In this document: in pieces, positions 1-42,070 of the stretch
Position numbering within the stretch: position 1 is the first letter of the stretch
How the letters are laid out: each line of letters opens with the position of its first letter
Origin: Pseudoselenomonas ruminantium
GTDB lineage: Bacteria > Bacillota > Negativicutes > Selenomonadales > Selenomonadaceae
Direction of reading: 5' to 3'
Length of the DNA stretch: 42,070 nucleotides
Assembly: GCF_900113715.1 (NCBI RefSeq)
Contig: NZ_FOQK01000027.1
Coordinates: forward strand, 1-42,070
Position numbers and translations under genes: made by a program
The notes under the pieces: model-generated
What the model saw: the letters and a program-made list of their open reading frames with translations, nothing else
The model's database searches: none
Told to the model about the DNA's origin: nothing

Positions 1-14
1 CTGGTTCTTCAGGG

Positions 15-308
15 TCAAGGCCAGGTGTCAGTGATAGGTTTCTGCTTATTCAATATGTCCTTCATTTCCTTCATGTACTGTCTCCTTGCTTCCTCAGGGT
101 CGATGGTGGGTTTTGGGGGAGCAGAAGGAGTCGGTTTTGGCATTGGTTTTTCTTTATCCCAATTCCATAAGTCTTTTAAACCTTTTATAAGTTTACGAAA
201 TGGATTTTCAGGATTAGGATTGCTTGTAGGAGAGGCTTGCTTTATTGCCCCACCAGTTACCATGTCCAGTTCCATATCGTCCAGTTTGTTCATCATCAGC
301 TTATCCAT
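15..308 (-). CDS. Double-glycine-leader secreted peptide (bacteriocin-like)
   Basis: This small gene encodes 97 residues. The first 20 read as a double-glycine leader: the segment LDDMELDMVTGG (residues 9-20) fits the LSxxELxxIxGG type of leader that peptidase-containing ABC exporters remove after the second glycine. The predicted 77-residue mature part is rich in Pro, Lys and charged residues, has no cysteine, and carries a proline-rich stretch around residues 54-69, so it is not an obvious lanthipeptide or pediocin. A strong ribosome binding site (TAAGGAGG) sits 8 bases before the ATG. No exporter, modification enzyme or immunity gene is visible, though one could lie left of the window. The leader and start are seen in the sequence; export as a bacteriocin or signal is inference. 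Base composition is AT-richer than the genes right of 1.8 kb, in keeping with the mobile element it lies in. Confidence 0.72.
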   Translation of the reverse strand: MDKLMMNKLDDMELDMVTGGAIKQASPTSNPNPENPFRKLIKGLKDLWNWDKEKPMPKPTPSAPPKPTIDPEEARRQYMKEMKDILNKQKPITDTWP

Positions 309-428
309 TTCATTTTCCTCCTTACATCTTAGGGGGGTTGTTATCTTGCTTTCTGTTCTTTATATCCCCGAAGTGGAGAAAGTGTTTAGGGAGATAGAGA
401 AATTTTTTTTGTACTTGACGGCGTAATG

Positions 429-457
429 GCTTTCTCCGATATGGGGAAGGCTTTTTT
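429..457 (+). terminator. Intrinsic terminator, plus strand
   Basis: A 9-bp stem (429-437 with 443-451, two or three G-U pairs as RNA), loop GATAT, followed by six T. No plus-strand gene is seen before it, so it may end a transcript entering from the left or an antisense RNA over the peptide gene. Confidence 0.55.
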
Positions 458-607
458 CTTTTGGCTGGTCGTTCATCGGGAGCAACGGGACGGGCAAGCT
501 ATAAGAAAGTACGCGGAGGGCGGCGGTGTGGCTATTGTTGGTGTACGTTTTATGCTTTACATGGAGGAACAGGACAACGGCTTTCCGATTTGAGGACACA
601 TAAGGGT

Positions 608-641
608 GTGTAAAATATAGGGTATAGGCTAAACTTTACGC
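608..641. promoter_or_regulatory. Inverted-repeat site 1 upstream of recombinase
   Basis: GTGTAAA (608-614) faces TTTACGC (635-641), giving a 34-bp imperfect dyad. A second dyad of the same make lies at 691-726, and both share CTAAACTTTAC in their right arms. The size and position suit a resolvase binding site (res-like) or operator. This is inference from layout. Confidence 0.45.
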
Positions 642-670
642 AAAAATGGAACGGAAAATATAGGTTTTTG

Positions 671-699
671 TTGACTTTCCGATATGGATTGTGTAAACT
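671..699 (+). promoter_or_regulatory. Promoter of the serine recombinase
   Basis: TTGACT (671-676), 17 bp, TAAACT (694-699). The -10 lies inside the left arm of inverted-repeat site 2, so a protein bound there would block transcription, as expected for an autoregulated resolvase. Confidence 0.55.
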
Positions 700-726
700 A
701 AAGAAAAATCAGCCTAAACTTTACAC
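691..726. promoter_or_regulatory. Inverted-repeat site 2 upstream of recombinase
   Basis: GTGTAAA (691-697) faces TTTACAC (720-726), a perfect 7-bp inverted repeat spanning 36 bp. It overlaps the -10 and ends 14 bp before the recombinase start. Together with site 1 it may be the crossover or accessory site of the enzyme. Confidence 0.45.
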
Positions 727-740
727 GGAGGATACAAACA

Positions 741-1313
741 ATGATACGTTATTATGTGCGGGTTTCCAGTATGGAGCAGAAAACGGATAGGCAGTTGATG
801 GCTTATGATGGAGCAGATATTGTTTACGCTGACAAAATGACTGGTGCAACGAAGGACAGACCGCAATTACAAGCTATGCTGAACGACTTAAAGAGCGGTG
901 ATGTGGTTGTGGTTAAGAGCATAGACAGGCTTTCACGAAGTACAAAAGACTTACTGGACATAGTAGACACAATAAAGGAACAGGGAGCAGGGCTTAGAAT
1001 CCTTGACATGAAAATAGACACAAGCGACAAACTGGGAGAGTTCTTTTTGACGGTGTTGGGTGCCATTGGTCAGCTTGAGCGAAAAACAATCAAAGAACGT
1101 ACACGGGAAGGGATAGCCATTGCCAAGACCAAAGGAAAGTACACGGGACGGAAAAAGGGAGCTATTGCCTTGAAAGGGGACGCTCTGGAGCGGTTCAAAA
1201 GATTCTACGGCTTAGGTATGAACAAATCGGACATAGCTAAAGAGTTCAACGTGTCACGACCAACGATTTACAAGTGGATTGACGAGTTAAAGGAACGGGG
1301 AGAAATCGAATAA
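741..1313 (+). CDS. Serine recombinase, resolvase/invertase family
   Basis: The 190-residue protein has the small serine recombinase layout. The N-terminal catalytic domain (about 1-125) contains YYVRVSSMEQ with the likely nucleophile Ser9, the SIDRLSRSTKDLL segment near residue 62, and the E-helix region with LERKTIKERTREGI. A C-terminal helix-turn-helix of the Hin type (about 155-185) includes SDIAKEFNVSRPTIYKW. Such enzymes resolve cointegrates or invert DNA between short sites through a 5'-phosphoserine link. The start follows GGAGG with good spacing. The gene stands alone with its own promoter and terminator at the right end of an integrated element. It need not be the enzyme that integrated the element, because tRNA-targeted integration is normally done by tyrosine recombinases, which would lie outside the window. 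Confidence 0.93.
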   Translation: MIRYYVRVSSMEQKTDRQLMAYDGADIVYADKMTGATKDRPQLQAMLNDLKSGDVVVVKSIDRLSRSTKDLLDIVDTIKEQGAGLRILDMKIDTSDKLGEFFLTVLGAIGQLERKTIKERTREGIAIAKTKGKYTGRKKGAIALKGDALERFKRFYGLGMNKSDIAKEFNVSRPTIYKWIDELKERGEIE

Positions 1314-1319
1314 GCATGG

Positions 1320-1345
1320 GCACTTCCGAGAGGGAGTGCTTTTTT
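1320..1345 (+). terminator. Terminator of the serine recombinase
   Basis: An 8-bp stem (1320-1327 with 1332-1339, one G-U pair), GAGA loop, then six T. It starts 6 bp after the stop codon. Confidence 0.85.
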
Positions 1346-1673
1346 GTTTCAAGAGTATGTCAGAATGAGCAAAAGGGTATAGTTATATAGGCTGATGGGG
1401 AACGGGGCTTGTAGGCAACGTGGTGGCTTCTGATGGGCTATTTTGCTAACGTTAAAACGTTTATGTGGTAGGTGGGTAATATTTTTTTCAGACCTGTGAA
1501 AGCGTGTCAAAATAACTACGTCCCCTCTAATTGGTTTAAGCATTATGCAGGTAGTTATGGTTTTAACCGTGGAAAAAGAAATACTTGACAAAAGCGCAAC
1601 GCACAATTAAAATTGATAACATACTTGACAAACAATTAAAAATTCCATATTTGAAATTAGGTATACTTGCAGG
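1346..1673. other. Non-coding right end of the integrated element
   Basis: No gene is supported. The stretch is AT-rich and repeat-rich: ATAACTAC (1512-1519) and GTAGTTAT (1551-1558) form an inverted pair, and the heptamer ATACTTG occurs at 1581, 1621 and 1663, that is at 40-42 bp intervals leading up to the tRNA-Arg fragment. A promoter-like TTGACA-N17-TAAAAT lies at 1585-1613. This layout resembles the recombinase and excisionase arm sites beside an attachment site, which is inference. Confidence 0.5.
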
Positions 1674-1740
1674 AGCTGGATTAGAGTATTTGACTACGAA
1701 TCAAAGGGTCGGGGGTTCGAGTCCCTCCTGGGTCACCATT
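1674..1740 (+). repeat. 3' tRNA-Arg(ACG) fragment, attachment-site scar
   Basis: These 67 bp are identical to nucleotides 14-78 of the intact tRNA-Arg(ACG) gene plus the next 2 bp (intact copy on the minus strand; shared part 11048-11114). The fragment has the D-arm end, anticodon arm with ACG, T arm and CCA, but not the first 13 nucleotides. Instead it is preceded by unrelated AT-rich DNA, so it cannot fold as a tRNA. A good terminator follows, as after a real tRNA gene. Elements that integrate into tRNA genes restore the gene at one end and leave a 3' piece at the other. The element therefore lies to the left, and its intact tRNA-Arg partner should be outside the window. The intact copy at 11 kb is in the opposite orientation and is not that partner in a simple event. 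Confidence 0.85.
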
Positions 1741-1750
1741 TTGACTGATA

Positions 1751-1782
1751 AGTCCTTATTCCTTCGGGATAAGGGCTTTTTT
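1751..1782 (+). terminator. Terminator after the tRNA-Arg fragment
   Basis: An 11-bp stem with one bulged T and a UUCG tetraloop, then six T. It probably ended the original chromosomal tRNA-Arg transcript, which supports the view that the chromosome lies to the right of the scar. Confidence 0.8.
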
Positions 1783-1804
1783 GTTTTTCCAGACTGAACA
1801 CAGC

Positions 1805-1848
1805 AAAAACGTGGCTATTGCACCATACCAGGCAACAGCCACGTTTTT
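1805..1848 (-). terminator. Terminator of the metQ operon
   Basis: A long hairpin (arms 1805-1821 and 1832-1848, one G-U pair) with A and T tracts on both sides lies 5 bp past the metQ stop. It can work on both strands. Confidence 0.8.
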
Positions 1849-1853
1849 GTTAT

Positions 1854-2672
1854 CTATTTCTCTTCGGGGACATACCAAAGCCCCTTATTGTTTTTCTGCA
1901 TGTACTCTTTGAACTCCACCGAATGATAGGCATCAGCGATATCCTTGACCCACTTGGCATCCTTGTCTTTCTCACGCACCACGAGCTGGAGCAGCAGGTG
2001 CGGCAGGATGTCTTCGGTCAGCAAGGCAGTCTGCGGATCGATTTTGGCATTATAGACAATCGATCCCGTGATCACGATGAAATCGAAATCCGTGCGCACG
2101 GCAGGGATGTTGAGGGACTTCATCTCCGTGAAGCGCAGATTATACGGATTTTCAATGATATCAGCCTGGGTTACCGTCGACAGGTCTTTCTGGGGATTGA
2201 GCTTTATCCAGCCAGCCTTCTGCAAGAGTGCATAGGCGCGGGCAGTATTGGCCGCATCATTGGGCACCGCGATATGGTCGCCGGCGGCAATCTCCTTCAG
2301 GTCCGACTTCTTGCCAGGGTAAATCCCTGCCGGCACCGTGGGAATCGGCGTGATAGCTGCCAATTTGCCCCCCTGCTTCTGATTGAAGTTTTCCATATAA
2401 GCCGTGTGCTGCTCGACATTGAAGTCCACTTCGCCATCGTTGAGCACCACATCCGCCTGCAATAGATCCGACATATCCTTTCCGACCAGCTTATAGCCCT
2501 TCGCTTCCAGGATCGGCTTCACGCCCTGTTCAAACAGTTCCGAGTATGGCCCCTGGGATTTGCTGTATACCAGTTCTTTCTTGTCCGCACCATTATCGCT
2601 CTGCGAGCCGCAGCCTGCTGCCAGTAAAGCCGTAATCGCCAAAGCGGCTGCTATCCATTTTCTAAGTTTCAT
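1854..2672 (-). CDS. metQ: Methionine ABC transporter substrate-binding lipoprotein
   Basis: MetQ/NlpA family lipoprotein of 272 residues, the binding component of the MetNIQ importer. The N-terminus has a lysine-arginine start, a hydrophobic segment and a lipobox ending LAAGC, with Cys21 as the predicted acylation site. The mature part shows family features such as VYSKSQGPYSELFEQ near residues 35-50 and the DGEVDFNVEQHTAYM block near 77-91, where ligand contacts lie in this family. AAGGA stands 9 bases before the ATG. It is the last gene of an operon with metI (28 bp gap) and metN. Methionine, its sulfoxides or N-acylated forms are the usual ligands; which one applies here cannot be read from the sequence. 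The amidohydrolase in the same operon makes an N-acyl amino acid plausible. Confidence 0.9.
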   Translation of the reverse strand: MKLRKWIAAALAITALLAAGCGSQSDNGADKKELVYSKSQGPYSELFEQGVKPILEAKGYKLVGKDMSDLLQADVVLNDGEVDFNVEQHTAYMENFNQKQGGKLAAITPIPTVPAGIYPGKKSDLKEIAAGDHIAVPNDAANTARAYALLQKAGWIKLNPQKDLSTVTQADIIENPYNLRFTEMKSLNIPAVRTDFDFIVITGSIVYNAKIDPQTALLTEDILPHLLLQLVVREKDKDAKWVKDIADAYHSVEFKEYMQKNNKGLWYVPEEK

Positions 2673-2700
2673 GATTTATCATCCTTTCCCCAACATAATG

Positions 2701-3360
2701 TCAATGACCGCGGGCTTTCGCCGCAAAGAAATTTCCTGCCGACTGGATCAGCTGTACGAACACCACGAGGACAATGACCGTAAACAGCATCAACGGAAAA
2801 TTCATGCGCTCGTAGCCATAAGTCAGTGCCAGATCTCCTACACCGCCAGCACCGATAGCCCCAGCCATGGCCGTGGCCCCTAGCAAGCCAATCGTCCCCG
2901 TCGTCACCGATAAGATCAGCGATGCTTTCGCCTCCGGCAGCAGGAAATACCAGATGGTCTCCCAGTAGGATGCCCCCATCGATTTAGCCGTTTCAAATAT
3001 CCCCGGGTTGACTTCCAAAAAAGAGTTCTCAAACAAGCGGGCCAGATACGGCGTGATGAATACCACCAGCGGCACCAATGCCGCCGTAGTACCGATGCGT
3101 GTTCCCACGAGCATCTTCGTCAGCGGCAGGATGAAGACCAGCAGGATGATGAACGGCACACTGCGTACGGTATTCACCACAGAATTCACGAGCACGTAGA
3201 TGCGCCGGTTCGGGATAAGCCCCTGCTGGCGGCTCACCACTAAGGTCACGGCAATAAATAACGCCAACATCGTGCCAATGGCCAAGGCCACAAAGACCAT
3301 ATATAAAGTCTGCTCTGCCGCCAGCACCAGCTGCTCCGGCGATACTCCAAGTTCTATCAT
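2701..3360 (-). CDS. metI: Methionine ABC transporter permease
   Basis: Membrane subunit of 219 residues, normal for MetI. It has about five hydrophobic segments, including one at 15-38, and the coupling loop with the EAA-type motif (NPGIFETAKSMGASYWETIW, about 127-146) that docks on the ATPase MetN. The start codon overlaps the metN stop by 4 bp (ATGA), which implies translational coupling. Its product forms the MetN2I2 core in the inner membrane and takes substrate from MetQ. The order metN-metI-metQ is the common one. Confidence 0.93.
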   Translation of the reverse strand: MIELGVSPEQLVLAAEQTLYMVFVALAIGTMLALFIAVTLVVSRQQGLIPNRRIYVLVNSVVNTVRSVPFIILLVFILPLTKMLVGTRIGTTAALVPLVVFITPYLARLFENSFLEVNPGIFETAKSMGASYWETIWYFLLPEAKASLILSVTTGTIGLLGATAMAGAIGAGGVGDLALTYGYERMNFPLMLFTVIVLVVFVQLIQSAGNFFAAKARGH

Positions 3361-4379
3361 ACTGCCACCTCCTGCCAGGCTACTTCATGACTATCCAAAT
3401 ACTCGGTTGCAGCAGCCAAAGACTTCTCCGAGCCAATAAATTTCACAATGAATATCCCCAAAACCACATGCTGCAGTTCCGTTACAGCAGCAAATAAGAC
3501 ACTGCTTTCCACCGGAATCCGGCGATTTATGTTATAGAGGATATTTTCCTTTGCCACATTCCCCTGGAACCGCAGCTTGAGCAATTTATACGCCCGCTCC
3601 TCCTGCTGCAAATCTGCCACCAAGCTTTCCGGCAATACATCGGGAATGACTGTCCGCACAAATCGCTGGGTAATCGGCCGCTGCGGATTGCCAAACACGT
3701 CGAGCACCGCTCCCTGTTCCACGATTTGGCCGTTCTCCATCACCGCCACCCGGTTGCAGATGCGCTGCACGACTTGGATCTGATGGGTAACCAGGATAAT
3801 GGTGATCCCCAGCTGCTGATTGATCTGTGCCAGCAGCTGCAGAATGGATTCCGTAGTATCCGGATCCAGCGCACTGGTCGCCTCATCGCAGAGCAGGATT
3901 TCCGGATTCGTAGCCAAAGCACGGGCAATCCCCACACGCTGTTTCTGCCCGCCCGACAGCTGCCACGGATAGGCATCCTTCTTGCCCTCGAGCTCCACAA
4001 ACGCCAGCAATTCCTCCACCCGCGCAGCTATCTGTTCTGCCGGTGTATGATTGAGCCGTAACGGGATGGCAATGTTTTCATAGACCGTACGCGATTCCAG
4101 CAGATTGAACTGCTGGAATATCATGCCGATCCGCTTGCGCACCCCACGAAGTTCCCCCTCTGTGTAATCGCTCAGCTTGCGTCCATCCAGCTTGACATAG
4201 CCCTGATCTGGCACCTCCAGCGCATTGACCATCCGCAGCAGCGTGGATTTCCCAGCGCCACTGAACCCGATGATCCCCCAGATCTGCCCTTTCTCTATCG
4301 TAAGCGACACATCCCGCAAAGCCTCCACAGTCTGTACATCACTCACAAAGCGCTTGCTGACATGCGAAATCTCAATCAT
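3357..4379 (-). CDS. metN: Methionine ABC transporter ATP-binding protein
   Basis: The 340-residue ATPase has Walker A GFSGAGKST (38-46), the Q-loop near FQQFN (about 88-92), signature LSGGQKQR (141-148), Walker B ILLCDE (161-166) and a switch histidine in LVTHQ. The last 90 or so residues fit the C-terminal NIL/ACT-like domain through which methionine inhibits MetNI in E. coli. I placed the start at 4379 because the protein begins MIEISHVSKRF there and AGGAGG lies at the right distance; the longer upstream frame is out of keeping with the family and lies inside the amidohydrolase gene. The start overlaps the amidohydrolase end by 8 bp. Confidence 0.94.
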   Translation of the reverse strand: MIEISHVSKRFVSDVQTVEALRDVSLTIEKGQIWGIIGFSGAGKSTLLRMVNALEVPDQGYVKLDGRKLSDYTEGELRGVRKRIGMIFQQFNLLESRTVYENIAIPLRLNHTPAEQIAARVEELLAFVELEGKKDAYPWQLSGGQKQRVGIARALATNPEILLCDEATSALDPDTTESILQLLAQINQQLGITIILVTHQIQVVQRICNRVAVMENGQIVEQGAVLDVFGNPQRPITQRFVRTVIPDVLPESLVADLQQEERAYKLLKLRFQGNVAKENILYNINRRIPVESSVLFAAVTELQHVVLGIFIVKFIGSEKSLAAATEYLDSHEVAWQEVAV

Positions 4380-5529
4380 GCTGCCACACCTCCTGCCTGA
4401 GTGCCTCCACTGCCAAACGTGCCATATATGCCGCGGCGGGATAAAGCGCCTGCGGATTGGCAACGAACTTCGGATTATGGTTGACCGGTCCCAGCCCGGT
4501 ACCGATGAGGGAAAACATCCCGGGGATATCATCCAGATAATAGGCAAAATCCTCACCGCCCAACGATGCTGCTGCTTGACGCACGGTAAGGCCTGCCTTC
4601 TGTGCCGTTTGCCGGGCAAAACCATAGAGCTTCGCATCGTTGCTGGTCACTGGCGGGCCAGCTGTATACCGAACCTTGGCCGTCCCGCCAAAGGTCGCTG
4701 CCACGCCCTGCGCGATTTCCTCCAGCCGCCGCTGGATAAACGCCCGTGTCTCCGGCGTCTGGGTACGGACAGTTCCCTCCAGCTGCACTTTGCCCGGGAT
4801 GACATTCCAAGTGTTGCCGCCATGGAACTGGGTGACGGTAACTACCGCTGCCTCCAGCGGACTTGCATTGCGGCTGACGATGCTCTGCAGGCTCGTGACG
4901 AAGGACGATCCCATGAGGATGGTATCCGTTCCCCGTTCCGGATGCGCAGCATGGGCGCCCTTGCCCTCGAAGTCCACCTCGAACCGGTCTACCGCCGCCA
5001 TGACTGGGCCAGTCATGAGCCCGACCTCGCCCACGGGAAACAATGGCGACGTGTGCAAGCCGAAGATTGCCCGCACACCGTCAAGGACGCCTGTTTCCAA
5101 GATCCTCTTCGCCCCACCTGGTGCTTCCTCTGCCGGCTGGAAGATCAGCAGCACCTTCCCGGAAAGCTGCGCCTCCTGCTTTTTCAGCAGCAAGGCCGCC
5201 CCCAAAAGAGCAGCTGCATGGAAGTCATGGCCGCAGGCATGCATTTTCCCTGGCCGCTGTGACCGATAGGGCAAATCTGTCTGCTCATCGATCGGCAGCG
5301 CATCGATGTCAGCCCGCAAAGCTATCAACGGTTCTCCCTGACCGACCTCTGCCACCAGGCCAGTTGCCAGCGGCAGATCCAAGATATGGATCCCTGCCGC
5401 AGCCAGGACATCCTTCAAGCAGACTGTCGTCTCATATTCTTCATAAGACAGTTCCGGGTGTCGATGCAGCCAGTAAAACGTCTCCGTGATTTCCTGCTTT
5501 ATTTTCTCTTCATAGCTATTATCCGGCAT
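4372..5529 (-). CDS. M20-family amidohydrolase (N-acyl amino acid hydrolase)
   Basis: Zinc or manganese dependent amidohydrolase of 385 residues in the hippurate / IAA-amino-acid hydrolase branch of peptidase family M20. Visible motifs are WLHRHPELSYEE (20-31), MHACGHDFH (97-105) with metal ligands Cys99, His101 and His104, QPAEEAPGG (131-139) with the catalytic and ligand glutamates, and GGEDFAYY near the C-terminus. It is the first gene of the metNIQ operon. The start at 5529 follows AAAGGAGG; two earlier in-frame starts precede that site. In B. subtilis, related amidohydrolases (SndA, SndB) sit with amino acid importers and remove N-acetyl groups from modified cysteines. By analogy this enzyme may deacylate the cargo of the adjacent MetNIQ. 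The substrate is inference. Confidence 0.88.
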   Translation of the reverse strand: MPDNSYEEKIKQEITETFYWLHRHPELSYEEYETTVCLKDVLAAAGIHILDLPLATGLVAEVGQGEPLIALRADIDALPIDEQTDLPYRSQRPGKMHACGHDFHAAALLGAALLLKKQEAQLSGKVLLIFQPAEEAPGGAKRILETGVLDGVRAIFGLHTSPLFPVGEVGLMTGPVMAAVDRFEVDFEGKGAHAAHPERGTDTILMGSSFVTSLQSIVSRNASPLEAAVVTVTQFHGGNTWNVIPGKVQLEGTVRTQTPETRAFIQRRLEEIAQGVAATFGGTAKVRYTAGPPVTSNDAKLYGFARQTAQKAGLTVRQAAASLGGEDFAYYLDDIPGMFSLIGTGLGPVNHNPKFVANPQALYPAAAYMARLAVEALRQEVWQHD

Positions 5530-5560
5530 GATCCCGCCTCCTTTATTCATACTTATCATA

Positions 5561-5602
5561 TATGTTATGTCTATATAATAACATATTATCCCCCTTTGTC
5601 AA
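5561..5602 (-). promoter_or_regulatory. Promoter and palindromic operator of the amidohydrolase-metNIQ operon
   Basis: On the minus strand TTGACA (5602-5597), 16 bp, TATTAT (5580-5575). A perfect 8-bp inverted repeat, TATGTTAT (5561-5568) and ATAACATA (5578-5585) with a 9-bp spacer, covers the -10 and start point. A repressor bound there would block the promoter. The leader is only about 40 nt, too short for a SAM riboswitch. Confidence 0.6.
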
Positions 5603-5705
5603 CATAGATGTGAAAAATATTGTTATTTTTACCAGATAATGTAAACTTTATTCTATATTATCCCTTCCCTTGTGTTTATGAAGAGTATTTTCCAGCCTTT
5701 TTTTA

Positions 5706-5744
5706 TTGACTTTTATAAAAAACAGCTGTAACATTGTAAACAAT
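5706..5744 (+). promoter_or_regulatory. Promoter of the BASS transporter gene
   Basis: TTGACT (5706-5711), 17 bp, TAACAT (5729-5734). A short dyad ATTGT-AA-ACAAT (5733-5744) overlaps the start point. It is divergent from the metNIQ operon promoter. Confidence 0.5.
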
Positions 5745-5765
5745 CTACGAAAGGAAGGCATTCAT

Positions 5766-6734
5766 ATGAAATCATTCGAAAGACTCAGTGCATTCATCTC
5801 TAAGTATATGGCTGTTTTCGTCATTCTCGTGGCAGCCATCGCCCTCATCGCCCCCTGGACATTCAAGTGGGCTGCGCCCAAAATCACCATCCTGCTCGGC
5901 ATCGTCATGTTCGGCATGGGCATGACCCTGCGCCTGCGTGACTTCAAGCTCGTATTCCAGCGCCCCAAGGACGTCTTTGTCGGCGCCTTGGCCCAGTTCA
6001 CGATCATGCCAGCACTGGCCTGGCTGCTCGCCAAAGGCTTCGGCCTGCCGCCAGAGCTTGCCGCAGGCGTCATCCTTGTTGGCACCTGCCCGGGCGGTAC
6101 CTCTTCCAACGTCATGACGTACCTGGCCCGCGGCGACGTCGCCCTTTCCGTCTCCATGACGATGACCACCACGGTGCTTGCGCCGATTGTCACGCCGCTC
6201 CTTACCTGGTGGCTGGCCGGCGAATGGGTTGAGATCTCCCTCGCCGCCATGATGATGTCCATCGTACAGGTGGTCATCCTGCCGATTGTCCTCGGCATCG
6301 TCATCAACAGTTTCTTTGAAGAAACCGTACAGAAAATCGTCAAGCTCCTGCCGCTTGTTTCCGTTGTGGCTATCGTACTGATTGTCGGCGGTGTCGTGGC
6401 CGTAAGCTCCCAGCGCATCCTAGAAACCGGCCTGCTGATCATGCTCGTCGTCATGCTGCACAACCTGCTTGGCTACAGCATCGGGTTCCTCATCGCCAAG
6501 GCACTCCATATGAACGTGGCCAAGGCCAAGGCAATCTCCATCGAGGTCGGCATGCAGAACTCCGGTCTTGCTACCTCTCTTGCCATGCTGCACTTCGGTG
6601 CCGCCGCAGCTATCCCAGGCGCCATCTTCAGCGTCTGGCACAACATCTCCGGCTCGCTGGCTGCCAACTATCTTTCCAGCCACATGAATAAGGAGCCAGA
6701 AACTCCCACTTACGAAACTGCCAACGCAGACTAA
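5766..6734 (+). CDS. Bile acid:sodium symporter (BASS) family transporter
   Basis: Membrane protein of 322 residues with eight to ten hydrophobic segments and the BASS core features: the GMGMTLRLRDF block (about residues 50-60), the GTCPGGTSSNVMTYLARGD motif (about 117-135) and the EVGMQNSGLATSLA motif (about 262-275). Both motifs hold conserved sodium or substrate-site residues of the family. Bacterial members carry varied organic acids (for example pantoate, keto acids or methionine-derived acids) with sodium, so the bile acid name need not apply. The start at 5766 follows AAAGGAAGG; an earlier frame start lies inside the promoter. It is divergent from the amidohydrolase-metNIQ operon, which may suggest a related substrate, but this is weak evidence. 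Confidence 0.88.
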   Translation: MKSFERLSAFISKYMAVFVILVAAIALIAPWTFKWAAPKITILLGIVMFGMGMTLRLRDFKLVFQRPKDVFVGALAQFTIMPALAWLLAKGFGLPPELAAGVILVGTCPGGTSSNVMTYLARGDVALSVSMTMTTTVLAPIVTPLLTWWLAGEWVEISLAAMMMSIVQVVILPIVLGIVINSFFEETVQKIVKLLPLVSVVAIVLIVGGVVAVSSQRILETGLLIMLVVMLHNLLGYSIGFLIAKALHMNVAKAKAISIEVGMQNSGLATSLAMLHFGAAAAIPGAIFSVWHNISGSLAANYLSSHMNKEPETPTYETANAD

Positions 6735-6744
6735 GACAAAATAA

Positions 6745-6789
6745 ATGAGGCTATTGCATCGATGCGATGCAATAGCCTCATTTTGTTTT
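6745..6789. terminator. Bidirectional terminator
   Basis: A perfect 16-bp stem (6745-6760 with 6766-6781) and 5-nt loop, followed on the plus strand by TTTGTTTTG. It lies between the convergent BASS and cupin genes. Confidence 0.85.
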
Positions 6790-6792
6790 GTC

Positions 6793-7455
6793 TCAGTGTT
6801 CTTTCATCAGCGATACAAGCAATGCCATCTTAAAGTTGCTGTCAGCCTTCACATAATGACGGCCATTCTTAGCAAACTTGAACATCTCGCCTGCCTTTAC
6901 CGTATACTCCTGCCCTTCGTAACCAATAATTCCCTCACCATCCAATGCAAACAACAGTGCTTCCCCTGGAGCTGCATGTTCTGTGAGCCCTGTTCCCGCT
7001 GCAAAACTCATCAATACAAATTTCATCTGTGGTTCATGCACGATATCCATATTAACAATCCTGCCCTGCTGATACGGCAACAGATCCTTGAACATCCAAA
7101 CTTTTCCCGGCGTGATCATTTGATTCATGGTAAAAACCTCCTGAAAACCAATCTCTACATAACGGCAATTTTCATTCTGCTCATTCCGCATCCCCACGGG
7201 AACATCCACTGGCAGCCTTATGCCTTCTCCACACCTCAGCCGCCAACACGCATCCTCCGTGTATACAGTCAATTCTCCCTGTAAGACCATGACTATCTTA
7301 GGAGCGCCATAGCTTTCTGCACTGATATCGGTTTGGGCAGTCAACGAAAAACAAACCGCCTGTGCTCCCACTTGCGAAAATATGCTTTCTGAGACGGTAC
7401 AGCCTGGTATAAATGCCGTCTCCATTCCAGGGGCGTTGATTTTACCTGCCTCCAT
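6793..7455 (-). CDS. Double-cupin-domain protein
   Basis: The 220-residue protein appears to be a bicupin. The first barrel (about 45-105) has PKIVMVLQGELTVY and a glycine-rich turn (CGEGIRLPVDVPVGM); the second (about 130-215) has EHAAPGEALLFALDGEGIIGYEGQEY followed by KAGEMFKFAKNGRHYVKA. In the second, glutamate and histidine residues sit where cupins usually bind a metal. Proteins of this small kind are often sugar- or metabolite-binding or isomerase-like; the reaction here is unknown. The start at 7455 is chosen because AAAAGGAG precedes it; an upstream in-frame start has no such site. It is divergent from the methyltransferase remnant, with a Fur-box match between them. Confidence 0.75.
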   Translation of the reverse strand: MEAGKINAPGMETAFIPGCTVSESIFSQVGAQAVCFSLTAQTDISAESYGAPKIVMVLQGELTVYTEDACWRLRCGEGIRLPVDVPVGMRNEQNENCRYVEIGFQEVFTMNQMITPGKVWMFKDLLPYQQGRIVNMDIVHEPQMKFVLMSFAAGTGLTEHAAPGEALLFALDGEGIIGYEGQEYTVKAGEMFKFAKNGRHYVKADSNFKMALLVSLMKEH

Positions 7456-7531
7456 AGCCTTTCTCCTTTTCCCTGCTCTTTCCTCGGCGCTTCCAGTATA
7501 CAAAAAATTACTTTCATCCGCTGTAACAAAC

Positions 7532-7550
7532 GATACAGATTATCATTATC
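7532..7550. promoter_or_regulatory. Fur box match
   Basis: Read on the minus strand this 19-mer matches 17 of 19 positions of the classical Fur box (GATAATGATAATCATTATC); the first 13 bases are identical. It lies between a TATACT -10 for the plus-strand methyltransferase remnant (7560-7565) and another TATACT (minus strand, 7501-7496) for the cupin gene. Iron control of one or both is likely. Confidence 0.65.
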
Positions 7551-7605
7551 GTTATGCAGTATACTGGTTACGCCACGTTAAGGTATTTAGGAAAGGATGA
7601 TAACG

Positions 7606-7992
7606 ATGAACCCAAACACCATGACAGGTCATACTTTTTTAGCCAGCCTGGGCAAAACACATCTGCACCTTGCCAATGCGTTGAACCTCCCCTTCGACAA
7701 CAATACTTTTGATGTTGTCATCAACGAAGCTATGCTTACCATGGTCCCGCCAACGATGAAACCACGTTGTGTTGCTGAATATTTTCGTGTACTCAAACCA
7801 GGCGGAGTTCTCCTGACTCACGACGTTATGCTTACGGCAACGCCCTCAATGGAAACGCAGAAAGAATTCGATCAAGCACTGCACCTCCATGTTACCCCTC
7901 TCAGCAAAAACGATTGGATAACACTCATGCGCAACGGCGGTGCCGCCACCATCGATTGCATCACGGGCAGGATGTCTGTACTGAGCCTTGAT
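7606..7992 (+). pseudogene. SAM-dependent methyltransferase remnant
   Basis: The frame still starts with a good ribosome binding site. Its first 15 or so residues (MTGHTFLASLGKTHL) look like a native methyltransferase N-terminus, but they run straight into ANALNLPFDNNTFDVVINEAM, which in class I methyltransferases comes after the glycine-rich SAM-binding motif. About 60-80 residues carrying that motif therefore seem deleted in frame. Later parts are family-like: EYFRVLKPGGVLLTHDVM and PLSKNDWITLMRNGG. Near 7990 homology stops at the junction with a truncated binding-protein gene on the other strand, and the frame runs on through its antisense to 8163. A working enzyme is very unlikely. A start 9 bp earlier (7597) is equally possible. 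Confidence 0.7.
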
Positions 7993-8196
7993 GGCATCCC
8001 GAAACTCCACAGCGACACCTGCATCCTTGGCTTTGGCAGCAAACGAATCCCGGATCAGATCCGTAAAACCATCGCCATCACGGTGATTCAGATAATACAC
8101 CGTATCTGCATGGCTTGTGCCGCCACCGCAAGTCGCAAAGAAAACGCTTACTATTGCGACTAGCAAAATACCGAGCAATTTTTTGTTCCTGTTCAT
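7993..8196 (-). pseudogene. Truncated sugar-binding lipoprotein gene
   Basis: Reading left from a good start (AAGGAG before the ATG at 8196), the first 68 or so residues form a lipoprotein signal ending FFATC, with a Cys-Gly-Gly-Gly start of the mature part, then the opening of a periplasmic sugar-binding protein (VYYLNHRDGDGFTDLIRDSF, then AKAKDAGVAVEFRDA). This resembles the start of the intact binding protein at 35775-36704. Near 7993 the similarity ends and the frame continues as the antisense of the methyltransferase remnant to 7846. Only about one fifth of the gene remains. The exact break point is estimated. Confidence 0.7.
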
Positions 8197-8300
8197 TTCT
8201 CCCTCTCCTTATCCCATATCAAAAATGATGAACAAATCTGTGGAAAACCTTCCACGATACTACCTTTCTGCCCGGACAGATAAAACTTTTCTATTCGAAA

Positions 8301-8335
8301 AAAAAATCCATCGGAACAGAATCATTCCGATGGAT
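8301..8335 (-). terminator. Terminator of the POT transporter gene
   Basis: A perfect 11-bp stem (8306-8316 with 8325-8335) followed on the minus strand by a run of T, 13 bp past the stop codon. Confidence 0.85.
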
Positions 8336-8348
8336 TGGGGTTGCTTCT

Positions 8349-9842
8349 TTAATTTTCAGCCACAGCAGCTGCTTCGATTTCCTCTTCCTCATCCTTCTTA
8401 TTGATAAGGCGGTTGAGCATCGGAACCGTCAGTGCCATGACAACGGTGACGCCAAGCGTCACCAGGCCGATCTGCGTGAATACCTGGCTATAGACCGGCA
8501 GCGTCTGCAGCGGATCGACGATGTCCTTCGATACCGTGGTCAGCGTCGCAAGCTCACCGCCCAGGATAGCCGAGATAGCCGTCGTCAGGAACCAGGCACC
8601 CATCAGGAAGCCGATGAGCTTCTGCGGAACGAGCTTGGAAATCATCGAGAGCCCGAGGCCACTGATGAAGAGCTCGCCAATCGAAGACAGGAAATAGGAA
8701 CCGACCAGCCACCAAGCCGATACGATACCATCGCTGCTCGCAAAGTTAGCCGAGAAGCCGACGACAAGGAACGAGCCAGCCGTCAAGAACATGCCGAGCG
8801 CAAACTTCGCCGGCATCGAAAGATCTTTGCCCTCGCTGCCGAAGTGCGAGTAAGCCCAAGCCAGCACCGGGCTTGCAATCATGATCCAGAACGGATTGAG
8901 CGTCTGGAATACCTCAGCATTCGGGATGGCAATGCCGAGGATCGAATGCTCGACATTCTTGATGGCGAAGAAGTTCAGCGACGTCGGCATCTGCTGATAG
9001 AGCGTGAAGAACACGATGGCCTCGACAATCAGGATCATAGCCGCAATCATCCGGCTGCGCTCAGCGCCCTTCGCCTGGATGATCATCTTGAAGAACACAC
9101 CATAGACCAAGAGACCAATGATCAGCAGCAGCCAATGTGCCACTGAAAGATGCGAGAGCATCCAGCTCGAGAACAGCGTCATGGCAGCGACGCCGGCAAT
9201 CGTCAGAGCGAGCTTCTTGTAAGACAGCGGCTCAGCACCAGCCGGAGAATCGATGCCGCGCACCAGATAGCGGAAACCGATGAAGCCGCCGATGGCCATC
9301 ACCAGCCCCATCGCACAGACCATGAAACCCAGCGAAAGCCCATACTGCGAGCCGATGATTGGTACGAGCAGCATCGAGACAAAGGAACCGATGTTGACGG
9401 CCATATAGTACATCGTGAAGGCACTGTCGAGATCCTGCTCATCGCCCTCATAGAGCTTCGAGAGCAGCGACGACGGATTGGCCTTGAAGATACCATTACC
9501 ACAGGCAATCGCACCCAGCGCGAGGAATACAAGCGTCTTATCCTCCCCCGCCATTGCCATCAGCGCATAGCCGAGCATCAGCACCACAGCCCCCAGCGTG
9601 ATCGTCCGCTGCGTACCGAGCACCTTATCGCCGATATAGCCGCCAATCGAAACATAACCATAGACCATCGCGCTAAACGCACCGAAGACAACAAACGACT
9701 CTGCATCTTCCATACCGAGGCTCTTGACAAAGAAGCCAGCCAGCACAGCCTGCAAGCCATAAAAACCGAAACGTTCCCAGAACTCAAGGAAGAACAGCAT
9801 GTTGAATGCTTTCTTGCGGTTCACTGGATGTGATTCAACCAT
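8349..9842 (-). CDS. POT/PTR2-family proton-dependent peptide transporter
   Basis: A major facilitator superfamily protein of 497 residues in the proton-dependent oligopeptide transporter (POT) family. The N-terminus carries the family's ExxERFxxYG-type motif (EFWERFGFYGLQAVL, about 20-34), the glutamate-arginine pair being linked to proton coupling. The segment GGYIGDKVLGTQRTITLG (about 66-83) matches the next signature, and about 12-14 hydrophobic segments follow. It would import di- and tripeptides with protons. The ATG at 9842 has AGGAG at proper distance; a TTG two codons earlier is too close. It is a single-gene unit with its own terminator. Confidence 0.9.
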   Translation of the reverse strand: MVESHPVNRKKAFNMLFFLEFWERFGFYGLQAVLAGFFVKSLGMEDAESFVVFGAFSAMVYGYVSIGGYIGDKVLGTQRTITLGAVVLMLGYALMAMAGEDKTLVFLALGAIACGNGIFKANPSSLLSKLYEGDEQDLDSAFTMYYMAVNIGSFVSMLLVPIIGSQYGLSLGFMVCAMGLVMAIGGFIGFRYLVRGIDSPAGAEPLSYKKLALTIAGVAAMTLFSSWMLSHLSVAHWLLLIIGLLVYGVFFKMIIQAKGAERSRMIAAMILIVEAIVFFTLYQQMPTSLNFFAIKNVEHSILGIAIPNAEVFQTLNPFWIMIASPVLAWAYSHFGSEGKDLSMPAKFALGMFLTAGSFLVVGFSANFASSDGIVSAWWLVGSYFLSSIGELFISGLGLSMISKLVPQKLIGFLMGAWFLTTAISAILGGELATLTTVSKDIVDPLQTLPVYSQVFTQIGLVTLGVTVVMALTVPMLNRLINKKDEEEEIEAAAVAEN

Positions 9843-10270
9843 AATCAAGTCTCCTAACTTTTTTACGCCAGCAGATTGTCAAAATCCATTGGCCGTTTAC
9901 TTGTATAATACCAGGGGACATTATAGCATAAATATAAGCATAGTCAAATAGTCCCAATATGTAAAAACTGTTACACTGCTCAACGCCTTGCCTATACTTC
10001 TATATTTAAAGCACAAACGTCTTTTGCATATACTACAAAAGGACATATGTCCTGAAAATAATCTGTTTTGCATTTATTTTGCCCTGCTAAAATAACACAT
10101 AAAAAAAGTAGATTTCGTAATCTTGTACTGTTTCGCCGACAAACAGGTAAAATGTCCACAAAATATATACAAAGCCAGCCCTCGCCGGCTGGCAGCTCCA
10201 GGCAAATTGACATGCGGCTGATATTTGTTACAATAAATTAGGAACAAAGATAAGAGAAAGGACTCAGTCT
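9843..10270. other. Spacer between the POT gene and the small gene at 10271
   Basis: AT-rich and without a supported gene. A possible 73-residue minus-strand frame (9992-10213) lacks a ribosome binding site. A 7-bp GC-rich hairpin (10174-10193) and the promoter at 10207-10234 are the only structures I see. Confidence 0.5.
10207..10234 (+). promoter_or_regulatory. Promoter of the small gene at 10271
   Basis: TTGACA (10207-10212), 16 bp, TACAAT (10229-10234): near-consensus for the housekeeping sigma factor. Confidence 0.65.
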
Positions 10271-10657
10271 ATGCTTTATATCATTACCAAACTCGTTACC
10301 GAAGGCGACAAGAAGGCCTTCTCCATCCTTGGCGCTGTCGATGACAAGAAAAAAGCCGCAGCCATTGCCGCCGAGGCCTACAAGAACTACAACAAAGCCG
10401 CTTCCTTCCAGAATGTCGAGATGATCACCGAGTGGCTGGCCACGCGCCTTTCACACTCCTTCCGCCTCGACAAGGATCACCGCTTGCAGCTTGCCATCAC
10501 AGAGCTCGACGGTGAAACGCTGCCCGAAGACAAGCAGCTGGTCTTCAGTGCTGCCGCCGAGGAAGAGGAACTCATGCGCCGCGTCAGCCAGGCCCTGTTC
10601 GAGGGCAAGCACACCGCTGAACGCGGCCAAGCCACCACCTCCTGCCCTATCGAATAA
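10271..10657 (+). CDS. Small conserved-looking protein of unknown function
   Basis: A 128-residue soluble protein I do not recognise. It has an alanine- and lysine-rich helical part (about 25-50, DDKKKAAAIAAEAYKNYNKAA) and an acidic helical part (about 95-115, AAAEEEELMRRVSQAL); the short C-terminal tail has one cysteine. There is no signal peptide or membrane segment. A strong promoter, a plausible ribosome binding site (AGAAAGGA), host-like GC-rich third positions and a terminator all mark it as a real gene transcribed alone. The opening (MLYIITKLVTEGDKKAFSILG) reads like a short beta strand and turn. No function is proposed. Confidence 0.75.
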   Translation: MLYIITKLVTEGDKKAFSILGAVDDKKKAAAIAAEAYKNYNKAASFQNVEMITEWLATRLSHSFRLDKDHRLQLAITELDGETLPEDKQLVFSAAAEEEELMRRVSQALFEGKHTAERGQATTSCPIE

Positions 10658-10695
10658 ACATTCCAAAGCCAGGACAATCCTATAAGGAAGAACAA

Positions 10696-10730
10696 GAAAC
10701 CGCTGACAGAAAACTGTCAGCGGTTTCTTC
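10696..10730 (+). terminator. Terminator of the small gene at 10271
   Basis: A perfect 14-bp stem (10696-10709 with 10714-10727), AAAA loop, short T-rich tail. Confidence 0.75.
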
Positions 10731-10923
10731 GCAATCAATCGCAATTTTTGTGTGGATACATCAGCACTACGCCGTTTGCCCCTAAGATGCGTATCCGCAG
10801 ACCTGCCAGAACTGTTGCTCCCGCAACAAGCACATCGTGTCCTAAAAGCCATCCCCGCTGGGGAAGGCTGCCGATTTGCACCTGCTAACCGGCAGCCTTT
10901 ACTTTCTCCCCTAGACAGGCAAC

Positions 10924-10948
10924 AAAAAAGCGCCGCTTGCGCGACGCT
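10924..10948 (-). terminator. Terminator of the tRNA operon
   Basis: On the minus strand an 8-bp GC-rich stem (10948-10941 with 10936-10929), GCAA loop, then a run of T. It lies 11 bp past the tRNA-Tyr CCA end. Confidence 0.85.
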
Positions 10949-10959
10949 GTCATTTCAGG

Positions 10960-11045
10960 TGGTGGGCAGGGATGGATTCGAACCATCGTAATCCGAAGAT
11001 GACAGATTTACAGTCTGTTCCCTTTAACCACTCGGGCACCTACCC
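10960..11045 (-). tRNA. tRNA-Tyr (GTA)
   Basis: An 86-nt class II tRNA with a long variable arm. The acceptor stem GGGTAGG pairs with CCTGCCC, the anticodon loop is CTGTAAA in a CAGA/TCTG stem, and CCA is encoded. It is the last gene of the five-tRNA cluster. Confidence 0.95.
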
Positions 11046-11049
11046 ACAA

Positions 11050-11127
11050 TGGTGACCCAGGAGGGACTCGAACCCCCGACCCTTTGATTCGTAGTCAAAT
11101 ACTCTAATCCAGCTGAGCTACTGAGTC
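11050..11127 (-). tRNA. tRNA-Arg (ACG)
   Basis: A 78-nt tRNA; acceptor GACTCAG pairs with CTGGGTC, anticodon loop CTACGAA (ACG, with A34 expected to be edited to inosine by TadA), and CCA is encoded. Its last 65 nt and the next 2 bp are repeated at 1674-1740 in inverted orientation as an integration scar. Confidence 0.96.
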
Positions 11128-11162
11128 ATAACATTGGTTATAAAAAATATTGAGTTGGAAAT

Positions 11163-11239
11163 TGGTGGGCCCACTTGGACTCGAACCAAGGACCGACCGG
11201 TTATGAGCCGGTTGCTCTAACCAACTGAGCTATAGGCCC
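11163..11239 (-). tRNA. tRNA with CAT anticodon (Met or Ile2)
   Basis: A 77-nt tRNA; acceptor GGGCCTA pairs with TGGGCCC, anticodon loop CTCATAA, CCA encoded. It has a standard first base pair, so it is not initiator-like. The body resembles tRNA-Ile2 of Gram-positive bacteria (CAT changed to lysidine by TilS) at least as well as elongator tRNA-Met; identity elements alone do not settle this here. Confidence 0.9.
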
Positions 11240-11275
11240 ATTGTATATAGAAGCTTTTCAGCCACTAAGCAAAAA

Positions 11276-11350
11276 TGGAGCGGAAAACGAGGCTCGAACT
11301 CGCGACCCCCACCTTGGCAAGGTGGTGCTCTACCACTGAGCTATTTCCGC
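11276..11350 (-). tRNA. tRNA-Gly (GCC), copy 2 of 2
   Basis: A 75-nt tRNA; acceptor GCGGAAA pairs with TTTCCGC, anticodon loop TTGCCAA, CCA encoded. It is identical to the next copy, 4 bp away. Confidence 0.95.
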
Positions 11351-11354
11351 AATA

Positions 11355-11429
11355 TGGAGCGGAAAACGAGGCTCGAACTCGCGACCCCCACCTTGGCAAG
11401 GTGGTGCTCTACCACTGAGCTATTTCCGC
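11355..11429 (-). tRNA. tRNA-Gly (GCC), copy 1 of 2
   Basis: A 75-nt tRNA identical to the copy at 11276-11350; the two form a tandem duplication with a 79-bp period. It is the first gene of the cluster after the promoter. Confidence 0.95.
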
Positions 11430-11485
11430 ATTTTGTCACCGCTTGACTCAGATGTTTTTCTGTGTCTCGCTGACTGACAAAATCT

Positions 11486-11514
11486 ATTATAGCCATCTCC
11501 GCTTACTATGTCAA
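11486..11514 (-). promoter_or_regulatory. Consensus promoter of the tRNA cluster
   Basis: On the minus strand TTGACA (11514-11509), exactly 17 bp, TATAAT (11491-11486): a perfect sigma-70 consensus about 57 bp before the first tRNA-Gly, as expected for a strongly expressed stable RNA operon. Confidence 0.9.
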
Positions 11515-11551
11515 CACTTTTTTTCAAAAAAACGAAAAAAAAGCTAAAAAA

Positions 11552-14500
11552 TCATTTTTCCCCTGCCAGCTGCCATGCCGACAGGATAGCTTCTGCCCGC
11601 TGGCGCACCCGTGCCAACAGTTCCTCACGCTGTGACTGCAGCGATGCACCGGCCTGCATGCCGGCCTCCGGCTCGATACCAGCCAGCGCCAGCTCCGCCG
11701 TCAGACGGGCAAAGGCCTGCTCCGGCTCCCGATACCACCGGCTGCCGCGCACATGCAGGAATTTCCAGCCCAGCCGCTCAAGCACAGCCTGCTGGCAGCG
11801 CTCTTCGGCAGCCTGCTGCAGGCTGCTGACCCAATGCTCGCCATCACAATCAATAGCTACCTTGTGCCCCTGACAGATCACCACCATATCGATAGCATAG
11901 GCACCAACCGCAAAATTCTTCTCGACATGGTAGCCAGCCTGCGACAAGGCGCGGAACACCGCTGTCTCCAGCGAGGTTTCCTCGCCTGCGGTGATGCTCT
12001 GCTGATCACTGGCAGGGCTTGCCGCATACTCGAGCAAGCCACGGCGGATATCGCCGGCCTTGAGGTCGTCGATGCCCATCGAGTGGAACAGCCACAGCTG
12101 GTCACGCGCCCGGCTCACAGCAACATTATACCGCTTGCCCGTCACACCATTATGTCCTTCCGAGAGCAGCCGCAGCGCTCCCTCATCTGCCGGACTGTCG
12201 ACAAAGGACAAGAACACGACATCGCGCTCATCGCCCTGGAAACGCGCGGGATTGCCACAGAGGAACTGCCGCTCCTCCAGCACGCCGATGCCGAGCCGCT
12301 GGACGGCCAGCTCACGGATGACCTTGGCCTGCTCATCGCCGAGCAGTGAGATAGCACCAAAGGTCTTGCCCGCATACTCAGGCTGCTCAAGGCAGGCCGC
12401 AAGCACAGCCGTGATTTCCTCAGCCTCGCGCAGGTTGCGCTTGTGCGCGCCATCACGCAGCCCCTCCGTCTGCCAATCCACCATCGGCATCAGCACACTG
12501 GTCCCAGTCTCGCGCAAGGGACGGATGCGGCCATCATAGGCCAGCTGGTTGCAGTAGCCGATGATTTCTGGCACGCAGCGGAAATGCTCGGTGAGCATCC
12601 GCGCCTCGAAATTCATCTGCGCGATATCATAGAGCGAGGTATCCATCGTATAGAGCGAATCATGCTTGATGACACCGCTTATCGAAGCCGTCTGCAAACG
12701 CTGGATATCCTCAGCAGCCACACCGACGGCCGACGGGCTGACCTGCCGGTCATCACCGACGATGATGACCTTCTTGCCGAAATACAAAAGGGGCAGCGCC
12801 GTGATATCGGCCTGGCTCGCCTCATCGATCAGTATGATGTCAAACTTCTGGCTTTCCGGGCGCAGATTCTGCCAGACGCGGGAAAGCGGCATGATCCAAG
12901 CCGGCACTGCTGCCTGCGCCTCCAGCATGCACTGGCGCGCTTCGCGGATATGGCGCGCAGCATAGCGCCCCTTGCCGCGGCCGATCTTGGCCACGGCCTT
13001 GCTCCAGCCAATCAAGCTCGACTGCAAGTTGCTGCCAGCCACATCCTTTAGCAGATGATACCAAGAGCGCTTCTCTGCCAGCTCCGTGGTCGTCTGATGC
13101 AGGCGCGCGGTAAGCGCTTGAATCTCCTGCTCGAGCTGTTGTTCATCCTCCTGGGGCAGCAGCTCGAGCTGCTGCTCGAACTGCGCGTAGAGCCAGGCCT
13201 CGCCGATATTCTCCGGCACCTCAGTGCCAGCGAAGCCCTCCTGCTGCCCGCGGATGGCATCTGCCCAGACCGGTGCAACCGCAGCCAGACGCTGCAGCAA
13301 TGCCTGACGCTGGCGATACCGCTCCTGCAGCGCATCATCAGCGGCCAGCTGCTCATAGGCCTCCTGATAGAGCCCGGCATCTCCGGCCACCAGGGCCTGC
13401 TCGAAGCGGCGGGCAACCACGCCGTCGGCAGCCGCCACTGCCGCTCGTGTTGCAGCGAGCTTATCCGCCATCGGTGCCTCGCTGTGCGTGAGCAGCAGTA
13501 ATCGCTGCCAGCGCGGGAAATCCTGCTCCAGCCATGAAAGCTCACGCTCCAGCCGCTGATGCGGCGTCAGGTAGCCTTCCTCGCCATAGACAGTCTCGAC
13601 ATTGACACCAGCCCGGCGCCAATGCAGCATGATATCGTTCCAGACCCGCGGGTACCAGTCAAGCAGTTCCTCGATTTCCTGCCAGCGCGCACTCGTGAGA
13701 TCGTCGATATCATCCTCATTCTGCGCGAGCTCCTCATAGGAGATCATGCCAAAGGGCACCAGAAGCTGCGTCCATTCACGGCGCACGACCTCGCGCGCCT
13801 GATGCAGCGCCACATACTGCATCGCCAGCTGGCAGTCCCCGCGGCTCGAAAGCGGCTTGCCATCGATGCAGAACCCCTTCTGCACCCTTGTCCACTCGCT
13901 ATGGCGCAAGCGGTTCCAAAGAGACAGATGACCGTCAGCATCAAAAGCCTCCGCCAGCTCAGAAAGCAGCTGGATAAGCTCCGGCCCCAGCGGCATGTCG
14001 AGGGTATAGGCAAACTCCCGCCCGAAGAAACGCGTCATCGACTGCTGCTTGAGCTGCTGCACCTTGCGGATATCGCGTCCCAGCATCTCCCAGACCTCAC
14101 GGTGGGCACCGCCCTGCTGTCCAGCCAGCACTGCCTCGCGGGCCCACTCCTGGCGCAGGCGCGCAAAATCCACCCGTTCATACAGACGGCCCGTCTCGGC
14201 AAGCACTTCCCGTGACAATTCCTCTGCCACAGGCTGTCCCTTGCGCAGGATACGGCCAGTATCCGTCACCACGGTTTCCGGCAAGGCTGCCAGCAGTCCT
14301 GCCTGTTCCTGCTGACGCTGAAGGGCTGCGGCCAGCGCCCCCCCTGCCTCGGCCGGTGTCAGCAGCTGGCTGCGGTCCGGCAAGCGCTCGCTGAGCTCGG
14401 CGAGGCGCTCGGCATCGAAATACGCATTCGATGCGTAAAGCTCCGCCAGCTCGCCCTCCGACAAGGGCAGCGGTTCCCCTGCCTGTATCGCCCCCGGGAT

Positions 14501-16072
14501 CCTGCCTGCAAGGTCTGCATGGTCATGCAAGAAGGCTGCCATGCGCGACAATGACCAAGCCTTGCCAGCGAGCATGAAATAATCACGGCGCGCCTCCATG
14601 CGCTGGATATTCTCCAGCCGCGTCCGCTGCGCAGCCAACTCTGTCAGCAGCTTATGGCGCTCAGCCGCCAGCTTTTCCGCCTCGGCCTGCATCTCCTCCG
14701 CGGAGCTGCGCGACAGGCGGTCACAGATACCGCTGACAGACCGCTCCATATCCTTGCGCGAATCCTCCAGCAGCGTCACGCAAAGATCCTGTATGCCTGC
14801 GGGCAGTTTGTCCTTGAGCACGGTCAAGGCCTTGGAAGTCGCGCTCGTCACCAGCACATGCTGCCCCTGCGACAGGAAATGGCCGAGCAGATTCGCTATC
14901 GTATGCGTCTTGCCTGTTCCCGGTGGCCCCTGTACGACCACCGCCGGTGCCGTCTCGATCTTACGCGCTATTGCCAGCTGTTCCGCATTGGCCTGCTTTG
15001 TCAGCAGGATATCTTCCGCTTCGCCGCGGATATCCTCCAAACTCACACTGAGCGGCTCCGACTTGGCCCGCTGATAGCTCGGATCGACAATCTGCATCAA
15101 TGCCGTCGGCACCTCGCCATGCGTGTCGATATAGGCCATCATGCCAGCGATGGCCCGCTCGATGCCTTCATTGCGGCGGCGCAGGAACATCACCTGCCGC
15201 GGATACACCAGATACCAATCTGTCGGCAGGATATCGAAGCGGTTCTCCACATAGCGGCAGTTCGGCGTCAGTGCCGGTACAGCCTGTTGCAGGAACTCCG
15301 GCAGATCTTTCCGCAGCGGATGGATTTCCGCCTCATCAAGCTCAGCCGTGAAGGCACGGATGCCCTCAGCATCGACACCAGGCATATCCTGGAACATATC
15401 GAGATACAGCTCTGTCGGATAGTCCGTATCCACCAGCTGCATGGCCCCGCGTTTGTCGTAATGCAGGCGCACGCGCTTCATGATCATCGGATGATTGATC
15501 GAAGAATCCAGCCCGCTGAAAAACATCGCGCCGCCCACCATGAGCTCAAGCTGTTCCGGCTCCTGCCGGCAGCGGTCATAAAGCTCGTAGAGCTGCATGA
15601 ACAATGCCTGGGTGCGGCTCTTGACCAGCTCACCAGCACGCCAGAGCGTACGGCGGCGCTTCCAGTCCTCAAAGGCCGCAATGCGCACCCCTGAGTCGAC
15701 GAAGCGCTCGGTGATTTCACCGAGCCGCGGGTCCTTGCGCATGCGCTCCTCACGGACCTCGATATCTGCGACCTCAAAATTGCGCCAATCGAGCGTGCGT
15801 ACCCAGCCCACCAAATCGAAGGGCATATCGGGGCAGGCCGAGAATTCCGGTTTCTCGACCTCAAGCAATACGCCCTCGTGGCCTGCTTCATCAGAATCCG
15901 TCCAGACATGGATGCGCTTCGGGTCAATCGGCAGCTCATCCAAAAACAGCGACCACTCCTGTTCCTTGATGTTGCGGACCAGTTGCTGCCGCAGACTACA
16001 AACCTGCCGGATATAATCAAATAACTTCAATACCTTTTTCTGGTTATCCATATACTCCTCAAATTCATCCAT
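11552..16072 (-). CDS. Very large SF1 (DNA2/NAM7-type) helicase with C-terminal nuclease domain
   Basis: The 1506-residue protein has three parts. Residues 1-350 are unrecognised. Residues about 355-1335 are a split superfamily 1 helicase of the UPF1/DNA2 type: Walker A GPPGTGKTHTIANLL (382-396), then a roughly 680-residue insertion rich in coiled-coil-like Glu, Gln, Leu and Arg, then Walker B IILIDEAS (1079-1086), GDDRQVSPS, EHFRC, QGDERDVVFLS (about 1283-1293) and VAVSRARDQLW (about 1321-1331). Residues about 1365-1455 look like a Vsr/DUF559-like endonuclease fold with AIDMVVICQGHKVAIDCDGEHW (the D...D-x-D-G-E pattern of PD-(D/E)XK enzymes). This kind of helicase-nuclease fusion is typical of anti-phage defence or nucleic-acid repair proteins. 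It stands alone, with tRNA genes downstream and DnaA boxes upstream. The first ATG lacks a clear ribosome binding site; residue 8 (ATG at 16051) is an alternative. Confidence 0.85.
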   Translation of the reverse strand: MDEFEEYMDNQKKVLKLFDYIRQVCSLRQQLVRNIKEQEWSLFLDELPIDPKRIHVWTDSDEAGHEGVLLEVEKPEFSACPDMPFDLVGWVRTLDWRNFEVADIEVREERMRKDPRLGEITERFVDSGVRIAAFEDWKRRRTLWRAGELVKSRTQALFMQLYELYDRCRQEPEQLELMVGGAMFFSGLDSSINHPMIMKRVRLHYDKRGAMQLVDTDYPTELYLDMFQDMPGVDAEGIRAFTAELDEAEIHPLRKDLPEFLQQAVPALTPNCRYVENRFDILPTDWYLVYPRQVMFLRRRNEGIERAIAGMMAYIDTHGEVPTALMQIVDPSYQRAKSEPLSVSLEDIRGEAEDILLTKQANAEQLAIARKIETAPAVVVQGPPGTGKTHTIANLLGHFLSQGQHVLVTSATSKALTVLKDKLPAGIQDLCVTLLEDSRKDMERSVSGICDRLSRSSAEEMQAEAEKLAAERHKLLTELAAQRTRLENIQRMEARRDYFMLAGKAWSLSRMAAFLHDHADLAGRIPGAIQAGEPLPLSEGELAELYASNAYFDAERLAELSERLPDRSQLLTPAEAGGALAAALQRQQEQAGLLAALPETVVTDTGRILRKGQPVAEELSREVLAETGRLYERVDFARLRQEWAREAVLAGQQGGAHREVWEMLGRDIRKVQQLKQQSMTRFFGREFAYTLDMPLGPELIQLLSELAEAFDADGHLSLWNRLRHSEWTRVQKGFCIDGKPLSSRGDCQLAMQYVALHQAREVVRREWTQLLVPFGMISYEELAQNEDDIDDLTSARWQEIEELLDWYPRVWNDIMLHWRRAGVNVETVYGEEGYLTPHQRLERELSWLEQDFPRWQRLLLLTHSEAPMADKLAATRAAVAAADGVVARRFEQALVAGDAGLYQEAYEQLAADDALQERYRQRQALLQRLAAVAPVWADAIRGQQEGFAGTEVPENIGEAWLYAQFEQQLELLPQEDEQQLEQEIQALTARLHQTTTELAEKRSWYHLLKDVAGSNLQSSLIGWSKAVAKIGRGKGRYAARHIREARQCMLEAQAAVPAWIMPLSRVWQNLRPESQKFDIILIDEASQADITALPLLYFGKKVIIVGDDRQVSPSAVGVAAEDIQRLQTASISGVIKHDSLYTMDTSLYDIAQMNFEARMLTEHFRCVPEIIGYCNQLAYDGRIRPLRETGTSVLMPMVDWQTEGLRDGAHKRNLREAEEITAVLAACLEQPEYAGKTFGAISLLGDEQAKVIRELAVQRLGIGVLEERQFLCGNPARFQGDERDVVFLSFVDSPADEGALRLLSEGHNGVTGKRYNVAVSRARDQLWLFHSMGIDDLKAGDIRRGLLEYAASPASDQQSITAGEETSLETAVFRALSQAGYHVEKNFAVGAYAIDMVVICQGHKVAIDCDGEHWVSSLQQAAEERCQQAVLERLGWKFLHVRGSRWYREPEQAFARLTAELALAGIEPEAGMQAGASLQSQREELLARVRQRAEAILSAWQLAGEK

Positions 16073-16093
16073 TCATCCACACAAATCACAACG

Positions 16094-16284
16094 TTATCCC
16101 CAAAACTATCCGCTTATCCACAAGATTGTGGATAAAAATGTGGATAACATCGCTGTTTTCGCTAATATACTGCTTATATTCTACGATTATTTCCGCTTTC
16201 CTGCAATATAAAAGCCATTGTACTGCCGCCTGATGCCAGTACAATGGCTGATTCCCGAGGTTATGCACATGCCTATGTGGATAA
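16094..16284. promoter_or_regulatory. DnaA-box cluster A
   Basis: Perfect TTATCCACA boxes at 16114-16122 (+), 16127-16135 (-), 16139-16147 (-) and 16276-16284 (-), with near matches TTATCCCCA (16094-16102) and TTATGCACA (16261-16269). The first two perfect boxes face each other with a 4-bp gap, and the third follows after 3 bp. The cluster fills the gap between the helicase gene and the RelA/SpoT-like gene. No dnaA, dnaN or AT-rich unwinding region is seen. Confidence 0.75.
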
Positions 16285-17118
16285 CTATGCTGCTTTCTTG
16301 ATCTGCATCGGCCAGGTTACCGTCTCAGCTCCGTCAGGAGCGATGACCTGCGCATTGTAGGCCAGGCTGTCGCGCGTTGCCGCCTCGACCTCGGCAGGCG
16401 TTGACGCCGGATTGCGGCGGATCTCATAGACCTCATGGGAGGCCTGCTTGATGGCATACGACTGCGCCGTATGGAACTGCAGCTCCACGCGTACGCCCTG
16501 CGGGCTCATGAGCTGGACATTGATGCCCTGATAGAACTTGCCGCCCCAGGCATTGCGGAACTTCGTCACCCGATAGCCCTTAGCAGTCAGCTGCTCGAGT
16601 ATCTGAGGCACACGCTCACTGTAATCTGACGGATCAAATACCAGTGTATAGCGCAGCACGTCACTGATGGCGGCTGCCGCTGCCGGCAAGGACACATTGT
16701 CGCTCTCGGCATCAGCAAGGATCTTGCGGGCTAAGCTGCCGGGATCCTTGAACCGGTTATCAAGGCCCGCAAGCTGCGCACCATCCTGGGCCAGGCTCTG
16801 CATCTGCTCCGTTATGGCAGGCTCTGCCTCCCGGGCCTTGGCCAGCAGCTCTGCCGCCAGCACATCGGCCTGACGGCGGCGGCTCTGGCGGCTGCTGCCC
16901 TGCTGCCGCTCATCCGCAAAATCGGCCAGCTCGACTACCGCAGCCAGAGATTCATCTTCGGCCAACGGCGAAGCCAGCGCCTGCGTCAGATGGACTGGCG
17001 CGAGCACCGCCATCATCAGCATGACCGAAGCCGTAATCGTCCGCACCGCCCAGCCAGCCTTGAGCAGGTTGCGGGCATCATAGCGCGATAGGTTTATATT
17101 TTCCATAAGTCTATTCAT
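16285..17118 (-). CDS. Exported protein with RelA/SpoT-like synthetase domain
   Basis: The 277-residue protein starts with a predicted signal peptide or anchor (hydrophobic segment about 25-47, ending near QALASP). The body carries motifs of the (p)ppGpp synthetase fold: RFKDPGSLARK (about 122-132) fits RxKxxxSxxxK, the ATP-site pattern of RelA/SpoT enzymes; DVLRYTLVFD (about 153-162) is at the place of the DxxxxR strand; and VELQFHT (about 211-217) fits the E-x-Q-x-x-T strand. There is no HD hydrolase or TGS/ACT part. The start at 17118 follows GGAGGT; a TTG five codons earlier is closer to that site than usual. An export signal on such a domain is odd, since its nucleotide substrates are cytoplasmic. 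The secreted toxin Tas1 shows that RelA-like domains can be interbacterial effectors. No immunity gene is seen beside it. The fold is a motif-level inference. Confidence 0.6.
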   Translation of the reverse strand: MNRLMENINLSRYDARNLLKAGWAVRTITASVMLMMAVLAPVHLTQALASPLAEDESLAAVVELADFADERQQGSSRQSRRRQADVLAAELLAKAREAEPAITEQMQSLAQDGAQLAGLDNRFKDPGSLARKILADAESDNVSLPAAAAAISDVLRYTLVFDPSDYSERVPQILEQLTAKGYRVTKFRNAWGGKFYQGINVQLMSPQGVRVELQFHTAQSYAIKQASHEVYEIRRNPASTPAEVEAATRDSLAYNAQVIAPDGAETVTWPMQIKKAA

Positions 17119-17228
17119 ATCTTCTACCTCCAAACCACTTTATCCTGGTTTTCTCGGTTTCAACTTACGAATCTGATTATATGATAAGAATCTTGAAAGA
17201 ATATGATTGACTATGAAAACTATATGAA

Positions 17229-18221
17229 TCAGTATTTATCGAACCATGCCTGGATGGCTGCCGGTTCCTTTGTCTGCAGCAGTGCCAGCTGCAGCAGGAT
17301 GCGGGCTTTCTGCGGGTTGAGCCCCTGGCTATAAAGGATATGCTCAGCATCATACGATGCCTCGGCAGTCGTCACATTGCCCGCATAGCCGCGCGTGCTG
17401 CGCACCACAACGATGCCCTTGGCCGCTGCCGCCGCCAGCTTTGCCTCCACCTTTTCCGGCAGGCTGCCGTTGCCCATGCCCGCATAGATCAGTCCTTCCG
17501 CCCCAGCTGCCACAGCCGCCTCTACGAGCAGGCCATCGTCACCGGCATAACCATAAAGGATGCGGACATCTGGCAGCACCTGCACATTTTCGCTGAGCTG
17601 CAGGCTCGCCGACAGATGGGTATAGCCGCTGCGCCGCGTGAATCTGACAACGCCATCATCCACACTGCCGAGCGAGCCGCCATTGGGGGACTGGAAGGTC
17701 TGCACGGAGGTCGTATGGGACTTCGTGACATCATGCGCTCCGTCGATCTGATTGTTCGTGACCACAAGTACCCCCTGATCACGGGCCTCGTCACTTACCG
17801 CTACGCGCACGGCATCGAGCAGGTTCAGCGGGCCGTCGGCACTGATAGCCGTCGCCGGACGCATGGCTCCCGTCAACACGATGGGCTTGTCCGTGCAGGC
17901 CAACAGGCTCAGCAGATAGGCCGTCTCTTCCATCGTATCCGTGCCATGTGTGATGACGATGCCATCCACACCCTCAAAGGCCAGCAGCTCATTGCAGCGG
18001 CGTGCAAGCTTGAGCTGCACCGCCTGCGTCATGTCCTTGCTGTCGATGGCTGCGATCTGCTCACCAGACACCTCTGCGATCTTGCGGATTTCCGGCACCG
18101 CAGCCAGCAGCGTCTCGATGCCGATGGCCCCGGCCTGGTAGCCCGTCGTTGCCGTATCCGATTCGGCACTGCCAGCAATCGTCCCGCCTGTCGCCAGTAC
18201 ATAGATCTTCTTCACGTTCAT
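17229..18221 (-). CDS. L-asparaginase, type II-like but without signal peptide
   Basis: The 330-residue enzyme hydrolyses L-asparagine to aspartate and ammonia. Both catalytic signatures are present: ATGGTIAGSA (residues 10-19) with the nucleophilic threonine, and ITHGTDTMEETAYLL (about 88-102) with the second Thr-Asp pair. DSKDM (about 60-64) provides the substrate-binding serine, and a lysine lies in the TKSHTTSVQTF region. The sequence is closer to the periplasmic AnsB type (VPEIRKIAEVSGEQ) than to AnsA, yet the protein begins directly at the first strand, so it should be cytoplasmic. The start overlaps the HAD gene stop by 4 bp (ATGA), so both are co-translated. It feeds nitrogen or aspartate-fumarate metabolism. 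Confidence 0.92.
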   Translation of the reverse strand: MNVKKIYVLATGGTIAGSAESDTATTGYQAGAIGIETLLAAVPEIRKIAEVSGEQIAAIDSKDMTQAVQLKLARRCNELLAFEGVDGIVITHGTDTMEETAYLLSLLACTDKPIVLTGAMRPATAISADGPLNLLDAVRVAVSDEARDQGVLVVTNNQIDGAHDVTKSHTTSVQTFQSPNGGSLGSVDDGVVRFTRRSGYTHLSASLQLSENVQVLPDVRILYGYAGDDGLLVEAAVAAGAEGLIYAGMGNGSLPEKVEAKLAAAAAKGIVVVRSTRGYAGNVTTAEASYDAEHILYSQGLNPQKARILLQLALLQTKEPAAIQAWFDKY

Positions 18222-19060
18222 TCCTCCCCGCCGTCAATCACATGCTCGATAATCCATGGCATCAGATGCTCTTCAACCGTACAGCCTATGACATCAGCTG
18301 CCGCCTTGGTCATTTCATGCGCATTGCCCGAGGCCACGCCAACATCCGCCAGCTGCAGCATCTCATTGTCGTTGAAGAAATCACCGGCCGCAATGATGCG
18401 ATAGCCCTGCCACTCCGGCAGCTTGCGGATCTCCTCGACCATCGTGCCCTTCGAGACACCAGCCGCCACAAACTCATAGTAGTTGACTTCCGAATAGAAA
18501 CTATTGCTGAGCACATCGACGCCCATCTGCTTGGCCAGGCGCTCGAGGCGATGCAGCACAGCCGGCTCGTCATTGACAAAGAACTTGAGCCACGGCGTCT
18601 TTTCCGTATCGGTAAGCCTGTCCAGCGCACAGTGTTCATACTTATAGTATTCAAACGGCAGCCGCGGATCATCGTATTTTTCCTCACTGATGATATGGCA
18701 ATTGTCTGCCGTGTAGACCTCGATGCAGGCATGCGGGAATGACTGCTGGCAGGCCGCCGCAAACCGTGGCCAGATATCCTGCTCCTCTCCCACAGGCAGC
18801 GGCCGCGTTGCCAGGACTTCCTGCTTCTGCCAGTCATAGAGCATCGAGCCGTTGAAGAAAATGCTCGGTGCATTGATGGGCAGGTCGCCGACATAGCCAG
18901 CAGCAGCCTCCGGCGTGCGCCCCGTCGCGATGGCAAACCGACCGCCACCTGCCACAAAGCGCTGCAGGGCCTCCTTATTCTCCTCTGAAATAACTCCGCC
19001 GCGCGGAATCAAAGTACCATCCAAATCACTGATGATCAAGGTATTTTCATAGGCGCTCAC
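18218..19060 (-). CDS. Cof-type HAD-IIB family phosphatase
   Basis: A 280-residue haloacid dehalogenase superfamily hydrolase with a C2B cap. Motif I is SDLDGTLI (residues 11-18) with the nucleophilic aspartate, motif II is the threonine of AIATGRT (about 39-45), motif III is the lysine in SKGTMVEEI (about 203-211), and motif IV is AAGDFFNDNEML (about 225-236). Family members dephosphorylate sugar phosphates, pyridoxal phosphate or flavin precursors; the substrate here is unknown. The start is GTG with AGGAGG 8 bases before. It is translationally coupled to the asparaginase gene. Confidence 0.9.
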   Translation of the reverse strand: MSAYENTLIISDLDGTLIPRGGVISEENKEALQRFVAGGGRFAIATGRTPEAAAGYVGDLPINAPSIFFNGSMLYDWQKQEVLATRPLPVGEEQDIWPRFAAACQQSFPHACIEVYTADNCHIISEEKYDDPRLPFEYYKYEHCALDRLTDTEKTPWLKFFVNDEPAVLHRLERLAKQMGVDVLSNSFYSEVNYYEFVAAGVSKGTMVEEIRKLPEWQGYRIIAAGDFFNDNEMLQLADVGVASGNAHEMTKAAADVIGCTVEEHLMPWIIEHVIDGGEE

Positions 19061-19155
19061 GCAAATTCCTCCTCTGCCGATTCATATTTCCTCACTAAAT
19101 ATAGCACAAAAAACATCAGGCTGACTAGTCAAAAACCTGTCAGCCTGACAATCAC

Positions 19156-19512
19156 TCAGCGTATCTTTTCCTGCTTGCGCAGGCCGTGGCGCGTCCGCCA
19201 CTGGATGAAGATATGGCGCAAGGCCATGAGGGGATGATGCAGCAGCATACGCGGGCCACCATAGCGCATGATCTCCTGGATGCGCTCCTGCTCCGGCTTG
19301 GCATAGCAGTGGATTGGACAGACACTGCAAAAGGTCTTTATCGCCATGCGCGGGCATCTGCTGATGCGCACATCGGTATAGTCGGCCAGCCTCTGGCAAT
19401 CGGGACAGAGCTCCTGCCCAGGCTCACGCCGATGCCCATGTCCATGACAGTAGAGTTTCATGATTTCCCGTACCGTCTCCCGTTCTTCCCGGCGTTTACG
19501 TTCTACATCCAT
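19156..19512 (-). CDS. ygbA: YgbA-like nitrous oxide-stimulated promoter family protein
   Basis: A 118-residue cysteine-rich protein that fits the YgbA_NO family. Conserved blocks are the YCHGHGH segment with CPDCQRLADYTDVRISRCP (about 33-54), KTFCSVCPIHCYAKPEQERIQE (about 59-80) and MRYGGPRMLLHHPLMALRH. In enterobacteria ygbA is induced by nitric oxide through NsrR and helps growth under nitrosative stress. Its place directly upstream of narGHJI fits, since nitrate and nitrite reduction can release NO. The start at 19512 is chosen because GGAG lies 7 bases before; an ATG two codons earlier overlaps that site. No NsrR site is recognised. Confidence 0.8.
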   Translation of the reverse strand: MDVERKRREERETVREIMKLYCHGHGHRREPGQELCPDCQRLADYTDVRISRCPRMAIKTFCSVCPIHCYAKPEQERIQEIMRYGGPRMLLHHPLMALRHIFIQWRTRHGLRKQEKIR

Positions 19513-19561
19513 AACCATTCTCCTTTATCTTTCCCTTATTGGTATTGTAGCATAAAGCATT

Positions 19562-19680
19562 TTATCCACAATACCAACAGGAACTTCTGCCATTTATGTG
19601 GATAATTGTGGATAACTCAACGATTTCTTAACAGATTATCCACAAAAATCAGCGTGAATCCACAGCCCGCCTGTGGATAT
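19562..19680. promoter_or_regulatory. DnaA-box cluster B
   Basis: Perfect TTATCCACA boxes at 19562-19570 (+), 19597-19605 (-), 19607-19615 (-) and 19636-19644 (+), plus TGTGGATAT at 19672-19680 (one mismatch). The two middle boxes are direct repeats 10 bp apart, that is on one face of the helix. The cluster lies between ygbA and narI and is partly within the probable ygbA promoter region. Confidence 0.75.
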
Positions 19681-19693
19681 CTGCCGGAAACAG

Positions 19694-19720
19694 AAAAACC
19701 TCCCCAACGGGAAGGCTTTT
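19694..19720 (-). terminator. Terminator of the narGHJI operon
   Basis: On the minus strand a 12-bp stem (two G-U pairs) with a 3-nt loop GTT, ending in T residues, about 30 bp past narI. Confidence 0.75.
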
Positions 19721-19750
19721 CTGCTGTGTATGTAAGAATTTCCAAAGGAG

Positions 19751-20416
19751 TCATTTCTTCCGGTAAATGATATCACGGCGGAAGAAATACTCAAACGGCA
19801 GGCTCAAGCAGTGCACCAATCGCGTGAAGGGGAACGTGATTGCTAAGACCATCCACAGGAACATGTGGAATTGGAACACCTTAGGCACGCCGTCCATAAG
19901 GGATACATCCGGCTGCAGCATGAGCAGTGAACGGAACCAGGGGGAAATGGTCTCGCGATAGTCAAATGCACCCGGTATATTCTGGATCGTCGCCGCTGTT
20001 CCTGACACGATAGTCAGCAGCAGGACGAGATACAGCCATTTATCGATGCTGCTCGTATTGGCCGCCATGCGGGCACTGCCTGCAAAGCGTCGTTTCAGCA
20101 GCATCAGGAAACCGCCAAGGAACAGGATGGCCGCAGGGATACCGCCAGCCAGCGCTATCATGTGGTAGGCATGCTCACCCGTGCCGGCTGCTTCCGTCAC
20201 AAACTTCGGCACCAATATGCCGACAAAATGACCACCCACGGCCATAAACAAACCGCCATGGAACAGATAGCTGCCCCATTTGAGATCCTGCTTCGACAAG
20301 AATTCACTGGACTTTGTCGTCCAGCCGCGCTCTCCATAGGCATAGCGGATAATCGTACCGCCCACCATGATTGTCAGCGCAATATAGGGCAATACGCCGT
20401 AGATAAAGGTATTCAT
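19751..20416 (-). CDS. narI: Respiratory nitrate reductase gamma subunit (cytochrome b)
   Basis: The 221-residue NarI subunit anchors the reductase in the membrane, oxidises quinol at the outer face and passes electrons through two b hemes to NarH. Five hydrophobic segments are visible (about 6-24, 47-72, 85-107, 125-148, 180-202). Histidines in LFHGGLF (about 53), GGHFVG (about 63) and near the last helix (RLVHCLSLP, about 205) are at positions that suit heme ligands. The start overlaps the narJ stop by 4 bp. It is the last gene of narGHJI. Confidence 0.93.
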   Translation of the reverse strand: MNTFIYGVLPYIALTIMVGGTIIRYAYGERGWTTKSSEFLSKQDLKWGSYLFHGGLFMAVGGHFVGILVPKFVTEAAGTGEHAYHMIALAGGIPAAILFLGGFLMLLKRRFAGSARMAANTSSIDKWLYLVLLLTIVSGTAATIQNIPGAFDYRETISPWFRSLLMLQPDVSLMDGVPKVFQFHMFLWMVLAITFPFTRLVHCLSLPFEYFFRRDIIYRKK

Positions 20417-20943
20417 GCCGTCTCTCCCTCCAATGCATCCGCCTCCGTCAAGATGACGTCAAGCAGAAAAGTATGAGCAAGCTTCGCTTCTACAAAGCGG
20501 CGGCGCAAAAGCTCGATCTTGGCGCGGGCTGCCCCCAGGACACGGCGCGCCTGCACCTCGGAGATTGCAGCTGCCAGTTCCAGAATTGCCGGCAGGAAAT
20601 CCGGCAGCTCCCTGTTCGTATCGAACCCATTGTCAAGGAACAGCTTCTTGAACGCCAGCATCTCCCGCGCCTGCTTGCCAAAGTCCGTGCGGTCATGCAT
20701 CGTAAGGTAGAGATTCGTATTCGCCGAGAACTCAAAGACACGGACATATTGCTCCTCATATCCACGGCGCCCCAGCAGCTGGATATAGTTGATGGCCTCC
20801 AGCAGCACCGTGCGGTTCTGCTGGTTCGCCAGCGCCGCCGCGCCAGCCTGCGCCTCGGGCAAAGCCGCCCACCAGTCTTCGTCCGGGTAGCCAAACAAGT
20901 AAGCAACCAGCGACAGGGTTTTCTTGTATTCTGGTTCACGCAT
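20413..20943 (-). CDS. narJ: Nitrate reductase assembly chaperone
   Basis: The 176-residue NarJ is a system-specific chaperone of the TorD/NarJ fold. It binds the NarG apoprotein, helps insert the molybdenum cofactor and FeS cluster, and is not part of the final enzyme. Typical features are the start YKKTLSLVAYLFGYPDEDWW and the helical block QLLGRRGYEEQYVRVFEFSANTNLYLTMH with the family's tyrosine-valine-FDF-like core. I set the start at 20943, where GGAGGT lies 7 bases before the ATG. A much longer open frame upstream is only the antiparallel shadow of narH. It begins 1 bp after the narH stop. Confidence 0.92.
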   Translation of the reverse strand: MREPEYKKTLSLVAYLFGYPDEDWWAALPEAQAGAAALANQQNRTVLLEAINYIQLLGRRGYEEQYVRVFEFSANTNLYLTMHDRTDFGKQAREMLAFKKLFLDNGFDTNRELPDFLPAILELAAAISEVQARRVLGAARAKIELLRRRFVEAKLAHTFLLDVILTEADALEGETA

Positions 20944-20944
20944 A

Positions 20945-22363
20945 TCAGCAACCTCCTGGACATGTATAGCCGCAGGTCCCCTGCAGTTCATGCAGCTTTT
21001 CCTGCGAGGTTTCCTGCAGCCCGGCCGGGATACGGAAGCGGTCCTTGTACTTGGCAATGCCCATGAGGCGGTGCATTGCCTGATACGTCTCCACATCAAA
21101 TTCCAGCCGTGCTGGCAGCCTGTCGCCCGTCGTCTGCGCACGCATGACCAGGCGCATATCGAGAAGGCGCTGCAAGGCCCGTGCGACCACCTGGGTGTTG
21201 CCGGCACCGAAGAGCTCCGCCAGGTACGCCAGCGGGATGCGCATATCCGTGGCCTCCGGCAGATAGACATCTGCCTCGGCGCGGCGCGTGATGGGCGAAA
21301 GTGGCGGCACATACCAGACCATCGGCAGGGTGCGGTACTCCGCATGCAGCGGCAGAGCCACCTGCCATTCCTTGACCAGCTTGTAGACCGGCGAATCCTG
21401 CGCAGCCTTGAGCCAGTTCTCTGGAATGCCCTCTTTGCGGGCTGCCGCCAGAACCTCTGGGTCGTGCGGGTCCATGATGATATCCAGCACACTGTGATAG
21501 ATCTGGCCCTTGTCCGGCGTTGCCGCCGCTTCCTTGACCTTGTCCATATCATAGAGCAGGACACCCATATAGCGCAGGCGGCCGACACAGGTATCCGCAC
21601 AGACCGTCGGCAGGCCGTTTTCCAGACGCGGGAAGCAGAAGATGCACTTCTCAGCCTTATTGGTCTTCCAGTTGAAATAGACTTTCTTATACGGGCAGGC
21701 GGGAATGCAATGGCGCCAGCCACGGCAGCCGTCCTGCGAGACGAGCACGACACCGTCTTCCTCGCGCTTGTAGATAGCCCCCGACGGACAGGCCGCCACA
21801 CAGGCTGGATTGAGGCAATGGTTGCAGACACGCGGCAGATATTTCATGAACAGATCATGGAACTCCAACGCGATATCGCTGCCCATGTTCCTGAGATTGA
21901 CATCCTGGCGTGCCGACTGCCCATCAGCCAGATCGTCCTCCCAGTTCGGGCCCCATTTTATCTCCATGCGCTGCTGGGTGATCAGCGAACGCGGACGGGC
22001 AATCGGCTGATGGTTCTTGCGCTTGGAATTTATCAGCGTCTCATAGTCATAGGTCCACGGCTCATAATAGTCGTCAAGCTCTGGCTGGTTGGGATGATAG
22101 AACAACTTGGCCATGCGCGTGAGCTTGGCGCCCGAGCGCAGGCGCAGCTTGCCATTCTTGAGCTCCCAGCCGCCCTGCCATTTGTCCTGATCCTCCCAAC
22201 GCTTCGGATAGCCGATGCCCGGCTTGGTCTCGACGTTGTTGAAATACATGTATTCCGCACCTTCGCGGTTGGTCCAGACGTTCTTGCAGGTGATGGAGCA
22301 CGTATGGCAGCCAATGCACTTGTCAAGATTCATGACCATGGAAATCTGGGCTTTAATCTTCAA
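20945..22363 (-). CDS. narH: Respiratory nitrate reductase beta subunit (FeS)
   Basis: The 472-residue electron-transfer subunit carries one 3Fe-4S and three 4Fe-4S clusters between NarI and NarG. The cysteine groups are visible: CIGCHTCSITCKNVW (16-30), CNHCLNPACVAACPSG (about 177-192), then CRGWRHCIPACP (about 210-221, where a tryptophan replaces the cysteine that makes the third cluster 3Fe-4S), and CIFC...CADTCVG (about 237-262). The start is TTG with GGAGGT at 8 bases; it overlaps the narG end by 11 bp. It acts on the cytoplasmic side of the membrane. Confidence 0.95.
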   Translation of the reverse strand: MKIKAQISMVMNLDKCIGCHTCSITCKNVWTNREGAEYMYFNNVETKPGIGYPKRWEDQDKWQGGWELKNGKLRLRSGAKLTRMAKLFYHPNQPELDDYYEPWTYDYETLINSKRKNHQPIARPRSLITQQRMEIKWGPNWEDDLADGQSARQDVNLRNMGSDIALEFHDLFMKYLPRVCNHCLNPACVAACPSGAIYKREEDGVVLVSQDGCRGWRHCIPACPYKKVYFNWKTNKAEKCIFCFPRLENGLPTVCADTCVGRLRYMGVLLYDMDKVKEAAATPDKGQIYHSVLDIIMDPHDPEVLAAARKEGIPENWLKAAQDSPVYKLVKEWQVALPLHAEYRTLPMVWYVPPLSPITRRAEADVYLPEATDMRIPLAYLAELFGAGNTQVVARALQRLLDMRLVMRAQTTGDRLPARLEFDVETYQAMHRLMGIAKYKDRFRIPAGLQETSQEKLHELQGTCGYTCPGGC

Positions 22364-25300
22364 GCCAATCTACCTCCTCCATCTTGCGCGCTACCACATA
22401 CATGTCGCGCTGGTTGCCCGTCGGGCCGTAATAATTGAATCCATAGCTAAGCTGGCCATAGCCGCCGATCATATGGGTCGGCTTCATATGGATGCGCGTC
22501 GGCGTGTTGTGCGTACCGCCACGGGTGCCCGAAATCTTCGAACCCGGCACATTGATGTGACGGTCCTGCGCATGGTGCATGTAGACGACACCACGCGGCA
22601 GACGCGGCGAAACCACAGCCCTTGAGGCCACGACGCCATTGTGGTTGTATAGTTCCACCCAGTCGTTATCCTTGACGCCGATCTCCGCCGCATCCTTTTC
22701 GCTCAGCCAGACCGTCTGGCCGCCGCGGAACAGCGTCAGCAGCTGCTGGCTGTCAAAGTACATCGAATGGGTACTCCACTTGTTATGCGGCGTCAGGTAT
22801 TTCAGTGTGATTTCCTTCGCACCGCCGAGCTTGCTCTTTATCGGCAGGTAGTCGAGAATCGGCTTGTAGGTCGCCATCGTCTCGCCAGCCTCACGCATCA
22901 TCTCGTGGTCGAGGAAGAAGGACTGGCGGCCCGTCACCGTACGGAACGGCACGAGCTCCTCGACATTCGTCGTGAACGGCGTATAGCGGCGGTTCTGATT
23001 GCTGCCCGTAAAGGTCGGGCTCGTGATTGTCTCCTGCGGCTGCACAGCCACCTGTGCAAAGGTAAAGCGTTCCTGCTCGCGGTCCTTGGCCAGACGCGTG
23101 AGGTTGCCGACACCGGTCTTTTTCTCCAGCGCCTCCCATGCCTTGACGGCCACCTTGCCGTTGGTCGTCGTCGACAAGCCCATGACTGCATCAGCGGCCT
23201 GCTTGGCATCAAAGATGCTCGGCATGCCATAGGAAATATAGTCCTTATTCGTTATCGTGCCATTGCGCTTGGCGATTTCTGCGTACTCCTCACGGGAATC
23301 CCACGCAAAGTTCAGCGAGCCCATCGTCTCGGAAACACCAGGCCCCAGCGCAATCCACTTCTCGTAAATCTTCGTGAAGTCAATCTCGGTCTCGATGAGA
23401 TTCGGCATGGTCTTGCCCGGCACCGGCTCACACTCGCCCTTGCTCCAGTCACGGATCTCGCCCGCAGGCTGCGCGCACTCGCCCTCGCTGTCATGCTGGA
23501 TAGGCATGGCTACAACATCGCGATACGGTTTGAGTTCTGCCTCCTTGGCGACCTCCGATACCTTCTTGGCCAGCGTCTTGAAGATTTCCCAGTCGGTCTT
23601 GGCCTCCCAGAGCGGGTCGACAGCTGCCTGGAACGGATGCACGAAGGGATGCATATCCGTCGATGACAGGTCATCCTTCTCATACCAGGTAGCCGTCGGC
23701 AGGACGACATCGGCATAGAGCGCAGAGCTGGCCATGCGGAAGTCCAGATCGATAAGCAGGTCGAGTTTGCCACTGCCCGCACCGCTGGGCTTCCCTGTTT
23801 CTTCCTCGGAGCGCCAATTGATTTCCGTCGGGCGCGTCGCGCCCTCCTCTTCAGCAAACAAACCATTTTTCGTACCCAAGAGATACTTCAGGAAGAACTC
23901 ATGGCCTTTAGCCGACGAACCGATGAGATTGTTGCGCCAGATAAAGAGGTTGCGCGGGAAGTTCGCCGGATCATCGGGATCTTCGGCCGCAAACTTCAGC
24001 GTCTTGTCCTTGAGGCTGTCGACGATGTACTTCTTGACATCCTTCCCAGCCTTACACGCCTCATCATGCAGCTGCTGGCCGCCCTTGTTGAAGGTCGGGT
24101 ACGACGGCAGCCAGCCCATGCGGGCCGCCAGTACGTTGTAGTCACCAGCATGGCGGTAGCGCGGCTTACAAAGCGGACTTGTCAGATCCGCATAGTCCAC
24201 CTCATCGCTGCGCCACTGGTCAGTCGCGAAATAGAAAAAGGACGTGCTGTTCTGCAGCCGTGGCGGTTTCTTCCAGTCAAGCCCCGTCATGATGCGCTGC
24301 CAGCCCTCGGCCGGGCGCAGCTTCTCCTGGCCGACATAGTGTGCCCAGCCGCCGCCATTGCGGCCCTCAGCGCCCACGAAAAGCAAGAGGTTCAGTATCG
24401 TGCGGTAAACCACATCGGCATGGAACCAGTGATTGATACCACCGCCCATGATGACCATGGTCTTGCCCTTGGTCTTGATGGCATTGTCGGCAAATTCCCT
24501 TGCCGTATGGATGACCGTGTCCATCGGCACACCCGTATATTTTTCCTGCCATTTCGGCGTATAGGGAACATCGTCATCATAGGAATGCGCCACCTGGCCG
24601 CCCAGGCCGCGGTCGATGGCATAGTTGGCCAGCGTCAGGTCATAGACCGTCGTGACCAGGACTTCGCCCGCTTCCGTCTTGACCCGCTTCACCGGGACGC
24701 TGCGCGTAAGCACACGGCTCTCGCGCTCATTGCCGAAATACGGCAGCTCGATCTCGACGACCTCATCCATGCAGCCGAGCACCGACAGCTGCGGTGTGAT
24801 CTTCGCACCGGTATCGCTGTCCTCCTCGCGCAGGTTCCACTTCTCCGTACGATCCCAGCGGTCGCCCATCGTGCCATTCGGGATGACGAGCCGTCCCGTC
24901 TTCTCGTCGATGACATAATGCTTGAACTCCGCATGCTTCTCGTTGCGGCCAAAGTCCTTGGCGTTCAGGAACCGGTCCGTATCGTACTTGCCATCCTCGC
25001 GCTGCACGAGCCGCACGAGGAACGGGAAATCCGTATAGCGGCGCGTATAGTCCACGAAAAAGTCACAGGGCTCGCCCCAATAGTATTCGTTGAGGATGAC
25101 ATGGCCCATCGCCATCGCCAGCGCCGCATCACTGCCGACCTTGAGCGAGATCCAGGTATCGGCCACCGTCGTCGACTCGGCGTAGTCCGGCGCAATCGAG
25201 ACAACCTTCGTGCCCTTGTAGCGGGCCTCGGTCAAGAAATGCGCATCAGGCGTGCGCGTGAGCGGCACGTTCGAGCCCCAGGTGATGATGTAGCCTGCAT

Positions 25301-26033
25301 TGTACCAGTCCGAGGACTCCGGCACATCCGTCTGGTCACCCCAGATCTGCGGGCTGGCCGGCGGCAGGTCAGCATACCAATCGTAGAAGGACAGGCCCGC
25401 ACCGCCCATGAGCTGCATGAAGCGCAAACCACCCGCATAGGACAGCATCGACTTGGCCGGGATGACCGAAAAACCGAAATTGCGGTCAGGGCCATACTTC
25501 GTCGCCGTATGCAGCATCGACGCCGCAACGATCTCAGAGGCCTCCTCCCAATTGGAGCGCACAAAGCCGCCCATGCCACGGGCTTCCTTGTACTTCTTCA
25601 TCTTGGCGGGGTCATTGGCGATACTCTGCCAAGCCGCCAGCACCGTCTTATGGTTTTTCCTAGCCTCACGCCACAGCTCTGCCAACTCGCCGCGCAAGTA
25701 CGGATACTTAATGCGATGCGGACTGTACAGATACCATGAGAACGACGCCCCGCGCGGACAGCCCCGCGGCTCGAAATCCGGCATATCCGGGCTCGTCTCG
25801 GGATAATCATGGATCTGATTCTCCCAGGCCACCAGGCCATTCTTGACATAGATATTCCAGCTGCATGAACCAGTACAATTGACCCCGTGGGTGGAGTGCA
25901 CACACTTGTCAAACGACCAGCGGTCACGATACATATCCTCCCACTCGCGGCCGCCCTCATTCAGCTGCTGATGACCACTCTGCGAATGCGCTTTCGGAAC
26001 AAGGTATTTGAGTTTCTTAAAAACGCTGCTCAC
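22353..26033 (-). CDS. narG: Respiratory nitrate reductase alpha subunit (molybdopterin)
   Basis: The 1226-residue catalytic subunit reduces nitrate to nitrite at a Mo-bisMGD centre. The N-terminal FeS motif HSTHGVNCTGSC (about 46-57) has the histidine and cysteines typical of NarG (H-x3-C-x3-C). The following NGLVAWENQIHDYP and PRGCPRGASFSWYLYSPHR blocks are hallmarks of the respiratory type, which ligates Mo with aspartate (region WGSNVPLTRTPDAHF). There is no Tat signal, so the enzyme faces the cytoplasm. The GTG start at 26033 is chosen because GGGAGG lies 8 bases before and the protein then starts VSSVFKKLKYLVPK; the ATG seven codons earlier overlaps that site. First gene of narGHJI, with a Fnr box at -41.5. 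Confidence 0.95.
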   Translation of the reverse strand: MSSVFKKLKYLVPKAHSQSGHQQLNEGGREWEDMYRDRWSFDKCVHSTHGVNCTGSCSWNIYVKNGLVAWENQIHDYPETSPDMPDFEPRGCPRGASFSWYLYSPHRIKYPYLRGELAELWREARKNHKTVLAAWQSIANDPAKMKKYKEARGMGGFVRSNWEEASEIVAASMLHTATKYGPDRNFGFSVIPAKSMLSYAGGLRFMQLMGGAGLSFYDWYADLPPASPQIWGDQTDVPESSDWYNAGYIITWGSNVPLTRTPDAHFLTEARYKGTKVVSIAPDYAESTTVADTWISLKVGSDAALAMAMGHVILNEYYWGEPCDFFVDYTRRYTDFPFLVRLVQREDGKYDTDRFLNAKDFGRNEKHAEFKHYVIDEKTGRLVIPNGTMGDRWDRTEKWNLREEDSDTGAKITPQLSVLGCMDEVVEIELPYFGNERESRVLTRSVPVKRVKTEAGEVLVTTVYDLTLANYAIDRGLGGQVAHSYDDDVPYTPKWQEKYTGVPMDTVIHTAREFADNAIKTKGKTMVIMGGGINHWFHADVVYRTILNLLLFVGAEGRNGGGWAHYVGQEKLRPAEGWQRIMTGLDWKKPPRLQNSTSFFYFATDQWRSDEVDYADLTSPLCKPRYRHAGDYNVLAARMGWLPSYPTFNKGGQQLHDEACKAGKDVKKYIVDSLKDKTLKFAAEDPDDPANFPRNLFIWRNNLIGSSAKGHEFFLKYLLGTKNGLFAEEEGATRPTEINWRSEEETGKPSGAGSGKLDLLIDLDFRMASSALYADVVLPTATWYEKDDLSSTDMHPFVHPFQAAVDPLWEAKTDWEIFKTLAKKVSEVAKEAELKPYRDVVAMPIQHDSEGECAQPAGEIRDWSKGECEPVPGKTMPNLIETEIDFTKIYEKWIALGPGVSETMGSLNFAWDSREEYAEIAKRNGTITNKDYISYGMPSIFDAKQAADAVMGLSTTTNGKVAVKAWEALEKKTGVGNLTRLAKDREQERFTFAQVAVQPQETITSPTFTGSNQNRRYTPFTTNVEELVPFRTVTGRQSFFLDHEMMREAGETMATYKPILDYLPIKSKLGGAKEITLKYLTPHNKWSTHSMYFDSQQLLTLFRGGQTVWLSEKDAAEIGVKDNDWVELYNHNGVVASRAVVSPRLPRGVVYMHHAQDRHINVPGSKISGTRGGTHNTPTRIHMKPTHMIGGYGQLSYGFNYYGPTGNQRDMYVVARKMEEVDWLED

Positions 26034-26072
26034 GTCGACATCCTCCCAAAACATAACATTACTATGCCTATC

Positions 26073-26114
26073 ATTCTATCCGATTTGCTTTTCTTTTCAT
26101 GTGATAAACATCAC
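26073..26114 (-). promoter_or_regulatory. narG promoter with Fnr/CRP-type box at -41.5
   Basis: The palindrome GTGATAAACATCAC (26101-26114, GTGA-N6-TCAC) is followed on the minus strand after 22 bp by TAGAAT (26078-26073). If the start point is 7 bp past the -10, the box centre is at -41.5, the class II activator position. The same box and spacing occur at narK and fnr. Confidence 0.8.
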
Positions 26115-26196
26115 TTGCCCTTGCTGCAAAATACACCTGGCGGCAATCTTCTCCATGCGCTGCCCCTGTAACCAAAAGCACTGACACCTGCCGTCC

Positions 26197-26232
26197 GGCT
26201 TGCTAAACTAGCTTATGCTAGTCAAACAAGCC
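26197..26232. promoter_or_regulatory. 36-bp interrupted dyad before the diguanylate cyclase gene
   Basis: GGCTTG-N5-CTAGC-TTAT-GCTAG-N5-CAAGCC: two nested perfect inverted repeats about 50 bp before the cyclase start. It may be an operator or a 5' leader hairpin; no T run follows, so it is not a terminator. Confidence 0.5.
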
Positions 26233-26281
26233 GCAATCCCCCAACTTTCTCTGTGTATCCGCAACCGAAGGGAGCATATCT

Positions 26282-27193
26282 ATGGAATTAGATGAAGCGC
26301 TGGCTGATTTCCTCGAGCAGGAGGGAATCTTCCAGAAAATGTTCGATGTCATCTGGCTCGTCGAGCAGGATGGCCACTGTGTCTGCAAATGCAACAGCGA
26401 CGGTTCCTGCTCGATAACCGATGAAACCTGCTACTCCGTCTGGGGCAAGAAGCATCGCTGTGCCAACTGCGTTTCGCAGCAAGCCTATAACGAGAACCGC
26501 CAGCATGTGAAATTCGAGTACGCCAACGACCGCTATTACTTTGTCATCGCCCGCCCCGTCTGGCTGCAGGGCAAAAAATACGCCCTCGAATTCGTCATGG
26601 ATGTCACCACCCAGTTCACCCAGAACAAAGCCGGCGAAGAAAACTTCGTCATGAACCTCATCCATGAGCTCGAACGCGTATCTTCCCGCGATCCTTTCAC
26701 CGGCCTGTTCAACAAGAAGCACCTGCTGAAGGCATTGACGGCATCCCTGCAGGAAAGCCAGCAAACCACAGCGGCAGAGGACGCGCCGCTATACCTTGCC
26801 ATCTGGGACATCGATAGCTTCAAGCAGATCAACGACACCTACGGCCACGATGCCGGCGACAGGATCCTGCTCTGCGTCGCCAACACCCTGCAGCACGGCA
26901 TCCGCAAGGAAGACGGCATCACCGCACGCTTTGGCGGCGACGAATTCGCCATCCTCTTCCACAACCGCGACCTTGCCAGCTGCGAGCGCCTGCTCACGGC
27001 CATAAAAGCCGAGATTGATAGTGACATCCACAGTAGCATGGTCTGCAATGAAAAAGTCTGTTTCCGCATCTCGGTAAGCTACGGCCTTGCCGATATCCAT
27101 GGGGCCGCCACCCCCGAAGCCGCCATCCATGCAGCCGACCAGCATCTCTACACACATAAGCGCAAAGTTCATAAAAACGATAGCCGCAGTTAG
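26282..27193 (+). CDS. Diguanylate cyclase with cysteine-rich sensor domain
   Basis: The 303-residue protein joins an N-terminal PAS-like sensor (about 12-112) to a GGDEF domain (about 132-295). The active site is ARFGGDEFAIL with GGDEF at 218-222; DPFTGLFNKKHL and DIDSFKQINDTYGHDAGD are the usual flanking motifs, so c-di-GMP synthesis is expected. An RKED stretch just upstream is near the usual inhibitory-site position. The sensor has seven cysteines within 31 residues (33, 35, 37, 43, 50, 60, 63; CxCxC...C...C...CxxC). That pattern could hold an FeS cluster or zinc, or act as a redox or NO sensor. The gene is divergent from narG across a 248-bp region. Linking nitrate respiration to c-di-GMP is inference. 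No transmembrane segment is seen, so it is likely cytoplasmic. Confidence 0.9.
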   Translation: MELDEALADFLEQEGIFQKMFDVIWLVEQDGHCVCKCNSDGSCSITDETCYSVWGKKHRCANCVSQQAYNENRQHVKFEYANDRYYFVIARPVWLQGKKYALEFVMDVTTQFTQNKAGEENFVMNLIHELERVSSRDPFTGLFNKKHLLKALTASLQESQQTTAAEDAPLYLAIWDIDSFKQINDTYGHDAGDRILLCVANTLQHGIRKEDGITARFGGDEFAILFHNRDLASCERLLTAIKAEIDSDIHSSMVCNEKVCFRISVSYGLADIHGAATPEAAIHAADQHLYTHKRKVHKNDSRS

Positions 27194-27255
27194 CAGGATT
27201 TTTTCCCTCCGCCGCGAAATAGATACATACCGAAAATACCAAAGGGGGGATTTAC

Positions 27256-27561
27256 ATGGATAGACAGATAGCCGTCTGGCTCTTGCAGCGCGGCTATGCC
27301 GACGACCTTGAGCAGGGCATACGCTTTGCAGAGGCTCTTGGTAAAAACGAATGTACCGACGAAATGCTGGATACTCTTGGTCATAACATCGATGTCTTCA
27401 TGACGGTAGGCGGTCCAGTCACCGCTGAAAACCTCCTACCTTTTATGCAGGATAAATACAACATGGCCACCAAGCTCATCAAGTTCTGGAATGAGAATCC
27501 CAAAGACACCAACGCCATCTTCTTTTTCAACGAATGCCGCAAACAGGGAATCGAAGTATGA
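27256..27561 (+). CDS. Small protein of unknown function
   Basis: A 101-residue soluble protein that I do not recognise. It seems mostly helical (MDRQIAVWLLQRGYADDLEQGIRFAEALG at the start, then TAENLLPFMQDKYNMATKLIKFWNENP), with two cysteines and no signal peptide. GGGGGG lies at proper distance before the ATG, and a 12-bp-stem terminator follows, so expression as a separate unit or at the end of the cyclase unit (62 bp gap) is likely. Nothing visible gives a function. Confidence 0.75.
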   Translation: MDRQIAVWLLQRGYADDLEQGIRFAEALGKNECTDEMLDTLGHNIDVFMTVGGPVTAENLLPFMQDKYNMATKLIKFWNENPKDTNAIFFFNECRKQGIEV

Positions 27562-27566
27562 CAGCC

Positions 27567-27601
27567 AAATAGCCTCCCATGATCGGGAGGCTATTTTTCT
27601 T
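27567..27601 (+). terminator. Terminator after the small gene at 27256
   Basis: A perfect 12-bp stem (27567-27578 with 27585-27596), 6-nt loop, then T-rich tail. Confidence 0.88.
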
Positions 27602-27655
27602 ATCCGCATTGCGTTATAATGGTAGCAAAAACTCTTACGAAACGGAGCATCCACC

Positions 27656-28933
27656 ATGAATAAAAACGGTTCCACCTACCAAAGCTACGTCGAAATCCTC
27701 AAGCGCGAGCTCGTGCCAGCCATGGGCTGCACCGAGCCGATCGCCATCGCCTACTGTGCCGCCAAAGCCCGCGAAGCCCTCGGCACTGTCCCCGACCGAC
27801 TCGTCGTCACGGCCAGCGGCAACATCATCAAAAATGTCAAAAGCGTTGTCGTGCCGAACACGGATGGGCGCAGGGGCATCGAGGCCGCTGCGGCCATCGG
27901 CGTCGTGGCGGGAAATGCGCACGCCGCCCTTGAGGTCATCGCCCATGTCACGGCCGCAGACAAAGCACGTCTTGCCGGCTACCTCGACACTGCCACTATC
28001 ACCGTCGAAGCCGCAGTCTCTGAACACGTCCTCGATATCATCGTTTCAGCCAGCAAAGGCGATGATACGGCCGAAGTCCAGATTGTCAACGAACACACCA
28101 ACATCGTCAAGATAACCCGCAACGGAAAAACCCTCTTCCAAAAGGAAATCGCCGCCACGGTGGACACGGGCAAACCCGATTACGAATGCATGACCATCGA
28201 GGATATCTACGACTTTGCCATGACCTGCGATCTCGAAGACGTCCGTGCCATCCTCGACCGCCAGATTGCCTATAATACCGCCATCGCTGACGAAGGTCTC
28301 AAGAATGACTACGGTGCCAACATCGGCAAGACACTGTTGAAGGCCTTCGGCAACGACATCCACATCCGCGCCCGTGCCCGCGCGGCGGCAGGATCAGACG
28401 CCCGCATGAACGGCTGCGAGCTGCCCGTCATCATCAATTCTGGCAGCGGCAACCAGGGCATGACCGTATCCCTGCCCGTCATCGAATACGCCAAGGAAGT
28501 CGGCGCAACACAGGAACAGCTTTATCGCGCCCTGTTGCTCGCCAACCTCGTGACACTGCATGAGAAAGAAGGCATCGGCCGTCTCTCGGCCTATTGCGGT
28601 GCCGTAAGCGCTGGTGCCGGAGCCGGTGCCGGCATTGCCTGGCTCTGCGGCGGCGATTACCAGGCCGTCATCCACACCATCGTCAACGCGCTGGCCATCA
28701 CCTCCGGCATCGTCTGCGATGGTGCCAAGGCATCCTGTGCCGCCAAGATATCCGCCGCCGTCGACGCCGGCATCATGGGCTTCGAGATGTACCGCAACGG
28801 CCAGCAATTCTACGGTGGCGACGGCCTCGTACTCAAAGGCGTCGAAAACACCATCCGCAACATCAGCCGCCTCGGCCGAATCGGCATGAAGGAAACCGAC
28901 AAAGAAATCATCGATATGATGATCGGCAAATAA
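27656..28933 (+). CDS. cyuA: L-cysteine desulfidase-type protein (UPF0597/CyuA family)
   Basis: The 425-residue protein fits the UPF0597 family (E. coli YhaM, renamed CyuA), which is related to the alpha part of iron-sulfur serine dehydratases and breaks L-cysteine to pyruvate, ammonia and hydrogen sulfide. Typical features are LVPAMGCTEPIAIAYCAA (about 18-35) with Cys25 as probable cluster ligand, ASGNIIKNVKSVVVPNT, the glycine-rich GSGNQGMT block (about 262-269) and the C-terminal part with GIVCDGAKASCAAK (about 355-368). A TATAAT -10 lies at 27615-27620. It stands alone, with no transporter or Lrp-type regulator next to it. It would give ammonia and sulfide under anaerobic conditions. Confidence 0.85.
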   Translation: MNKNGSTYQSYVEILKRELVPAMGCTEPIAIAYCAAKAREALGTVPDRLVVTASGNIIKNVKSVVVPNTDGRRGIEAAAAIGVVAGNAHAALEVIAHVTAADKARLAGYLDTATITVEAAVSEHVLDIIVSASKGDDTAEVQIVNEHTNIVKITRNGKTLFQKEIAATVDTGKPDYECMTIEDIYDFAMTCDLEDVRAILDRQIAYNTAIADEGLKNDYGANIGKTLLKAFGNDIHIRARARAAAGSDARMNGCELPVIINSGSGNQGMTVSLPVIEYAKEVGATQEQLYRALLLANLVTLHEKEGIGRLSAYCGAVSAGAGAGAGIAWLCGGDYQAVIHTIVNALAITSGIVCDGAKASCAAKISAAVDAGIMGFEMYRNGQQFYGGDGLVLKGVENTIRNISRLGRIGMKETDKEIIDMMIGK

Positions 28934-28959
28934 AACATAAAACAATGTTCCCCAAAGAT

Positions 28960-29005
28960 AAAGCAGGCCCATCAGCTCGAACCTCCGAGTTGATGGGCCT
29001 GCTTT
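28960..29005. terminator. Bidirectional terminator between cyuA and a chemoreceptor gene
   Basis: A 20-bp stem (28960-28979 with 28986-29005, one G-T pair) and 6-nt loop between convergent genes. Confidence 0.8.
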
Positions 29006-29021
29006 AGTTTCCCTTACCTGT

Positions 29022-31001
29022 TCAGATGCGGAATTTCGCCGCCATATCCTGCAAATCCGAAGCCATCTGCGCCAAGGACTGGGAAGCTGCAGCAATCTCC
29101 TGCGTAGAAGCTGACTGTTCTTCCGTAGCTGCGGAGATAGATTCTGTCTGTTCCGCCGTCTTGCGGCTGACTTCATCGATACGGCTGACAGCAGCTTCGA
29201 TGTGGCCGCCGCCGGCAGATACCGTCTGCACAGCTGCATCGATTTTCGCCATATGCTCCTTGATGGCCGTGACCCGCTGCATGATTTTGCCAAACTCCTC
29301 GCCTACGGCGCGGATAGCCTCGGCACCGTTCTTCACCTCATCGGTACCAGACTGCATCGTACTCACAGCTTCGCTGGTACCGTTTTGAACGGCACCTATG
29401 CGCTGGCGGATTTCCTCCGTTGCCAGCTGCGATTGCTCCGCCAGCTTGCGGACTTCATCAGCAACGACCGAGAATCCGCGTCCCTGCTCGCCAGCACGAG
29501 CCGCCTCAATAGCCGCATTGAGTGCCAAGAGGTTTGTCTGCTCGGCAATCCCCGAAATCGTATCGATGATTACACCGATTTCCTGGGAATTCCTGCCCAG
29601 ATTGGCCACGACCTCAGCCGATTCGCCTACACTGGACTCGATGCCAGCCATGCGTTTTACTGCCTGTTCCATAAGTTTCTGTCCCTGCGCAGCTGCATCA
29701 GCCGCTGCGACTGTCATTTCTGTTATCTGCTGGACCTTTTCAGCCACGCCGTTAAGTTCAGCCACTACCTCCTGGACATTATGATTGGCTTCATCGACAT
29801 GTCCAGTCTGTGCCGACATGCCGGCAGCGACCTCAGATACCGTCTGCGCTACATTTGTCGATGCCTCAGCCGACTGCTGGGCACTGGCTGTCAGCTCCTC
29901 ACTGGAAGCTGCTACCTGCTCTGACGTTGCACTCATCTGGGTGATAAGCTTCTTGATATGCCCCTTCATGACATTAAACCCACGTCCCAGATCACCGAGC
30001 TCATCGGCTGACAGATTCGCAAGATCTGCTCCCGTAAGATTGCCCTCGGCAAGCTCAGCGGCATGATCCTTGAGTTCCAGGATACGGCGGGTCATACCAG
30101 TAGCAAATTGCAGGCATGCCCAAACGATGAGCAGGATTCCGGCCACGGTCAGCAATCCATACGTCCATTTGAGTGTCGTAAGCTGTCCATAGATTACGTC
30201 TTCTGGTACGAGGATGCCGGCAATCCAATGCGTACTTGGAATCGTCGCATAGCCAAGTACCATTTCCTTGCCATCTTTTTCTACTTTGGCAAAGCCTGCA
30301 GCCTGCTGCGTCATGCGTTCGTATTCCTGCTGAAAGCCTGGCAGGTCCGCTGCATTCTTATTCAGTGCCTCCGAATCCTCCGTGGCGATGACGTTGCCGT
30401 TATTGTCCAGAATATAGCCCGTTCCCTCGCCCTGATATTTGAGTTCCTTTACTACGTCGCTCAGAACATCGAGGAAAATATCCTCACATATCGCACCTCT
30501 GTACTCGCTTGATGCACTACGATAAGGAGCCGCAATAGAAACCACCAGCTTGCCGGTAATCCTATCCACATAAGTATCCATAAACTCAACCTGTCCCGAG
30601 GCCTTCGGCAGTTTATAGAAACGCATCGTCACCGGATTAAGTTTTGGTGCCAGATTGCCCGCACGATAGCCGACAATCGTGCCATCGCTGTTACCCACGA
30701 TAAGATCCGAAACTGCATTGACATCCTCACCTGCAACTGCCAGCAGGGAGCGCAGCTGTTCCGGCGATTTCGTGCCATCATCCTGTTTGGCCATAAGGTC
30801 TGCGGCCGATACTGCCACCTGTTTCTTGGCCGCCAGCCAGCCATCCAGCTTATTGGCGGTTCCCTGCATCGTATCTGTGATTTCCCGCTCTACGCTGCTG
30901 CTTAAATGTGTGCTAGCCAGATAGTATCCCACACCTGATACAATCGCCATAATGACACCGGCCACACCAGCCAATGCAAAGAATTTTTGTCTAATACCCA
31001 T
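29022..31001 (-). CDS. Methyl-accepting chemotaxis protein with dCache-type sensor
   Basis: The 659-residue receptor has a first membrane segment (about 8-28), a periplasmic part of about 250 residues with the double-Cache pattern ([31 protein letters not shown], then [22 protein letters not shown] and [13 protein letters not shown]), a second membrane segment (about 275-297), a HAMP linker and the signalling domain. The hairpin tip [25 protein letters not shown] is present and intact. dCache domains usually bind amino acids or other small ligands directly. The start at 31001 follows AAGGAGG. It has its own promoter. No CheR-docking pentapeptide is seen at the C-terminus. Confidence 0.93.
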
Positions 31002-31032
31002 ATCCTTACCTCCTTGAGTTATTACCATTTTT

Positions 31033-31061
31033 ATTTTATTCTAAAAAAATCTCTAATTCAA
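31033..31061 (-). promoter_or_regulatory. Promoter of the dCache chemoreceptor gene
   Basis: On the minus strand TTGAAT (31061-31056), 17 bp, TAAAAT (31038-31033). Housekeeping type, not the flagellar sigma-28 type. Confidence 0.6.
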
Positions 31062-31111
31062 GGACAATTTGTAAATTTGTAACTTTTATACGGACATTTT
31101 TATCGATAAAA

Positions 31112-31148
31112 ATTGCGCAATACCAGGTCAACCCTGACATTGCGCAAT
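31112..31148 (-). terminator. Terminator of the chemoreceptor-binding protein operon
   Basis: On the minus strand a 16-bp stem (two wobble pairs) with a 5-nt loop, then a T-rich tail, about 30 bp past the binding-protein stop. Confidence 0.75.
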
Positions 31149-31178
31149 ATCAAAATTCAAAAAACTTTTTCCGCTGCT

Positions 31179-32198
31179 TTATTTCACTTCGTTCAAGTTA
31201 TCTTTATCGATAATCAGCGGCGTACAGAGATATGCCGGTACAGTAACCGCACCATTGTTGTACGATTTGACATCGTTGATATCAGGCTGCGTCCCCTCGA
31301 CGACGGCTTTTATCATACGAATCGTCTTGGCTACCAGCAGTTCTGGCGCTTTGTAGATCGTAATGGCCTGCTCATCTTTACGGATAGCATCGAGTGCCTG
31401 GCTTTCAGCATCCTGACCAGTCATCAGTGGCATCTGGCCATAGCCATTTTTCTTGAGCGCTTCGCGGATGCCGCCAGCCAGTCCGTCATTAGGGGCAAGA
31501 ATGACATCCAGCTTTACGCCCGCATCGGCTCCCTGCAGGAGCTTCTCCATGCGCGCTTCGGCGCCTTTGGCCTCCCAGCCTTTGATTGCTACCTGCTCAA
31601 AACTGGTCTGCCGCGACGGGATGACAAGCTGCCCCTTGTCGATATACGGTTTCAGGACATCCATCGCCCCAGCGAAGAATACATGGGCATTGTTGTCAGC
31701 CGGATCGCCGGCAAAGACCTCCATCTGAAAAGGTCCTGCCCCACCTTTCAGATTCAGTTTGGCTTCGATATATTCGCCCATCGCCTGGCCAACGGCAGCA
31801 TTATCAAAGGATGCGTAGTACGAAACGGCATCAGAGTTCATGACCAGACGATCGTAGGCGATGACCGGTATCTTTTTCTCCTTGGCAGCGTTCAATACTT
31901 CCTGCAAGGCTTCGCCATCCACAGCACCAATAACGATACATTTCGGTGCCGCCTCCAGCTGGGACTTGATCTGATCAGCCTGCTGGCTGGCTGTATCCGC
32001 AAATTGCAGGTCAACGGTATAGCCTTCTTTTTCCAGGCTTTCCTTGATCGTCTGGCCATTTTTCTGCCAGCTTGGCGACGAATTGGCAAATGCCACCGCC
32101 ACTTTTTTATTGTTATCCGCATCACTGCCACAACCACCGAGCACCAAGGCACTAAGCCCCAAGGCTGCCAGACAGAACAGCGTAATGATTTTCTTCAT
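31179..32198 (-). CDS. Sugar-binding lipoprotein (Peripla_BP_4, ChvE/xylose-type)
   Basis: The 339-residue lipoprotein has a signal ending LVLGGC (Cys23) and a type I periplasmic binding fold: KKVAVAFANSSPSWQKNGQTI at the start, KCIVIGAVDGEALQEVLNAAKEKKIPVIAYDRLV (about 86-119) and the hinge-region DVILAPNDGLAGGI (about 238-251). Asp-Arg and Asn-Asp positions that bind pyranoses in this family are kept. The closest-looking families are ChvE and xylose or multiple sugar-binding proteins. It lies 12 bp after a chemoreceptor gene, with GGAGG before its start, and no ABC permease or ATPase gene is near. A role as a dedicated chemotaxis ligand carrier is likely but is inference. Confidence 0.88.
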   Translation of the reverse strand: MKKIITLFCLAALGLSALVLGGCGSDADNNKKVAVAFANSSPSWQKNGQTIKESLEKEGYTVDLQFADTASQQADQIKSQLEAAPKCIVIGAVDGEALQEVLNAAKEKKIPVIAYDRLVMNSDAVSYYASFDNAAVGQAMGEYIEAKLNLKGGAGPFQMEVFAGDPADNNAHVFFAGAMDVLKPYIDKGQLVIPSRQTSFEQVAIKGWEAKGAEARMEKLLQGADAGVKLDVILAPNDGLAGGIREALKKNGYGQMPLMTGQDAESQALDAIRKDEQAITIYKAPELLVAKTIRMIKAVVEGTQPDINDVKSYNNGAVTVPAYLCTPLIIDKDNLNEVK

Positions 32199-32210
32199 CC
32201 TAAGGCCTCC

Positions 32211-33908
32211 TCAAATCTTGAACTTCGCCGCGGAATCGGAAAGTTCCTCCGCGAGGCTTGCCAGATTGCGGCTGGCATTTGCCACTTCATCCATAGCCGC
32301 TGACTGCTCCTCTGTCGCTGCCGATACCGACTGCGTCTCCGAAGCCACATCAAGGCCTGATTTGTTGATGCCTTCCATCACTCCGACTAAAGTCTCCGCC
32401 TTCGCCGCAGACTTTGCCGCTTCGCTAAGGATAGCGTCGGCATGCCGGGTAAGATCGGTCACAGCCGCTGCAATGTTTTCAAAGGCACTGCCTGCCTGTG
32501 ATACGACAGTACGGCCACTCTGCACATCTTCCGTCCCCTTCTGCATGCGCTGGACAGCCTGCTCCGTATCCTGCTGGATAGTCGTAATCAGCTCTGCTAT
32601 CTTGCGCGCTGCCGTATTCGACTCTTCGGCCAGCTTGCGGACTTCATCAGCGACTACAGCAAAGCCGCGTCCATATTCACCGGCACGGGCGGCCTCGATA
32701 GCGGCATTCAGCGATAACAGATTCGTCTGCTCGGCAATCCCGGAAATCGTGCTCGATATCTGCCCGATTTCCTCCGACCGCTCCGCCAATTTCTTGATGA
32801 CCTGCGCCGAATCCATAACCGAATCTGCAATTTCCGCCATCTGCTCTACGGCACCAGCAATGGCTGCCTTGCCGTCCCCAGCGATGACTTCGACATTATG
32901 CGCAGCATCGACCGAAGCCGACGCCTTACCTTGAAAGCCATGCAGGCTTGCAGACATTTCCTGGATATCCGTGAGCGATGCACTTACGGCCTCACCCTGC
33001 TGGCTGGTATTCCCGGCCACATTGGTAATCGATACAGCTACCTGCTGCGTTGCCTGTGCCGATTGGCTGGCATTTTCTGTCAGCTGCGTCGCAAAAGTCG
33101 ACACTTCCTCCGACGTCTGCTGGATGTGCTTGATGAGTTCCCGCAGATTCTTTATGGTGTCACCATAAGCCACCGTGAGCTCCCCAAACTCATCCTGCGT
33201 CTGCGGGACAGCCTCAACCTTAAGGTTGCCAGCGGCCACTTCCCGCGATACATCCATGAGATAACGGATTGATGTCATGATTGCCGAACTCAGATAGAAT
33301 GCCATAGCACCAGCCAATAACACAACGAGAGCAATGCAGACAATCAACGTCCATTTCGTTCTTTCATACTGCGCCGAAGCCGCAGCACTTTCCTTATGGA
33401 TGAAATCCTTGCTGCTGTCAACGACATGGCTGAGCTTTGCCGTCATTTCAGCATATTGGCTGCTGGACTTATCCAGCAGCTTGATTGCCTCGGCATTTTT
33501 ACCATCCTTGGACAGCTTGATGATCTCACGGGTATTTTTCTTATAGCTTTCCCAGATGCTGCGCATTGACTCGAAGTCTTCCCGGACTTCTGGCGCCACG
33601 GATGGTTCCACCTTATCGAAAGCAATATCCAGCTGATCTGCACGTTTCAGCGTTTCCTGGGCCGCATGAATGCGATTAGGAAGCGTCGTCGCCGTAGCTA
33701 CGGCATACTCGCCCTGCCGATAATCTGATAGCGTATGACTGCTTTCCACACCAGCCATAACGCTTGCCAAATGCTCCGTCGCAATGCGAAGCGCTCCTTC
33801 ATTGATACTGTTCAGGCTATAGCCTGTATACAGGCCATTGGCAGCAAAAATAAAAATAAGCGCCCCAAAAACCATAAACAGTTTCTGCCGAATTGTTATC
33901 CGATCCAC
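32211..33908 (-). CDS. Methyl-accepting chemotaxis protein with four-helix-bundle sensor
   Basis: The roughly 565-residue receptor has membrane segments at about 9-30 and 190-215, and a periplasmic part of about 155 residues, mostly helical, like 4HB_MCP or Tar-type sensors. Then come a HAMP linker and a signalling domain with [25 protein letters not shown] at the tip. Receptors of this build can sense sugars through binding proteins. The GTG at 33908 is chosen as start because AGGGGGAAAG lies before it; earlier ATGs fall in or before the TATAAT promoter. It is the first gene of an operon with the binding protein at 31179. Confidence 0.9.
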
Positions 33909-33940
33909 TAAAACTTTCCCCCTTTTGTATTGAACAAAAT

Positions 33941-33946
33941 TATTAT
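33941..33946 (-). promoter_or_regulatory. -10 element before the chemoreceptor gene at 32211
   Basis: A perfect TATAAT on the minus strand, about 33 bp before the GTG start. It lies directly beside the 20-bp tandem repeat, so the repeat supplies the -35 region. No clear -35 is seen. Confidence 0.5.
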
Positions 33947-33948
33947 AC

Positions 33949-33999
33949 CATAAAAAATACTTCGCAAGCATAAAAAATACTTCGCAAGCATAAAAAATA
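33949..33999. repeat. 20-bp tandem repeat duplicating a terminator arm
   Basis: Two perfect tandem copies of a 20-bp unit (33949-33968, 33969-33988) and an 11-bp start of a third. On the minus strand each unit contains the descending arm TGCTTGCGAAG and T tract of the terminator at 33989-34016. Confidence 0.9.
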
Positions 34000-34016
34000 A
34001 TTTCTGCTTGCGAAGC
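33958..34016 (-). terminator. Terminator with duplicated descending arm
   Basis: On the minus strand GCTTCGCAAGCA (near 34016-34004) can pair with TGCTTGCGAAG at about 33990-33980 or with the second copy at about 33970-33960; each copy is followed by a T-rich run. It ends the binding-protein/chemoreceptor operon at 34050-36704. Confidence 0.7.
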
Positions 34017-34049
34017 ATCTTTTTATTAGCAGTCAGCTCTGCCAATAAA

Positions 34050-35759
34050 TCAAACTTTGAATTTTTCTACCTGTTTTTTCAAGTTTTCTGCACTTTGCTG
34101 TGATACATTGATCTTTTCAAGAATCTCATTGGCAAGTTCCGCAACATCCGTTACTTTTTCGGCCACGGTCGTATTGCCCACGGCCCCCTCATGCGTTGCT
34201 TTCGCGATTTCCTCCATGGCATTGCTCATGGATTCTACAGCATCGCTAAGCTGCTGTGCCGTCGTGTTGCTCGTCTTAGCGAAACCATTGACATACTTTG
34301 CATCATCCTCATACTGGATTGCTGTTTTCTCCAGCATATCGTAATCGTTATTGACATTCGTATCCATAAAGTTCAGCAAGCTGAACGAACCATTCGAGAG
34401 ATTCTGTACCGAGCCTGTTACCTGTCCCGTAAGCGTCTGGATTTTCTCAGCCGTATCATGCGACTGCTCGGCCAGCTTGCGGACCTCATCTGCGACCACG
34501 GCAAAGCCACGCCCGTATTCGCCGGCCCTGGCCGCCTCGATAGCCGCATTGAGTGCCAAAAGATTTGTCTGCTCAGCGATATCGGTAATCTCCTGCGTCA
34601 GCATATTGATATTGTCCACGACTTTCGCCGATTCGATGGCGGTCTCCAGGGAAGATTTCGTCTCCGCATAAATACGCCGTGCCTCGCTGCTAGACTGTTC
34701 CATCGTTGCCTTCAACGTGCTGGCCCGTTCGGCAATCTCTTCTGTATAGGTTTCACTATGCTTTGCCTCTTTAGCTGTTCCATGAATCTGTTCCCGCAGC
34801 TTGTCGCTTAGATGCTGCAGATTTTCCGTCGAAGCTGCCGTCTCTTCCATACCCGCTGCCATTTCCTCGGTAACGGCAGACATATCCTGCGCATTGCCAT
34901 TAAGGCCATTGACCAGCTGCTGTACCTCTGTCACCATGGTCACACTGCTTTCCGTCTCTGCACGGACATCTTTCAACACACCGCGCAACGACTGCTGCAT
35001 CTTGGAAAGCGCCTGTACCACCATGCCGACCTCATCCTGCCGTCCCAGCAGTGCGGATGGAATCTCCTGCGTCAAATCGCCAGCGGCCACAACATTCAGC
35101 CGTGCCACTGCATCATGCAGCGGAGCTGCAATGCTGCGGGCAATATAAACAGCCACACCAATGCCCAGCATAAAGCCCAGCACGATAATCGCAGCAAAAA
35201 TCTTGATGGTACGCGCATAACTATCGCTGAACGTTTCAAACAGCTGCTTGCTCTGGGCTACATTATCCGGCGTCAGCACCGAAAGATTGGCAGCAATAAC
35301 CTTTGTCGCACCAAGATTCTCCATGATCTTGACCTTATCTTCAAGACTATTGCCCATCGTCTCGACAGCTTTTACCTTGCTTTCAGCTGTATCCAGATTC
35401 TGGCCAAGCTCCTGCAGCGCCTGCTGAGCCTTTTCGCTGCGGTCTATGCGTTTGAGCGCTTCGGCATCTGTGCGGATATCATGCAGCCTATCGACAACAT
35501 CCTTGAGTAGTACCTTACGGGATTCCTGCGGATAATCCTGCTGCAGCAAGTAAGCTACATCGACATCAATGGTGCGCAGCCGGTTGTTGGCGTCATTGAG
35601 GAACTGCGACGACATGATATTGTAATTATACATATCGTCCAATGCCTGCTTGGCCTTACTGTCCGAGTAAATTCCCACCGCAGCGATCAGTGCCATGATA
35701 ACCAAAAGACTTCCTGCCAACAGCAGGATTTTGATTTGTACGCTTAAATTCTTTAACAT
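34050..35759 (-). CDS. Methyl-accepting chemotaxis protein with four-helix-bundle sensor
   Basis: The 569-residue receptor has membrane segments at about 8-30 and 187-212. A helical periplasmic part of about 155 residues includes paired helices such as [29 protein letters not shown] linker ([28 protein letters not shown]) and a signalling domain follow, with [25 protein letters not shown] at the tip. It starts 15 bp after the binding-protein gene at 35775, whose stop TAA overlaps a TAAGGA ribosome binding site, so the two are one operon. The binding protein is its likely ligand carrier. Confidence 0.92.
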
Positions 35760-35774
35760 CCCGAGCCACCGTCC

Positions 35775-36704
35775 TTAGTGCAAGAATTGTCCGATATTCG
35801 CTTTGGTAATTTCTACGAAGGGAACCAGGATATCCTCTGGCTGCTTATTCCCCTGGCGCACAGCCTGGATAAGCGCAAAAGCTCCCTCTCCCTGTCCCTC
35901 AGCATCCTGCTTGACAGTCTGGCTCATCGTACCATCACTTACGGCCTTTAAAGCTGCATCTGTCGCATCGACACCGCTTACCAGCACACCTTCCAGCCGG
36001 CCGGCATCTCGCAATGCCCGGATTGCCCCCAAGGCCATATCATCGTTAGCTCCTACCACACCATCAATCTGTGGGAATAGCTTGAGCCACAGTGACATCT
36101 GCCGCAAAGCAACCGCCTCGTTCCAGGAACAATCAGCCGAGGCCAGCAGCTGGATATCCGGACGTTTATCCAGGCAGGCCTCCTTGAATCCTTCCCAGCG
36201 TTTCTTAGCACCGCTCTGGGTCATCTCGCCATTCATATAGACAATCTTTGCCCCCTGCGGCAGATTTTTGGCCATAAACTCGCCCTGCATGCGTCCTGCC
36301 TCACGGTCATCCGATACCGATGAGACGAATTTACCCCCGCTGATATCACGGTTGATGCGGATGATCGGAATCCCCGCCGCATTGGCTTTCTCAATCTCTG
36401 GAATAACTGCCTCGCCATCCACAGCCGCCAACACAATCGCTGAGGCCTTAGCATCAATGGCCTGCTTGATTTGGTCATGCTGCACATTTGCATCGCCCTT
36501 GGCATCCAGGACCTCCGTCTCGATACCAGCCGCCTGCAGCCGGTTCACGATAGCCCGTTTCAAATCCCCCTGGAATCCTGCGTCAGCATTGTCGTGCAAA
36601 AGGCAATATACCTTTCCCGAACCAGTATCCGAACTGCCGCATCCAGCGACTATCATCGCTGCGATTACGAGCAGTATCGGCAAAATTCTCTTCATTTGCT
36701 TCAC
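35775..36704 (-). CDS. Sugar-binding lipoprotein (Peripla_BP_4, ribose/allose-type)
   Basis: The roughly 309-residue lipoprotein has a signal ending MIVAGC and the type I binding fold: KVYCLLHDNADAGFQGDLKRAI, SAIVLAAVDGEAVIPEIEKANAAGIPIIRINRDI and DGVVGANDDMALGAIRALRDAG. Arg-Asn-Arg-Asp and Asn-Asp-Asp residues stand where sugars are bound in RbsB-like proteins. The start is uncertain: GTG at 36704 has GGGAG about 10 bases before; GTG at 36713 and ATG at 36695 are possible too. No permease or ATPase gene is near; the next gene is a chemoreceptor. It is a full-length relative of the fragment at 7993-8196. Confidence 0.85.
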   Translation of the reverse strand: MKQMKRILPILLVIAAMIVAGCGSSDTGSGKVYCLLHDNADAGFQGDLKRAIVNRLQAAGIETEVLDAKGDANVQHDQIKQAIDAKASAIVLAAVDGEAVIPEIEKANAAGIPIIRINRDISGGKFVSSVSDDREAGRMQGEFMAKNLPQGAKIVYMNGEMTQSGAKKRWEGFKEACLDKRPDIQLLASADCSWNEAVALRQMSLWLKLFPQIDGVVGANDDMALGAIRALRDAGRLEGVLVSGVDATDAALKAVSDGTMSQTVKQDAEGQGEGAFALIQAVRQGNKQPEDILVPFVEITKANIGQFLH

Positions 36705-36843
36705 ATTTACCACTCTCCCATTCTTATCATTCTTACATCTCTAACTGTGCTCGTACCCACAGTCTTGATTTATTTATTCGATAACATTGGTGAAATTCCT
36801 TTAATATATTGCTTTTTTTGAAAAATTTTTATTTCCAATAAAA

Positions 36844-36869
36844 AAAACACCTCGTTTTCGAGGTGTTTT
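36844..36869 (-). terminator. Terminator of fnr
   Basis: On the minus strand an 11-bp stem (36869-36859 with 36854-36844), 4-nt loop, then a run of T, 20 bp past the stop codon. Confidence 0.85.
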
Positions 36870-36889
36870 GCCTTAAATATTCCTATATT

Positions 36890-37564
36890 TCATTCAATAT
36901 TGCATACTTCCCGGCCACAATTCTCGCATTGAATGGACTGCTTGAGATATCCGATATCCTTGATAAAAATCAAATGCCCACGGTACTCAATGACACCAGC
37001 TTTACGCAATTCACTGAGCATACGGTTAAGGCTTTCACGCGCCGTCGCTGAGTAGTTTGCCAATTCCTGATTGGTCAGCGGCACTGAAATCAGGATGCCA
37101 TCATCGACTTCCTTGCCATAGCTGTTTGCCAGGCGGATCAGCGTCGAGTACAACGCTCCCTTCTTGCCGTAGAGCAGCAAATCACGGAACTTGGAGTGCT
37201 GCTTGCGCATATGCGCACTGATGATTTTCAGCAGCTGCACGGCCAGCTGCGGCCGCTTCTCAAGATATGCCTGCAGCACAGGAAACTCGATGGCATAGAC
37301 CTCAGCGGCACTCTGCGCAATCGCATTGAAGATATAGACCGGATTGTCATCATAGAGCGGCAATTCACCGATGATACTGCTGCGCGTTGCCAGCCGCAAG
37401 CTCAACACACGCCCTGATGTCGCATATTTTGTAATAAATATCTGACCAGTACGTACAATATAAAAATATTTTGCTGCATCCCCCTCATGAAAAAGATATT
37501 CGCCGTCATGAAGCATGACAACCTTGCCAGGGATTTCATAGAATTGGCGGACTAAAGCTTCCAT
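36890..37564 (-). CDS. fnr: Crp/Fnr-family regulator with C-terminal FeS cluster motif
   Basis: The 224-residue regulator has a cyclic-nucleotide-type sensor barrel (about 15-115), a dimer helix (about 115-140) and a winged helix-turn-helix (about 160-210). Its only cysteines are at 213, 216 and 221 (CENCGREVC). CxxCx4C at the C-terminus is the arrangement that, with an aspartate, holds the 4Fe-4S cluster in Bacillus subtilis Fnr; E. coli FNR has its cysteines near the N-terminus. The recognition helix TARESLNR contains RExxxR as in CRP, which predicts GTGA half-sites, and such boxes are found upstream of this gene, narK, narG and nrfH. It is divergent from narK. An oxygen-labile activator of nitrate ammonification is the natural reading. 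Confidence 0.88.
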   Translation of the reverse strand: MEALVRQFYEIPGKVVMLHDGEYLFHEGDAAKYFYIVRTGQIFITKYATSGRVLSLRLATRSSIIGELPLYDDNPVYIFNAIAQSAAEVYAIEFPVLQAYLEKRPQLAVQLLKIISAHMRKQHSKFRDLLLYGKKGALYSTLIRLANSYGKEVDDGILISVPLTNQELANYSATARESLNRMLSELRKAGVIEYRGHLIFIKDIGYLKQSIQCENCGREVCNIE

Positions 37565-37595
37565 TGTATAACCTCATTTCCTCTCATCATCTTCC

Positions 37596-37637
37596 AGTCT
37601 ACTAAAAGTCATCGCAGAAAACTGTGCGATTTGTTAC
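37596..37637 (-). promoter_or_regulatory. fnr promoter with own Fnr-type box at -41.5
   Basis: The box GTGC-GATTTG-TTAC (37624-37637) is followed on the minus strand after exactly 22 bp by TAGACT (37601-37596), giving a centre at -41.5. This fits autoregulation. The half-sites each differ by one base from GTGA/TCAC. Confidence 0.6.
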
Positions 37638-37686
37638 GCACGGCGTGAGATTTGTTACTTACTTATTGATATTTTTCAATTATACT
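37624..37686 (+). promoter_or_regulatory. narK promoter with tandem Fnr-type boxes
   Basis: Boxes GTGCGATTTGTTAC (37624-37637) and GTGAGATTTGTTAC (37645-37658) are direct repeats 21 bp apart, two helix turns. The second is followed after 22 bp by TATACT (37681-37686), so their centres are at -62.5 and -41.5. This fits class I plus class II activation. Confidence 0.75.
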
Positions 37687-37752
37687 TGACGCAAAGCAAT
37701 GGCGCATTTTGCTGCCATGTACTAGTATTCTTATGGGATAGGAGATAACACT

Positions 37753-39096
37753 ATGGCTGAAAACGATGTACTGCTTGCACTCGGGAACTCCCCGAGCCGC
37801 AAGAAAATCCTCGCACACTGGGAACCAGAAAACAAACAATTCTGGAACAAGTATGGCAAGAAGATTGCCAACCAAAACCTCTACACATCGACCTGGTCAC
37901 TCGTCCTCTCCTTTGTCGTCTGGACGCTTTGGGCCACGATTGCTGCCAAGCTCAACACCGTAGGGTTCCATTTCAGCGATGACCAGATTTTCACTCTGGC
38001 TGCCCTGCCAGGTCTTATCGGCGCAACCGGCCGCCTTTTCTATACGTATCTGCCCGGACTGCTCGGCGGCAAAACCTCGACCCTTGTCACGACGGCCCTG
38101 CTGCTGCTGCCGGTCATCGGCCTTGGCAACGCCCTGCAGGACACGACGACATCCTACGACACCTTCGTGCTGCTCGTCGCCTTCATCGGCATCGCCGGAG
38201 CAAATTTCTCCGCCTCGATGGCTAACATCGGCTTTTTCTTCCCCAAAGCCAATAAGGGACTGGCGCTGGGCATCAACGCGGGTGTCGGCAATCTCGGCGT
38301 CTCGCTGATCTACCTCACAGCACCGCTGCTCTTAGGCTGGAACCTGTCTGGGCTCTTCGGGCCCGGCCTGCTGACCGCTGACGGCAGCCCACTCTACTTG
38401 CAGAATGTCTGCTATTTCTGGGCCATCCCGACTGTCCTCACGCTCGTGCTCATCTGGCTGTTCATGGACAACCTGCCGCTGCCCAAGCAGAGCCCGAAAT
38501 CCATTCTTTCCATCTTCGGCAATAAGCATACTTGGCTGATGTGCTGGATCTACACCTGCGGCTTTGGCTCCTTCATCGGCTTTTCGGCAGCACTCGGCCT
38601 GCTCGTCGCCAAGGAGTTCCCCGAGGTCTCCTTCTCAATGGCGGCCTTCCTCGGCCCCTTCATCGGTGCCAGTGTCCGCCCCCTTGGCGGCTGGCTCGCC
38701 GATAAGCTAAACTGCGGTTCGCGTGTCACGCTGCTGTCACTGTTCGTCATGCTCGCCGCCAGCTTCGCCGTGCTGTTCGGCATCCAGACACATAGCTTTG
38801 CGGTCTTCTTCGGCTCATTCCTGCTGCTGTTCCTGACGACAGGCTTTGTCAACGGTGCCTCCTTCCGCATGATTCCCTATATCTTCAACAATCCGTTCCA
38901 TTCGTCACTCGTCACGGGCTTCACGGCTGCCATCGCCGCCTACGGCGCTTTCCTGATCCCGAAGATCTTCGGCTGGTCTTACGCCAGCTTCCAGAGTGTC
39001 ACGCCAGCCTTCTATATCTTGATTGCCTTCACGGTCAGCACCATCCTCATCACCTGGTATTTCTATGACCGGCAAGGCTCTGGCATCCAATGCTGA
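37753..39096 (+). CDS. narK: Nitrate/nitrite transporter of the MFS (NNP family)
   Basis: The 447-residue membrane protein has about 12 segments and the nitrate/nitrite porter signatures: GRLFYTYLPGLLGGK (about 92-106) and the glycine-rich nitrate signatures ANFSASMANIGFFFPKANKGLALGINAGVGNLG (about 150-182) and GASFRMIPYIFNN (about 369-381). The arginine in the first and the asparagines in the others line the anion path. It would bring nitrate in and exchange nitrite. GATAGGAG stands before the ATG. It has its own terminator and a Fnr-controlled promoter, divergent from fnr. Confidence 0.93.
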   Translation: MAENDVLLALGNSPSRKKILAHWEPENKQFWNKYGKKIANQNLYTSTWSLVLSFVVWTLWATIAAKLNTVGFHFSDDQIFTLAALPGLIGATGRLFYTYLPGLLGGKTSTLVTTALLLLPVIGLGNALQDTTTSYDTFVLLVAFIGIAGANFSASMANIGFFFPKANKGLALGINAGVGNLGVSLIYLTAPLLLGWNLSGLFGPGLLTADGSPLYLQNVCYFWAIPTVLTLVLIWLFMDNLPLPKQSPKSILSIFGNKHTWLMCWIYTCGFGSFIGFSAALGLLVAKEFPEVSFSMAAFLGPFIGASVRPLGGWLADKLNCGSRVTLLSLFVMLAASFAVLFGIQTHSFAVFFGSFLLLFLTTGFVNGASFRMIPYIFNNPFHSSLVTGFTAAIAAYGAFLIPKIFGWSYASFQSVTPAFYILIAFTVSTILITWYFYDRQGSGIQC

Positions 39097-39111
39097 GCAG
39101 CCGCAGCTTCA

Positions 39112-39137
39112 GCCTCCCCAGACGGGAGGCTTTTTTT
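39112..39137 (+). terminator. Terminator of narK
   Basis: A 7-bp GC-rich stem (39112-39118 with 39124-39130), 5-nt loop, then seven T. Confidence 0.88.
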
Positions 39138-39196
39138 CTGCCAGCAATACTGGTAAAATATAAACAAGAGCTATGAACTGCAAAGGAGACGATAAC

Positions 39197-39679
39197 ATGG
39201 ATCCACGTACCGGACTTACGCATTTTGACGAGGAAGGACAGGCCATCATGGTCGATGTCAGCGGCAAGCAGGAGACGAGCCGCACGGCCATCGCCACGGG
39301 CCGCATCAAGGTCAATCAGGCCGTCTATGACGCCATCGAACAAGGCACGGCCAAAAAGGGCGACGTACTGGGAGTCGCCCGCGTCGCCGGCATCATGGCT
39401 GCCAAGTCCACGAGCTCGGTCATCCCGCTTTGCCATCCGCTGCCCATTGCCAAATGCAGTGTCGACTTCACTATGCTGCCCGAAGAATGTGCCGTTGAAG
39501 CCCAGGCCACGGTCAAAGTGACGGGGCAGACCGGTGTCGAGATGGAAGCCCTGCACGCCGTAAGCGTCGCCCTGCTGACCATCTACGATATGTGCAAAGC
39601 CATCGATAAGCGCATGGAAATCCAGTACATCCACCTCGATAAAAAAACTGGTGGCAAAAGCGGCGAATTTGTACGCTGA
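39197..39679 (+). CDS. moaC: Cyclic pyranopterin monophosphate synthase
   Basis: The 160-residue MoaC catalyses the second half of the first step of molybdenum cofactor synthesis, turning the MoaA product into cyclic pyranopterin monophosphate. Its signatures are all present: [17 protein letters not shown] (about 75-91), [27 protein letters not shown] (about 112-138) with the catalytic aspartate and lysine, and KTGGKSGEF at the end. The start at 39197 follows AAAGGAG; an earlier in-frame start overlaps upstream sequence without such a site. Other moa and mog genes are not in the window. Its product is needed for NarG. Confidence 0.95.
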
Positions 39680-39696
39680 AATCTTTTATCTGCTAT

Positions 39697-39744
39697 AAAA
39701 ACAGGAGCCATGAAGGTCTCATCCTTCACGGCTCCTGTTTTTTT
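39697..39744. terminator. Bidirectional terminator between moaC and nrfA
   Basis: A stem of about 18 bp with one A-C mismatch, loop TCTCAT, with A and T runs on either side, between the convergent genes. Confidence 0.8.
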
Positions 39745-39760
39745 CAAATGACAAAATCGA

Positions 39761-41050
39761 TCATAAGCTTCCCTTGACGACGGCATTCGTCTGCGCAATG
39801 GCAGTATGTGCCTTGTCAATGGCAAGTCCCAGGACACGCATCTGCTTGTCCGGGTTATGGAAGCCCATGCTGCTCTCAGCAGCTACAAAATCCCAATACC
39901 ACTGTGCTTCGCGCAGCGTCTGACGAGCTGCGGAAAGCTGCTCATCGGTAGCACCGGCATCCATCGCCGCCTTGATGGTCTTATGGGCCTTAGCAACCGT
40001 CTGGCCTGCAATGCGCTGGAGCTTAAACGTGTTGTCACCAATCGTCTTGACGCGCTTGGTCAGCGTCTCAGCACTTTCCTGATGGCACTTCTGGCACGAC
40101 TCCTGCGGCGTAAACAGCGGATTCGTCATCCAGTGCGACGTATATTTCTGGCCATCCTTGCGCATGTACGGCATATGGCAGTCAACACAGGTAACGCCAT
40201 TCATGGCATGGATAGAATCCTGCCAGGTCTCGTAGTCCGGATGCTGGGCCTTGAGCATCGGCGTTTTGGAATCGGCATGAATCCAATCCTGCGTGAAGCC
40301 ACCAGCATGCCCATCCTGATAATACTGGTAAATCTCTTCGGCATCGAAGCCATTATCCCATGGCTCAACGACACGGCCATCTTCCTTGGCAAAATAATAC
40401 TCGTTATGGCACTGGCCGCAGACATAAGCGCGCATCTCATTGTGCGATGCCTTGCTGATATCTATGCCACGGCGGGACATTGCTTCGACAAAGCCCTGCT
40501 GATAGACGCGCAGATCCATTGTCTCGGGATCATGGCAGCTCGAGCAGCCAAACCACTCGTCATCCTTGATGGGGGCGGCAATCTCATCAAACGGCTTCGT
40601 CGCAAAATCCCAGCCACTCTCTTTGAAATATACATCGTACATATAAGAACTCTTGCAGACAATGCAGGAGCCCTTCTGCCCCGGACGGCGTTTCGACTCA
40701 AGAATATCGATGCCGGCATACGTATGGCCGCGGTCATCGTCATACTGAAGCGCAAACTTGTAGCCCTTGAAATTCTCGAGTGCCTCCGGCTGTTCCTTCA
40801 GATGATCCACCTTATCTGAACCGCCATAGCCAGTCGGTGATGGATGCATCTCATTATTCTTCATGAACGACTCGTATTCGAGTGGATAGGCATCCTTATA
40901 CCCATCCTTGGTCAATTGCTGATCTTTCGGAATCTTAGCGAGCTTTACGCTGTCATCGTTCGGTGCTGCACCGATGCGAACCACGACAAAGCCGAAGAAC
41001 GCGACGCAGACCGCTGCGATTCCTGCTAATATTTTCTGTAGCTTACTCAA
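39761..41050 (-). CDS. nrfA: Cytochrome c nitrite reductase (ammonia-forming), catalytic subunit
   Basis: The 429-residue pentaheme enzyme reduces nitrite to ammonium with six electrons outside the cytoplasmic membrane. The catalytic heme site is CIVCK (129-133), the lysine-ligated CxxCK motif typical of NrfA. Four normal hemes follow: CSSCH (169-173), CGQCH (211-215), CVDCH (288-292) and CQKCH (319-323). The N-terminal hydrophobic stretch (about 6-28) is an export signal or anchor. The start is TTG with AAAGGGGG at 7 bases, inside the end of nrfH (8-bp overlap), so the two are translationally coupled. Confidence 0.96.
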   Translation of the reverse strand: MSKLQKILAGIAAVCVAFFGFVVVRIGAAPNDDSVKLAKIPKDQQLTKDGYKDAYPLEYESFMKNNEMHPSPTGYGGSDKVDHLKEQPEALENFKGYKFALQYDDDRGHTYAGIDILESKRRPGQKGSCIVCKSSYMYDVYFKESGWDFATKPFDEIAAPIKDDEWFGCSSCHDPETMDLRVYQQGFVEAMSRRGIDISKASHNEMRAYVCGQCHNEYYFAKEDGRVVEPWDNGFDAEEIYQYYQDGHAGGFTQDWIHADSKTPMLKAQHPDYETWQDSIHAMNGVTCVDCHMPYMRKDGQKYTSHWMTNPLFTPQESCQKCHQESAETLTKRVKTIGDNTFKLQRIAGQTVAKAHKTIKAAMDAGATDEQLSAARQTLREAQWYWDFVAAESSMGFHNPDKQMRVLGLAIDKAHTAIAQTNAVVKGSL

Positions 41051-41531
41051 CTTTTATCCCCCTTTCGAGATGGTTCGCGCCATGAGCAATACTGCTATGG
41101 CATTTCATGCAGTCAGCACCGGTGTCGAGATCGACGCCAATTTGCGCATGAACATTCTTCATGGTGTTCTCATGGCAACGCAAGCAATTCGCGTTGACCG
41201 TCTTCTTGCCGTCAGCCGAAAGCTTGATATGTGCCGGATAATCCCGGAGCACCTCATGGTAGGTATCCACCATGCCGGTTCTCCCTTTCTCGATCATATA
41301 GATGGCCATGTTGTCATGGGGCAGATGGCAGTCCACACATTCGAGTTTGCTATGGGTTGACTCGGCGAAAGTCCACGCCTCTGTCTTCATGGCATGACAG
41401 GTGCCGCAAAACTCCGGACTCCCCGAAAACGACATCATAGCCGCCCCAAATCCGCAAGCCGCGACACCAATGACAAATCCTCCCGCCAAACATGCCAGCG
41501 TGTGTTTCTTAAAAAGCTGTTTGAGTTCCAC
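41043..41531 (-). CDS. nrfH: NapC/NirT-type tetraheme quinol dehydrogenase of the nitrite reductase
   Basis: The 162-residue membrane-anchored cytochrome takes electrons from menaquinol and gives them to NrfA. One N-terminal membrane segment (about 12-34) is followed by four heme sites: CGTCH (42-46), CVDCH (65-69), CLRCH (116-120) and CMKCH (141-145). CGTCHAM with a following methionine fits the unusual first heme of NrfH. The start is GTG with GAGGAGGGG before it. A Fnr-type box and a perfect TATAAT lie upstream. Confidence 0.95.
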   Translation of the reverse strand: MELKQLFKKHTLACLAGGFVIGVAACGFGAAMMSFSGSPEFCGTCHAMKTEAWTFAESTHSKLECVDCHLPHDNMAIYMIEKGRTGMVDTYHEVLRDYPAHIKLSADGKKTVNANCLRCHENTMKNVHAQIGVDLDTGADCMKCHSSIAHGANHLERGIKVE

Positions 41532-41561
41532 TTCCGCTCCCCTCCTCTCACTTCTACGCCC

Positions 41562-41598
41562 ATTATAGCATCCGTCAAAATCGTGTGATGTTGCTCAC
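41562..41598 (-). promoter_or_regulatory. nrfH promoter with Fnr-type box
   Basis: The box GTGATGTTGCTCAC (41585-41598, GTGA-N6-TCAC) is followed on the minus strand after 17 bp by TATAAT (41567-41562). Its centre is near -36.5, 5 bp closer than at narG and narK, so the mode of action may differ. Confidence 0.65.
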
Positions 41599-41627
41599 GC
41601 AACCAAATTCAGACTTTTTTCACAAAA

Positions 41628-41668
41628 AAACCACGTTCATCTGCTGTTCCCAGCGATGAACGTGGTTT
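41628..41668 (-). terminator. Terminator of the flagellin gene
   Basis: A 13-bp stem (41628-41640 with 41656-41668) and 15-nt loop, followed on the minus strand by a T run. It lies 5 bp past the flagellin stop. Confidence 0.85.
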
Positions 41669-41673
41669 TATCC

Positions 41674-42070
41674 TTATTGCAGCAAAGATAGAACGCTGCT
41701 GCTATTTTGATTTGCCTGTGCCAGCATAGACTGCGCAGACTGGGTAAGCACATTATACTTCGTGTATTCTGTCATTTCCTTGGCCATATTCGCATCCCTT
41801 ATGGTGGATTCCGAAGCAATTGTCCCCTCCTGCTGAGCGATGATGTTATCATACGTCATTCCCAAACGGCTGGTCTGTGCCCCCACCAGTGTGCTGGCAT
41901 CCAGCAGATACTCGATTGCCCGATCCAAAAGTCCCGGCTCATCGTTCTTCACCATACGCGTTCCATCCAGTGACATCCGCCCAGCCTGATTGCCTAAAAG
42001 TTTCTCCCGGCTGGCCTGCGTTAAAACGTTATAGTCCTTGTAGGATGCTACCCCAGGTATATAGTTGAAA
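41674..42070 (-). CDS. Flagellin, C-terminal part (runs off the window)
   Basis: The open frame has 131 codons and continues past the right edge, so the start is not seen. The end matches the flagellin C-terminal helical domain: LVGAQTSRLGMTYDNI, then ESTIRDANMAKEMTEYTKYNVLTQSAQSMLAQANQNSSSVLSLLQ. This domain pairs with the N-terminal helices in the filament core (D0/D1). It shows the organism is flagellated, in line with the chemoreceptors in the window. It is the last gene of its transcript, as a terminator follows. Confidence 0.9.
   Translation of the reverse strand, partial: FNYIPGVASYKDYNVLTQASREKLLGNQAGRMSLDGTRMVKNDEPGLLDRAIEYLLDASTLVGAQTSRLGMTYDNIIAQQEGTIASESTIRDANMAKEMTEYTKYNVLTQSAQSMLAQANQNSSSVLSLLQ

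Follow-up and report, generated by a model that had tools for sequence, protein, structure and literature searches.

For Fnr of Bacillus subtilis, a binding site centred at -41.5 is the rule. Accordingly spaced motifs were seen in the Bacillaceae flanks that we counted, where 24 of 62 exact GTGA-N6-TCAC box-directions had a -10 element at 22 bp and no other spacer exceeded four. The narGHJI operon is reported to be under the control of Fnr in B. subtilis and B. cereus (PMC8139620, PMC3520743). A related palindrome, TGTGA-N6-TCACA, is described as the site of HcpR1, and nrfHA and nar are among the genes that predicted HcpR regulons may contain (PMC1274295, PMC5701242).

The window analysed here, a single contig of 42,070 nucleotides, comes from Pseudoselenomonas ruminantium, a member of the diderm Negativicutes. 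The features around fnr, narK and narG are the following:

36890..37564, minus strand: fnr, Bacillus-type Fnr, 224 aa
37596..37601, minus strand: predicted -10 of fnr, TAGACT, 22 bp from the box
37624..37637, minus strand: putative Fnr box of fnr, GTAACAAATCGCAC, centred at -41.5 from fnr and at -62.5 from narK
37645..37658, plus strand: putative Fnr box of narK, GTGAGATTTGTTAC, centre -41.5
37681..37686, plus strand: predicted -10 of narK, TATACT, 22 bp from the box
37753..39096, plus strand: narK-type transporter (MFS), MFS_1 match, divergent from fnr
26101..26114, minus strand: putative Fnr box of narGHJI, GTGATGTTTATCAC, centre -41.5
26073..26078, minus strand: predicted -10 of narGHJI, TAGAAT, 22 bp from the box
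22353..26054, minus strand: narG, nitrate reductase alpha subunit
20945..22363, minus strand: narH, nitrate reductase beta subunit
frame 20413-21831: narJ, between narH and narI, named from its position
19751..20416, minus strand: narI, nitrate reductase gamma subunit

Most probably (about 0.75), a Bacillus-type Fnr runs narGHJI, narK and fnr from -41.5, and nrfHA is under a second CRP/FNR factor. An earlier note on this DNA had proposed a single Fnr circuit. That proposal holds for narG, narK and fnr, whose boxes are conserved with the 22-bp spacing, but not for nrfH, where GTTGC-N4-GCAAC is the conserved element instead.

Matches to cNMP_binding and HTH_Crp_2 above the cut-off in a family-model search identify the fnr product as a CRP/FNR two-domain protein. 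The CxxCx4C end and RExxxR helix that the earlier note had read in it are both present, the C-terminus CENCGREVCNIE carrying Cys213, Cys216 and Cys221 and the recognition helix RESLNR covering residues 176-181. The cysteine end was found in 46 of 46 Selenomonadaceae loci of the genome collection (window included; L056 repeats the L016 gene), in 23 of 23 named Selenomonadaceae loci, whose organisms partly overlap the former set, and in all 48 named loci of the Bacillaceae group. Asp128, within RDLLL.GKK, aligned to Asp141 of L141, a protein of the B. subtilis group, and the aligned residues of B. inaquosorum (D141, C227, C230, C235) have the numbering reported for B. subtilis Fnr. Cys213, Cys216, Cys221 and Asp128 are therefore candidate cluster ligands as judged from the alignment. 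The protein is 41-50% identical to Bacillaceae Fnr and groups with it. In a tree of the quick kind, 31 Negativicutes rows formed one group (SH-aLRT 100) beside the Bacillaceae and apart from the three paralogues of the genome, which made up the CRP/FNR sampling beyond Fnr; 18 named rows judged redundant had been dropped beforehand, and a long-branch warning applies between the Veillonella and Bacillaceae rows. Grouping, cysteine end and aligned aspartate thus support the reading as a Bacillus-type Fnr. The NCBIfam fumarate/nitrate Fnr model gave 41.2 bits against a cut-off of 228, so that the protein does not classify as an E. coli-type FNR. A plasmid search yielded no close Fnr, the best match (35.8% identity) being an Aneurinibacillus protein without the cysteine end, and a scan of viral contigs returned nothing. 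By analogy with the Bacillus proteins, Fnr would carry a [4Fe-4S] cluster on the three cysteines and Asp128 when oxygen is absent, and its RESLNR helix would bind GTGA-N6-TCAC-like palindromes.

The boxes before narG, narK and fnr lie 22 bp from their -10 elements, as had been noted before, and this spacing is conserved in relatives. Of the 38 fnr-plus genomes sampled, 30 had box and spacing at narG; the eight without include six Veillonella, in which fnr lies directly before narG. These figures derive from a promoter table of 54 chosen loci out of 87 narG genomes. After thinning, 34 fnr/narK regions from Selenomonadaceae and Veillonella gave 72 box-directions, 45 of them with a -10 at 22 bp (other spacings: mean 2.07, maximum 6). 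The two boxes between fnr and narK, 21 bp apart, also occur in Selenomonas relatives, which supports the two-box region described earlier, and several relatives have a single palindrome flanked on either side by a -10 at 22 bp. A gene similar to narK, a name given here from position and similarity rather than from a family model, is divergent from fnr in the Negativicutes loci looked at. The fnr box deviates from GTGA-N6-TCAC at two of eight positions and was accepted because it is conserved in relatives. Its position at -41.5 from fnr and -62.5 from narK was confirmed, all centres presupposing that transcription begins 7 bp past each -10. Fnr would be a class II activator of narGHJI, narK and its own gene from -41.5, a role suggested by the geometry, and each of the two fnr-narK boxes would serve one promoter.

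It is unlikely, yet the most serious alternative, that these three boxes are read mainly by another CRP/FNR protein, with which Fnr only overlaps. Candidates are the REVVSR paralogue on contig C28, an HcpR1-like protein or a CRP. The paralogue, encoded in the window's own genome, has the two specificity residues in common with Fnr and might recognise these boxes too, and Desulfovibrio HcpR1 is reported to bind TGTGA-N6-TCACA (PMC5701242). Moreover, the narG box with its 22-bp spacing persists in 9 of 16 sampled narG genomes that lack an Fnr orthologue at the cut-offs used. Three of these nine are only 80-88% complete, and G057 still holds an Fnr remnant, which speaks against this alternative; the other five, G161 plus four genomes from the family that contains Veillonella (genera g67 and g91), are 99% complete. 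In G279 and G333, a different CRP/FNR protein with an RSALTR helix occupies the fnr slot and the boxes remain GTGA-N6-TCAC, which the helix-to-motif argument does not explain. On the other hand, nearly all genomes with fnr also have narG (63 of 64 in a 350-genome draw of the class). The fnr gene diverges from narK, and the Veillonella loci inspected have it immediately upstream of narG as well. In the 300 bases before the REVVSR paralogue, GTGA-N6-TCAC appears only at two mismatches, twice, and in neither case with a -10.

The nrfHA region is arranged as follows:

41590..41603, minus strand: GTTGC-N4-GCAAC palindrome, GTTGCGTGAGCAAC, centred at -41.5 from nrfHA and predicted to be bound by the second CRP/FNR factor
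41585..41598, minus strand: 'Fnr box' of the earlier note, GTGAGCAACATCAC, considered to overlap the GTTGC palindrome by chance
41562..41567, minus strand: predicted -10 of nrfHA, TATAAT, 22 bp from the GTTGC palindrome
41043..41531, minus strand: nrfH, NapC/NirT-type cytochrome
39761..41050, minus strand: nrfA, cytochrome c552 nitrite reductase

That all four boxes, the one before nrfH included, are Fnr sites, as first proposed, now appears highly improbable. An exact GTGA-N6-TCAC does precede nrfH and is exact in four close relatives, with a mismatch in one more. However, it lies 17 bp, not 22, from TATAAT and is not conserved, whereas the overlapping GTTGC palindrome is, in fnr-plus and fnr-minus genomes alike; every GTGA-N6-TCAC observed at this place coincides with a GTTGC-N4-GCAAC whose N4 is GTGA. 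We therefore rejected nrfH as an Fnr target: what is conserved there, likewise at -41.5, is a palindrome of another type.

The window's genome also encodes, on contig C9, a second CRP/FNR factor of 226 aa with an RSALTR helix. Where this factor is present, 32 of the 37 parsed nrf promoters have the GTTGC palindrome (at most one mismatch) at 22 bp, compared with 1 of 11 in genomes without it; 48 of 50 nrfH loci were parsed (L211 and L213 left out), and one promoter without the palindrome, L228, has less upstream DNA than the others. Genus g11 possesses the factor, yet its three nrfH promoters checked lack the palindrome. The factor was found in 89 of 114 nrfH genomes, a co-occurrence count that omits 14 of 110 genomes with distant matches only, and nrfH also goes with fnr, less strongly (45 of 52 fnr genomes). 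Upstream of the factor's own gene, 24 of 30 promoters have GTTGC-N4-GCAAC, the 22-bp spacing and TATAAT; the other six have no palindrome. In the helix code given in PMC1274295, R180 pairs with G3 and E181 with A6. With the site alignment made in this analysis, this code fits RE with GTGA and RS with GTTGC. Because of the co-occurrence and the same site before the factor's gene, we infer that nrfHA is served by this second factor, which would read GTTGC-N4-GCAAC at -41.5 before nrfHA and its own gene. Since the nrfH element differs, occurs in genomes with and without fnr and also precedes the second factor's gene, nitrate and nitrite reduction look to be wired to two parallel class II circuits.

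The motif by itself is weak against chance. Within the window, GTGA-N6-TCAC with at most one mismatch occurred 18 times (13.1 expected; 14 of 100 shuffles gave at least as many), the exact motif twice (0.43 expected; 9 of 100), and the box followed at 22 bp by TANNNT, with at most two mismatches, 12 times (6.18 expected; 3 of 100). The genome scan suggested by the earlier note gave 22 exact palindromes versus 15 for the reversed control, and the box with a -10 at 22 bp, at most one mismatch allowed, was not enriched in the whole genome (19 versus 20 in the control). A similar pattern was more frequent than in the control in three Selenomonadaceae relatives (12 versus 1, 13 versus 5 and 7 versus 3) and not enriched in two Veillonella genomes (12 versus 11 and 10 versus 16). 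Motif counts in window and genome were therefore rejected as evidence on their own, and the strength of the case comes from conservation. That the boxes are chance matches without function is extremely improbable despite weak enrichment in the window and none of the combined pattern in its genome, as box and exact spacing are kept in many lineages in which the spacer sequence has diverged.

Eight further exact palindromes of the genome (L260-L267) have no -10 at 22 bp and were discarded. A HAMP-domain, chemoreceptor-like gene (L151/L268) is a convincing additional candidate target; a thioesterase-like gene (L155) and an NADH dehydrogenase-like gene (L162), both named from reading the sequence rather than from a family search, are weaker ones.

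An unexpected observation was the loss of the cysteines from Veillonella Fnr orthologues that keep helix, box and spacing. All three C-terminal cysteines were absent in 11 of 11 fetched loci of the genome collection and in all eight named loci other than V. montpellierensis, a set overlapping the former; one protein (V. caviae in the named set) contains no cysteine at all. The RES.NR helix is retained, and the gene immediately precedes narG and is itself preceded by a box at the 22-bp spacing. Veillonella Fnr appears to be under purifying selection. We lean slightly towards regarding it as descended from an oxygen sensor and now cluster-free, oxygen-blind and self-activating; in this oral nitrate reducer it would drive nitrate reduction. 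Veillonella is reported to have nitrate reductase genes (PMC12998184), and the literature searched contained no paper on a nar regulator of this genus. The cysteine-free Fnr is a concrete candidate for it and could show what the cluster contributes. Together with the separate nar and nrf palindromes, the group would offer a natural series of cluster-bearing, cluster-free and displaced regulators on one promoter layout.

According to a reference title in PMC12998184, the reduction of nitrate and nitrite by the rumen species Selenomonas ruminantium has been studied, and nitrate feeding has been studied against methane (PMC4751266). If two factors control nitrate and nitrite reduction, respectively, the two steps can be induced unequally, which would be a testable cause of nitrite build-up.

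Fnr of the window resembles E. coli FNR in its proposed working, anaerobic class II activation from -41.5, and differs from it in that the latter has N-terminal cysteines and TTGAT-N4-ATCAA sites. Accounts of HcpR describe HcpR1 and HcpR2 as lacking FNR-type cysteines and give GTAACnnnnGTTAC, not GTTGCnnnnGCAAC, as the common HcpR2 motif (PMC1274295, PMC5701242). They also associate changes at position 181 with changed motifs (PMC1274295, PMC5701242), and the 226-aa factor likewise combines an altered residue 181 (RSALTR) with an altered motif (GTTGC-N4-GCAAC); as this combination also occurs in other CRP/FNR groups, it is not decisive for an HcpR identity. Outside the Bacilli, Crp2 of Thermoanaerobacter tengcongensis is described as orthologous to B. 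subtilis fnr and as having a CRP-like site; it is linked there to hcp and not to narGHJI, narK or its own gene (PMC1274295). The closest likeness is to Fnr of B. subtilis and B. cereus, in grouping, CxxCx4C end, aligned aspartate and RE..NR helix, and the Bacillaceae flanks share the GTGA-N6-TCAC box 22 bp from the -10. In B. subtilis, however, fnr is co-transcribed with narK, whereas in the window the two genes diverge around two tandem boxes and fnr has a box of its own. Co-transcription of fnr and narK is an arrangement of B. subtilis and not a property of the Fnr protein.

The window comprises the entire contig C36 (42,070 bases) of a 3.1-Mb genome and carries the following genes.
26054 down to 19751, minus strand: narGHJI
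36890-37564, minus strand: fnr
from 37753, plus strand: narK-type transporter gene
from 39173, plus strand: moaC
41531 down to 39761, minus strand: nrfHA
A GGDEF diguanylate cyclase gene with several cysteines at its N-terminus (26282-27193) is divergent from narG; at the same place in genome G161 (L353) lies a gene with a stretch similar to that of the window's GGDEF gene (MELDKALEDLL).

Upstream of narG, narK and fnr, the GTGA-N6-TCAC boxes and their distances to the -10 were exactly as the earlier note described. Box matches are not strong by sequence alone: counts were near expectation in window and genome, and it is conservation that marks the narG, narK and fnr sites as real. The regions upstream of fnr (57, reduced to 34 by thinning at 75% similarity) were scanned in both directions for -10-like hexamers (TA...T, at least 4/6) at every spacing of 10-40 bp from boxes with up to one mismatch. 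A -10 stood at 22 bp in 45 of 72 box-directions, other spacings averaging 2.07 with a maximum of 6. In the Bacillaceae flanks (48 loci, unthinned), 24/62 box-directions had a -10 at 22 bp when only exact boxes counted, no other spacing exceeding 4; with up to one mismatch the figure was 39/199, no other spacing exceeding 8. Among sampled narG promoters, 39 of 54 had a box with a -10 at 22 bp. This geometry is thus common to Bacillaceae and Negativicutes. Boxes followed at 22 bp by TATNNT (up to one mismatch, forward and reverse summed) were also counted in five relatives against a control, with 12 versus 1 in G031, 13 versus 5 in S. ruminantium HD4 and 7 versus 3 in Mitsuokella multacida; no enrichment was seen in two Veillonella genomes (12 versus 11 and 10 versus 16). 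Elsewhere in the window's genome (L151/L268, G000:C7:16292) an exact box lies 22 bp from TATACT ahead of a HAMP-domain, chemoreceptor-like gene, whose PilJ-type N-terminus scored below threshold and which is possibly an additional Fnr target.

The window's Fnr (P0001) falls below every NCBIfam cut-off. It clusters with Bacillaceae Fnr in the tree, which together with its CxxCx4C end and RE..NR helix bears out its assignment as a Bacillus-type regulator; the closest named Fnr (99% identity) belongs to a MAG labelled Selenomonas ruminantium. All 46 Selenomonadaceae loci from the genome search, the window counted in, have the CxxCx4C end (L056 is the same gene as L016), as do 23/23 Selenomonadaceae and 48/48 Bacillaceae-group loci among the 80 from named genomes, a set sharing organisms with the unnamed one. 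The 80 comprise 23 loci grouping with Selenomonadaceae (two labelled Veillonellaceae), one V. montpellierensis, eight other Veillonella and 48 Bacillaceae-group loci, which include some Anoxybacillaceae and one labelled Pseudomonas sp., probably mislabelled. The RE..NR helix occurs in every compared row except L041 (RESLNQ). The ligands aligned in L141 (B. inaquosorum), D141, C227, C230 and C235, carry the numbers reported for B. subtilis in PMC3520743; they align with Asp128, Cys213, Cys216 and Cys221 of the window's Fnr, which would be the putative cluster ligands there. One genome has a second, more diverged Fnr copy (L050, G167:C62) ending CENCPLEICSMG as in Bacillus proteins; the 330 bases before it contain no box with up to two mismatches.

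Veillonella orthologues, at 50-51% identity, lack the CxxCx4C end (0/11 in the genome-search set, 0/8 in the named set; L058-L066, L068, L069, L095-L102), and 1 of the 11 is cysteine-free altogether. dN/dS was 0.02-0.12 in the 8 of 21 pairs where it was computable, a rough guide only, with synonymous distance above 1.3 in seven of the eight and saturated in the other 13. In the three loci inspected (L095, L096, L100), fnr lies directly 5' of narG with narK divergent, and one-mismatch boxes precede fnr with TATAAT at 22 bp. Loss of the cysteines may have functional consequences. V. montpellierensis (L091/L067, treated as a single organism) is unlike the other Veillonella loci: the Fnr of both its loci is of the Selenomonas kind, has the three cysteines in place and shows 72% identity to the window.

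The box at 22 bp is present in 30/38 sampled narG promoters from genomes with fnr and in 9/16 from genomes where the cut-offs applied gave no Fnr, and the latter counts against Fnr as its reader. When ten fnr-minus genomes were searched more loosely, G057 yielded a remnant of Fnr, five others gave distant paralogues and four had no match. The remnant (L325, about 1501-1662) is an Fnr C-terminus in a 54-codon open frame, and G057 narG retains its box. Possibly the regulator was replaced while the site was kept. A different CRP/FNR protein with an RSALTR-type helix lies between narK and narG in G279 (L355, 5725-6402) and G333 (L356, 4669-5418); it occupies the Veillonella fnr slot, and the boxes there are still GTGA-N6-TCAC at 22 bp. 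It is also possible that another protein reads the box. A candidate is a CRP/FNR paralogue of the window's genome with an REVVSR helix (L262 2350-3021, G000:C28), which may recognise the boxes that Fnr does, although the 300 bases before its gene have no GTGA box at zero or one mismatch. For the window, we infer that Fnr binds and activates from the narG, narK and fnr sites.

Between narK and fnr, the window and several Selenomonas relatives have two boxes, 21 bp apart, each serving one -10 at 22 bp; a single palindrome flanked on either side by a -10 at 22 bp is the arrangement in 10 of the 34 regions left after thinning, Veillonella accounting for three. Since a single site would not easily hold two polymerases at once, the doubled box may allow both promoters to work together.

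Upstream of nrfH, the box of the earlier note is present but lies 17 bp, not 22, from TATAAT. The conserved element is GTTGC-N4-GCAAC, with TATAAT at 22 bp; N4 varies freely, and GTGAGCAACATCAC is seen only with N4 = GTGA, which applies to the window and five relatives, four matching exactly and the fifth with a mismatch. The window's genome has six such palindromes versus one in the reversed control, only two of them with a -10 at 22 bp, before nrfH and before a 226-aa CRP/FNR gene on C9. A second palindrome in the window (10814-10827) has no -10 at 22 bp and is probably not a promoter site. The 226-aa factor gene occurs in 110 of 189 family genomes and adjoins nrfHA in several; with 14 distant matches excluded, it accompanies nrfH in 89 of the 114 genomes with nrfH, while seven genomes carry it without nrfH. 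Co-occurrence of nrfH with fnr is less strong (45/52 fnr genomes). Of the 50 nrfH promoters examined, 48 were parsed; among these the palindrome stood at 22 bp, with no more than one mismatch, in 32/37 from genomes with the factor versus 1/11 from those without, and none had a GTGA box with a -10 at 18-26 bp. The factor's own promoter shows palindrome, 22 bp and TATAAT in 24/30; the other six, all from genus g11, lack this layout, two having a two-mismatch site at 22 bp. The 226-aa factor is predicted to act on nrfHA. According to PMC1274295, residues 180 and 181 of the helix go with bases G3 and A6 of the DNA; on our own alignment of the sites, RE of Fnr would match GTGA, and RS of the 226-aa factor would fit a site with the G kept and the A lost.

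Sequence, grouping, spacing, conservation and co-occurrence are what this analysis demonstrates. Term searches gave no hit for Negativicutes, Selenomonas or HcpR in PMC12285233 and none for GTTGC in PMC12915319. The literature searched, in which subscription journals are mostly absent, yielded no description of an Fnr from Selenomonas or Veillonella, nor of the GTTGC palindrome. A B. subtilis Fnr orthologue outside Bacilli is already named in PMC1274295. In B. subtilis, according to PMC8139620, narGHJI is under Fnr, the cluster is C-terminal and narK-fnr is co-transcribed.
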